A stretch of DNA of 64,000 nt, taken from NCBI GenBank assembly GCA_000310025.1, contig FN649757.1, positions 383,005 through 447,004 of the forward strand, in the 5' to 3' direction. Origin of the DNA: Ectocarpus siliculosus (Eukaryota > Sar > Phaeophyceae > Ectocarpales > Ectocarpaceae). Position 1 is the stretch's first letter; each line of letters begins with the position of its first letter. The position numbers and the translations under genes were made by a program. The notes beneath the pieces are model-generated. The model saw nothing but the letters and a program-made list of their open reading frames with translations, had not been told where the DNA came from and searched no databases. Below, piece by piece: positions 1-64,000 of this stretch.

Positions 1-401
1 AAACCAATCATGCAGAGACTCCTCCTGAAAGGCTTTCAAATAATCAGATTCTCAGGTGTGGGGAGCCACAGGTATCGACGACCGCCCATGATGATTTTGT
101 TGTACAGTCTTTTAGTCAATGTACATTAGTACCTGAGGATACAAGATCGAAGAACGAAACTTGAGTTTCTGGAGACGAGCGGTCATGTGAGTACCATCTG
201 TGTACCGCCCTCGTCGAAGCTGTATGAACTCCATTGAGTGTTGATCAAGCGAAGGAGAGCCGACGAAATTCGACTCTGTACTATCCATGGAGGCATTGTT
301 GGCCAGAATTCGTGACAATATTCTTCCTGTGTAAGTCAGCGCTATGTCTTGAGCTGCATCTTCACCTCTCTGCCCGTCCCCTACTGCTGAATACTTTTCA
401 G

Positions 402-884
402 GCCATGATCATCAACAGCGCGCACCTGATGGGTGGCAGCAGTGAACCCAACGGACTTCGTGGTTTTGGCCGAGTACACCTCGAGGCGGGCATGCCCATG
501 GACGGCGTTGGTGAAACCGGACTTCTCGTTGTCGAAGCAACCATCGGTTCTGACGACGAAATTACCGAGCTGGTCACCGTCGACGGGGATGCTGGAGCGG
601 AGCTCCGAGCAACGCTCGCCTGGCTAGACCCCCCAACGACGGCCTTGTCGGCCAAGCAGCTTCAGCACGACCTCGATCTACATGTGATAGCCCCAAGCGG
701 TGCCAAGTACACCATGTGGGAATCGGGCGCAGATGACACGGTCAATGTGGTGGAGCGTGTAATCGTGCCCGTCGAATCGATGGAGAGCGGCGTGTGGAGC
801 GTAGTCGTGTCGGCCAAGGGGCTGCTTACCGACGAACAGTCGTATTCGTTGGTGGTCACGGGGGCTATCTACAGCTCAAAGTAG
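402..884 (+). CDS. Subtilisin-like serine protease (peptidase S8), 3'-terminal exon only
   Basis: This is the last exon of a gene that enters from the left edge. A pyrimidine-rich tract ending in TTTTCAG (to 401) is a good acceptor. The 160 codons then run open to TAG at 882-884. The exon starts with AMIINSAHLMGG, which matches the helix that follows the catalytic serine in subtilases (the 'xxAMLxNSA' region). It then gives a beta-rich C-terminal domain with LRATLAWLDPP, a DLDLHV motif and an N/D-V-V-E-R-V turn, as in the Kp43-type S8 subfamily. The catalytic Asp, His and Ser lie upstream and are not visible. The predicted role is secreted or vacuolar proteolysis, from family knowledge only. 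The reading frame continues upstream of 402 without a stop for some distance, but the pyrimidine tract and the protein match favour an intron. It converges with gene A, whose stop is at 1920. Confidence 0.8.
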   Translation, partial: AMIINSAHLMGGSSEPNGLRGFGRVHLEAGMPMDGVGETGLLVVEATIGSDDEITELVTVDGDAGAELRATLAWLDPPTTALSAKQLQHDLDLHVIAPSGAKYTMWESGADDTVNVVERVIVPVESMESGVWSVVVSAKGLLTDEQSYSLVVTGAIYSSK

Positions 885-1919
885 CGCATGACCCCGCCTC
901 GTTGGTCGTCGTCTACTGGTCATCTGGGTGTGCGTTTCAGGGTCTTACGGGGTGAGAATACGTCGTTGCTTGCTACTACAGTAGTAGTCGGCGTTGGTGT
1001 TGTTTGTGTCCGCCGGCTGCAAAGAAGCGAAGGCCTTTCTCTCCCCTATAATGTCCTCTCCTCTCGTGTAGCGTCTGTTGGTTGGGAAGAACAACGCGCA
1101 CATGTGCTATTTTTTTATGAAGTTTGTGCCAAAAAGGGGCTCCTTGCCAACCCCGTAGAACCTTTCTCGAGTTGACAATACAATGGTCACTCAAGAACAA
1201 ACGCAAAAAAAACAAAATGGTAGGATACGTTTAGATACATAGATGTCCACGTTCAGTTTTTTCGAAAGAATGTTGATACTTGCTTGAACGATTGAGTTCG
1301 ACGTTTTTTGTTGTCCTGGATGGGTGGTTGTGTAGTCTTCACCTTCTGCTGCTCTTCTGTGTTGCTCTGTCAATGTGCTGAAGGGTGGCTGTGTTAATAC
1401 GACAAGATTTGGACAACGTCTCACACCAAAGGAATGTGCTAGCTAACAGCGCTACACACATACCACTTCGTCTGCACACTGGGCCACACCATGCCGCCAG
1501 TAGTGTGAACGTTTGAGTTGAGCCCCGAAGACTTGCGCCGCGTGCTTTCGCGACCTTGGGTCTAAATAGTAGAACGCGGACTAGGCTACATGCGTCGTGC
1601 GATCAATGTGTTGGGGGCGTAGATGTATTGCTGGATGTTATGCCCAGGGACGGATGCGTAAACTGTTGTCAATGCAGAGCCCACAATGATGAAACTTGGT
1701 ACCTGGTCGATTCTGGCAAAAGAGTTGCATCGCACGGTTGTTTCGACAAAAAACTGTCGCTAGGGAGCGTACCTTGGCATCAGACGCCAAAACCAAATCG
1801 TTGTGCACGTTGTTCTACCAACACGGTAAACACTCATTTTCCAAGGTGGCACTTCTCACATATATTCAAGAGCAGCTGCATCAGTGGTTGGGCACAAGCA
1901 ACCAAGAACGTCGCCAACG
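885..1919. other. Intergenic: converging 3' ends of the protease gene and gene A
   Basis: I recognise no gene here. The right part (about 1500-1919) is the 3' flank of gene A. A segment at about 1690-1850 (gattctggcaaaagagttg; ccttggcatcagacgcc) recurs downstream of gene B at about 16360-16510. Weaker versions lie downstream of C (37.08 kb) and D (55.33 kb). So the duplicated unit includes roughly 0.3-0.5 kb of 3' untranslated or flanking sequence. The left part should hold the 3' UTR of the protease. Confidence 0.5.
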
Positions 1920-4900
1920 TCAAATGCCCGGACTCTTATAGCTAATTTCGTCCAACATAGCATGAGTAGTATCCAGCCAGTCTGCCACGGCAATTGCATC
2001 ATCCACGGCCTCCTGTGTGGTCCCGTCCACCTCTCTCAACTCCGGCGATGTCAAGCCAACATCCGGAAACTGGGCCACCACCCCAGAAACGACGTCCTCA
2101 CCACACCTCTCCACCTCATTGCTGAAGAGGTCAGTACCATGAATTCCTCGCTTGCTTGATTCACGGCGGTGGACATGTGAAGAAGACGGGCCCAATCGAG
2201 CTGTTGGGCTCGCTTGTAGCGCACGTTCATGGTTCCACTCCCACGAGCTAGTAGATGACATTGATTTGTCTCCGCTACTGCAAAGGGCATCCATGTTCGA
2301 GCTGGTAGCTTCCTCGGGAGTGACACCCGCCCACACGATATCGCTATGATGTTCCTCATCGACAACCGGCACACCCTCTTTCTTTAAGTGAGCCTGTTGG
2401 AAACTGGCATCGTTTCTAGAACAGTCGGGCGGGGTAGTGAAAGCGCTCAATCTTTCACTCGCGATGACGCCCGCAACCAACCTGCAGCAAACGTTCACGA
2501 ACCAGTGGGAGCCAACACGGCTAAGCGTTGAATTTGTGCGGTCCACAGTGGGACGGGATCGATTAGACACAGTGGAACGGGACGTGTTGGATATGACACG
2601 GAGGGCTACGCCACGGTCCTCGTCCAGCGCTCGGGAAAACAGTTGGCCGGCATTTGAGCGAACACGCAACCAGGAACAGAGTTACCTACAGCAATGGATT
2701 TGGCTCAGCTTCCGAGTTGAGCATTGGGCCCGGCATCCTATGTATTTCTTCATCGTTCCCTTGCCCTGGTCTGGGGGCCTTCCATATTTTATCGGGCGAA
2801 CGTTAGGACCCTCTCGGTTGTTTAGTTTAGTTTTCGTTTGTGACTGACTGTTGGATAGGTCATGGCTGCGGGAACTCATTTCGTTGCCTTTCTCGAAGGG
2901 TACAACAGAGGGGGTACTGCGCAGACGTCAAGCATTACATTAACAGCAACGGTCCACTGCATGAGTCTTGTATTTGTACATCAAAAACAAGGCTCGCAAT
3001 CCGTTCGTTCATCAATCGAGTAGGCGCATTTTTTCTGCGTTCGTGACCTTCGCATGCCCTCGGAGCGCTCCACTGTAGGAACCTAGCAAGTGTGTGCGGT
3101 GGGCTAAAACGTGGTTGTTAAAGCCACTAGTCCTTCGGCGGTTGAACACCAACTGTAACATTTCTTGCGTGTTGCTTACCAAAGGAGTACCAAGTATTCC
3201 ATTGATGACGGAATCATGTTGTCGATCGACAGCCGTACGGGGTGTTCTCCCACCAGAACCGAACCAAAACAGCCCCCCCGATCCAGTTTCCAGTGATGTG
3301 CGTATTTCTTAAAAGTGAAAACGTCGACACCCGACGAACACCAAAACAAACTATTCGATTCCACGGAAACCGTTGCCACCAAGAATGAGTGCGGCCCATT
3401 GCAAAAATTACGGAAGTAAACTTGTTCGGGTGATCGAGGACGAACAGGCGACGAAAAGGGCCGAACAACGCCATCGTTCAGTGTTGCACCTGTAGACCAG
3501 GTGATTATCGTTGTTCCTGAAACTTCCGAAGCACAACCCCATTTCAAAAACAAGTTAGCCGTTGTGCTGGGGGAAGCTAGGCAAACCGTTGTGCATGGGC
3601 CATAGCAGGATATCAATCCCCCACCCCACCTGCACTGGAAATGGTCGCAGAATGCAGCTAGCCCTTGCCACTCCTCCAAAGGCGGTGCTGGCAGAGACGC
3701 AGGGGGTCGAAACGGATTGTAGGCCTCCCGCAGTCGGTTGTACAGACCTCGAGCTCTGGAATCGTCCATCACTGCTAGGGCTGCCAGGGCAGCATGCACA
3801 AGGTGGCACCTTTACGCGGTCGGAGGTACGAGGATGACAGAGAAGAAGATGAGACTCCCTGTCGCATTGCATTCGGTCGCAGTACAACACACCATAGACG
3901 CACTTGTGCCGCGAACGCCATTAGTGATTGCTGGTCGTCCCGCAGAATCAATGGTGAACTCAATATGGAAGAGGCACTCAAATCTTGGCGTTGAAAAATG
4001 CAATCTTGTTTCATTCAGTCTTACTGCGAAGCATGTCCCAGACCTCGCCACGACCGCGAGTCGCAGCCAGGGTAGCAGTGTGGTGACGAGCACGATCGAC
4101 TCACCATTGTAACATGCAGCGACAAACGCCAGGGTAGCGCTCAAGGACCTCGACGCAATGCCCTAACTTCTCCACCATCCCAACAGCGTCCCCGTTCGCT
4201 GCCCTGTGAAATACCAGGTTCCTGTCGGATGCGGTAGGTGGTGTTGTAGCGATGGCGACACAAACATGCAGCCTGTGATGAGTTATCGTTGGGTGGTATT
4301 ACACGTTCTCCAGTACGCATTGGTCTCGTGCGGTAGTGGTGCTCATATCCCACGGAGCGTGAACCATCGCACGCAAATTACATGGGCAACCATCATGTTC
4401 TGACGTCGGGAGCATGTCAGGTCACTTACATCTCACTTACATGTTAATGAGGAAGCCGCCCATGCCCGTCCGAACGTTTGGTCTGCTTGCCATACAGGTG
4501 AAGGCCGGTCACGAGGGAAACAGGGAAACATCGCGAGAAGGGTATATATAAGCACGCGGCATCTCCATGCTTGTGCGATCGAGCGCTGAAATAGGGGTCA
4601 CTCAACAGATGAGCTGCAGAAAACGATGCCCTACGTCATCGAAGTACAGACCTCGCATGCCACTCGAAAACCACCAAGCAAGGTAAAAACTCACTCACCG
4701 ATCCACTGCTTCTTGTAGGTTTTCGAAGTCGAGCAGGCCAACTTTGAACCCAGTCACCATGGCATCTGACATCTCCTCCGCCCGGGGGGCGTTGCTGTGC
4801 GGGCTTGCACTGCCTATATCCTCTTCGTAGGGCCCATCATCGCTCGAGCAACTGCGAATCGCTCTCTTCTCGCAAGCTTCCGCGACGACAAGTTGCACGA

Positions 4901-7900
4901 ACGCCTCAAGTGACTGGGCAACAAACCGAAACACGTCCTCTTCGTTTGCAGCTGGGTTGATCTGGATCATCATGCGGAAGGGGGTGGAGGCGGAGCTCTC
5001 GTAAACACGCACGCCTACCGTATAGGTTGCCTCTGTGGTTAGCCAGTGTGATGCAAGTCGACTTGTAGACAACGAGGCAAGCATTGCGCCAAGCCTGATT
5101 CGCCTTGGAATGTCCATGAAGCCGCACGAAGCGTAAACGTTTCCGGTAACGATCACTGGTGTCATTATTGTCTTCACACGGACAAAACTCTGGCCTGTGC
5201 CGAGTGCGTCGTCGTATGCACTCTCTATCCCAAGTCATTTCAACAGAGAAGCTCAGCAACGGTCCGAAAGTTGACAACCTAGAACTCTACCCCACTAACG
5301 AGCAAGCAAGATGGTGCCGAAACAAGGAAAGAAGCGTACGTCGCGCAAACTCAAAAGCCGAGCGAATCAAACATACAAAATGAAGATATGTGGTATACAT
5401 TAGGGGTGCCACCACACATCCGTATATACTGTGTTGTGCGGGGGCCGTAGCGTGAATGTGGAGTGTTGCGGGTATTGAGTCAAGCCGTCCCGTATAGCTG
5501 CTGCAATCACACGTTCCGTGTACGCGCTTTGAACAGAAACCGCTGCGGCTCTAGTTCACGTCATCGTCGGGATGACTTGCAAATAGTGCTTGGCTCCATT
5601 TCCGAGCGTGCCTTGGATCGTTTAGTGGAGCATTGCGATGGTGTCTACTACGATCTCTCGCAGCTGCCATCACGGAGACGTGTTGGGTGCTGTCCCAGAT
5701 TGCGAGCACGTTGTCTTTCGAGGAAACTCAGTTTCGGCTATGCGGTACCGGACATACCTGTGGACGGTCTTGACGTCGAGCGAAAAAGTCGATATCCACA
5801 GCGTCTACATTTCCGCAGTACACCTTAACGGACTCCTTGTAGTGAACTATCTCCGGGAATCCCTGGTCAAAGAACACGCGCATATACGAGGGTTCGACCG
5901 GTACGCACGACTGACAAAAGAATAGAAGTAGTCAACAGGACGAGCATGATCTGGGAAGAAATAGCGCCGAATGTTGTTTCTCCGCTCAACGGCATGGAGG
6001 ATTACGGTAGAGATTGGCCAGGCTACACCGGGGTTCATCGCCGCGTCATTCTGGCGATGAATAACATGTCGCTACAGTTGGATGGCTCAAATGAATCGAG
6101 CACCTGATCGGTCTGAAGGAACCAGTGCCCGCAACAACCCGATTTTCGAGCTGCTGCTGTACGACCGCATCAACTCACTCCCGCGAGTACTAGATTCACA
6201 GACGTGCTGCTGGGATCATCTCGCCCACCATGACCTTAGAACGCCGAACATCCACCAAGGGTTTGGCGTCAGAGGTGGCTTGGCCCGTCGGGGAAGCTGC
6301 TGATCGGGTGCAGGACAGCGACAATCTCAAACTATGGAACGTCGGCCAAGCTTTCAGTCTGCTGCACGCGCCGAACCTTCCTGCCCCAAAACCCACCCAC
6401 AGCCATCACGCGCGCCTCACACGTATGCCGACCTAAATATCTGAGCATCTGGAGCATTGTGGGTCCAGTTCATACCCTGGTACCATTTCACGAACGACGG
6501 CGCGTCCGCGTGATTCATGCACAACACCAATACGACCGCAAACAATGGTCTTCGAGCAACTGCACTCGAACGTCTAAGCCCACCCACACCCACCCCAACG
6601 GCCCCGCGCAAACCTTAAGCCATGAATGGATGGGACTATCGACTCCTGTTGAATCGCGAGGGACCATATCGTGCTTGCGCCGCTGCGGGTTAGGCCCTCA
6701 TCGATGGATTGAGAACCCGCTGCTACTGTACTCGTAGAAACGTTTACAATCACGCGCCGCCTACAGAAGACAACACCACAATAGGAGTGGCCAACCAGGT
6801 TCGATAAGCTTCCCGCATGGCAAAATCTAGAGGTGCTTGGCTTTTCTCATACATTGGCGGTGTTAGCGTACAATCAGATCTTGGAATCGACCGTTCCTGT
6901 ATTTTCTCTCTTCGGGAAGATAGCGGCCGTTTCCTTCATACAACCTGGTTCGCCAGGCAGGGAAGGAAGCTCTATTATTTGCTGTACAGAAAAAAGGCAA
7001 CTACGCCACACTCACCGATGGCAGCGTGCCAGTTGACCCTTGTTCTATGGAAGCAATCAAAAAGGAGTCCGAAAGCTTGAGGTACTCTTCAAACGTCGCC
7101 TGAAGCACAAAGCGCAAACGAACATAGCGGAGAAACACGAGTGACGATATCCAGTGCCAGACCATTTTGAACTCTCGAGGGATCCTTGAGAACGGAAATG
7201 CTGGGGGTGGCGACGCGATCGGCGCTATCGACAGGAAAGAAGACATGATCTTTGTACGCAGGACACGGGGACGATTAAGGGTGCCGTGCGTCCCGCAGGA
7301 GTCGAGCTCACCGTGTCTCCCATGAAACCGTAGAAGTACCCCAGGATCGCCCACGCCCTGAATTGATGTTGACGCGAGGACGGGGGAGTAGATGGGCTGG
7401 CGGTTTTAGGGGTCGGACGGCAAGGACTATCTATCATATGCCATGCAAGATTCAACACAGTTTGGACTGAGGCTGAAGTTCTCCAAGTAATCAGAGTGTC
7501 AATGCCCAAAAGGGTGGCGAAAGATGTGTCCCATTCAGACTTTCCAAATATGTATCGGTCGGTATTGCCAACCTCGCTGTATGTGGAGGTCGATTATTGC
7601 AATCCCGGTACTGGGGTGTGGTATCCTGCGTGGAATACGGTACGAAGATTCGATTGCCTGTCCAGGTCAAAACGATTGCTCGAGACATATTTTGTGAAAC
7701 GATGTACGTCTACCATAAGAAAAAATATCATTATCCCCCCCCCCCCGACAGACACCACGCCATTCGTGCGACAGGATTCGCCGATGGGTCGCGGTAGTGA
7801 ATATCCTCGTGTTACAATCTGTCCGCGTACAACTAACTCACTCTGCCACCTCCGCATCCGCAGGGCCAGTATAGTCATCCAATGCATCTCTCGCCAGTCG

Positions 7901-9769
7901 GGAGTAGTTCGCGACCTTTCGCGACACATTGGGGAGGTGTTGCAGTTCGTGGGCGGCGTTTTGGCTGGCGTCCTCTGCCGTAGCTCGAAATTGGATTGGT
8001 CGGCAGCTACATGCAACTATCACAAGTGGTGGCTAGCAAAGATGAGCGCCCGCAATGCGCCGGGGAACGACGGTGCTTCCCCAGTACAGGGTAAGCCAAG
8101 AAAAGCACGCGGCTTTCTCACCGACTCAACAGGGCTGCCCTTCACGAGAGCCCCCATACCAACTGCACACCAAAACGTGCAACATGAGGGACCCGTCAAG
8201 AGATGATTTCCCGTGGTGATACCGTCCTCGGTGAAGATGGCGCCGAACTGGCCTTGGTCGGGGGAGTTGTGCCGAGCACCAGGCTGATGTTGGGCAGTGG
8301 AGCGCGCCATCATCCTCACCATCGCTCCACGGATATGACTTGTGGCAACATTCAAGCGCACAGGAACCGTGAATCAGGACTTTGACCGTAAGGTTAGGAG
8401 CCATCATCGCTCGGAAAGATCGATGCCCTCCTCGACAATACCTTGGCAACATACACGCGGAAAATATGGGGTACTCTCTAACTAGTGGGGCGCAGGTTCC
8501 CCTGGTTGTGTGTGTCATGAAAGTTTTATCCGCACCTTCGAGTGGTGAACGGCATGAAGCCAACGCAGCCGAAGAAGTCACTCAGAAATGTGTTCTCCTG
8601 CATACCCACAAGCCCGGTCGCCGGAGAAGCACTCAACTTCAACCTGGTACGGGAGAAAGCGCGTTTGGACGTGGTGAGATCGTGCTAAAAGCTCTCCCTC
8701 GATAGACACGTAAGACCTGGAAGCGTCCAGATGACCGTTTGTCCTCCTTCAGCTCATACCTGTGGCTTCGATATACCCCACGTCCAACACGTATTTGGAG
8801 GTGCTGATCGATGTTGAAGCGCTAATGTGGCTTGCACCAATGGGCAGGAATTTCAGCACGGCTTCATCTTCTATGTCCCGCACCCACGGTTTGTAGATAC
8901 TACTGTATAAGGGTTGGGATCGAAATTGGTACTTCGTATACGAGACAAGGAATGCAATGGTGCACGCACAGATCCTGTGACTCAAGCCGAACCTGACCGT
9001 TTGAGTTTCGATTGTAGCATACATGTAGTCCAAACAACCACCAACGGATACTAAAAGACGACTGACCTCTTCAAAGGCAGCATACGGCAGGCCAGGAGTG
9101 TGCCGGATGCCGAGAGGCGCAGCAAATCCGCCGTCTGCATTCCAGCGGGACCACGTGGACGGCGCTGGTGCTGGCGCCCAGGCTGAGGCTGATGCGGCTT
9201 CCGCTTTCTGTACGTGCATCGAACCCCAGCTCCTAGGCACCGGCTACACATTGCGTACACGAGAGCGGTCATCGCCTTGCGTCACCCTGGTGCACGTGAG
9301 GTGTAGCTATGGACAGCCGTTTGTGGGTAGGGCTCGTTTCACGCACACACACTGGGTGGGGCTCATTTCACGGAACCTTGAGGATCTCGCCCAGATCGGA
9401 TTCCTCAACCGATAGACTGCTGTGCATTCCCAACCCCTGCTTTGCGACAACACATGCACTTTTCGTGCCCAAAAGTGTTGGCCTTCCAACTGTAGTCTAC
9501 TGAAGTCCCGTGTGTGGATCACCTGTGTGAGTGGTAGGGATCATTCGGTTGATTCAAAACCGTTCAACATAAAAGATCGATTTGAGACGGAGCATCATCA
9601 ACGTCCGACGGCAACAACTGGCTACGGTTCCTGTCAAATACCACATCACACACCTGCAAGGCATCAGGCCATCGCACTTTCTTTTCTTTCGCCCACATGC
9701 ACAGCAGCTCTTGCGCATCCCAAGATTGTTCGTAGCCACGTTTCCGTCTTTCATGTAAACGGAACTCAT
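1920..9769 (-). CDS. Gene A: Zn(2)-Cys(6) fungal-type transcription factor, 12 exons, about 682 aa
   Basis: Exons, 5' to 3' on the minus strand: 9654-9769, 9067-9243, 8536-8643, 8122-8338, 7842-7915, 7312-7357, 7016-7099, 5758-5862, 4699-4961, 4105-4221, 3630-3809, 1920-2481. They total 2049 nt in one frame. Residues 22-48 form the zinc cluster C22-x2-C25-x6-C32-x5-C38-x2-C41-x6-C48, followed by the basic stretch RKRKPH, a likely nuclear-localisation signal. Exons 3-8 (about residues 98-308) look like a middle homology region. They include GLVGMQENTFLSDFFGCVGF, ALVKGSP, ANYSRLARDAL and AWAILGYFYGFMGDT. Exon 10 is TPR-like and exon 12 is a low-complexity acidic tail. The predicted role is a nuclear DNA-binding regulator with unknown targets. 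The frame stays open from the ATG back to an acceptor at 9801, so coding could begin in an upstream leader exon. Confidence 0.85.
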
Positions 9770-9800
9770 GGTCGAAGTCCCCACCTCGTGTCCCGTTTTC

Positions 9801-10165
9801 CTGCGTACATGGTGAACAGCGTTTTGTCAGCAGTTCGTGATTCAGTTGCAGCAGACATTGCAACGGTCGCTCAAGTGTATCTTAGGGTGATGCTTCAGGG
9901 TGTATGCCCAGTGGAGGAATAGTCTAGACCCCCAGCACAGTGTAACACCTCATAGCGAACGAAGAGTTGGGGGTGCGAGACGAGATAAATGTGCCGCCAA
10001 CTGGTGAAGCAGGCCCTGCGCTACAGCAGTAGGGTGCATGCGCATGTATGTAGATGTGAGCCACCCGAGATCCCGAGATATACTGTAGACTTCAACTGCT
10101 GTAGAAGCTCACTCGCGTTGTATCTACATACGCTTGGATTCAAAGAAGCAGCCGCATGGACTAAC
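9801..10165 (-). other. Putative leader intron of gene A
   Basis: Exon 1 of A begins after TACGCAG (acceptor at 9801-9803). A matching donor, CCTCAG followed by GTTAGTCC, ends at 10166. Gene C has the same pair: CACGCAG at 53604 and CCTCAG followed by GTTTGTCC at 53994. The shared arrangement supports a 5' leader intron of about 360-390 bp. I see no protein-coding signal inside it. Confidence 0.5.
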
Positions 10166-10600
10166 CTGAGGCAGAGCTGGAGACAGTGTGGTGACTTTGC
10201 TGAAGGTGCAGTGAGGACGGCCCAAGGCCCAAGGCGGGACTTGGGGGGAAAGTGTTGCCGGTGTTGAAGACCAACGTCCAACAGCGGGGCTCAGCGGCGG
10301 CCAAAAAATTTCAGATGTCACAAACTGTAGGACCTCCCCCCGCCCTCTTTTACAAGGCTCGTCGGTATCCGTGATCTGAAAACCGTCCGGTGTCGTCGTG
10401 TGCGAATCTTCTCCTCAGTACGGAGGAAACCACCTGGCATGTCGCAGTGTTCGGATGTTTCGGCCACCGTGGGGGCGCTGGCTTTACTCATGCCCCAAGG
10501 GTGCGGGCGTTTTGCGGGGAATTACTGTACGTCGTGACGTCATGACGCACCGAGGTTCAGTTTGGGAACCAAAACCAGAACCAAACAAATCGGCTGGACT
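10166..10600 (-). promoter_or_regulatory. Gene A upstream block: putative 5' leader exon and promoter with a CRE palindrome
   Basis: This block is shared with the region upstream of gene C (53994-54460). It contains a donor at 10166 and a conserved segment, accgtccggtgtcgtcgtgt, at about 10386-10406. A TGACGTCA palindrome lies at 10535-10542, embedded in cgtcgtgacgtcatgacg, and a gaggttcag...gggaacc motif follows to 10580. TGACGTCA is the classic bZIP/CREB-type site. It lies about 770 bp upstream of the gene A ATG and about 790 bp upstream of the gene C ATG. Promoter function is inferred from position and conservation only. I see no TATA box. Confidence 0.45.
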
Positions 10601-11105
10601 CGCGCCCTGGCGCACTAGCTGGACGCTGGACCCAGGCTGGACCTGCGCTGGAGGCTGGAGGCTGGAGGCTGGACGACTGCACGGCTCATAGTCTAGTGTG
10701 TTGGGACGTGGTTCGCAGGATTCCTAGTCCGCCACGGCGAGACGCATTGTGTGTTGGAGTTGGTTGGAAACTACACTCACTGCTGTTAAACCACACCGAC
10801 CCTGTGTGGGTGTTGTGGAGACTACATGTAAACTACTGCAACCTTGCTATGTAGGTACCCACTTCGTATTTACCCACACCATCACAGACGGTGTCGGGTG
10901 TGTTTGTTGGGCCTCGTGTTCCACTGCAAGCGGCGACACCGGCGACGAGCGACCAACGAAGACTCGTGTGTGCATGGCTGACCTACTACAGCATACAGTC
11001 GCAGGCCATCTTTTGTTGCTAGTTGGGCTATCTTTACACCACTGATGCAGAGACAGACGTTCCTTTCCTCCTCTATCTCGTGAAAGGCCCCTCATAACCA
11101 TCAAC

Positions 11106-11123
11106 AGGGCGGGTACCCGCCCT
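11106..11123. repeat. Perfect 18-bp palindrome in a GGGCGG/CCGCCC-rich patch
   Basis: AGGGCGGGTACCCGCCCT is its own reverse complement. The patch 11100-11250 contains further pieces of the same words in both orientations: tagggcgcactgcgccct, gatagggcgggtgccc, gtagggcgggtg and cccgccttatagagggc. It looks like a decayed inverted or tandem repeat. The function is unknown. Confidence 0.7.
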
Positions 11124-11409
11124 ATATAGGGTATTTCAAACCCTGAATAGGGCGCACTGCGCCCTATACAGGCCAGATTCTAGATAGGGCGGGTGCCCTG
11201 ATGTAGGGCGGGTGAATCGGGCTGGCGCATACCCGCCTTATAGAGGGCCTACGACTGTATATACATGCCATGTATGTACAGTAGGTCTAGGGGTCAAAGA
11301 GTCCACCCAGTAGTCTCTCCCCCCCGCCCCCCGCTCGGCCTTCTCGGGGCCAACCAGAAGACCACACGCAGCAGGAAGTGCATCTCCATCGCTCGGAGAA
11401 TATCGGGTG

Positions 11410-12546
11410 TCATGGTGGCGCTGTACCGCAGTAACTTGTCCCTCCTTTTCTTTGCAACAGATCACACACTCCCTGCTCCCCCCCTTCGCTAACCTTTCTC
11501 TCTGGCACTCTCTTCTTTTCCGGGCATTTCGGGGAAGGTGAACACGTAAACACAGGAATGCAAGGAGGGGGCGGGTGTACTCGTGAAAACGCACAATGCC
11601 GTGGATAAGTACGTAGTCTACAATAATGTCGGGCGGCCTCGGGCCGCCTTCGTCGATCGCGCCGCCGTCGCTCCGTCGATCGTCGCCGTCGATCGCCCTT
11701 GCCTACAACCATAGTCGTTAGATCGTTGACTTTGCATCCTGCAATGCCGGGACGGAGCGATTTGCCACGTTTTTGCCGGCCCGGGCTACGTTTCGCAAGG
11801 AAGAACCAGAAGGTGATCATCATCCTTGCGTGTGCTGTGCCAAACCAGATACATATGCCATGGGTTGATTGGGCATCCCGGCCAACCAAACGTTTCACAT
11901 TCGGCGTGCACGATTGAAAACCCGCAAATGTGCGGGAAGGCGGCAGTAATGTAATTCTAGGGTTTCTAGGGTTAAGGATTGCCCCCCCGCCCCCCAATGG
12001 GGCTGGGGGCCAACATCCAGGACGGATGGTGGTGAGTGTCCGGGAGGAAGGAAAGAAGAAGGAGAGGATTTTGTAGGGGCGGGAAGAAGGGACGGTGTTG
12101 GGAGAGGCAAGGAAGTGGGAAGAATTTCGGCACTCGACGAGCGCGCGGTCCCGTCGGGGGTGAAAGGGACATGTCAGTCCGTAGTCTCGTCTGTCGGAAT
12201 CGAAAAGCCGAAAAATCGAGGTATACATTATGTACATATCGATGGAGAAGGCCGACGAGGAAGGTACGAAGAGAGGAGATAGCACCCCACGTTCGAAGCC
12301 GGTGTGAAAACCGCGGCAAGGAAGGAGTGCGAAGGAGAAACAGAAAAAAGGAGACGTCGACGTTTGCGTCGTGGAACGATCCTTCCGTATAACACAGGTA
12401 CTCACCAATGCAAGACGGGGAGGTAAAATACCCATCGTGAAAGTCAGAGCGCAGGTCATAACCCCATATGACTCATGCGCGGAGAAGTTACCACGGAGAC
12501 TTATCAACAAGAAGTTTGAAGGCCGGCTAAGAAGGTTTGAGGACAC
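11410..12546 (-). CDS. Unassigned 378-codon open frame, possibly spurious
   Basis: This is the longest uninterrupted frame in the window. I recognise no domain. The product is Ser/Pro/Arg-rich and includes an arginine run (RRRRSTERRRRDRRRR) encoded by a gtcgatcg-type repeat near 11640-11700. Other parts come from a strongly purine/pyrimidine-skewed stretch (about 12.0-12.4 kb), where stop codons are rare on the pyrimidine-rich strand. That skew alone could create a long frame. It does not resemble the four regulators, has no paralogue in the window and lacks a recognised signal peptide. Confidence 0.2.
   Translation of the reverse strand: MSSNLLSRPSNFLLISLRGNFSAHESYGVMTCALTFTMGILPPRLALVSTCVIRKDRSTTQTSTSPFFCFSFALLPCRGFHTGFERGVLSPLFVPSSSAFSIDMYIMYTSIFRLFDSDRRDYGLTCPFHPRRDRALVECRNSSHFLASPNTVPSSRPYKILSFFFPSSRTLTTIRPGCWPPAPLGGGGAILNPRNPRITLLPPSRTFAGFQSCTPNVKRLVGRDAQSTHGICIWFGTAHARMMITFWFFLAKRSPGRQKRGKSLRPGIAGCKVNDLTTMVVGKGDRRRRSTERRRRDRRRRPEAARHYCRLRTYPRHCAFSRVHPPPPCIPVFTCSPSPKCPEKKRVPERKVSEGGEQGVCDLLQRKGGTSYCGTAPP
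11632..11648. repeat. Short perfect hairpin
   Basis: GGCGGCC, then TCG, then GGCCGCC gives a 7-bp GC-only stem with a 3-nt loop. It is followed by imperfect gtcgatcg repeats to 11700. It is not followed by a T-run and sits in intergenic DNA, so I do not call it a terminator. Confidence 0.6.
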
Positions 12547-12961
12547 AAATACTTTAGCGACGATGGCAAGCGTAACGTCAAAACTTCACAAGAAGAAAAG
12601 TGCACACAAAAAAAGAAAATGCCGGATGCCGACCTATGGCTCTCTCGGAATGAAGGGATTCCCACAGTTTCCAACAGGTAATCCACAAGTAAGTACGGAC
12701 ATATGAAGGTACTGGGTAGAGAGAGATCGGAACGGTTTTTAATGTGAAGACACAACAATAACAACAATGATGAAGGTCGACCCGTCCTGCGTCGTTCGGT
12801 GTAAAATGATAAATGCGAAAGATGGACTGCGTAGAGATCCAGCGGTCTCTTTCGGCAGTGGCAAAGAAATATGTAACCACATGTAACAAAAAAAAAAAGG
12901 TGAGCGGGATACTGTAGGAAATAGAACACCGCCTTCTCTGTTGTTGCAGGCAGGTTTGCTT

Positions 12962-13585
12962 CCACAACCCGGGAACCCAACCCACTCTTGTATTTCGGCC
13001 TACAAGACTCCAATCGACGCAAGCACCGGTAGGAGAGCGCGTGGCAGATGCCGTGACAACACAACTCCACTCTCCTACGACATCTATGTACAGTAGTACT
13101 GCGGTCGTTGTAGCACCATGTGGAAGATCTCCGAGGGGTCCTCCTGCGATGTAACGACAACATGGCGAGAGCTCTACGTGTACCTCTCGTCGACACATGT
13201 GGCAGCCGCACGACACATCAACGGATGTTTGCATCGCATTGTACTATGGTTCGCCGTGACAGGAAGTATCCCATCCAGTTAGGTCGTTGCCGTAGTACGC
13301 GGACGTCGTTCGCCGTCTAGTCCTTACTGCTGTAGCTAAAACACAGCAGTAATCGACCTATGCATGCATTTTTTTGCTCTGGTCCACTTTTGCCCCACAA
13401 CCCGATAATCTCACGGCTGTATCTCAACCTACAAGACTCCAATCAACAAACCAGCACTGGCAGAAGTGCGTGGAAGATGCTGTGACAGCACAACTAAGTC
13501 GACACTCATACGACTTCTTTGTACAGGCGACGTCTGGTCCATACTGCTGTAGAAACACAAAAATCGAGCCATCTTTTTTTTTTTC
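12962..13585. repeat. Degenerate direct duplication (two units about 430 bp apart)
   Basis: The segment 12962-13110 (ccacaaccc...cctacaagactccaatc...gtgacaacacaact) recurs in diverged form at 13394-13540. The two 'tactgctgta' continuations are at about 13325 and 13540, each leading into a T-run. The first unit therefore carries about 200 extra bases (about 13110-13325). I see no coding potential. Confidence 0.55.
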
Positions 13586-13702
13586 CATACAAATAACAAG
13601 AAATGTATCACGTCACGACGGCCATCCTGTGAGTACATAGATAACATGATACTGTTGGAACGCGCTTGGTGATGGGGAAGCCGTGTTGCAGCATACCGCC
13701 AA

Positions 13703-15043
13703 GTGACCGGCCAAAAGACTGTGCATGGTGGGGTTGGCCGATCAGCGAGAGACTCCAGGGATAATCGAGTCTATTCCTTCAGTACTGATATCTGTCACAA
13801 CAAGCTGCCAGTATTCTCTTCTCTGTCGTTTTCCCAAAGAGTATTTGAACAGAGCAAAGGGTATTCCGATATTGGTGTTTTTGGGCGCCAAGAGAGTCCT
13901 CCTTTATCGCGTTTTTTTTGCGCCTACACACGGAGAGGTGGTCGGAAATCGGCGCGATTTGTCACCAAGATTGAAAGCAACGCTGCTGAGGAAATAGCTG
14001 TGCTCGAAGTCGCATCCCAAGTGACTGATTTTCTGCAGCTGTTTCCACCAATAATTGAATTATGTTGAGCGAAGGTCCGGTCATGCGCTCAGAGACCGAC
14101 CAAAACATCTTCCATACCAATGTTGACACAAAGGCTCGCATCACTGTCGTCACCACACTTGAGGATGAAAAGCCTCGTGTGGGTGCCTATTGTAGTTCGC
14201 ACCTCCAGCTTGCGCGTGGTGCATATGGCGTGTCTACTGTCGCTCTCCTGCTTTGGCGGCCACGTCTCCTCCGCGCAGCGATACCGCCTCGTCTCGGTTC
14301 TGCTGAGTCTCGATTTGGCGTCTTTATGGGTTCCACAATACTAGCGGTAACACGACGTACACGTGTGTATTTGTGGTAAACGCCGCAAATGAATTGGTAC
14401 CTCCTGTATGCCTGGTGGGTGCTTCCTCCGATGAATGTTACGTTGGTCGAATAAATCGTCTTTGGGACTGACCTTTCTTGTTGCCGAGGTCAGTGATATC
14501 AGTGAACAGGCTCACGGTAGGAGTAAAGGTACGACTGTATCCGAAGAGAGTCCCGTGCTTTTGAAGTTGATGATGCAGGGGAAAGGAACCCCAGTCAGTA
14601 TGAAGGAAACGAGGAGAAAGGAGGTCATCAAGCGCGTATAGAACAGTATGCTGAACGAACGTGAACTCCGCACTGCAGGCGATGTTTCTGAAGGATTAGA
14701 AACGTCGGGAAAAGACGGAGGAATAGACAATCCGAGAAATCGTAGAACGAGCGAGAGGCCGAGGAAGAATCGCAGGAACGAAAACATCTCCATTAGGAAC
14801 GTGCCCAATGGAGATAAGACAAATCTAACAGAGGGTATTCAACGCAGGGTAATGGTGCTATTAGTAGCACCAGAGCACATTTCACCAGGAACACTACTTG
14901 ATGACGTTGCGTCTTCTCCGTCAGCGTTCCGAATCTTGAGACCAAACCTGTCGTCCAATCTCCCCTGCCCCGGAGAGTTCGGAAAAACTTGTCCAATGTT
15001 TTCCCGCTCCAAGACCGACGTTAGCTTGGTCGATGCTAGCTGA
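13703..15043 (+). other. Cluster of unassigned ORFs
   Basis: Plus-strand frames at 13703-14068, 13725-13997, 14062-14379, 14120-14344 and 14648-15043 overlap each other in different frames, and a minus-strand frame covers 14512-14808. I recognise none of them. The 13725-13997 product has an ordinary mixed composition with hydrophobic stretches (IPSVLISVTTS; GIPILVFLGAK). The 14648-15043 product is rich in R, N and E. There is no paralogous copy in the window to test for coding constraint. They could be fragments of a decayed gene or mobile element. Confidence 0.2.
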
Positions 15044-15194
15044 AGAAGCGCGCTTACACGTACACACCTTCCCGTACTAAATATGACAATTTACCAGCTG
15101 ACGCTAACGCATATATATCCTGGAATATACCATATCCCAACGTTTGGTGCACCCCCCCCGCCTTGCACGACTTCCCTGGGCGAACGGCCAAACT

Positions 15195-15395
15195 TGGGAG
15201 AACAACCGCCCGGGATCGTCGTGTATGGACCTTTTGTTTGGTACGCAATACACAGGGAAGCAAGTCGTCGCAGTGAGTCCTGCACTCTACGGATGCGCCA
15301 GAAGTTCGTCGGATTTTGCGGGGAAATACGTCGTGACGTTATAACGCCCCGAGGTTCAGGAAGGGAACCAAATTCCTGTACTGAACCAATGGGGT
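15195..15395 (-). promoter_or_regulatory. Orphan copy of the gene A/C upstream block
   Basis: The words match the gene A block in the same order and orientation: accgcccgggatcgtcgtgt, then ttttgcggggaaatacg, then cgtcgtgacgttataacg, then gaggttcagg...gggaacc. The CRE palindrome is degraded here (TGACGTTA). No zinc-cluster exon follows to its left before the gene A promoter itself. This looks like the remnant of a lost gene copy or a transposed promoter fragment. Confidence 0.5.
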
Positions 15396-16588
15396 AGGAG
15401 TTGGCGGAATGCCGAGTACATCTGTTGCGGCGCCCTTGTGTTCCTACACATGAGGTATTCAAGTCCGAGCATGTTTAAAAGTTGAAACAGGGGCACACCG
15501 CACAGGGTCCACGTGAGCAAGTATTTTTCCTCCCCGGGAATCATGTCAATTGCGAACATACGGCAGTACAAGAGTCAGCAGATGTCTTCGGCGTGGACCA
15601 ATAGAAAATACTCATCCTAGGCTGGCGATACATCCAATATGGGTGGGGGGGGGCACGCGTAGAATAATAGTTATTCTAGCTGGTGCCTATTATTGTTGTC
15701 CAGCTCTGGACTCAAATGTGAATTGAGCGGAGTATCTCTCCTTTTCCTCAGGGTCCTGGCTCGCTGTGTAGAGACCTGTCCTCACAACACGGAGGAAAGA
15801 GGAACACAGTACCGTGGCAGCTTGATCCTGCTCGTCAGGCAAATAGACTCTCCGTCCGTTTTCACATCTGTCTACCCGCTGTTAACATTGGGCCACACTC
15901 ATGGGGCGTTCAGAAGAATTCAACCGATCTGTGTCCCAAGTCATGACAAAGAGAAGCTATTTAAAGCTTGTTCTGCCGGCAGACTTTGGACTCCTCCGTT
16001 GTTTTCCACCGTATTTCTCAGTGTCTCCTATGTAGAGCTCCATGGGGTGCTTGTCGCGTCCTCACACATAGCTGCGAGGTTTTCCATAGCACCTATCGGA
16101 CCATGCACGCTTGGAGGGATGCGCTTCCCTTCGTGGTCCAGTTGTTTTCGTCATCTGCTACCGTTGTAATACACGGTGACACGAGCTTCCGTGGTACGAA
16201 CGTTGGAGTAGAGCTCCTGACACTCGCAACCGCGAGTTTTCGCGGCCTGCCTTGGGTAGAGCGCGGGCTAAGCACATAGTACGATCGACGGACGTGTTGT
16301 CGAAGGCGAATGCTGGATAGTCTGTTACGCCAGCGCGCAGTCCTAAGAATAATGGGACGTGGCACGATCGATTCCGGCAAAGAGCTGCATTGCACTTCTA
16401 TTTCCGCGAACATGCTGATGCTGCCTCCAAGAAAGGCTACCCTTGGCATCAGAGGCCGAACAACAAACAACTGTGGTACATAGTGTCTACAGACGGGGTA
16501 AACGTCAAGTTCAAGACACCCTTGTGCACACGCCCTCAACAGTCAAACTGCATCACGGTTTAGCCCGAGCAACCAAACCTCAGCAACG

Positions 16589-19500
16589 TCAAATCACCGG
16601 ATGCTTCTCGTCAGTTGCACCCAACATAGAATCCAGCCTGTCTGCTGCGGCAACAGCATCATCCTCGGTATCCTCTGGGGCCCAATCCACCTGTCTCAAC
16701 CCCGGCCATGTCGAGGACCTATCGGGAACTGGAGCCACCCAGCCAGAAGAGATGCCCCCATCATACCCCTCGACTGCACGGCCGAAACGTTGTGCGCCTC
16801 CCCCGCCCGGCTCACGGCGGATGTGTGAACTATACGAGATCGGTCCGACAGGTGGGCTCATCTGCGGCGCAGGCTCTTGGTTCAATCCCATCGAGCCGAT
16901 CATGTATTCGGGAGCAACGCCCGCCGACGCGATACTGCGATCGTGTTCCTCGTCGACAACCTGCAGATTCTCTTCTGTGCAAGTAGTCCGTTGCAAGCCG
17001 GTGCCGTTGCCAGTACCGTCATGTTCGGTAGGGAAATCGCTCACGGCTTGACTCGCGATGATGCCCTCAGTTAACCTGCAAACAACACATTGATGACGTA
17101 GTGGGAGCCAGCATGGCCGACGTTTGAATTCTGTATCCGCAAACTGGGGTTGGTCTTGGCATGGAGCGCACGCCAAAGTCCTCGTCCACCGCTCAACAAA
17201 ACGCATTGCCGCGATTTGAGCGCAAAGTTCTTTGCCGAATCGTTTCAACTATCAAAGAACATGGTCTTGCGGCTCAGTTTCCGAGTGGACGGATGGGCTC
17301 TGCTTCCCTTGGGTTTTGAAGGGCTTCCGTTGCTCTATTGGTCTGTCTTGACCGTGTCGTCTCGAACGTGACGACCTTCCTGCTGTTTTATAAATATTTC
17401 GTTTGTTGGTCACTTTGAGATTCGTTGTGACCGCGGGAAATAGTTTCGTTTCATTTCAAGAGTAGGAGATCAGAGGTGCTGGGTGCCGTCAACTATTGTA
17501 ATTATGAAGCTTCAAGAACGTTAACTACACCATACGGCGTGGAGTTCCGCACCAAATGCAAGGCTCGAAATATTGAGTTCCCTCGCCGGTTACCCCCGCA
17601 CGGCTTCTGAGCGCGTGTACAGGCACCTAGGTTGTGTTGTGTGTTTCGCCTTACCAATAGTAGTGCCTTGTGGTGGCCTACAAGTTGGTCCTCTCCGAAA
17701 CGGCAGTATGTATATGGCATCGACTACCCACGTCACGCATGCCTGGTTGCATTCGGGCATGCGCGGTATCGTACCGACGAACCTCCTGCGTGCCCGTGGG
17801 AATAAAGCGTGAAAGACGACTCGTTGCCGCAGGAGAAAGGGGTGCCGAAGAACCAAGAACATCGGAATGATACATGGTACACATAACAAACACATAACGG
17901 TTGACCTAGGGCATTGTTTTCCGATCGTTGTTCGAACTTCGTACGGGTGGTTCTCCTCGCGAAAACGAACCAAGAGGACCCGCCCGATCCAGTCATCTGA
18001 CACCGCCTCTGTCGATTTAGCATACAAGTATTTTGAGTATGGAAAACGTTACGGACCGGCGTGTCCCGTAAGCTTTTTTGAGTCTGCGGAAATCGTTGGC
18101 ACCAACAGTATGCACCACCGAAATGACCAAGATTTCGTCCGTTAATCGAGGACGTGGGAGCAATAAGAACAAAACAATCGAAATGCCATCGTTCGTTGTT
18201 TCCCCTGTGGCCAGGGTGCGTATGCCTGTTCTCAAAATTCGACAAGCCACCTCTATTTCTAAAATCAGTTTGCCTTCGCGCTGGGCAAGTGTCATAGACC
18301 AACCGCTGTGCATGTGACACTGCAGGATATCCACACACCCCACACACCTGGAATGGACATCATCGCAGAATCCAGATACCCTCTGCGACTGCTGCAAAGG
18401 TGGCGCTGGCAGAGAGGCAGGGGGGCGAGACGAATTGTAGACCTCCTGCAACCGGTTGTACAGGCCGCGAGCTCTGGAATCGTCGATGGCTGCGAGGGCC
18501 GCCAGGATGCCGTGCGCCACGTGAGACCTTTACATGGCGGGAGGTACGAGGTACGGGAGGTTGCAAAAACAGAAGACTTGTGTCGTATCGTACACGGTTG
18601 TACTACAACTCCAAACGCCGGAATTACCTATTTGGGTAGTCCCACAGAATCAGCAGTCGACCTCGTTGCAGCGAAGAGCCACTCAAATCTTCACATTGAA
18701 CAACATCTTCTGACTTGTTAGCACTCCTTGTTGTGATATCTCGCCACAGCGGATCGCCGCTAGCGTATCAACGTCATCGTTCGTGATGTCATGCGATCGG
18801 CTTACCATTGTGTCATGCAGCGACACACGCCAGGGTACCGCTCGAATACCTCGACGCAATGCCTTAGCTTTTCCAGAGCTTGGACACCTTCCCCTTTTGC
18901 TGCCTTTTGAAATGCCAGGATCCTGTCAGACACGCCACGTGTCATTGTAGAGATTACGAAACCAACATGTAGGTCATCATTGGATGCTAGTACAAATTCT
19001 CCACTACACGAAGTTCTTCACATGGCTAAGTGCAAATATTTTGTAGTGCTCATAGGTCAACGGAGCCAGAGCAATAAAAACCCAAACAGTGCAGCACCGT
19101 TTGTTTTCCACAGTTGGGAGCACGTCGGTCAGGATTGCTTACATGTTGATTAGGAGGCCGCCGATGCCCTTGCGAATGTTTGGTCTGTTCGACATGCAGG
19201 TGAAGGCCGGTCAGGAAGGGAAAAGGGAAAACATGGCGAGAATGGCACGTGTAAGCATATGCAGGATCTCCATGCTGACACGATCGTAGTGCGGGAAGAG
19301 GGTTCACCCAACCAAAGGAGCTACAGAACCCTAGCCTGTACATGCGTCGTCATGGACATTGAGATATCGCACGACGCTCGTACACAATCCGCCAAGCAAA
19401 ATGTGCTCACCGATCGGCTGCATCTTGAAGGTGTTCGAAGTCGATGAGGCCATCTTTAAACCCAGTCACCATAGCCTCTGACACCTCTTCCGCCCTGGGG

Positions 19501-22500
19501 GCGTTGCCGTGCAGGCTAGAACCGCTAACGTCCGCCTCGCAAGGGTCGCCATCGGTCGAGTGTCTGCGAGTCGCACTCTTTTTGCGAGCCATCGTGATGA
19601 CACGTCGATCGAACGCCGTAAGCGACTGCGCAACATACGGAAATATGTCCTCTTCGGTTACAACTCGGTTGATCTGGATCAGGAGCAGGAGAAGAGCGTA
19701 GAAGGGGCAGTTTTCGTAACCATGCACGGACGTACTGCATCGCCATAGCCCTCGACTCGGAGAGTCCATCGATCAAAATCAAATGCCGAGCGAAACCAAA
19801 CACGTCGAAGTACTTTCGGAGTGCCACGGCACATCTTCTGTACCATGTTGTGTTGGTCCATATCTTTGCTGCTGCGCGGGAGTAGTTTATGCAAGAGCAC
19901 CTACTGATATGTATTTTCCGACTCGCTGGTGCCATACACCTGGTGGCCGTCGCGGATACATCGAAATTTGCGAGAGTTAAGAAACGGCTTCCCACGTCGC
20001 TGCACCAATCAAACGTGCTCGCACGAGATACCGCAGTAGGGCTTCGTCAAGTGTTCGCCGGGGTCAATCTCTCTTGGTCGGCGGCATTTGGGAGCTTGCC
20101 TCGGCTCATTTGGTGAAGCTTTTCGAAGGTATGGTCAATACGCCAATCAGGTACGGACGCTCTAAGGAGCTCGCGCTCTTGCCATCCCAAGCACAGAGTG
20201 TCGTCTGGGTGAAGCAGGACACACCTGCGGAGAATGTTGACTTCGGGCGGCCAGCGAGTCGATGTCCGCAGCGTCTACAATCCCAGAGTACACCATGACG
20301 GCCTCCCGGTATTGGACAATCTCGGCGAATCCCTGGTCAAGGTACAAGCACATGAGGAATCAGCCGGTACACACTGCTGCAGGACAAGCATGGTCTGAGA
20401 AGGACATAGCGCCACGCTTTTCTGGCGATTAAAACAATGCGGGCGTGATCGGACGGCTGACGAGTGGCATGAAGAACAGTGAAGAGGCAGCCGCGCGACG
20501 CTAGCCCCCTGGTGGAGACACAAACGTCTGCACGAACCGGTGTCCACAAGAACCCGATTCTGCTGCTACAACGCGCATCACCCTCCTATGCCCCCCTCCC
20601 ATGGGTACCACACACATGCTTCCGGGGATGATCTCACCCGAAGGCCTTGCTAGTATCGTCCAAAGTGTTTGCGCCACTGGTGGTTTGATGCGTAGGGGAC
20701 AGTGACAACAGGGCGAAGGACGACACCTGCACCAACTCGAACTCCATTTTTGAAAGTGCGATGACTTCAGCCTACTGTACGCACAACAACATATCCTGCC
20801 CCAATCAACATCGCAGCCAACAGTTGCGCACCTTACGCCCACACTTGCGTCGGCCTCGGCCTATCGTCACCTTTCAGGGCGGCTGAAAGTTTTACCCTCG
20901 GCAGCCCTGGTACCTTTTTGTGACGTTCTGAAATGTCCTTCGTGTCGAACACGCTCCCGATCGCACCAATCGGCTTCGAGTAGCCTCATTCGATCAAAAA
21001 CCGGCACTACGCACGCTGAGTGGATGGGACTATCGACTGCTGTTGGATCGTGAGGTATTACCCTAAAACGTGTGGGCCCGTTGCGTGCCGCGGTGAACTG
21101 AGCCCCTCGCGTATCCCCCGATCGGGGCTGACCACCGCCTGCTACCACAAGCGTAAGAGTGACCACTGTTTGCGCTCACGCGCCGCCTACGAATACCACG
21201 GCAAACACGAATAGCTAAACAATCTCACCATACCCACTACAGCAGTGCAGTAGGCAACATGCAGTGGCTCTCTGCATGGCAAATCCCAAAACTGCCTTGT
21301 TGCTGCTGGTGCTGATACTACGTAACCGGTGTTGTCGTACAGGAAGCTATTGGAATTGGGCTTTCGACCTTTCCTGTGTCAGTGGTCTTCGGGAACAGAG
21401 CAGTCGTCGATGCCTTAGAACCAGATTGCCAGGCAGGGAAGGAGCCCTAGATTTTGCTGTAGTCCAACAAAAAGCAATGCGTCACACTCACCGCAGGCAA
21501 GACGTCAGTCGACCCTTGCTCGATGGATGCAACCAAAAAGGAGCCCGAAAGCTTCAGGTACTCTAGAAACTGCACCTGAAGCACAGACATTCATACGTTC
21601 CGCGCGACGACAAGATGTGGGTTGGTCAAGTGACGATATACCGTGGGAGGGACCATTTCCAACCTGTGAGGTGTTCTTGACAACGGAAAAAATAGGGTGG
21701 CTACACCACCATTCGACGGGCAAGACAAGCTGTCGCATGTGTGCACACGCGGGCACAATGATCAAGGGTGGCCGCACCTTACACCAGAATCAAGCTCACC
21801 GTGTCTCCCATGAAACCGTAGAAGTATCCCAGGATCGCCCACGCCCTGAATTGATGTTGACGCGAGAACAGGACAGGAGATGGGCGGCAGCGTGAGGGGT
21901 CGAATGGGAAGGACTATCGTGTACATGAACGATTTCACAGCTTGGACTGTGAAATCGGTATAGGGGGCAAGGCACTGTGTGTGGCATACGGTACTCTTTA
22001 ATTCACCTGACAGGGAAATAACATTGTGCCGGCAGCCATGGTTGTGCAATGATGAACGTGACCAAAAAAGCGAACAGAGCGCGAACGATCAACCCCGACA
22101 TAAACGTGACACGCGATACATATGGCGACACTAGGCATGGATCGCGGTACAGAGTGCCCTCGTGTGTTATTTTTCCGCAGAACTCACTTGGCCACCTCGG
22201 CATCCACAGGACCAGTGTAAGCGTCCAGTGCGTCTCTTGCCAGTCGGGAGTAGTTCGCGACCTTCAACGACGTATTATGGGGTTGTTGCAATGGGAGGGC
22301 AATGGTTCGACTGCTCGAAATCATATCGGTCGGTCGCTGCACGCAACTATCAGCGGTGGTACCAAGCAAGGATGAGGAACAACGGTGCTTCTGCTCGTAC
22401 ACGGTAGGCCACGACAAGCACGCCACAAATTCTCACCGATTCAACAGGGCTTCCCTTCACAAGAGCCCCCACACCAACTGCACACCAAAATGTGCAAGCG

Positions 22501-25330
22501 GAGGGTCCGGTCGATAGTTGATTTCCCGTGGTGATACCGTCCTCGGTGAAGATGGCGCCGAACTGGCCTTGATCGGGGGAGTCGTGTCGAGCACCAGGCT
22601 GATATTGGGCAGCGGAGTGAGCCATCATCCTCATCATCGTTCCGCGGATATGACTGAGGGGCAACAGTCAACCGCACAGAAATCTTGAGTCAGGGGGACC
22701 CCTCAAAGGTACATGCAAACTGGGCTACCATCGATCGCACGAAATGTGTGGTCCTCCTCTACAATACATTGCCAACAAAAACATGGCAACAATGAGATAC
22801 CGTCGGCGGCAGTGAGGAGTAGCCACTCCCTTTGTAATGTATCCAATTAAGCGTTTCCCGCACCTCCGGGTGGTGAGCGGCAGGAAGCCAACGCAGCCGA
22901 AAAAGTCACTCAGGAATACATTCTCCTGCATTCCCACAAGTCCGGTCGCCGGGGACGCCCTCAACCTGAACCTGGTACAGCAAAGGCGTCCGTTTGGACG
23001 TGGTGAGATCATGCAAAAATCCCGCGCCCGATATGACATGCAGGACTTGGGGTCCTCTTCAACGTCGAGAACACCCTCTGTCCTGCTTAAGCTCATCCCT
23101 TGCTTCCTTCATGTGTTTCATGTGTTCGAAGGTGCTGGTGGACGGTGAAGCTGACTGTAGCGAGCTACAGGTATACACCAACGAGCAACCATTTCTCCAC
23201 AGAGTTTCGTCCTTTCTTTCCTGCACCCACGATCTCTTGACTCCACTGGTGCGAAGCTTGAATGCGATGGTGCACACACTTGGCGTTGTGACTCAAGCGG
23301 AGGAGGACTGTTTGCATTTCAAGCGTAGTCCAAACGACCAACAGCGACGAATGGAGACAACTGACCTCTTCAAAGGCAGGGTGCCGCAAGCCCGGAGCGC
23401 GCCAGATGACGAGTGGCGCAGCAACTCCATCGAATGCATGCTAGCAGGACCACATGAATCGTGCTGGCGCTGAGGCTGAGGCTGGTACGCCTTCCGCTTA
23501 CTGTAGGTGCATTGGACATCAGCTCGTAGGCACCGGCTGTACGATGCGAGCACGAGAGGGGTCACCGCCGAACTTTACACTGATGCACGGTTTGTGTAGG
23601 GCAGCCGCTTGTGTAGGTAGGTGCGACACACTGGTGGGAATCAGGTGAGTTTGTCGCTTGTGGGACGCGGGACTAGTCAGCGCGGAGAGAATTCGGTGAC
23701 GTAAGGGCTCCGACTTCCTTTTAAAGGAGTACGACCCGCACTCCATGTAGCGAAACTCCCGGCCACGGTTCCCGGCCATGGTTCAATATCTGTGTGTGGT
23801 AAGGCCCGACTACTCCGCCACTGGATTCTGTCACCACTGAATCCTCTTATGACTGACGAACGCACTTCATTTTTGTTGGACTACAGGAGCACGCAAAAAC
23901 AAACGGTTGGCATCGGTTGGTTCGACAGAGGCCGAAAAGCGATTCTGACATGGTCGCCGAAACCTGAAAACAGTTTGCCTGTTTCGGCTGGGCCGACTGC
24001 TCGGGGAGACTCAGCATGGCATAGTTTTGAGAAATCAATGAAACCGATTTCGTCTTTTCAAAGTGATGTTACCTGGTGTGGTATTGTTGGTGTCGTATCT
24101 AATGTCCCGTCATTACCCAACACTTCACACGAGCTTGCATTGAGGGCAACGAATTTCACCACCGATGCTGCTTATCGCATGGTTTGTTGGCATCGTTTGT
24201 GGGTGAGCAATCTTGTATGCAGTACATAGTCGCCTTTCCGTGTAGTTCATTTGGCAACCTCGGAAGTATCTGTCGTTGGGACGTGGTGGCCTCACAAAGT
24301 TCTGTCTTTGGGATGTATGTGCGTTCACCTCTATGCGTGTGTCAGGGACCGGGCGCAATGTTTTGGGTCCAAATTACGAGTTCCCGGTCCATGCGAGTGC
24401 AGTGACGACGGTAACTCCCGCAGAAACCAATGGGGCTACGTTCATACGCGTGTGGCCTCTCTCCTGGGTGGTTCCGGTTGAATTGTCCGCAAGTACGGTC
24501 CTTTTGAAGAGATCCTCCGATCCAGAGCCGCAATAAAAAACTGTCCGGTGCAGTGTTTCATTCTCAAAAGACGAGTCCCGGGGCCTCGGCAGCACCTTCC
24601 CTCGGGGGCGCCGGCGAACAGTTCTACCGCAATGCTAGGTCACGAAGCCCAGAATATCTCGCGGAGACCCGAATCCTCAGCCAAGATAGACTACTGTACC
24701 AGGGAAAACAACATGGGCTTTGGCGGTGCAATGCTGAAGTGTACTCGGACGCGGTGTTTTTTGTCCACCATCCATGTCTCTCTCTCTCGGGTCGCACTCA
24801 TGTCCCGTCGTCATGGGAAATTCCCACATCCTACCGTTTTGTAATGGGGCAGTATATTGGTTCACTTGTATGATGAAGGTTGAAGATACATTGTAAGACC
24901 CAACTTGTTTCGAAAATGACCATCAGCGCACCCACTGCTGTGTTGAACGGTAGTAACATCAATCGTGATTTTTTGCCGTGGTTTAAGGTGGTGTGTGGGG
25001 AGGTAACTGACTGCGTGATCCGGGAGAAAAGCCTCAACCGCCGCTCTTTGCGACAACAAGTGGACTCTCAAACGGTAGATGGATGTTTCCCGTGTGCGTG
25101 CGATTGTTAGTCGCTCTCCCTCTCTCGGTTGTTTTCACAATCAGTCAAGATCAAGTTTATATGGATTTTTCTTGAACCTCCAAAACTTCATGGCGAAGTT
25201 CATGTCCATGCACCACGCACCTGCAAGGCTTCTCGCCATCGCACTTTTTTTTCTTTCGGCGACACTCACGGCAGCTCTTGAACATCCCAAGACTATCCAT
25301 AGCCAAGTCGAAGTCTCCGCGGTGTGCCAT
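16589..25330 (-). CDS. Gene B: Zn(2)-Cys(6) fungal-type transcription factor, 12 exons, about 654 aa
   Basis: Exons, 5' to 3': 25221-25330, 23366-23536, 22864-22971, 22437-22653, 22188-22261, 21800-21845, 21492-21575, 20225-20332, 19411-19673, 18806-18922, 18348-18527, 16589-17075. They total 1965 nt in frame. The zinc cluster is C20-x2-C23-x6-C30-x5-C36-x2-C39-x6-C46 with a fully basic loop (RRKKKK). The chosen ATG directly follows an acceptor (AACGCAG, ending 25337). The tail exon is the shortest of the four (487 nt). B is the most diverged copy. Its N-terminus lacks the short segment found in A and C, exon 7 is altered, and a 4-bp deletion lies just upstream of exon 8. That deletion falls in the intron once the shared acceptor is used, so B remains open. 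It lacks the promoter block next to its exon 1. Predicted nuclear regulator, targets unknown. Confidence 0.82.
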
Positions 25331-27086
25331 GTTAACCTGCGTTTACGGGGACGTGTGGTTTTGGACTTTCAGAGTCTCTCACGACGTCGCAACGGCATGC
25401 GCAAGTGGCACGAAAGAACGGTTGTGGTATCACACGATGAACACGGTAGGCAACAGTTGTTGCATGGAAAATGTGTCAATCAATACCACCGAATATCAAC
25501 CCAAAAATCGCCATCCAGTTTGAATCATCCTGTGTATGGATCTGAGCCGAACGTTTGACTCCTGTGAGCAAACCACACCCTCACACACCATGAATAACAC
25601 GGCACAAACATACAAGAGAGAGAGAGCAGAAAAGCAGGTTTTACAACACCTACCAATAGGCAATCACCGGCCGTCGACCGTGCGAGATGATTATTGCCCG
25701 ATTACCCGGGGGACCGTTGCGAGGAAAATTAATATCCCGAGCTGGGACCCCCAGTTTCCCCATTACCCGCAGGAGCCGGAACTGCCGCAACGCGGAAACA
25801 CGCAGCAAGATGTTTTCTGCGGTTTGTACGAAAACGGCAGCACTACCGATGGTTGGCAACTAACGATGCAGCCGTAAACTACGTTGACCATCTTCCGGCA
25901 TCGCCCCAAGAGACACCACCAATCCCCCGCAGGGGAGCCTTGTATATGCATACATATCCATTCGCATGTCTACCCTTTTCGTGTACATATGTGATGATCA
26001 CTTACTCCATATGTTGTGGGCTGAAACAGTGCTGTAACGCCACACCTACGCAATGTGCGCGTGGGCAAACATGTCTTCCAAGAAGCGGGAAAGAACTGGC
26101 CACTTGCCAGATTAGAGAATTCACGCTCTGGCTCTCGGAACATCTCCCTCATGTTTTGAAGTGCGTAAGTGTATCTCTGGGGGAGAACGGTGTATGCGAA
26201 AAAACGACTTGCTAATCCAATAAACTACATGTATATGACCTTCACTCCGAGAACGTGGGGCGCCTCATCCACCACTCATACTACACCATGGTATAGCAGG
26301 ATTGGATGGTTACAACTTGTATCTATCTACACATATTTGTATACCACCGGGGCGATTACTACGGTCGTCACGACTACAATAATTATCCACGAAAGAGTAG
26401 AGAGAGAGAGGGGCTTGGCAGTCCGATCTTTGCACGCACGCAAGCTTTAGAAACAAAAACGAGCTCTGTCTTGGTTTCCGCCTTGCTTCGGACTCGAAGA
26501 CCAAACAAACCAGCTCTTCGCACACACCTGCAAGATCATGACTGAAATAAACCGAACTACACAGCAGCGAGGTAAGTGGAATAACAGTAGTAGCTCCGTC
26601 ATGCACATCATTACCTAGTACCGGTATTTTTCGGCAACGAGGTTGGCGTCCAGAGTAGGCTATGAAGTGGTTTCTAGTATGCATACCTGAAAGACATTGG
26701 CGTCGATAGACGGTCCCCCCTACCCCCCATATGTCACCACCAAGGGGGAGGGGGTGCTGCTTCAAACATGGTATGTCTACTCTGTAGCGCAAGGAACTCG
26801 GCAAGAGAACAACATATAACTGTACCAGTTAATACAAACCTGGTATGGAATACAAATCGTATTCAAGGATAAAACAAAAGCTACTGTTGTCTTTATGTGC
26901 TCTCACATAAACTGGTCGTTCGTCGGTACTCTGTACCAGTACCTAATCTGCACCTTACAACCCAGGCAGCAGCATTAGCAGCTAAGGATGGGGGTCATAG
27001 AAGACTGCTGATTGTACTCCAGATTTGCAAACTCGGAACTTTTTTTTTATGTTATTATGACCCAACGAATCCATCTCTATCTACAA

Positions 27087-28440
27087 GGCGTCCCTCCGGA
27101 GTGGGGTGAAGAGAGTACCGCGGCAGGGGGTGATGCAAGAACGTGCAAAGAGCAAACACAATTATATATTGTAGAGTACGCACTCTTCGTTCCTTCCACA
27201 CTCCGCAACATTTGTTTTGCCTATTTCTGATGCTGCGTCTCTCAGCGCCGCTTATTCCAGGCCACAAAACGACATGAAATTCATCAGACAGAGCCGTATT
27301 GTCACCCGGGAAACGCACACACCCTCGCCGCAGGCGGGCGGAGAAGCTCTGTATTCGCGCGCTTAGCATGCAAACAGTATGTAGGGCAGTGACCATAGCA
27401 TCATGGTGTGTGTGTCGCACATTCGGTAGGAAACAAGAGGTCACACAAAATAAGCAAAATTGCAACATACATCCACGAAGAATGGATGTGATGGTGGGAC
27501 GGATCGAATGAATCCAGACAGGAGCAGCGCGTGTGTGCGTTTTCTGCAAGCATTCAAAGAAATATGGATACACGTATGCACACACAGCCAAACCACCACG
27601 CAGTACATATATACACGTACGTATTGCACCCACGACGGGGGGGGGACAAATCAAACAGACAGGTGAACGGAAAAAGAGAATACGAACTCACGTCCCAGCG
27701 ACCTGGGTGCAGACAGAGCTATTTGTCGTCAAAATTTGTTCCACCACGTTCATGCAACGTCGTATGTTTGGTCCATCGTTCCGACTCCGTGCAGCTGTAC
27801 CACGGGTCGTGTGTGCTTAATAGCTATGTACCACAGCGCTTGTTTGTCTGTGCCTCACCAAGAGTGAGAGCCAGGGAGGTGTAATAATGCAACATGAGAG
27901 CCAAGACCCGAGCAGCAGTATAAACAGTAGCAGCGGCACAGCGGCACAAACTTGGGAGTCAACGACAGGAAAAAAGAGAAAACCAACAAACAGGCGGCGG
28001 GTGCTGTTCTGACTTGAAGAGCGGGCAAATCGGACCGATAGACAGACAGCTAACCTCTGCGCCATCAATCAGCAGCGATTCGAGCTACGTAACGGCGTTC
28101 CACCTCGTAGGTTGCTACAGTACTTGAATGACCTACTACCCGCTTTACTCAGCGGTTCAGACTTTTCTCGCGGGCGTATTGTTGTTCCTCCAGCGTGCAG
28201 CAAGCGTAACCAACCACGGAGTAGAGACGTTCGTTTTCGAAAGTGCTGTTACGGATACCTGTGCCCAATAGCCAAGCAAGGTGTTCTGCGCTGTTCTACC
28301 CGCTACTGCTGTGCTGGAAAGAATGTTACAGCCGCTTCAAAGAACATGAAAGACTCTCAAAGTCGAACAGCCGCCTGGAAATAGAAGGGAAAGGAACACC
28401 CGAACAGCCTCCACCGCTAACGACCAGCCAACAGAGATGT
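27087..28440. repeat. 1.4-kb interspersed repeat, copy 1
   Basis: It is collinear with 51676-53438. Both copies begin ggcgtcc...ccggagtggggt and share gatgctgcgtctc, gccgtattgtc, gcgggcggagaag, gtagggcagtgacc and ggacggatcgaatgaat. Both end cctccaccgctaacgaccag...agatgt. Neither strand keeps one reading frame across both copies, so it is probably a non-autonomous or decayed element. The word CGAATCCATCTCTATC lies just outside on each side (27066-27081 and 28491-28506), in the same orientation. Confidence 0.75.
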
Positions 28441-28485
28441 ACTGTTTCAATAGAAGAATCTAAGATAATTTTTTTTTTTTCGTTA

Positions 28486-29560
28486 CACAACGAATCCATC
28501 TCTATCCACAGACACACGTGTTGCTCCCTATGAAAAAATTGCCATGTTTGTTTTTTATGCAGACATTACAAATCCTGGAATCACATCCGGAGGCAGTCTT
28601 TCTGCGAGGGACTTTAAGGTATTCTGCCTCAACTCTCGCTGTAGTGCTGATCCCAAATCGTGCAGATCCTCCATGCGTTGCCCACATGTAAACCTCTATG
28701 CGTTGCTCACATGTAAAGACGCACACACACATTTTTTTGTCAGGTTTGGCTAGGGTTAGATACCAGGCCAACGGCGTCTTAGGTCCGTTGCGTGCTTCCA
28801 TGGCTTGGATTGCGATCGAATTTTGGGAGGTAGGCTCATGATCGTTCTGGAAGCCTCCCTGCTGACTACTGGAGTCTTGAATTTGGGCCGACTTTCACTG
28901 GCCCACTGCGATCGCTGTAGTGCAGATTCCTAATCGTGCACATCATGCATTTGTTCCATGGTGTTTTATCTCTACCATGGCCAAGTATCGGCCGAATTGG
29001 GAGACCGTAGTGCCCAGACCACCGCAGGTGAAAGTTGCCTCACAGGAGCTGATAAGGTTGCGCGCAGCAGCAGAGAGCTGGTTCAACTCAGTTGTGATCG
29101 TGAGGCATTTCTCGCGTCCAAAGCAAAATCAAAGGGAAAAAAACAGCTTTCCAGTGGAGGGTATGCCCTGCTTGAGGTGCCCCCGTGTGTTGGTGGTACG
29201 CCAAGGTCTATGTGAGGAGCACGACGTGGTGAAATAACTGGGCTCAGCCATGTCCAATCTGGGGAGGGGATGAAACAAAATTGACCCCGCTGAAACCAGC
29301 GGCGTGATTTTATGTCCGTGCATTTTTCAATTCCCTGTAGGCGGCAACGTGTGTAGAAACGAGTCTAAAATAGAGTAACAACGAACATGGCGTCGGCGCA
29401 AACCACGTGCAACGTGTGTAGAAAAGAGTCTAAAATAGAGTAACAACGAACATGGCGTCGGCGCAAACCACGTGCACTTCTACATATATTTTCTTCTAAA
29501 AATGACACAACGAATCGATCCCTATCTAAGAAAGGGTCTTAAAGACAGATAAACAATGAA
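28486..29560. repeat. Copies of a short repeat family (CGAATCCATCTCTATC core)
   Basis: The core word follows a T-rich stretch at 28491 and appears as cgaatcgatccctatc at about 29511. The second is followed by gggtcttaaagacagata and caatgaatccatggcgtc. The same set, inverted, is at 49142-49260. Another copy of the core is at 27066. The repeated layout (T-rich stretch, core word, gagtctgagacagatt-like word, caatgaatccatggcg) suggests the end of a small mobile element. Confidence 0.5.
29346..29475. repeat. 65-bp tandem duplication, two near-identical units
   Basis: Units 29346-29410 and 29411-29475 both read aacgtgtgtagaaa...gagtctaaaatagagtaaca...cgtcggcgcaaaccacgtgc, with one visible base difference (aacgag versus aaagag). 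The near-identity implies a recent event. It lies in intergenic DNA between genes B and C. Confidence 0.85.
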
Positions 29561-31103
29561 TCCATGGCGTCAGCGGAGACTACCAGTATTTCCACGATTT
29601 CCCGAGCAGCACACTGCGATATCTCCCCTGTGGGTAATAGCCTCAACAAGACAGTAGGGTACAGTAGCTTTTTGGTTAGTTGGAGTCGCTGGGCTCTTCG
29701 AGCCAAAAACACGTCAGCTGAAAGCTGTTCGAGCTTGAAACATCACTGACTGACGGCAGCTGGCCGCTGATTTTCATACAAAACACACGGTTTACTTTTG
29801 TCGTCTTAAGCCTTGACGCCACTAATACTATGGTCTGATGAGCCCACTCCGGAGGCGCGCCTTGTTCATCATATATCATGCATGGGGGGGGGTTAGAGAG
29901 GGGGGCAACACCAACGCATTGACGGCCATTGTTCGAGAACTAGAATTTCAGCAGAGAGGCACAGAACAACAATCTGGGACACGTACGCCCCGGTCCGGCA
30001 AACAAAACACATATTGAAACCCCGCAGATGGGGCATTTTCGTCGCCTGATACTACGGAAACGTCAGAATCGGGTCTCCAGCCTCGTTTTCTTATTTTCGC
30101 CCAGAGGACCAGCCGAAGTCCACCAATTTCTTTGAACGGATATATTTCTTGATTCCTTTGAGCTGTCCCATCGTCCTGCTGCTCTTAATTTTTCTGGCGA
30201 AGAAAACCACACTCCAAGCCTTCACTCGTCATTCAATCGACAGTGGGGTTGTGGCGAACATTGACTGGGGTTGTCGCCGTCCTGAACTTCCTGACTCCCG
30301 CGAATGGTGGCAGTACTATACAGCAGAACAGCAGCAGTGGGTGGCGCAGCCCGCGGCGGCGCTGGTGCATGGGGGGCGCCGCGAAAATATCCACTCTACC
30401 CCCTACAAAGTATTTACATGAACTAGGTAGTGGGGTGGAAGCAGGCAGCAGAAGTGGGACATTTCTTATTCGACACACGCCTACCCTTGTTTCTTTTGTC
30501 TTGGGGGTATCGCAACGATCATGTTTCTTATTGGGACGTTTCTTATGATGTTGTAGCCGAGATGTAGTTGAGTTTCTTAGCCCTTTTTTCTTATGTTCGT
30601 GAACATTTGAGCTTCGGGTCTAGCTATATTTTTTCCGGCAAAAATACAAAAAAAAAGGGGGAGAGAGTGCGGGAGAGACAGAGACAGAAGTGCAGCAAAG
30701 AGAGACATTGTACTTCTGTAGACGCAACAGCTGTCTCCACCTATTGGCCATGAGGGCAGCCCGCGACAGGGTGGTGGGAAAAGACAGGGTCACGAAAGAG
30801 CTGATGCGTGGTCGCGGTGAGGCCGGTAGGGCAGGCTAGGCTTGCAGACCTTGTAAAAGTCAGTCGTCAACAGGCTTAAACTACTCTACTTTTTCAAATG
30901 ATTTTGTGAACATGATCAGTGAGAGGGCTTGTAGACCCATAGCTAGTGTTTGTGAGGTCTATGTAGGGTCTGTTAGTGACTCTTTAGGTCTAGCCGGTGT
31001 TGAAGGCTAGGACACACCGTGTCCGACCTAACCCAACCCAACCCTAACGTTAACCCGAACCCTCACCCACGACCAACGCACGGCCGAGCGGCCGCGAACT
31101 GGG

Positions 31104-31130
31104 CGAGAACGCGGCTGTGCCGCGTTCTCG
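31104..31130. repeat. Perfect 12-bp hairpin
   Basis: CGAGAACGCGGC, a TGT loop, then GCCGCGTTCTCG. It sits in a short GC-rich patch preceded by degenerate CCCTAA-like repeats (31027-31065). Possible roles are a transposon end or a structured RNA, but nothing else supports either. Confidence 0.7.
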
Positions 31131-32246
31131 GAGTGCAAAACGGTGAGAGGGCGCTCGAGAGGGTCAAGGCTAGGAACCACACCCCGACCAATCAGGGGGC
31201 GTGAAACCGCGTAGATAGGAAGAATCACTAAAAGTTATAACTGCTGATTTTTGTATTGTGTACTTGTCTGTCCCCTCCCCAATGTGAGCCCTGCCGGCTC
31301 ACTACAGCTCCTGTGATTTCCCCACTATTCCCACAATCACACAAGCACACCAGCACACACCTACCTTTGCATCAGTGGCTCCCTAGGTTCGGGCGAGGAT
31401 AGTTGTGGGGCTACGATGATCCTGTACGTGCAGCCACAGTGTGCTGGACTCTTCAATACTGCTGCTGCCGTGTAGTGTAGCTGCTGACACGATGACTTCT
31501 GGGTCTTGGGAGCGTACGATTTTCAAATTTGGAGAATGAATATACAGATACTACGGATATCCTGGCCTGGTTGGGCTTGAAATGTCCCTTTTTGCTGCCC
31601 TCCGCTCTTTGCTTACAAGTGGCTTCCTTCCAAGATTCGGGCGAGGGCATGCATGTGGAGCGATTGATGTGTGTCTCTGTGAAAGGATATGGGGAGAGAT
31701 TCATTGTGGCATTCGTATTTAGCGAATTGAGTATTTTTCGAATATTGGTACGTTCAGGGACCTTCATTTTACCCGCTGGCATTAACGTCTATTATGGGTC
31801 ACCGGTTGGCGCGGTCAGTGCGAATGATAACAACACACCTACCTATGGACTTGCCAATTCCTGGCGTGGAGAGATACAGGGCGGCAACTCTACGGCATGC
31901 CACCGCGCCAGCATTTGCAAATGATCAATTAATGATCTGGCAGGACGCCTGTAGATCCAAAGGGTTAAGGGTCTGCGGACAAAGAATTTCGATGTTGACT
32001 AATTTTGAGAACAAACGCAAGAAGAGCACCCGAAATTTCACAAGAGACATAAAAGACAAGTCGGAAGGCATCACGAAAAACATAAAGCGTTTACTCTTGC
32101 ACAGGGCGGCAGTAGGGCTGCTCAAACATGCGTTGCACGTCTACCTCCGCACGCCTCCTTTGAAATCCAGATAAAAAACCACACAACAATTATAAATTCA
32201 AGTCTAAAGAGCCAAAATGGAAGGCGCTCAAACAATGTCAGTTTCG

Positions 32247-32600
32247 AGGGTTATTGGCGGCGCATTCTACGGTCATCAGCAGAGGACACCATGAAGAGGC
32301 GTCGTGCGTGCTGGCTCGTTCAGGTTTGCAACTGGAGCTGAAATATGGAAGATCGCAGCAGCCTCTGTAAAACAGTCCGAAACCTGTGCCGGAACCAAGG
32401 CGGCACCCAACATTTGTCACAGCTGTGTTCACCGTCACGGACCATAAACCCCTGAACGGAGGGTTGTCAGCAGTAGCTGGTGGCTGCTGCGACCTTCGAT
32501 ATATCAGCTCCAGTTGCAAACCTGAACGTGCCAGCACGCACGACACCTCTTCATGGTGTCCTCAACTGATGAATGTACAACATGCCACCTAACCCTGGCG
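32247..32600. mobile_element. Foldback (long inverted repeat) element
   Basis: The left arm 32274-32363 and right arm 32482-32571 are 90-bp inverted copies with few mismatches. Both contain gaggacaccatgaagagg, gtcgtgcgtgctggc and gttcaggtttgcaactggag when read inward. Weaker similarity extends outward (gagggttattggcggc versus ccagggttaggtggc), giving an element of about 350 bp. The centre (32364-32481) holds a second accgtcacggaccat region. There is no transposase frame, so it is non-autonomous. The target-site duplication is not certain. Confidence 0.75.
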
Positions 32601-32944
32601 GGTTGTTTTCATTCTTTGTATAGGATTCAAGTATAGGAAAGAGTCAGCGTCAAAAATCCCTCGTCCGCAGACTCTGGCCCGTTCTAGCGGTAATCACTGG
32701 TAGGTTGGGAAAGACGCTGATTTGTTTGGTGATCACAGGTCGGACGGCAGCAAAACCGATCCAGATTACTGTAGGTAGGAATAGGATGTGTGTCCGCTGT
32801 GGCATACTGTACTACTGTACGGAGTACCTGGTACGCATACACCCTTTGGTGTAGTGTGTACGTACAACTGTCGTCTACGCACACAAGTCTACGCTTCTTT
32901 TTGAACCCAAGAACGGGCTCACCTTGTAAAATATACCGCATGGA

Positions 32945-33330
32945 TGAAGCTGAGGTGTAGTACTGGATGGAAAAGACCATATGGTGAACTCCTCCTCTAT
33001 ACAGCGAAGGAGCAGCAAGACCAGCCAAAGTCGGGACTCCAGGGGGTCTGGTGGCCGGCAATGATTGGAGGTGAGGACCAGCGTCGACTCTTTCTTGTAG
33101 GAGGACTGCGCCCTGGCAGGACTCCGCTGCCAAACTTGCGGCGAGAAACCGTCCGGTATCGTCGCGTGTGAACCTCTTCCTCAGTACGCAGGAAAGCGCG
33201 TCGCGGGGCGGAGCTTGCTGTACCTACATAGTATGGGCTCCTGCAAAAGAGGTGTGTGGCGGGACGGGGAATTATGACGGGGTCGTGACGTCATCGACGC
33301 ACGGAGGTTCAGTTGCGAACCAAACTCCTG
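32945..33330 (-). promoter_or_regulatory. Orphan copy of the gene A/C upstream block, splice donor mutated
   Basis: It matches gene A 10150-10590 in order: gcatgga...ctgagg, then aaaccgtccggtatcgtcg, then cctcagtacg, then ggggaatta, then gtcgtgacgtcat, then gaggttcag..gcgaacc. The CRE palindrome TGACGTCA is intact at 33286-33293. At the position equivalent to the A and C donor, CTCAG is followed by CTTCATCC instead of GTTAGTCC, so the GT is lost. The nearest downstream zinc-cluster exon is exon 1 of gene B, 7.6 kb away. It could be the displaced original promoter of B or a relic. Confidence 0.5.
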
Positions 33331-33350
33331 ACAGCAGATTGACGTTGTAT

Positions 33351-33570
33351 ACCGTATATGACACAAGATAACACACTCCCTTGGCCGATTTTCAAAGCTC
33401 AATTTCTCAACAGCAGGAAGAGTCACAGCGCCGAAAACGACGGCGTTGGAACCGTCTCGTCGAGAGCTGTTCGAAAACGTATTGTTTCGTTTATGCATCC
33501 TCTTCGTCGTGTAGTTATCGAGCTTTGAAAATCGGTCCAGGGGGTGTGTTATCTTGTGTCATATACCGTA
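33351..33570. mobile_element. Small TIR element (MITE-like), about 220 bp
   Basis: The left end accgtatatgacacaagata...acacactccc..ggccgattttcaaagctc is repeated inverted at the right end (33520-33570), giving terminal inverted repeats of about 50 bp. The same terminal word (tatgacacaagataacacac) recurs at 33833 and, inverted, at about 33915 and 35455, so several related or nested copies occupy 33.3-35.5 kb. No coding capacity. Confidence 0.7.
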
Positions 33571-33829
33571 TGCACATATGCACATGCGACTTGAAACATA
33601 TTGCTCGGTTACCCCCTGTGCTGTGTACTCGTATATGCTGGGAACGCTACTACTGCTGTGCGCTCTTTCCCCCTCTCGTACCGCGCCCACACGTACACGC
33701 TCGCTCTACAGCCGCTCTGGCAGCTGCCGCGCCAACGCTCAGCTGATGCCAGTTGGCATGTATTGACACAAGGTTCAACATCAATCAGATCAGAACAGCT
33801 GTTCATGGGGTACGTTTTGTTTTTTCTTC

Positions 33830-34135
33830 TGAATATGACACAAGATAACACACCCCGGTGATACCATTTTGGAGTTTGAAAATATTATCACCGGGTGTGG
33901 TATCCTGTGTGTGGGGGGTGTTATCTTGTGTACCACGGGTGACAAAGTGCAGCTCGCAGGAGCCCCTAAGGGGGGGTGATAAAACAGGGGGTGTGATAGC
34001 CCGTCCGAACACCCACGGCGTGTGTTTGGGGGTGTGATAAATGAGGGGGTGTGATAAAAAGGGGTGTGATAGCACGTCCGAACAAGCACAGACAGCGTGT
34101 GCTTTGGGGTGTGATGAAAGGGGGTGAGATCAGCA
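33830..34135. repeat. Nested TIR remnants and GGGTGTGATAA repeats
   Basis: At 33831-33925 a short element has acacaagataacacaccccggtgata at one end and ggggggtgttatcttgtgt at the other. From 33966 to 34135 the words gggggtgtgata, gtgatagcccgtccgaac and gcgtgtgtttgggg repeat twice or more in slightly changed form. This is a pile-up of related small elements with no gene. Confidence 0.5.
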
Positions 34136-34366
34136 GGAGCAGGAGTAGGAGCGAGCCTCTTGCGTAGAGGTGTGCGCGGGCCCAAAGAAGGAGGTGATCT
34201 GCTGTGGCGCCTGCGCTGCTGCAGTCGAAGCAGTTGTCGAAGGAGCGGAGGTACTTGCGGCTGCATTCTGCACGTTCATGTTGTTGGGGGTCTCCATGCG
34301 GGGTGTTTCCCCGCACACAGCTGACTGACGTGGTTGTGTGTGTGATTGCCCAGGGCAGATGCTGTC

Positions 34367-35324
34367 ACCCCGGTGATATACCCGGCCGGGTACTTTATCA
34401 CCAATTTCGGGTACACTTAGAAATCAACGCGCCTGCACCCGCAGGTACCCCCAGGTAGCCGGCGGCATCTCCAGACCCTCTGGTGTAACCGATCGATGCT
34501 GGTTACTGGTGTACCCGAAAACAAACGGTCGATTTCGTTACCCAGAAATAAATGGTCATATAATCCCGGCGCCGAAGACTCTAAAACCCGCAGAAAAAAC
34601 AGTGTACCGCACATACCCGCACGACACACCATGTACCGCAAACCCCAAAGTAGCCACACAAAACCACCAACGCTTGTTGACGGGCACATTGCCTCGAAGG
34701 ATACCAATCTCCGACAGCCTCCTCCGTAGATCGCGGCGAAAAACCAACCGCCGTGCCCTGTCCCCGGAGGCAGTTAGTTCCTAACCTCTTCCTAACCACA
34801 CACAACACATATCACCCACGCACAGCAGCACAGCAGCACAGAAGCAGCAGCAGAGCACGGCGGATGGTTTCGCCGCGATCTACGGAGGAGGCTGTCGGAG
34901 ATTGGTATCCTTCGAGGCACAATGTGCTCGTCAACGAGCGTTTACCGTTGTTGTTGGTGGTTTGTGTGGGTTCTGTGGGGTATGCGGTACTGGTGTGTCG
35001 TGCGGGTATGTGCGGTATACGTTTTAATCTGCGGGTTTTAGACTCGTTGGGTGCCGGGATAATATGACAATTTCTGGGTACGAAATATACCTCTTCCGGG
35101 TACACTAGTAACCAATATCGGTTACACCAGAGGGTCCTAATTCCAGCGGAAGTTGTACCCGATGGTGTTTTTTTCAGAAACGGGTACAACAACGGTTTTT
35201 CGGCCAATCAATCAGCTGACAGCCTGGGCGTGCAAGCGTGTTGATTCTAAGTGTACCCGAAATTGGTGATAAAGTACCCGGGTATACCCGTTTCTGGTCA
35301 CTGGTCCTAAAAATATCACTGGGG
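34367..35324. mobile_element. Large foldback element, about 0.96 kb with arms of about 0.4 kb
   Basis: The sequence from about 34367 to 34756 is repeated in inverted orientation from about 34855 to 35324. Matching pairs include gggtactttatcaccaattt with its reverse complement near 35260, gaaggataccaatctccgac with gtcggagattggtatccttc, and ccgtagatcgcggcgaaa with its inverse near 34870. The central spacer (about 34757-34854) has cagcag repeats. ORFs in the arms mirror each other and are by-products of the symmetry. It is probably a non-autonomous DNA transposon. The outer ends carry CCCCRGTGATAT, shared with the neighbouring elements. Confidence 0.75.
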
Positions 35325-37256
35325 TATGATATCTTATGTACCCCCGGTGATAAATCGATGGTTTGTCAGAAGCGCCCAAAACCAGTTATTTATATTGTCA
35401 CCGGGGTGTCGTTTTCTGTGGGGGGTGTGCTGTCTTATTATTATGTAGGTAGGTGTGTTATCTTGTGTCATATACGGTATTTGGTTGAAGCTCTGACGTC
35501 TTCTGCCGGGCTGTTCGATACGATAGATAGGCCCGACTGTACCCGACAGCTGACGCGACATGTACACTGCAATATGTAGTAGTAGTTCTTCTATGCTCTT
35601 CTATGTAGTACATGTTAAGGAAAAATAAATACACACACAGAGAGACTATACCCATTCGAGATATACCCACAGTCGAACGGGATGATGTGGTGGAGTCTTT
35701 TCAGTGAGTGGAGGAAAACCGGCTGGGTTCTGGACATATTCCGAGTCTATACACTGATGATCTATACCAACCATCAGTGATGCCAGATGGTGCTAAATAC
35801 AAAAACATCTGTATAGATAGGTAACTTACATTTTACGATACATACCCTGTAGTTCTCCACTGGCTGGGTCAACGAAAAAAAATCGGGGAGAGTACCTCCG
35901 TTGTGTCGTGTTTTGTAAAGTGTAACCTTCACAGGGGACAGGGCGCAGAGTCTATTGACAGCTTGCTGGTTTGTTAGATACTAGGAATAATATTGTAAAA
36001 ATCATGGAAGATGGAACGAAATCTACAGGAGTACATCATCACTCGTTTTTCAAATCTATCTACAGATTTTTGAGTTTCAAGGGCAGCAGTTTTGTTTCCC
36101 GCCGTTTTTTGAATTTAGAAAACGTATTTGATCCTTTGAGGTAACGTATATCAGTGATGTTTACAGTAGATGAGAATGGTACACCTGGTGTACTACTGCC
36201 ACCTGGTGTACTACTGCTGTAGTTCTATTTTTCAGCAGTGGCACAGAATATCGCCTCTCTGTAGACTGCATAGAGATACTATTGTAGTCTATGTACCTGT
36301 AGACACCTTTCTCGGCGGCGGTGTCGAGCAGCATATCAGTAGCCCAACATGGTGTCCCCGGCGGGTGCGGCCTATCGGGCCCCACGTCCTCTCATTTAGA
36401 AGTACTTGGTGAGTAGGGGCGATTGGACGAGGTGATTTTCCGCGGGCTACAACCATCGTATATAGTGCTGTACGTTACACAAAAACACGAGTGCGTTCGA
36501 GCAAAGGAGCACATGGTATGTAGTAGAGCAGCAGTAATGATGATGGAAGAAAATGGCCGACGTGTATAAGGCATACTCATCATGAAGACGAACGTTGAAA
36601 CCTTGGGTACTCCGTGAATCCCATGTGGCCGAATATGGCGGCCGAAAAACATATGGGTTGAGCAAACACAAACTCTTCTTCTTGGTCCCTGCTTCGAAGT
36701 ACTAGTCTATAGACTACTACACACCGTACCCTGCTGTGAGGATGAAAAACTGCTGGAATCCGATTTTCCAAGTTCCCTCAGAAACACGCACAAAAAAAAC
36801 TCCGTTGCTTCTGTATGTGCGCGAGAGGGTGCGAAAGGAGACGAGCAATAACCGATGAAGCGTTGACCCCGTTGATGTGGGATGAACCGATGAAAGGACA
36901 CTGCTGGTAGCTGCGGAAACACTCCCCGTTCAAACAAGTTCGTTGGTTCTTCCTAAGATCCTTCGGAGATAACGTTTCATATCAACATATCAACCCTACA
37001 TGGACATGCCGAGAGGTGAAACTATGGACTTATAGACTGCGTGTCTAAGACATAACATATAATATCCGACTGGCCGTTCTTCGTAAAGAGCTGTGTTGCA
37101 CAGACAGCTGTTTCGGCAAAACTCCGCCGCCAGGGACGGCTACCGTGTTAGCATCTGGTGCCATACTAACACACTGCTTCAATATGTCTCTTCGCACACA
37201 CATTCAACAAGCAAGCCTACATCAGGGTTTGGCACAAGCAACCAAAAACCGAAATG

Positions 37257-40200
37257 TTAAAGTGCCGAACCGTTCTCGTCAATTGCACCCAGCATTACAA
37301 GAGAAACATCTAGCCAGTCTGCCTCCGCAATTGTATCATCTCCGGTCCCGTCTGGGAACCCATCCGCATCTCGCAACTCCTGCCATGCCAACGACATTCC
37401 GGGGACTTGACCTACCAAGCCAGACAAGGCACCACCACCACACCCCTCGACCGCACTGTTGAAAATGGCAGTACCACTTGCGCCTCCCCTGCCAAGCTCA
37501 CGGTGGAGATGTGAAGTAGACGGGCTTGATCCGGCCGGTGGGTTCGTTTGCGGTGCAGGCTCTTGGTTCAATGCCCACGAGCTAGGAGATGCCACTGGTT
37601 TGACCCCGTTGCTGCAAGGGGTAACCATGACCGAGCCGGTCACCTCCTTGGGAATGACACCTGCCCACGCGATGCCGCCATCTCTTTCCTCGTCGACGAC
37701 CGGCACATCGTCCTCCTCATGTTGCAAACCGGCGTAGTTGCTAGTGCAGTCGGGGGGGGAGGAGAAAACGCTGAACGCTTGACTCGCGATGATACCGTCA
37801 AATAACCTGCAAGGAAGTATTGGCGACCCAGCGGGAGCAAGCAGGGCGAGGGTTCAATGTTGTGTCCACAGCAGCAGCGGAATGGGTTGGGTATGACACC
37901 GAGTGCCTCGCAGACGCCCTTGTCCAGCGTTCGAGCACACAATTGGCCTCGACTTGAGCGAAACCAGTGTCGTAATCTTGGTCATCAACACCGATCGAAA
38001 TGCTTCGAAGCCACCTTCACAGTGTTTCGAAGGGTTTCAGCTATCATGAAAGCCCCCGTTCGGCCGAAACTGACTGGTGGTCGCCAAAAGACGCCCCGAG
38101 GGAATGTCACGGCAACCCCCAGCGGTATCGTAGATAAGCTCACCTACGACACCGCTCGAAACTAATTGAAAACACCTCCAATGGGCACGAAACAAAATGC
38201 GCTGTGCTTTGAACAAGCCGTCATGCGGCCCAAATCGACAAGTTGTTCCCGAGGTACGCCCCAAGAATGTGGCCAAACCACCAGTTCGGCGTTGTCGTAC
38301 ATTGGGCAGAAACGATCGGTTTCACATGACGACTCGCTGTGTACTCAGGTACGAGTCGGGAAATACGTCCAGTTCCAAAACAGCGAACTTATCGCTCGGT
38401 GAGGAGACGGCCGAAAATCCATTGCAGGCTCCCAAGAAAGAGAGGCTGAAACGCTTCGACTCGCGGGAACGACTAGATATCAAGCTGGAAGCAAAGCATT
38501 CGCAGATCGACTTCAGACACCCACCGGCCATAAGGGGCGGCACGACAAATCCCGAAAAAAATGAAAATTGGACCGAAGGCGGAAAGGAGAGGTGGAGGAC
38601 AAAAAGGAAATCGAATAATTAGACCCGATTTTGTTCCTTCAGCGTTAAGGGGGGGTACCGATGGTATATGTCAGCGCCAGCTTTCGCCGATGAAAAAGGC
38701 ACGCAGGAGTTACATGAGTTCGTGTGTGTAATCGACGCACTGCAATTTAGAACGCCATCGGGCTGATTTCTGGCACGATATTCGACACTCGATTTACCGT
38801 CGGTAGGGTGTTTTCCAGAACGTCTCTACGCAATATGTCCATGGCAACCTGACCGTACATCAAAGCCTAGAGTAGCTCATGCGCTCCTCCCCCCGTTTCA
38901 GATTGCAAACCCTGTCAAGGGGATATTGCTTCAAACCCCATCACCCAAAATGACACGTATGCAACGTGGGCAACAAAAAAGGTAGGGAGGGCGAAATAAG
39001 GTCAGGCCATATACCAGGCACCCTTTTTATAAGGCCGGTTATGGCCCCCCACCTGCCCCCAATAAGGCCGGTCTCCGTAGAAGTGACGCTGGTTTTGACA
39101 GCGGCAATGTTGAGGCCGCTATCTTTCTGCAGAGGGTTAAGATAGCAATGATCGCAGCGCATGCCGCACTGCCCACGCGACAGGCGGACTTGACGGAATT
39201 TCTCGCATGGGAGGAGTCATGGTAGCGTTTGCTCTGTCGGAGGCTGTCCCGAATATTTCCAGGAGGGTTTTATAGGATAGGGCCGTCCGTGCGGTTACAT
39301 GTGCCGTTTCAACCGTTTCTCGGGAGTATGGCAGGGATGCATGGTGCTGCTGTGTGCTAGTCGGTCGTTACTTTGGGGTTTCAAAACAATAGCTTGGTCA
39401 TCATTTTCCTGCCTGTTTTCGAGTGGGGGGGCGGAGGTACGAACTTCCGCGTGCGGAGTTGAGCAATTGAATGCGTTTCGCGCTTGAACTGTTTGCCCTA
39501 CGTCAGGGGTTCGCGTCTTGGATAACATAAATGTCAACGGACTTGTTTCCTGACATTTCGTTTCTGCGAAACGGGGGGATCTGCCCGGATGCCTGTTCTC
39601 TATTTTTCATTGAAGTGTTCATGTTTGTCTGCCGGAATTACAGTATCTTACCAGTTGGACATGTACCTGAGAGACGAAAAAAGGTTGGATGGGAAATTAA
39701 CTGAACGTGATAGTAAAGCACCGATTCATTTTTACGTACAGCACATATGGCGCTTCGTAAGGCCTACGGCAGGCAAGTAGTTCTTCAACATAGTAACCCT
39801 TCATAAGGACGGTATCGGCCGTATGCAGTGTAAACTCAACATAACGCCGGGTTCCCGATATACGGCTGGTCGAATCTCGTAGCACTATGCGGCAATACAT
39901 CAGGCCCCCAAACTGTACAGTAGGAACGGTGAAGCAGCAGGAGAAGAACCGTAGCGCCGTTTGTTTGTGGCCCAGCGTCCGAGATAACCCGATGGGCTCT
40001 GGTTCTTTCGTACGAAGTAATAATTAGGGCATCGCCTTGCCCTGTTCTGCCGGCCTAGTCTCGTCGCGACTTTTCGGACTCTATCCGTGTGCTTCTACGT
40101 TCGGTTTCGTCTGCAGCTCACCCTGGGGTAGGTTGCAAGGACGTAACATGATGTCGTTGCCTTCAAAGAGGCGAAGAAAGGAGGTACTGAACAGATGCTA

Positions 40201-43200
40201 TACATTGATATTAAGGCAACAACTACAATGTTGCATTCCGTTTCATCCACAACATGCGGGTACCCGCGGGTTCTAGGCACTCACAAGCAACTTTTAGCGC
40301 GTGTTAGAGTTTCTTGAGTCCGCGGAAAATCCTTGCAATCAAGAAAAAGTGCATCTCCAAAGGAACAGTGTGCATATGTCGGTTCATCAAAGACGAAGAG
40401 GCATGAAAATGCCGAAACGTTACCATCGTTCAATGTTTTGCCTATAGACAAGGCATCTATTTCTTTCTTTAAAACCCGAAGAAGACAGCTCTATCCCAAA
40501 ACAACGTGCCTTCGTGTCGGGGAACTGTTAGACAAATCTATGTACATGTGCCGCCGCAAGATACCAGAGCCCGGACGCACCTGCACTGAAAATCATCGCA
40601 AAATGCAGACGTCCCACGCCACTCCTCCAAAGGTGGCGCTGGCAGGAAAGAAGCCGGGCGAGACGGATTGTAGACATCCCGCAGCCGGTTGTAGAGTTCT
40701 CGAGCTCTGGAATCGTCAATCGCTGCTAGGGCTCCCAGGAGAGAATGCGACATGCGACACCTTTACATGGCGTGAAGTCGGCGGGGGCAGAAAGACAAGA
40801 GGACCCCAATGTCGTGTCGCGTATGGCCCGGCCTCAATTCAACACACCATTTAGGAAAGCCTAACAGCCTGTTGGTCTAGAGCCAGCAGATCCTCGTCGC
40901 AGGAAAAAGGTGGCAAAAAATAGTTCATCGAAAAACAATGACCTCACTCCTAACGGGACGCCTGGTTCCAGCGGAGGGGTTACCGTCCCCATTGGCTCCA
41001 TGATGGTGTTTCATGCTTCAATGACTTGTTATTTAATGTCACCGGTCAAAGATATAGAACCCCAATCCTTGGTGGTGCCCCCCCCTACTGCTGACAAACT
41101 CCATGTGCTCCCCTCTCCCGCTACGCCCATGGAGAGACAAACCTCTACATCAGTTTTGGAGACACTATACAAGCTTGAGCAACCCCGTCGAGCAAAACTG
41201 TAGCTTCGGCCTTGTAGCGCGAGATCGAGGTGTTCGAATTGTACGGTGTGATCACCAACCTGTCTTAGAAAATATTGGTGAAGAAGCACAACAGTGTTCT
41301 TAGGTTGCGGACAGCTGCAGCGCGCAACAATAAACCACACTTCTCCAAATTTCCAAGCCTACTGACTACTAATGACTTGTGTGCGTGGCAGAGCACCAGC
41401 AGGCAAGCAGAAACGACTCTAGAGGTGTTCTTGTGAACTGTTTGCAGATGTACCCAGCGGCCCGAAAATGCCCTAAACTACCTGATCGTTTGGGTACGTT
41501 GACTCGTAGCCGCCGTTCTTCACATGTGTATCCCGACGAAGAAACGGACAATCGGATTGAACGCGAATCAACCTGCTTGGAATTGGGCAGAGGTTGGTTC
41601 TTCCATCTACGGCCCCAATTGTCAGTTAAAAATATGTTGTGTTTCCTCCACATTAAACTGCAATTGCACAAATCCTTTATGCTGAGTCCGAGATTTGTTC
41701 TGTTCGTTGCGAAACGTCATTGGTTTTACAACTCTGTTTTGTTGTGTGAGGAGCTGGGCGTAGCCGTAAGCAAAAATCGTGTCGAACGGAATAGCCTCAA
41801 CGCTTCGCTTGTGCGAGAACTCGCCATGGCCACCGATTGCAGCCATGGCATCATTTCCATCTTTGGTGATGTTCATACGGTTGGCTCACCACAGTATCAT
41901 GCAGCGACACACGCCAGGGTACCGCTCGAATACCTCGACGCAATGCCCGAACCTCTCCAACGCCCCACCAGTGTCCCCGTTCGTTGCTTTTTGAAATGCC
42001 AAGTTCCTGCCAGGTACGGAACAGGTTATTGTCCAGACGGAGAAAACACGTCGTGCACGATGAGAGTCATCATTGGAATCTCATACACCACGTGCGCAGC
42101 CTAGAATCATTCGTGTGACTGTGCAAAATGGGAAGTACTCAAGAGCCTACGGAGCCTCAGGAATCGCTCGCAAAGACCACAGCAAACGTGCGTATTTTCT
42201 TACAGTCGGGAGAATGTTGTCAGGGTTACTCACACGTTGATGAGGAGGCCGCCGATGCCCTTGCGAATGTTTGGTCTGCTCGATAACCAGATGAAAGCCG
42301 GCCATGAGGGAAAAAGGGAACCATCACGAGAAGCGTCTATGTAAGCTTGCAGCAGCTCCGATCATAGGGAGAGAGGGATCGCCCAGCAGAGGGGCTGCAG
42401 AAAGCAAGGTTCTACGTCATCAGCGACACCGTAGGGGGCTCGGTATAGTGTCGGTATGTGCCTGCTATGGCTATCGGCACTATACCGGGCACCGCGCGCC
42501 GTTCACAGCATGGGAGAACTTGAAGGTTCCATAACAGTTCTACGACTTCACTGGTCGTATACCCGGCAGTGACACTATTCCACTGGCCCTTATAGTGAAC
42601 CCCCTGCTGAATACACATGTCGCATGTCACTCGAAAACCATCCGAAAAAAAGTTGAAATTGACTCACCGATCGACTGCTTCTTGTAGGTGTTCGAAGTCG
42701 AGTAGGCCAGCTTTGAGTGCAATCACCATGGCATCAGACACCTCTTCCACCTGTGGGACGTTGCCGTGCGGATTAGCATCGCATCTGCCTTCCTCGCAAG
42801 GCTCGTCAGCGCTCAAATGACGGCGGGCCGCACTCTTCTCGCAAGCTTTCTCGAAGACAAGTTCCTCGAATGCGGTTTGCGACTGGGAAAAATAGCGAAA
42901 TAGGTCTCCTTCGTTCGCAGCTGGGTTGACCTGGATCACAAGGAGCAGGTGGAGAGGATGGAGGGCAGGTCACGTATCCATACACGATCGTAAAGCACTA
43001 CCAAAACCTCTTACTCGCTCGAAGTCGGAGTGAAATACGTCAAGGTGTCGCCAACGAGGTAGGCATGGTGCCAAGCGCACATCGTCTTGCGCTGTACACA
43101 GCGTTGCACGAAGCGTATAAGGTAACTGCTTCTTTCGGTTGAACTTGCTGCCGCTTTTATTGTTACTGTTTTGCCATAAATTATCATTCTGACCGTCCAT

Positions 43201-46200
43201 CACCCAACACGTCGTCTTGAGCACTCTCCAAGTCCACATCCACAACAACAACACTTGACGCAAACAGGTCAGTGCAGACACACCCAAGGAAAGAATAGTC
43301 GGTGGCTCAAACTTAGATTCTGGGCAAACGTCAACGAAAATGTTGGGAGCGCTACGATACACCAACGCAATGCCATGACGCTCAATGTCTTGGCTGGTGC
43401 GGTCGTGCGCCCATATCAATCTGAGCGTTAACACTGATGTCGTTTGTCGAATGCCTACTGTAGTCTCCTACATGTGTTTGCCGTCGACGATATGAGATAG
43501 TGTGACAACTCAGGGCCCCCAACGTCGCTGATGCAACCAAACGTACTGTGTACGCACGTTACCCATAGCCTGGAGTTCATTTCGACGTCTTTGTCGAGAT
43601 TACGTACCTACCGTGCTTGGTGACTTTATCGAGCTTTCCTCGGCTCTTTCGAGGTACCATAGTGTTTCGGTGGCTTTACTGCGCGATTCCGTATTAGGGT
43701 ACTTCGAGGAGCCCATGACCTTCCATCGCGGAGAGGCGGGGGGTACTATCCCTGACTGCGAGCTGAGAGCGCCGTCTGGGCCAATCATTTCCACATGTGT
43801 GGTACGGGACATACCTCAGGAAGATGTTGACGTCGGGCGGCCAAAGAGTCGTCGTGCGCAGGGTCTAGATTTCCCGAGTACGCCTTGACGGTCTGCTTGT
43901 GATGGACTATCTCGGCAAATCCCTGGCCGAGATGCATGAGGGTGTGCGAGGGTTCAGCAGGTAAGAACAACTTCAACAAATATTGACAGTCGGACGAGCA
44001 TGTTATTATACCGAAACAGTGCTTCACTTCGTGGTAGAAAGACAGCAGACGGTGGACTACAACCGCAGCGTCACTCTGGCGATGAGCGAAACGTCGGACG
44101 GGATGAGTGGCATCAAGAACATACGCTGGCACCCCCATCAAGAATTCACACATTTGATTGAACCTGTCTCCGTAAGGAAGCGGTTCCGCAGCTACTAAGC
44201 GAATCCATCCACCCTCTGGGGAATACTAGGCGAGCTGCCGGGATGATACCGCACGAGTTGGGCTTGCAAACGTCAACAAACGGCGTGTGTTAGAGGTGGC
44301 TTGACGGGAAAGTGCTTAATGAACGCGGATGGCAGGAAATTATTTTCGAAAAGTCGGCCATGCTTGCGGTCTGCTGTACGCACAGCAACGTTCCTGCCCC
44401 AAACAACATTTACCTTCAGCCAGCACGTCTCCACCTCACAATTACACCCCACCCCACCAGCCGTGAGTGGATGGGATTATCGACTCCTGTTGAATCGTGA
44501 GGTGCTATCATGAAGCTCGTGAACTTTTGGAAGCAGCTGCCGTTGACACCCATATGTATGCCTCGATCAGGGCTGAAATCCTGCTGCTGCGAGAAGCATA
44601 GCCAGTGTTTGCGCTCGGGCGCCGCCTACACCATTCAACAGCAAACACAAATGGCCAACCAGTCCACCATACTCAATGCTTCCGTAGCCGTTGGATTGGC
44701 CAGCCAAAGGCACTTCGGTGCTGCTGCTACGTTGGCGGTGTCTATACTGGCGTACAGAAAAATCGGGATTCAACCATTCCCTTGCCTGTATTCTTTGTGG
44801 AGGTAAAGAAGCGGTCATCGTAATCATACAACTAGTTGCGTCCGTCAGAGAAAGGAGCTCTGGACATTTTTTTTTTTTGTTGTTCTTCACTTCAAATCAG
44901 CGCTCACAGCACTAGTACCGGTTATTCCAACCCGTTGTCACACAGAAGAGCCTCTCTCTACCCTCCCCTCCTGCGGTACTTCGCCTTCAATTTTTAATGC
45001 GAGAAGAGTTCAGCACTCTCTTCCCTCTGTGTACACACGAACTAGCGCTATCCACTTGGCCAGGAGCGGAAGCGAGAGAAAAACTCACTTTGCAAGAAAA
45101 GCTCGCCTACGCCGGGATTCGAACCCCTGACCTGACCTCTAGAAGGTTACGAGGCTACCAACTAGACCACCTGGGCGACCGGCATTACACAATGCTGTAG
45201 CCCAGCAACAGGCAATACGTCATACTCACCGCAGGGAGGATGTCAGTTGACCCTCGCTCGATGGAATCAGTCAAAAAGGAGTCCGCAAGCCCCAGGTACT
45301 CTTGAAACATCCCCTTAGGCACAGGAATACACACATACATCGCCCCGAGAGGATGTGGGAGGGTCGAGTGAAGACCTTCAGATGGAGTTGGACCACTGCC
45401 ATGTTTTTAGGTGGTCGACGACAAAAAAATCATGGAATGACCAACTGATCGGGCCTATCAACGAGTAAGAGGGCTGCTCCGACCAAGGGTACCGTACCTC
45501 CAGCCGGAATCTAGCTCACCGTGTCTCCCATGAAACCGTAGAAGTAACCCAAGATCGCCCACGCCCTGAATTCATGTTGAGGCGAGGACGGGGTTGGCAG
45601 GGTAAGGAGTCGAACGGGAAGGACTACCACGTACCATACAAGATACCGTACCCCTTGGATTAACGCTAAACACTGGACATCGTCAAAATAACGAGGGCGT
45701 CAACGCCCGAGAGCGCGTAGAAAAAAATGCAAAACGTGAGCCTTGCCGAAACCGCATCATTCGGTGTCGTCAAACTCATTGATGTGGAGAACTTGAACGT
45801 TGCGATTCCGGCAGGGGGGGGGGGTGTACTCATCGTCGTGCATTCCGTAGTCGTTAAACCATTGACCTCGCATCCGTACAAAGCCGAGGCGGAGCACGCC
45901 GGGTTCTCACCGGACCAGGCTCTCGTGTTACCAAGCGCGAATCTCCGTGAGGTATTCGGCGAGTCGCGTGGAGGGTGCGCTCATCCTGCTAAGGATGTTC
46001 GGCATCTTTTGCTTACTTTCTTGCGTACGGATGGCAGCTGTCTTAGGTAATTTTACTTCCAGAGAAAGTTGTAAGCACTGTGTAACTACCTCGAGGGTGC
46101 TTGGCCAATGTAAACCAACGTGGTGCGATCATCCCCTTAGCGCGAAGTGAGGGTTCTCGACCCCGCACAAAATAATCTACTAGACCACCATGGTTACCGC

Positions 46201-49200
46201 AAAAAAAAAGAGAAGGTAAAAACAAAGCAGAAACCTGATTGCCGAGCTCACGAAGTGATCGCTTGTCATACAACGTCGTTGCCAAGCGACGGAAACCCGA
46301 CCCCGATGGCGAACACCGGGCGGGGGGGTGGTGCCGGGTGGAGCATACAGTACTACTAAGCCTTGGTGCACTGGACAGCACGATGATGTACATGGCCAAA
46401 GAGCATGGCTCGAACGAACCATTACCTGAGACAGCTCCGTGCCACGCAATATATACGACAAAATTACGCTCGGGTCACGGTGCTGAGCGCCCTCCTGGTG
46501 CAAAAAGTCCATGTCACTCACGTAGCCACCTCGGCATCCACAGGACCAGAGTAGGCGTCCAGTGCATCTCTCGCAAGTCGGGAGTAATTCGCGACCTATT
46601 GTGACAGTGGGGAGGTGTTGCAATTCGCGGGAGGGGTTTCAACTACTTTTGTCGTAGCTCGAAATTGCATCGGTCGGTAGCTGCACGCAGCAATCAGCGG
46701 TGGCACTCTGCAAGGGTGAGCACCTTCAATGTGACGAGGAACAACGGTGGTCCTCCTCGTACAAGGCAGGCAAAGAAAAATACCGCACTCCCTCACCGAC
46801 TCCACAGGGCTTCCCTTCACAAGAGCCCCCACACCAACTGCACACCAAAATGTGCAAGCCGAGGGGCCCGTCGATAGGTGATTTCCCGTGGTGATACCAT
46901 CATCGGTGAAGAGGGCGCCGAACTGGCCTTGATCGGGGGAGTCGTTCGAAGCGCCCGGCTGGTGTCGGGCAGCGGAGTGAGCCATCATCCTCACCATCGC
47001 TCCGCGGATTTGACTTGCGGCAACATTCAAGCGCACAGCAATCCTAGATCAGTCGATTGACTGTACGGGAGGGTACAAGCTTCCATCGCTCGGAAGGATC
47101 GATGCCCTCCCTCGACAATACGATAACAACATACGCACGGGACACGATGAGATACTTTTGGCGGCGGTGGGGTCAAGCTACTCCGCCTGTAGTAAACACC
47201 ATCAACACAGTACAGGCACCTTTGGGTGGTGAGCGGATAGAAGCCCACGCAGCCGAAGAAATCACTGAGGAATGCGTTCTCTCGCATGCCCACGAGACCA
47301 GTCGCCGGAGATGCACTTAACCTGAACCTGGTAGACGCGCGTTTGGACGTAGTAAGCTCGTGCAAAACGCTTTCGCTCTGTAGATGACACGCAACACTTC
47401 AGGGGCTCTTCAACGTCGAGAGCACTCCTTCAGCCCCTACATGTGGCTTCAATGTACCCCACGTCTAAGATGTGTTTGGGGGTGCTGCGCGACGGTGAAG
47501 CTCAATCTGTAGTGTGGCATACGCCGATCAATGCCAATGGGCAGCAATTTCAGCCCGGATTCGTTGTCGTCTTTCCTGCAACCGCGTTTCCTGGACAAAG
47601 ATACTGTGAGGCTCGGATGCCATGGCGTACGCACAATTTCTGTGACTCTAGCTAAAGCTGACCTGTTGCATTTCCGTCGTAGTCGAAACAAACCACAGCG
47701 GCTAGTAAAGACGACTGACCTCTTCAAAGGCAGCATACCGAAGGCCACGAGTTCCCCAGATGACGAGTGGCGTTGTAGAAACTCCGCTGACATAATGCCA
47801 GCAGGATCACGTGGATTGTGTTGGTGCAGGTGCTGAGGCTGAGGAAGATGCGGCTTCCGCTTGCTGTACGTGCATTGCACCCCAGATCCTAGGCACCGGC
47901 TATGAGTTAAAGGGCGAACATATCGAAAACGATCTTCAGCGAAGGTTGTGCGCGAGCGAAATTTTCGGAGACGTAAGCCGCACCTGCGACCTCTGGGGGA
48001 GGAATTTCGAACCTCTGAAACGTTTTACACCGTGTACAACTGAGATAGTTGTATTTGTGCGGCCAATCAACTAAAATCTAGGACTGTTGTGCAAAGAGTT
48101 GATTCCATTCAACCAAAGTCTCAGAATTTCGTCCAACTTGTTGATTCCAATCAACTCAAGTCCCAGAGTCTTGTCCAACTAGTTGATTCCGCTCAACTAC
48201 GGGTAGTTGAACCGTTGCACAACAAACTCAGTTAGTAATCAGCTATAGTTGTGCAGGGTGTGAAACGTTTCCATGAATCACAGAAAAAATAGGAGCCGTT
48301 CAGCGAGCATTGCGACCTTCCGACGTTCGTGTTCTGTTGATTAACGCGGCGATACACCACGCGGTAACCGGTTACCTGACGATGAACCTGTTTCTAGGTG
48401 GGAGCAAAGAGCTAGGCACGATAAACATTGATACGATATCCAAGCGTACACCTACAGAAAGAGAGTATTTTCGTTCGCATTTTTGAACATTTTGACAACG
48501 CTACCTCAAGAGTACCTTTGACGGACACCGGGCTACACTAAGCAGACCTCCCCACATTCCAGCAGGTCTTGTAACGAAGTCGTTTATGGGTATTTCTTTT
48601 CCTGTGTATAAGAGTAGTTTGGTTGCGATGAACGCTGCTCGCAGCCTACAACGGACTTGTTCCCGAAATGGTGTGCGCGGATGGTGTGTGCGCAAGTTAG
48701 CGCAAGCAAGCACGTACGAGCCATGTTTCTCTGATAGCCCGCGGCCAGACGGGCGACTTGCGGAAGATGATGAGCAGGATGCTCCATAAGTTTTATCGGG
48801 GTATTCATCAACGAAAAGCTTTCGAAGACAACGCTGGGGGTCACGGGGAGTACGCCACCTCTCTCCCTTACGACAAACTTAGCGAAGCAGCCTCCTCACC
48901 GAAAACGTTAAAAAAAAACGGTGATACCTGTCTAGATACGCCACCGCCTCGGCGTTTTTCGTTTTGTCTGATAGCGCGTGGAAAACTGACAAAGGATCAG
49001 CCTTTCCCAAGAGTGCCCGAAACTTACATGGTACATTGCACACCTAGGTGCACTTTTCTTATTTGGGGGAACGTTTAAGGGGGGAGGGAGGGTACGAGGT
49101 GACCACCCCCCGCCGAAACGCAAAACAATATACAAGTACTTTCTGACGCTATGAATTCATTGCTAATCTGTCTCAGACTCTTTTCTATGATAGAGATGGA

Positions 49201-52200
49201 TTCATTGCTAATCTGTCTCAGACTCTTTTTCTATGATAGAGATGGATTCTTTGTGTCATATTAAGAAAAATAAAAATGTATACTTGACAAAAATCCCTAC
49301 CATACCAATCCAGATTTAAAAAGGGCAACGTGTCTTGTTCTTTTTTTGTGCATCTGCGTGCCCCCTACAGCCATGTGCACGCGTTCGCGCTCGCCGCGAC
49401 TGTGCGCTGTACGGGGTACCGCACCTACATACAGACGACGAGAGGGAGATTGTGGTCAGAGCACCCTGTAGGCCTAGCCCAGGTCATTGCAGCGCAAGGC
49501 TATACCCAATTATGTTCTCGTTCAGAAGAATAGACTCGGAGTTCAGCGAAGAGGGGGACAGGGCGGTGAGAAAAAGGGAGGGAGGGTGCAACGGGGCAGA
49601 AGACAAGGGGAAAGGTATCAAGAGCAGGAGGGGGAGAGAAGAAGCAAGAGGGACCGGACGTACGATCGGGGGAACACCCAGAACCGGCGGATTGGTTGGC
49701 GTGGTTTCGCGTGCGAGAGAGAATGTCGGAAAGCTGTAGGCGGAACGAACGGTAGGCGAAAGAATGTTCATAACACTCTCATCTCAGCTAACTGCGAGCT
49801 CCTCCTAGATGACATATATTCCGCGGTTTCCGTCGAGCATAAGGGTTCTTCGTTCACTCGCACGCAGAGGCGCGTTGCTACTCCGGGCTATAATTTCACT
49901 GAAAATTGATTCGAGGATGGGTGTGGTGTGCATGATTTGGATGATTGTCGTGTGGTTTCTCCATCAGTAACACGTTCTCAGCGCAGGCATTCTAGTTCAC
50001 TGTGTTTCGTCTGTGTGCAACAGGAAAAATAGGTTTAACGCGTGCACTATTGAATGCAAACATACGATGAAAAAAAAAAAACATCGGGAAAAATAGAAAA
50101 ACAAACGAAACTAGGCCCTCCCGGGGGGAGTCTCTAGTCCATAGCTAGCGTGTATGGAGCAACATTTTCGGGCACCCTTGGCTTCTCCCTTTTTTGTTAG
50201 TCTGTTGCATACATCTACAACCACGAACTCTATTCACAAGCGGGGTGCAGCTCTTTGGCAGTGCTGCAAACAAGCCAATATCTATACCATCGTCCAACCA
50301 TCTGCCCATACAACTCCAGTGGGCGTACGCGTCTTGAAATATCTTGTGCGCACACCCTTGGTCACCACCTACTAGACTGTATGGTTGAAATTTAGATATT
50401 AATAGTGGGTGTTTGGCCGTGGTTTGAGAGGGTGTGTGTGAAGATGGATAGTGCGATACGGGTGGAACTCGCCCCCCAACCGCTGGTCTTGTCCAACAAG
50501 AAAACGGATTGTTCCGAGCCCAAGGTTTAACCCTCCTACAGTAGTACCCAGTCCCTCCGCGAAAAACAAAAGTCGCAAAAATGTTGGTCGTGGGGGCACT
50601 TTTTATCCTGAAGCCAAGTCAGCAAATGTTTCCAGTACCAGGCGACGTACAGCTTTACGACCTATAGTAGGGGACACGCGGCGTGGGAGATGGTGTGAAG
50701 CAAGTCAGAGGCGAGGAGAGCATATCCTACAGCGTACCACCTCAGCAAAGCATGATGGACAAAGCGTTCTCACGTGCGTTTCACCCCGCGGAGCCTAGGA
50801 TGACTACGGTGTGGAAAATGGGCAGTTTGAGTGTTGTGTCCCCAAAGTGTCCCCATTGGGCTTCCAGTCCTAGGAGGGTTACGTGGCTCTTGCCAACCGA
50901 TCTCGATTTCACTGATTTCGAACGCGACCGAGGAAGTACCCAGCAATCACACACAAGACATGTGAGACAAGGGGGCAAGTGTTGCGCAACAGAACATCCG
51001 GCAGTTGCCAACCAGGCCAGCGGACACCACGTAGTCTACCTCCACACACCTTCCTTGTCAAGCCAAGACAATAAATTCCACAGCTCGAAACTCAAGACAA
51101 ATCAGGCCACACGGCGGGTGCTCAAATCAGACAATTGCGGTGCGGAGCCCCCATCGTAGCGCGTATTCCAGGGGAGGATATCATGCGGCAGCGGCACCCG
51201 GGGAGTTGATTCTGTGACGGCACCTACATCAGTGAAACACGAATGGTAGGAAATAAGATTTGCGGACGTTTCTAACCGCGGCTTCAGCCTTCGATAGCGC
51301 GGTCCTAACAGCAGATCTGGCCGCGCCAACGCGCGCCCCGCTGCTCCATGATGCCGTTCTGGAATATTTGACCAGGTCAGGAATTCGCCCGCCGGCAGAC
51401 TGTTTTCGGTTTTGGGCTCGGCATATGCCACTGCTGTATTGAATTGTACTCTGGACTTCAGTAGATTATAATACTTCTACCACCGTAGAAACTGAGACCA
51501 CAGTTGGCAGGTTCCAACAGGTACAAGGCTGGTGTATCTCGTGGGCGATAGCTGTACATACATAGGCCAATATCGATTGTTTCCGAAATCGATCAATTTT
51601 CTTGAATCCCAAAAGGAGTAAAGGGGGAGCATCGGACTTCAACAGCAAGATGGCTCATGTCAATACTGCATACATGGCGTCCGGAGTGGGGTAAAGAGAG
51701 CACCGCGGCAGGGTGTGATGCAAGAACATGCAAAGAGGACAGATATGGATTGTAGAGTACGCACTGTTCGTTCCTTTCGCACTCCGCGTTTGCCTTTTTC
51801 TGATGCTGCGTCTCCTACCGCCGCGGATTCCAGGCCGGCAAACGACTTGAAATTCATGAGAGCCGTATTGTCGCCTAGGAAACGCACACACACACCCTCG
51901 TCACAGGCGGGCGGAGAAGAGGCGGTGTATTCGCGCGTTTAGCATTCAAACAGAATGTTGTAGGGCAGTGACCGTGCATCCAAAAGAAGCAAACTTACGT
52001 ACATACTCTGTACACGGATGGACGTATGTGAAGGTGGGACGGATCGAATGAATTCAGACATGAGCAGCGCGCGTGTGCGTGTTTTTCAAACATTCCAAGA
52101 AAGAAGGATACACGTAAGCACACACAGCCAAACCATCACGCAGTACATAATACTGTACGCGTACCTATTTGCACCCACCACAACCGACAATCTCCCACGC

Positions 52201-53573
52201 TACTGACAGTTTTGCTAAACCGCCCATGGAACACCCATGGGTGACCTATGGGCATGCCCATGGGCGGCCCGTGAAGTGCCCATCGTGGGCACTTCAATCT
52301 AGAACTTAGCCACCTTCACATCAACCTAGAGCTTAGCCACCAGCGACAACCTAGCTTGTATCGCGTGGGCTTGGGGTTAGGGTTAGGGTTAGCGTTGGGT
52401 TGTTAATCGTTATAGTGCCCGTTCCAAAGCAGATAATCTATTTTCTAGGAGTAAACTGGTTCGGTTCAAGGGCTCTCATGGGATTCCCGTGGGTTGTCCA
52501 TAGGCCGCCCATGGGCTGCCCACGGGCTACCCATGGGCCTAAAAAGGGGTGCCCATGGGCGCCCCATGGGTGACCCATGGGTGACCCATGGGAGTCCCAT
52601 GGGTCGTTTGGTAAAATAATAGAAAGTGTGGAAGACCCACCACCGACGGTGGGGAAACAAACCAAATCAAAAACAGACAGATGAACGGAATATTTCGAAA
52701 CGAACTCACGAACTCACGTCCGCAGCGACCGGGGTGCAGACCTATTTATCGTAACTATATGTTCTACGTTCATACAACGTCGTTCTATGTTCGGTCTCAC
52801 GTTCCGACTTTGTGCAAGCTGTGCTGCTGTGGGTCGTAGGACCACACACAGCGTTTGTTTGACTGTGCCTCACGAAGGGTGAGAGCCAGGGAGGAGGTGT
52901 AGCAATGCAATATGAACAGCCAAGAACAGATCAGCAGCTGTATACAAAAGCACAGCAGCAGCACAGCGGCACAAACGTGGGAGGCGATGGCAGCAGAAAA
53001 GAGAAAACCAACCAACAGCCGGTGGGTGTTGTTCTGAGTTGAAGAGAGGGCAAATGGTACCGACAGAAGAAGCGACTCGAGCCACAACGGCGTCCCACCC
53101 GATAGATTGCGACAATACTTGAATGGCCTACCCGCTTTACGCAGCGGTTCAGGCCTTTCGCGCGAGCGGGCGTTTTTTGTTGTGTTTCTCCAGCGTGCAG
53201 CAAAAGCGCAACCACGGAGTAGCAGACGTGCGTTTTCGAAGCTGCTGTATACGGATAGCTGTGACCAAGCAAGGTGTTCTTCGCTGTTCTACCCGCTACA
53301 GCTGTGCTAGAAAGAAAAAAATGTTGATACAGCTGCTTCAAAGAACATGAACGACTCAAGTAGAACAGTCGCCTGGAAACAGAAGGGAAAAGAACACCCG
53401 AACAGCCTCCACCGCTAACGACCAGCCAACACAGATGTATAACTATTCATACCACACCTGCAAGGCGCCAGGCCGTCGCACTTCCTCTTCTTTCGCCCGC
53501 ATTCACAGCAGCTCCTACGCATCCCAAGGTTGTTCGTAACCACGTTCCCCTCGTTCCGGTAACTGAAATCCAT
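37257..53573 (-). CDS. Gene C: Zn(2)-Cys(6) fungal-type transcription factor, 12 exons, about 680 aa
   Basis: Exons, 5' to 3': 53458-53573, 47720-47899, 47220-47327, 46797-47013, 46522-46595, 45520-45565, 45230-45313, 43815-43922, 42668-42930, 41890-42006, 40581-40760, 37257-37806. They total 2043 nt in frame. Residues 22-48 form C-x2-C-x6-C-x5-C-x2-C-x6-C, from SCCECGRKKRKCDGLAPC in exon 1 joined to SRCLGSGVQCTY in exon 2. The joining serine codon is split AG/C by the intron. Middle-region exons, TPR-like exon 10 and the acidic tail are as in A. The gene is twice as long as A because intron 1 (5.6 kb), intron 7 and intron 11 carry mobile DNA. The frame stays open upstream of the ATG to an acceptor at 53604, so the start could lie further upstream. 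Predicted nuclear DNA-binding regulator, targets unknown. Confidence 0.85.
37976..40286. mobile_element. About 2.3-kb insertion in intron 11 of gene C
   Basis: Intron 11 is 2774 bp in C but 820-1270 bp in A, B and D. Similarity to the D intron stops near 37976. Similarity to A and B (ccgcggaaa..cttgcaatcaag) resumes near 40287. Between them is a plus-strand frame (38197-38622, 141 codons) with a basic C-terminus rich in K, E and R, which I do not recognise. I cannot see terminal repeats with certainty, so the class is unknown. The element call is an inference from paralogue comparison. Confidence 0.5.
44867..45177 (-). mobile_element. tRNA-derived SINE in intron 7 of gene C
   Basis: Read on the minus strand, the element starts with a tRNA-like head (45104-45176) and continues through an unrelated body. 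It ends in A12 (T-run 44867-44878 on the plus strand). Pol III promoter boxes match consensus: A box TGGTCTAGTTGG (45158-45169) and B box GGTTCGAATCC (45115-45125). The equivalent intron of gene D (about 60440-60520) has the flanking sequence but no insertion. Target-site duplications are not clear (possibly a few bases, acat/cat). It ends 54 bp from the donor of exon 7. Confidence 0.75.
45104..45176 (-). pseudogene. tRNA-like SINE head (72-73 nt), not a functional tRNA
   Basis: The segment has tRNA length and a TAACC/GGTCA anticodon stem (one mismatch) around loop TTCTAGA, which would read anticodon CTA. The acceptor stem has two mismatches (GCCCAGG against CGTAGGC), the outer two pairs of the T stem do not form, and the D stem is poor. 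With the body and A-tail attached, this is the head of a SINE. The parent tRNA cannot be named from this copy. Confidence 0.65.
47905..49080. repeat. Intron 1 block of gene C shared with gene D
   Basis: Outside the inserted MITE, 47905-49080 is collinear with 62700-63620 and absent from A and B. Both copies hold an open minus-strand frame (48584-48844; 63149-63433) sharing LPQVARLAA and YQRNMARTCLLALTCA. On the plus strand both hold a frame sharing GIHQR and SEAA. Base differences fall at all codon positions, so I cannot decide whether either strand codes. It could be a nested small gene or conserved intron sequence. Confidence 0.4.
48027..48261. mobile_element. MITE, about 235 bp, in intron 1 of gene C
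   Basis: The 9-bp word gaaacgttt flanks the element on both sides (48018-48026 and 48262-48270). The termini are inverted repeats: acaccgtgtacaact on the left and the inverse acaccctgcacaact on the right. The interior carries a 42-bp direct repeat (gttgattccattcaac..., gttgattccaatcaac..., partial gttgattccgctcaac). The equivalent place in gene D (about 62822-62845) has a single caacggtttcatgaatcac with no insertion, an empty site. A 9-bp duplication fits Mutator-like elements. Confidence 0.8.
49155..49260. repeat. 45-bp tandem repeat within the CGAATCCATCTCTATC family
   Basis: Units 49155-49199 and 49200-49245 read attcattgctaatctgtctc...agactctttt(t)ctatgatagagatgg. A third partial unit starts attctttgtgtcat. 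It is the inverse orientation of the family seen at 28.5-29.6 kb and lies in intron 1 of gene C. Confidence 0.75.
49261..51675. other. Intron 1 of gene C: unassigned sequence
   Basis: A purine-rich stretch (49540-49740) produces long low-complexity frames rich in R, E, G and K (for example 49335-49739 and 49487-49909) that I treat as spurious. The rest holds no recognisable gene or repeat. Confidence 0.4.
52195..52670. mobile_element. CCCATGGG-palindrome-rich insertion
   Basis: This is absent from the other copy of the host repeat (junction equivalent near 27640). It contains two clusters of the palindrome CCCATGGG, often extended to GCCCATGGGC or ACCCATGGGT (52220-52270 and 52490-52610), roughly every 10-20 bp. 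It also has a perfect 10-bp hairpin (GAAGTGCCCA/TGGGCACTTC, 52273-52295) and the direct repeat ctagarcttagccacc. A short TTAGGG tract lies in the middle. There is no coding capacity. The clustered palindromes at each side suggest a foldback-type element. Confidence 0.6.
52374..52393. repeat. Interstitial telomere-like (TTAGGG) tract
   Basis: gggttagggttagggttag, about three units, is followed by a decayed unit (gcgttgggttg). TTAGGG is the telomere repeat reported for brown algae and many other eukaryotes. Three units inside a mobile insertion show neither a telomere nor a fusion. Confidence 0.6.
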
Positions 53574-53603
53574 GGTAGAAGTCTCTACCTCGTTTCCCGT
53601 TTC

Positions 53604-53993
53604 CTGCGTGCATGGTTAAAGCGTTGAGGTTTTCTCTTGTGCAGGGTAAGTGACGGCTCTGTCACGACGTTGCAACGGACGCGTAGCAAGTTTTAAAATG
53701 GCTGTCTGTGCCATCGATGGATCACGGTACCCACTCGTACGCACTATACGGCATCTTCGGACGACGCTGCAGGGTATGCCCCGTCGAGAATGCACATATC
53801 CCTAGTACAGCAATGTACTGCTGGGAGATGACGAAGCAAGAAGAGATATGCGAGCCTTTTCCAACCCATGAAGGAGGTCCTGCACGGCAGCCTGCGAAGT
53901 TCAACTGTCGTGTTGCTAGCGTGTAGTCCAGAGTACAGCAGCATGTTGCACAGAAAGTTTATGTCTATCAAAGAAGCAGACGCATGGACAAAC
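53604..53993 (-). other. Putative leader intron of gene C
   Basis: The acceptor CACGCAG ends at 53604 and the donor GTTTGTCC begins at 53993, matching the gene A arrangement. ORFs within it (53708-53926 and others) have no support. Confidence 0.45.
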
Positions 53994-54460
53994 CTGAGGT
54001 AGGGCTGGAGACAACGGGGCGAATCCCTTCGGTGAAGGTGCAGAAGACGGCCAAAGGCGGGACGTCGAATATGCCGATGGTGTTCAACAGAGAGCGTGGC
54101 GGTTCAGCGGTGCCGATCAGAACAAATAAATGCTCATGTCACACGTTTGTACAGCAGCAGGACGTACGACCTCCGCCAGTTGTACTGCGAAACTTCAGGA
54201 CAGAAGCCGTCCTGTATCTGTATGATCATATGCCGATGCCTTCCTCGGTACGCACGAGAGCACGTCGCGTGTTGCGTCCTGAGCGAGGTTCCCTCACCCG
54301 CCTCCAAAAGTTGCGGCCAAAGTTGCGGGTTTTTTTCGGCCAAATATGCTTACGTCGACGTCATGACGTCATGTTGTCACAACGCACCAATCACCAATCA
54401 CCAATGCAGCAATGCACCGAACCAAGGTTCAGATTGGGAACCAAACCCAACCAACATTCC
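53994..54460 (-). promoter_or_regulatory. Gene C upstream block: putative 5' leader exon and promoter with a CRE palindrome
   Basis: The donor CCTCAG/GTTTGTCC is at 53994, followed upstream by a segment similar to gene A (gctggagac; ggtgaaggtgcag; ggcggttcagcgg). The TGACGTCA palindrome is at 54364-54371 within acgtcgacgtcatgacgtca, where GACGTCA occurs twice in a row. A triplet of caatcacc/caatgcagc repeats, then aaggttcagattgggaacc, follows. Regulatory function is inferred from conservation with gene A. Confidence 0.45.
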
Positions 54461-55531
54461 CTTCTTCCCTTCATTCCCTTCTCAGCTTCTCAGTTTTCAG
54501 CACTTCAAATTTCTGTGCATACGGTTACACGCTGCGAGATGTAAATAAACGCCAAAGGCCATATCCCGCCGGCCTGCACCAAACACGCTGCACTGACAAC
54601 TTCGTCCCGTCCCGGATGTTGGCATCGTCTCGGCGTTCGCCTTGGACCCCGGTGCAAACATCGTGTGCCAACCCCGAGCCTGCCGAGAGAGGGGAAAAGC
54701 TCTACAAAGAAAGTCGCTATTGCGTGTTGGAAAAACAACACTATCCGAGATGCCGGATAACATTCACACTTTGGGCTGTAACCTCCCTGCAACCCCCCCC
54801 CCCGCCCAGGTTGTAGTCGGTGCCCCCACCCCCCAGGCTGTAGTCGGTGCCCCAACCTATACCCACAACCTTCCTCTGGCCGCCAGTGTAGATGGACGCG
54901 GACGCTTGGAACCAACACCTAGTGGACCGCCGCCAGCCCAAGTCTATGGTCGGTCTCTCCGTCTGTCCTCATCTCCCCCGAGAAGATGTCGATTGGGCTC
55001 GTGCGGCGGCGCCCTCAGCTGCACAAAACACCGAGTGGGCGGACGCTCTGCGCATATACGGACGGGGACAGCAGTTCTCTCGATTGCCGTGACATGCTCC
55101 CAACCAGGACGCTCGCGAGGCCGGCGCACTTTTTGTCCCAGACATCACCGCTGTGTCACAAAAGGTGCTACATAATCTCCCTGGATGATTCGGGCGCTTT
55201 CCATCTTTCTGAGATTCTTCAAAGACAACCATGAAGCGCTTCTAGCATACATGGACCTATTCACGAGAACAACCCTTGCACATTCCCAAACACACTCCAC
55301 ACACTCTTTCGGTCCCATCTCTGATTGATCGGTTCTCGCAAAGAGCTGCAGTGCACAGCTGTTTCGGAAAAATCCACCGCCAGGGACGGCTACCCTTTTA
55401 TCATCAGGTGACAAACAATAGGTCTCATGTGTACGCTGTCACACCAATGGGGCTTAGTGTAATTGTGGGTGTAGAAAATGCCTCTTCGCACACAGATTCA
55501 ACAGCGACAACCTGACCTAAAAGCGTAAACA
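54461..55531. other. Intergenic C-D
   Basis: I see no recognised gene. A short direct repeat (ggttgtagtcggtgcccc / ggctgtagtcggtgcccc, 54809-54855) lies in a C-rich stretch. From about 55330 the sequence is gene D 3' flank, shared with the 3' flanks of the other copies (gcaaagagctgcagtgcacagctg; ccgccagggacggctaccc). The overlapping ORFs at 54642-55175 and 54505-54918 are unsupported. Confidence 0.4.
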
Positions 55532-58500
55532 TTACAGCGCCGGGTCAATTTGGTCAAATGCTCCCAACATAGCATGAGTAACATCTAGCCAGTCTGCTGC
55601 GGCAATTGTATCATCGCCTGTCTCCTCTGGGACCCCATCTACCTGTGTCAACTCCGGCAATCTCAAGGACATATCGGGAACTGGGGCCACCAAGCCGGCA
55701 AGCACTCCACCACCACACCCCTCGACCGCACCGCTGTAAATGTCAGTACCACTTCCTCCTCCCGTGTCCGGCCCACAGCAGTGGACATGTGAAGTGGACA
55801 AGCTCGGTCCGACAGGTGGACCCATTTGTGGTGCAGGCTCTTGGTTCAATTCCCACAAGCTAGTAGATGCCATTGGTTTGTCTCCGTTGCTGCAAGGCGC
55901 ATCCATGATCGAGCCGATCGCCTTCTCAGGAATGACACCCGCTGATATGATACTGCCATCATGTTCCTCGTCGACAACCTCCAGATAGTCCTCCGTGCAA
56001 TTAGTTTGCTGCTGGTCGGTATTGTTGCTAGTGCAGTCGGATGGGGCGGGGAAAAGGTTCCGAGCTCGACTCGCGATGATACCCTCAAAGCACCTGCAAA
56101 CAACGCATTGGTGATCCAGTAGGCGCCAGCACGGGCGAGGTTTGAATATTGTGTCAAAAAATGGGTTGCTTTTGAAACGGAGGGCCAGGCCGAGGTCCTC
56201 GCCCAGCGCTCGAGCACACGTTTCGCCACAGCTTGATCGAAAAACGTGTCGTCGAAAATGGTTACCACTCCGCTATTCTTAGTGTTACGACTCCGTTATC
56301 CTTAGTGCGTAGCTTCTGGAAGGCTCCTTTGTATTGATCTATTTATTGTGGCTCGTACCCTGCTCAGCTTGTGTTTTCAAGTGTCTCGTCGTGCATAGTA
56401 GGCCTCTCGCCCCTCTGGGTGCCCCATTTTTGCTTCTGTCTGTTCCTCACTTTCGGATCTAGGTTTTAAACACGGGCGCTCATTTCGCCGCATTCTAAGG
56501 GGAGGAGGAACGAGGAGGAACTGATCAGACGTCAAACATTGTCACTTCGGCATCAATAACGACGTTGCACTACTTGCACAACAAACGTTTAGGATATTAA
56601 GGTTGACTACAGGCGTCGTAGACCATGGCTTCTGAGTGCTTACAGGCACCTAGCATACACTCCCGAAAGCTGTCCTTGCCATCAGAATATGTGCACTTCC
56701 AAAAAAATCAACAGATAAAGTTGATCGAAGGCGAACAGGCATAACAAAACCAAATACCATCGTTCAATGTTGGCGCAGGAAATAGGGTGTCTAGGTTGAT
56801 AATACAAATCAGAGATATGAACTATGCTATCGCCTAAAAATGTTTTCGTGTCGGGGAAATGCTGAACAAACCGTTCTGCATGTGCCATGGCAAGACATCA
56901 ACCCCCCACGTACCTGCACTGGAAATCATCGCAGAACGAAGACGTCCCATGCCACTCTTCCAAAGGTGGTGCTGGCAGGAAGGAAGCGGGGCGAGAAGGA
57001 TTGTAGACATCCCGCAGCCGGTTGTAGAGTTCCCGAGCTCTGGAACTCTTAATTGCTGCTAGGGCTCCCAAGATAGAGTGCGAAGCGTGACACCTTTACA
57101 TGGCGGGAGGTACGAGGGCGGCAGAAAGACAGGAAGATGACTCTAATGTCGTATCGCATATAGTCTCAGTAGACGACACCTGTACCAAGAACGCCAGATA
57201 CATCTATGGTCGCTTCTGTAGAGGCAGGACGATTGTCGTGGCAGGAACATGCAGCACCAAATCTTCACATTGAAGAACAATACTGACTGTTTCAGGAGCA
57301 TTCTTCTTGGCATACAGATTCACGGCGCAGCTTACTTAGACCTTGCCACGGCCACCGATCGCAGGCAGAGGTTAAATGTCATGTTTGGTGATGTTCATAC
57401 GATTGGCTCACCATAGCATCATGCAGCGACACACGCCAGGGTACCGCTCAAATGCCTCGACGCAATGCCCTAACCTCTCCAACGCCCCACCCGCGTCGCC
57501 TTTCCCTGCCTTTTGAAATGCCAGGTACCTGCCAGATTCGGAATTAGTCATTGCAGAGATGGAGAAAACACGTTCAGCACAACGTGAGTCGTCATTGGAA
57601 TATCATACACCTTCTCCACAGCCTAGAACCATTCGTGTGATTGTGCAAAAAGGGAGGTACTCATAAGAGCCTACGGAGCCCCAGGAATCGCACGCAAAGA
57701 CCAAAGCATACGTGCGCGTTTTCCCCACAAGCGGGACCGTCTTCTCACGTTTACTCACATGTTAATGAGAAGGCCGCCGATGCCCTTGCGAATGTTTGAT
57801 CTGCTCATCATCCAGGTGAAAGCCGGTCATGAGGGGAAAAGGGAAACATCGGGAGACGGGTTCGTGTAGGCCTGCTTAAACTCCATGCTGACATGATCAT
57901 AGTGCGGATTGACGGATCGCCCAACAGAGGAGTTGTAGAAAACACGGTTCTACGTCATCAGGGATGCCGTAGGGGGCTCGCCATAATGAAGGTATTTGCC
58001 CGCCGAGGGCTATCCGCGCTAACCGGGCACCCGGCACTGTTCAGAGAATGAGACACCTTGAAGGTTCTACACATGTTCTACGATCTCACATGCCCTTTTA
58101 TTGAACCCCCTGTTGAATACACACGTCGCATGTACTTGAAAACTATCCTTGAAGGGAACTTGAAATTTGCTCACCGATCAACTGTTTCTTGTAGGTGTTC
58201 GAAGTCGATCAGGCCATCTTGGAGCCCCATCACCATAGCATCAGAGACATCTTCCGCCTGGGGGGCAGCGCCATGAGGGCTACCACCGCCTCTGTCTTCC
58301 TCCCAAGGCTCGTCATCGCTCAAATGACGGCGAATCGAACTCTTCTCGCAAGCTTTCTCGAAGACAAGTTCCTCGAACGCGTTAAGCGACTGGGAAAAAT
58401 AACGAAATAGATCCCCTTCGTTTGCAGCTGGGTTGACCTGCATCACAAGGAGCAGGTAGAGACGGTGGAGGGCAGGTCTCGCATTCATACACGATCGTAC

Positions 58501-61500
58501 AGTACCACTAAAACCTCTGACTCCTTCCAAGTTGGATTGAACTACGTCAAGTTCTCGCCAGTGAGAGAGGCATGGTGCCAAGAGCACATCGCCTTGAGGT
58601 GTACGCAGCGTTGCACCAGGCGTGTAGAGTAACTCCTGCTTATGGTTCAACGTGTTACCGTTTGTACCGTTGCTGTCTTGACAGCACATCATTCTGACCG
58701 TTCATCACCCAATACGCCGTCTTGAGCACTCTCCCAAATCCTACTCCACAAAAACAGTTGACGCAAACAGGTTAGTTAGTGCAGAGACACCAATAGAGAA
58801 AGAACAGTCAGTCGCCGAACCTAGGATTTGGGCGAACCTCGACATACATTTTGGGACACCAAAAAAATACCATGTCTCCTAATGTCTTGGTTACATGTAG
58901 TGCGGTCGCGCGCTCATGTCGACCTAAGCGTACGCGCTGATGTCGTTTGTCGACTGCCTACCATTGCCTTCTACACGTGTTTGCCGTAGACGATATTGGA
59001 TAGTGTGAAAAATCCAGGCCCCCAACGTCGCTGATGCAACAAAACGTACCGTGTGCGCACGTTGCACAAAACCTGGCGTGCCTCTTCTTCCGTGTTCGTC
59101 GAGATGAAGTACCTGCAGCGCTTGGTGACGTTATCGTGCTTGCGTCGGCTCTTTCGAGGTAGGTGTTTCGATGGCTTTACCGCGCAATCCTCTGTACTGC
59201 GAGGAGCTCATGCCCGTCCATCGCCGAGAGGCGGGGGGTACCATCCCTGACTGCGAGCTCATCAAGACACACCTGCGGAGGATCCCCACGTCGGGAGCCC
59301 AAAAAGTCGATGTACGCAGCGTCGAGATGTCCCGTGTACACCTTGACGGTCTGCTCGAGACGGATTATCTCGGCGAATCCCTGGCCGAGATGTACGAGTG
59401 TGTACGAGGCTTCATCAGGTAAGCAAGATATAGGCCGTTGGACAAACGCCATCATAATATCAAGGCGGCCGAGATTAGTCAGACCGCACCGCCGGTTCAT
59501 TTTGGCGATGAAACGTGTGGTGGAATAGCCGGACGCATTGAGCGGCATGAAGAAACAAATGGTGTCCAAATCGAGATGCACACATCTGAATGAACCAGTC
59601 TCCACAACGAAGTGATTCCGTACCTACGAAGCGCATCCATCCGCCGGTGTGCATACTAGGCGAGCTGCCGGGATCATCTCGCCCGAGATGGCTTGTGAAA
59701 CGTCAATCCAAGGTGCTAGCGCCAAAGGTTGCTTGGCGCGTAGGGGAAAGTGCTCGTCGGGCGCAGGACGGAAACAATATTGCATTCTTTCTTTCGGGAT
59801 GTCGGTCATGCTTTCAGTCTACTGTGCGCACAGCAACGTTGCTGCCCCCAACAACATCTACAGCCAGCACGCGCGGGCCTCAAACACCAACGCTTGCATC
59901 GACCTCAACCTCTGGCCACTTTCAGCGGTGCGGCCACAGATCACGCCCTCGGAAACCTCGGTCCTAGTTCACAAGGACGGGGACGAGCTATTCTTCGTGC
60001 CGAACACACATGGCATCAACCCTCGCGGTTCTCCAGCAGCAAACGCTGCATCGGCTATGCCTCCCCACGCCTACCGGCCCTACGCAAGCTGGGAATCCTG
60101 TTAGATCATGAAGTACTACCCTGGAGCGTGTAAACGGTTGCGAGCCGCTGCCGTTGACGCCCATATGTATGCGTCGATCAGGGCTGAAACCCATTTCTAG
60201 CATAAGAATAGCCATTGCTTACGCTCACGCGCGGCCTACACAACACAACGGCAAACACGAATGGCCGACCAGTCTCGCGATAATCACTGATTCCGTACGT
60301 GGCCTGCTGATTGGACAACCAAAAGCACTGGGTGCTGCTGCTACGATGGTGGTACTGGCGTACAGAAAACCCGGTATTCAACCATTCCCTTGCCTGTATT
60401 CGTTGTGGAGGTACAGTAGCGGTCATCGTGCCCATACAACTAGTTTCGTCCGTCAGGGAAAGGAACTGTAGACAATAGACAAAGCCGTAGCCTAACAGAA
60501 GGTGATGACGTCATACTCACCGCAGGAAGGATGTTCGTCGACCCTCGCTCGATGGAATCAGTCAAAAAGGAGTCTGCAAGCCCCAGGTACTCTTGAAACG
60601 TCGCCTGGAGCACAGAAATACACACGTACATCGCCCCGAGAGGATGTGGGAGGGTCGAGTGAAGACCTTCAGATGGAGTTGGACCACTGCCATGTTTTTA
60701 GGTGGTTGACGACAAAAAAATCATGGAATGGCCAACTGATTGGGCCTATCAACGAGTAAGAGGGCTGCTCCGACCAAGGGTACCGTACCTCCCGCCGGAA
60801 TCTAGCTCACCGTGTCTCCCATGAAACCGTAGAAGTAACCCAAGATCGCCCACGCCCTGAATTCATGTTGAGGCGAGGATGGGGTTGGCAGGGTATGGGG
60901 TCGAAAGGAAAAGACCACCGTGTACCATACAAGATACCGTACCCCTTGGAATGAGGTCAAACACTGGAGCTCGTCAACGTAACGAGAGTGTCAATGTCCC
61001 AGAGCGCGACGTTAGAAATGCTCGATGTAAGCCTTGCCAAAACCGTACCGGTTAGTACTGTCAACCTCTTTGATATGGAGAAATTGAACCTTGTGATGCC
61101 ACAACGGGGGGAATGGCATCATGGGTGGCATACGTTACTCTATAATCCTTTGATTCACTGGACCGCCAAATATGTTTGAAACGGTTATGGTCATGCAATG
61201 ATTGTTGTGGCGAAACCGTATGGCTAGCACGAGCCATGATCTGCAACCGATACGTGCCACGCGATACATGCGACAAGACTTGTAACGGGTCACGGTACGG
61301 GATGCCCTCGTGTAGAAATTATTCGTGTAACTCACATTGCAACCTCGGCATTCACAGGACCAGTGTAGGCATCCAGTGCATCTCTCGCAAGTCGGGAGTA
61401 GTTCGCCACCTTTTGTGACACATTGGGGAGGTGTCGCAGTTCGCGGGCGATGTTGTGACTGGGTGCTTCCGTCGTAGCTTGCCATTGCATCGGCCGGTAG

Positions 61501-62695
61501 ATGCACACAACTATCAACGGTGGCACCAAGCAGAGGATATGCGCCTACGCGACGTGGAACAACGGTAGGCCACCAAGCACAACACCTTCCTCTCACCGAT
61601 TCAACAGGGCTGCCCTTCACAAGTGCTCCCACACCAACTGCACACCAAAACGTGCAAGCCGAGGGGCCTGCCGACAGCTGATTTCCCGTGGTAATGCCAT
61701 CCTCGGAAAAGATGGCGCCGAACTGGCCTTGATCGAGGGAGTCGTACGAAGCGTCCGGCCGGTGTGGGGCAGTGGAGAGGGTCATCATCCTCACCATTTC
61801 TCCGCGGATGTGACTGGCGGCAACATTCAAGTGCACAGGAATCCTAGATCAGGCGCTTGACTGCACGGGAGGGTACGACCTTCCATCGGTGGGACAAAAC
61901 CCGGTGGCCCCCATCGTCAGTACATTGGCAACACACACGTGGGACCCGAGGATGCTTTTGGTGGCGATTAGGTCAGCTACTCCCCCTGTTGTGTGTACCA
62001 TCAACGTGATATCTGCACCTTGGGGTGGTGAGCGGCAAGAAACCAACGCAGCCGAAGAAGTCGCTGAGGAAGGTGTTTTCCTGCATGCCCACGAGACCAG
62101 TCGCCGGAGATGCACTCAACCTGAACCTGGTACAGTAGACGCGCGTTTGGACGTGGTGAGCTCGTGCAAAAGCTCTCGCCCGATATGACACGCAACAATT
62201 TGGGGGCTTTTCAACGTCAAGAGCACTCCTCCATCTCATACATGAGGCTGCGATGTACCCCACGTCTAACATGTGTTTGGAGGTACTGCGCGATGGTGAA
62301 GCTCACTCAGTGTGATATACGCCATTCAATGCCGATGGGCAGCAATTTCAGCCCGGATTCGTCGCTGCCTTTCCTGCAACCACGATACATTTAATCTGCT
62401 ACGACAAGGCTCGGACACAACGGCGGACACACTGGTTTCTGTGACTCTAGAAAAACAGGACTTGTTGCATTTCTGTTGTAGTCGAAACAAACCACCGTGG
62501 CTAGTAAAGACGACTGACCTCTTCAAAGGCAGCATGCCGCAGGCCAGGAGTGCGCCAGATGACGAGTGGCGCAGTAACTCCGTTGACTGCATGCCAACAG
62601 GACCACGTGGATTGTGTTGGTGCCGGTGCTGAGGCTGAGGCTGGCGCGGCTTCCGCTTGATGTAGGTGCATTGAACCCCAGATGCTAGGCACCGG
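55532..62695 (-). CDS. Gene D: Zn(2)-Cys(6) fungal-type transcription factor, exons 2-12 (5' end outside window)
   Basis: Exons, 5' to 3': 62519-62695, 62019-62126, 61597-61813, 61336-61409, 60811-60856, 60521-60604, 59273-59380, 58175-58437, 57412-57528, 56914-57093, 55532-56093. They hold 644 codons plus stop. Exon 2 starts with the second half of the zinc cluster (SRCLASGVQCTY). The first half (C-x2-C-x6-C-x5-C) is not found between 62696 and 64000, so exon 1 should lie to the right, as in C, where it is 5.6 kb upstream. All exon phases and the lengths of exons 3-7 and 9-11 equal those of the other copies, and there is no stop. Exon 10 encodes YLAFQKAGKGDAGGALERLG, a TPR-like helix pair. 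The tail ends DDTIAAADWLD. D shares the intron 1 block with C, which suggests they are the latest duplicates. Confidence 0.85.
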
Positions 62696-62699
62696 CTAT

Positions 62700-63620
62700 G
62701 AATTACATCATGAAAAGGGCGAACATATCGAAAACAACTTTCAACGAAGGGTGTGCACGAACGAAATTTTCGAAGATGTAAGCCGTCCCCCCCACCTCAG
62801 GAGTAGGAATTTCGAAATTTCGCAACGGTTTCATGAATCACAGGAAAAATACGAGCCGTTCAGCGAGCTTTGCGGCCTTCCGACGTTCGTGTTGTGTTGA
62901 CTAACGCGACAATACACTTTGCGGTAACGGCCACCTGGCGATGAGCTTGTTTTTAGGTGGGAGCAAACAGCTAGGCACGATAAACATAGATACAATATCC
63001 AAGAGTACACCTACAGAGAGAGACAGCAGTACTTGCTTGTACATGTTATAAAAACTGACAATGCTACCTCGAGAGTACGTTTGACGGATACCGCGGTACA
63101 CTAAACAGCAGACCTCTCCGTATTGTCGGCAAGTTGATTGTGGGAATTTCATTGTCTGTGGAAGGATAGTTTGGGTTCGATGAAGGCTACCCGCAAACTA
63201 AAACGGATTTTTCTCCCGAAATGGTGTGCGTGAGTGGTGCGTGCGCAAGTTAGCGCAAGCAAGCACGTACGAGCCATGTTTCTCTGATAGCACGCGGCGA
63301 GACGGGCGACTTGCGGAAGAGAGTGAAGAGGATGCTCGATGAGGTTTATCAGGGTATTCATCAACGACAAGCTTTCGCAGACAACCTTGGGGGTCGTGGG
63401 GAGTCCGCCACCTCTCTCCCATGCGACACACATAGCGAAGCAGCCGCCTCAGCGAAAACGCATCAGCTCAAATATCGGGGATACCTGTCTAGATGCGCCA
63501 CCGTCTCGGCGGTTTTAGCTGATAGCGCGTGGAAAAATGACAAAAAGGAAGTTCAGGCATTTCCAAGCGTGCCCGAAAAAAATGATATACTGCACACGTA
63601 GGCACCCTTTTCTTATTTTG
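62700..63620. repeat. Intron 1 block of gene D shared with gene C
   Basis: It is the partner of 47905-49080 and lacks the MITE. It includes a minus-strand frame at 63149-63433 and a plus-strand frame at 63311-63601. Gene A has no such sequence in its 410-bp intron 1. Confidence 0.4.
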
Positions 63621-64000
63621 GACAATTTCTTGGATGGGAAGGGTACGAAGTGACCACCACCCCCGAAACGCCGTAATAATGACTTTTTTGAGGCGCATAG
63701 GAGGGTTTAAAAGCGGGTGATTAGAGGGATAGTGATGTACGTTGTACTGCAATAAAAAAACAACACAATCTTGCACTGGCGGGCAATTTGCACGAGAGTG
63801 TGTCCGGTGTCTGTCTGTGCCGCGATAAATACCCAGGAGATTGGAGCCCATTTCACCATCTAGGCACCAAATTGCAATATCAGACTTGTGCATAACAAGT
63901 AGCATTTTGAACGAGCTGCCCCAACTGCTACCTTTTCAAGCCGTGGTCGGTGCGTCGAGGTAGCACAGCATCTCTGTCGACATAAATGTCAGATTGTATC
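63621..64000. other. Intron 1 of gene D, unassigned to window edge
   Basis: I see no zinc-cluster exon, promoter block or recognised repeat here. The frame at 63489-63905 on the minus strand has no support. Confidence 0.4.

What the first reader, a model, noticed from the sequence alone, without database searches (positions are those of the whole stretch)
1920..62695. Tandem array of four intact fungal-type Zn2Cys6 regulators in a probable heterokont alga
Four minus-strand genes in a row share 12 exons with identical phases, and all exons are open in all four. Exon lengths match exactly for exons 3-7 and 9-11 (108, 217, 74, 46, 84, 263, 117 and 180 nt). Differences in exons 2, 8 and 12 keep the frame. 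Zn2Cys6 regulators are best known from fungi, so a local expansion of large paralogues that stays intact despite heavy transposon load suggests retained, perhaps diversified, function.
Basis: partly seen in the sequence, partly recalled or inferred. Interest (0 to 1): 0.8.

Follow-up and report, generated by a model that had tools for sequence, protein, structure and literature searches.

The report
Huge cluster of algal zinc-cluster regulators
The four neighbouring genes are real, intact genes for fungal-type zinc-cluster proteins that probably bind DNA, and they are a small part of a family of about forty such genes, most of them crowded into one stretch of what looks like a brown-alga genome.

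Summary
Confirmed and enlarged. D's first exon lies outside the window. All splice sites are GT-AG, there are no stops, and the proteins are 668-696 aa. Joined exons 1 and 2 give a canonical Zn2Cys6 cluster, over Pfam's PF00172 cut-off in 4 of 4. Pairwise dN/dS is 0.43-0.54, at most 0.34 in exons 3-6, near 1 in the linker. A fifth copy, E, lies outside the window and lacks one zinc-site cysteine. Genome-wide, 44 loci match exon 4: 29 on this contig over 660 kb, and 33 of 44 show exons 1, 4 and 12 in order. The fungal resemblance stops at the zinc cluster: the roughly 400-aa body matches no Pfam family over its cut-off (no Fungal_trans) and no PDB chain below E 1. Zn2Cys6 proteins are already in print for Ectocarpus (24) and other algae. 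The cluster's size, the unknown body and the conversion-like patches did not come up in my searches. Function is inferred; no expression data were available.

The parts
1920..9769 (-). Gene A, 13 exons (9769-9654, 9243-9067, 8643-8536, 8338-8122, 7915-7842, 7357-7312, 7099-7016, 5862-5758, 4961-4699, 4482-4441, 4221-4105, 3809-3630, 2481-1920), 696 aa
   Evidence: PF00172 26.2 bits vs cut-off 21
16589..25330 (-). Gene B, 13 exons (25330-25221, 23536-23366, 22971-22864, 22653-22437, 22261-22188, 21845-21800, 21575-21492, 20332-20225, 19673-19411, 19184-19143, 18922-18806, 18527-18348, 17075-16589), 668 aa
   Evidence: PF00172 36.1 bits
37257..53573 (-). Gene C, 13 exons (53573-53458, 47899-47720, 47327-47220, 47013-46797, 46595-46522, 45565-45520, 45313-45230, 43922-43815, 42930-42668, 42275-42234, 42006-41890, 40760-40581, 37806-37257), 694 aa
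   Evidence: PF00172 31.6 bits
55532..64000 (-). Gene D, exons 2-13 in the window (62695-62519, 62126-62019, 61813-61597, 61409-61336, 60856-60811, 60604-60521, 59380-59273, 58437-58175, 57800-57759, 57528-57412, 57093-56914, 56093-55532); exon 1 outside at +65917-65811; 694 aa
   Evidence: PF00172 30.5 bits
9654..9769 (-). Gene A exon 1: first half of the Zn2Cys6 cluster (Cys1-Cys4)
25221..25330 (-). Gene B exon 1: first half of the Zn2Cys6 cluster
53458..53573 (-). Gene C exon 1: first half of the Zn2Cys6 cluster
62519..62695 (-). Gene D exon 2: second half of the cluster (Cys5, Cys6) and the variable linker; same exon in A 9067-9243, B 23366-23536, C 47720-47899
57759..57800 (-).
61597..61813 (-). 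Gene D exon 4, conserved core of the family; its 72-aa peptide finds 45 places genome-wide; D and E are identical in the two 100-base windows 61820-61621
55532..56093 (-). Gene D exon 13, acidic C-terminal tail (last 60 aa: 11 acidic, 1 basic)
45819..46331 (.). Dispersed genome repeat inside intron 5 of gene C
51680..53439 (.). Insertion in intron 1 of gene C, absent at that place in gene D; related stretch at 27095-28441; its part 52663-53439 is dispersed genome-wide

Best explanation
The window holds four intact members of a family of zinc-cluster transcription regulators in a heterokont, probably brown, alga. The family grew largely by tandem duplication into a cluster of about 29 loci on one contig. 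Each protein should grip DNA with an N-terminal Zn2Cys6 cluster, coded half by exon 1 and half by exon 2. Behind it lie a variable linker, a conserved body of about 400 aa of unknown fold (perhaps helical repeats, used for pairing or sensing a signal), and an acidic tail that would recruit the transcription machinery. Shown: gene structure, open frames, canonical cysteine spacing, constraint, copy number, near-identical patches between neighbours. Inferred: DNA binding, activation, the role of linker and body, and control of stress or metabolic genes.
For: 13-exon models with 24 of 24 GT-AG splice dinucleotides in each gene and no stops. PF00172 over cut-off in 4 of 4. The profile of A-D matches 14 PDB sequences at E<=1, the best being DNA-binding parts of LAC9 (0.00075), Pho7, C27B12.11c and PUT3, then GAL4; for these the match lies within residues 17-60. 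dN/dS 0.43-0.54 between A-D; pooled pN/pS over 7 copies 0.50 (0.43-0.56), with 0.15 in exon 3 and 0.14 in exon 6. 44 exon-4 loci, 39 with exon 12 downstream and 33 also with exon 1 upstream, on the same strand. 20 of 21 further loci give open exons 3-12 with AG/GT borders (the script took only stop-free exons). Among the 25 bodies in the tree several contig neighbours pair up, D-E with C among them. D and E are identical in two 100-base windows over exon 4 and 73-98% alike in the other windows; D and C reach 97-98% over 60820-60621, almost all of it intron 6, against 62-92% in the other windows that align, which suggests gene conversion. First 75 aa basic (13-18 K/R), last 60 aa acidic (11-13 D/E against 1-4 K/R) in A-D. 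In Ectocarpus two Zn_clus genes whose names point to one scaffold and nearby places (Esi0071_0075, Esi0071_0081) rise under copper and oxidative stress (PMC4108028, table passage).
Against: No transcript, protein or binding data. The body matches no known family, so nothing independent says that it serves transcription. The linker is near neutral (0.90, interval 0.61-1.37), which equals relaxed constraint as well as diversification. Some exons are near or over 1 in single pairs: exon 7 B-C 2.15 and B-D 1.66, exon 8 C-D 1.59 and B-D 1.08, exon 2 A-C 1.05, exon 1 A-B 0.97, exon 13 A-B 0.91. Copy E has lost Cys5 and locus L020 (C32:661k) looks broken, so not every copy is a working DNA-binder. 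A and B, though adjacent, do not pair in the tree: their fork is open. The link to the Ectocarpus genes is by domain name and gene names only.
Confidence: 0.72

Rival explanations
1. The cluster is mostly decaying: duplicates persist by chance and by gene conversion from a few working copies, so most of the array has no separate function.
For: E's damaged zinc site, L020's broken exons, unpaired exon matches (8 of 47 exon-12 and 8 of 43 exon-1 matches), near-neutral linker, conversion-like patches.
Against: All four window copies are fully open with dN/dS 0.43-0.54 at dS 0.31-0.47; 20 of 21 further loci are open through exons 3-12 (though the script accepted only stop-free exons).
Confidence: 0.12
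2. The cluster is a fast-turning set of DNA-binding silencers aimed at transposons or giant-virus inserts, like the KRAB zinc-finger clusters of mammals in logic (recalled), not in descent.
For: Large tandem family, variable region next to the DNA-binding domain, genome with dispersed repeats.
Against: The second zinc half is conserved (0.39), the variation is at most neutral, and the tail is acidic, which suits activation better than silencing. No target data.
Confidence: 0.07
3. The zinc cluster is kept for a role other than sequence-specific DNA binding, for example as a metal or redox sensor, and the body is the working part.
For: The body holds the most constrained exons (3-6); E keeps the body but not the full cluster; two Zn_clus genes in Ectocarpus answer to copper and oxidative stress (PMC4108028).
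Against: Six cysteines at canonical spacing and the basic stretch between Cys2 and Cys3 are kept in 4 of 4; the second zinc half was found in 17 of 21 further loci.
Confidence: 0.07

Closest known systems
Zn_clus proteins of Ectocarpus siliculosus (24 canonical proteins, PMC5611559; Esi0071_0075 and Esi0071_0081, PMC4108028)
   Same: Zn2Cys6 domain, brown alga; two of them bear neighbouring names on one scaffold
   Different: No body, exon structure, cluster size or conversion is described in the passages seen; relation to the present body not tested because no named Ectocarpus sequence was available
Fungal Zn2Cys6 regulators with the middle homology region (PF00172 + PF04082/PF11951; Gal4-like, the pairing of domains is recalled)
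   Same: Six-cysteine cluster at C-x2-C-x6-C-x5-C-x2-C-x6-C, N-terminal place, acidic C-terminus
   Different: No Fungal_trans match; 13 conserved exons; the cluster is split between two exons; no coiled coil seen after the linker (by eye only)
ZnCys of Nannochloropsis gaditana
   Same: Zn(II)2Cys6 regulator of a heterokont alga; lowering it doubled lipid productivity (PMC10859422, passages)
   Different: Spoken of as one gene; its sequence was not compared here
Fungal TRF (Zn-clus) genes of haptophytes, Nannochloropsis and Phaeodactylum (PMC4827209, passages; J50045 in PMC6779911, passages)
   Same: Same DNA-binding domain in algae
   Different: Clusters not mentioned in the passages seen

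Membership tests
Zn2Cys6 binuclear cluster (PF00172) | C-x2-C-x6-C-x5-16-C-x2-C-x6-8-C motif | tested here: met
   4 of 4 window copies after joining exons 1 and 2; motif as given in PMC4827209; not met in copy E outside the window
Zn2Cys6 binuclear cluster (PF00172) | Profile score over Pfam's cut-off | tested here: met
   26.2, 36.1, 31.6, 30.5 bits against 21
Zn2Cys6 binuclear cluster (PF00172) | Binds two zinc ions and CGG-type DNA half-sites | not testable with these tools
   needs binding assays; the half-site is recalled knowledge
Fungal_trans / MHR regulators (PF04082, PF11951) | Middle homology region by sequence | tested here: not met
   no match at E<=1 in 4 proteins nor at E<=10 in 7 bodies (exons 3-12) and one sub-piece; PF04082 0 matches in the genome, but exon-split and its controls did not ring
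Fungal_trans / MHR regulators (PF04082, PF11951) | MHR-like fold in spite of lost sequence likeness | not tested
   fold prediction not run: spliced proteins are not given letter for letter by the DNA, as the tool requires
One brown-algal Zn_clus family with the Ectocarpus genes | Shared body and exon structure | not testable with these tools
   no named Ectocarpus sequence at hand
Tandem family made by duplication | Same exon order, phases and lengths; neighbours most alike | tested here: met
   exon order and lengths; spacer between genes duplicated with D and E; neighbours pair in the tree for C-D-E and four other sets of the 25 rows, but not A with B

The most novel reading that the evidence does not exclude
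A heterokont lineage joined the Zn2Cys6 DNA-binding cluster to a body domain unknown elsewhere and expanded it, largely inside one megacluster, into about forty regulators whose linkers drift freely while gene conversion keeps the core alike: a combinatorial regulator bank, similar in logic to KRAB zinc-finger clusters, that may read stress or mobile elements.
Probability: 0.2. Interest if true: 0.72.

Novelty: new variant of a known kind. Interest (0 to 1): 0.47.

Why it matters
Zn2Cys6 regulators are often called fungal. Here is a large set, intact in the window and largely open in the other copies read, in a probable photosynthetic heterokont, with a body that Pfam does not know and a 660-kb cluster in which duplication and apparent gene conversion can be read copy by copy. 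If the genes are active, this is an unstudied control layer in a group with complex multicellularity. It also warns annotators: the zinc cluster is cut by an intron, so six-frame PF00172 searches miss it (none of the 12 genome-wide matches falls in the window).

Tried and rejected
Four genes only: rejected. Twelve exons: rejected, a 42-nt exon in frame with AG/GT borders is conserved in 5 of 5 copies A-E.

Fungal contamination: rejected. The copies lie on a 932-kb contig of a 189-Mb genome that is rich in EsV-1-7 motifs, and repeats that occur on many other contigs sit in gene C's introns.

Fungal_trans body: not found. The best Pfam match of the body is a marginal TPR_8 (E 0.025 and 0.18, in 2 of 8 queries), with one CxC6 and one viral match, all below cut-off. 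PDB search with the body profile gave 2 chains at E 1 and 3.5, taken as chance.

Exon-1 swap in gene B: considered because B's exon 1 has high dS against C and D (0.97 and 1.12), but its DNA is 82% like A's exon-1 region, so dropped. The 27.1-28.4 kb stretch upstream of B that resembles part of C's intron 1 belongs to an insertion found elsewhere in the genome, not to a lost exon 1.

Relatives in viral contigs: none (two peptide patterns, 96 pattern matches, 0 confirmed). The prokaryote collection was not searched. Pfam on 10 of the 33 window ORFs of 150 aa or more: no match at E<=0.01, so transposon genes were not shown directly; the repeat load rests on two searched stretches.

Structure prediction was not run, because its stated rule accepts only proteins that the DNA gives letter for letter and these are spliced.

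Full report
WHAT IS THERE. Self-comparison of the window shows four related stretches. Peptide scans and splice borders give four minus-strand genes, A to D, each with 13 exons, all GT-AG, all in frame, 696, 668, 694 and 694 aa. One 42-nt exon was missed, between the 263- and the 117-nt exon, and D's exon 1 lies 1.8-1.9 kb beyond the window. The structure is not chance: 24 of 24 splice dinucleotides fit in each gene, while sliding the exon set by 1-300 nt gives at best 8 of 24; 3 of 2,400 slid sets are free of stops.

THE ZINC CLUSTER. Exon 1 codes Cys1-Cys4 and ends inside a codon; exon 2 starts with the rest of that codon, then Arg-Cys5, and codes Cys6. Joined, the four proteins score 26.2, 36.1, 31.6 and 30.5 bits against PF00172 (cut-off 21). 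A profile of the four matches 14 distinct PDB sequences at E<=1; the best are the DNA-binding parts of LAC9 (E 0.00075), Pho7 (0.0027), C27B12.11c (0.0033) and PUT3 (0.0037), then GAL4, within residues 17-60.

THE BODY. Behind a Q/H/P-rich linker come about 400 aa with nearly invariant patches. No Pfam family other than Zn_clus and one chance match (BRINP, E 0.84, A) appears at E<=1 in the four full proteins. At E<=10, of seven bodies (exons 3-12 of D and six other copies) and one sub-piece, only a marginal TPR_8 twice, one CxC6 and one viral match appear, all below cut-off. The body profile finds 2 PDB chains, at E 1 and 3.5. Fungal_trans is therefore tested and not met by sequence. The last 60 aa hold 11-13 acidic and 1-4 basic residues in A-D.

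CONSTRAINT. Between A-D, dN/dS (Nei-Gojobori) is 0.43-0.54. By exon and pair: exon 3 0.05-0.19, exon 4 0.20-0.34, exon 5 0.07-0.19, exon 6 0 (C-D undefined, no synonymous change), exon 2 0.69-1.05, exon 13 0.52-0.91, exon 1 0.32-0.48 but 0.97 for A-B. Values over 1 occur in short exons for some pairs: exon 7 B-C 2.15 and B-D 1.66, exon 8 C-D 1.59 and B-D 1.08, exon 2 A-C 1.05. Pooled over seven copies (A-D and three neighbours; E left out for its damaged cluster; exons 1 and 13 not included): second zinc half 0.39 (0.17-0.73), linker 0.90 (0.61-1.37), exons 3-6 0.14-0.34, exons 7-12 0.50-0.69, all 0.50 (0.43-0.56).

BEYOND THE WINDOW. A fifth copy E spans about +68,390 to +87,680. Its exon 2 has lost the stretch with Cys5, next to a small duplication, so its zinc cluster is not canonical, unless the assembly is wrong there. 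The spacer between C's exon 1 and D's end reappears between D's exon 1 and E's end, as expected from tandem duplication of gene plus spacer. A whole-protein search gave 71 exon matches (64 of 382 candidates scored). D's exon-4 peptide matches 45 places (53 candidates, all scored, E<=0.01), exon 12 matches 47 (52 scored) and exon 1 matches 43 at E<=10 (43 scored), two of which (C21, C347) overlap other Zn_clus matches. Merged, there are 44 exon-4 loci, some short or weak: 29 on contig C32 (18,965-678,155) and 15 on C34 (6), C11 (3), C16 (2), C30 (2), C3 and C116. 39 of 44 have exon 12 downstream and 33 of 44 also exon 1 upstream on the same strand within 16 kb with no other exon 4 between; at such distances a few pairings may be wrong. 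Eight of 47 exon-12 matches stay unpaired, one of them (C32:515936) only because a weaker match nearby took its place, and one (C11:4086k) lies in a locus with exons 9 and 13 but no exon-4 match. Eight of 43 exon-1 matches stay unpaired, C21 and C347 among them.

FURTHER COPIES. 21 more loci were read (20, L005). 20 of 21 gave all of exons 3-12 open with AG/GT borders; L020 did not (a stop in exon 11, poor exons 5 and 9). The modelling script accepted only stop-free exons, so weak exons (5, 8, 9 in distant copies) may be flattered. The second zinc half was found in 17 of 21 and a first half inside the fetched stretch in 5 of 21; many others have an exon-1 match further upstream. A tree of 25 bodies (exons 2-12 or 3-12; L020 left out; 19 or more loci not fetched) has two large supported groups, C32:273-603k with C11 (13 rows, A-E among them), and C32:19-225k with C116, C16 and C34 (10 rows); C30 and C32:678k stand apart with weak support (81/72), and the row L021 is long. 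Among the rows sampled, contig neighbours pair up for D-E then C, 159k-176k, 19k-54k, 273k-319k and 478k-510k; A and B stay unresolved, and 225k goes with C116.

PATCHES OF LIKENESS. D and E are identical over 61,820-61,621 (exon 4) and 73-98% alike in the other 100-base windows. D and C reach 97-98% over 60,820-60,621, of which all but 10 bases are intron 6, against 62-92% in the other windows that align (one does not). Such patches suggest gene conversion; constraint on the protein would not keep the intron alike.

THE GENOME. 189.5 Mb in 492 contigs. EsV-1-7 motifs (PF19114) match 150 times over cut-off, 150 of 880 candidates scored; that this family is much expanded in brown algae is recalled knowledge. 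The lineage stays an inference. Two stretches in C's introns are dispersed repeats (52 matches, 40 of 2,283 candidates scored; 44 matches, 40 of 59 scored).

LITERATURE. Passages seen: PMC5611559 reports 24 canonical Cys6Zn2 proteins in Ectocarpus. PMC4108028, Table 1, lists Zn_clus genes Esi0071_0075 and Esi0071_0081 with log2 ratios at 4 h of 3.1 and 1.4 under copper, class Cu_Oxi_up. PMC4827209 describes 'Fungal TRF' genes in haptophytes, Nannochloropsis and Phaeodactylum. PMC6779911 names J50045 with PF00172. PMC10859422 reviews ZnCys of Nannochloropsis. Judged by the listings, no paper on a cluster of these genes or on their body came up in searches; the other listed papers were not opened, one search listed 15 of 63, and most subscription papers are not held. 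The 2010 survey by Rayko and others and the 2017 ZnCys paper were not read.

MECHANISM. Shown: gene structure, frame, cysteine spacing, constraint, number, patches. From knowledge of the domain (recalled): such clusters bind CGG-type triplets and the linker helps to set half-site spacing. Inferred: A-D bind related triplets with spacing set by their drifting linkers, pair or sense through the body, and activate through the acidic tail. Copper or oxidative stress is a lead from Ectocarpus, not a result.

VERDICT. Observation confirmed and much enlarged; interpretation right for the zinc cluster, unproven for function, and too narrow in number. Interest 0.47: the domain in algae is known; the size of the cluster and the unknown body are not, as far as the searches go.

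Noticed in passing
L002, about window +78,877 to +79,100 (copy E, exon 2): The zinc cluster of the fifth copy has lost Cys5, next to a small local duplication, while the rest of the gene is open: a natural variant without a canonical cluster, or an assembly error.
   Followed up: partly
G000:C32:557765-564823 and C32:635334-642014: Two loci give the same scores for exons 4 and 12 about 77 kb apart: a recent segmental duplication or an assembly duplicate.
   Followed up: no
G000:C347:1867-1968 and C368:459173-459274: The two strongest six-frame Zn_clus matches lie elsewhere in open frames of 571 and 194 aa: other Zn2Cys6 genes or foreign DNA.
   Followed up: no
33346-33574 and 34474-35136: Inverted repeats (a palindrome of about 229 bases, 74%; arms of about 287 bases, 81%) between genes B and C, perhaps small mobile elements.
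   Followed up: no
27095-28441 and 51680-53439: A related stretch of about 1.3-1.8 kb occurs upstream of B and as an insertion in C's intron 1; part of it matches many contigs; the ORF at 27058-27654 has no Pfam match.
   Followed up: partly
9649-9823 against 53453-53625: Exon 1 with its near surroundings is the best conserved DNA between A and C (83%), reaching upstream of the start codon.
   Followed up: no
G000 as a whole: EsV-1-7 cysteine motifs are very many, often several in one frame (150 scored of 880 candidates).
   Followed up: no
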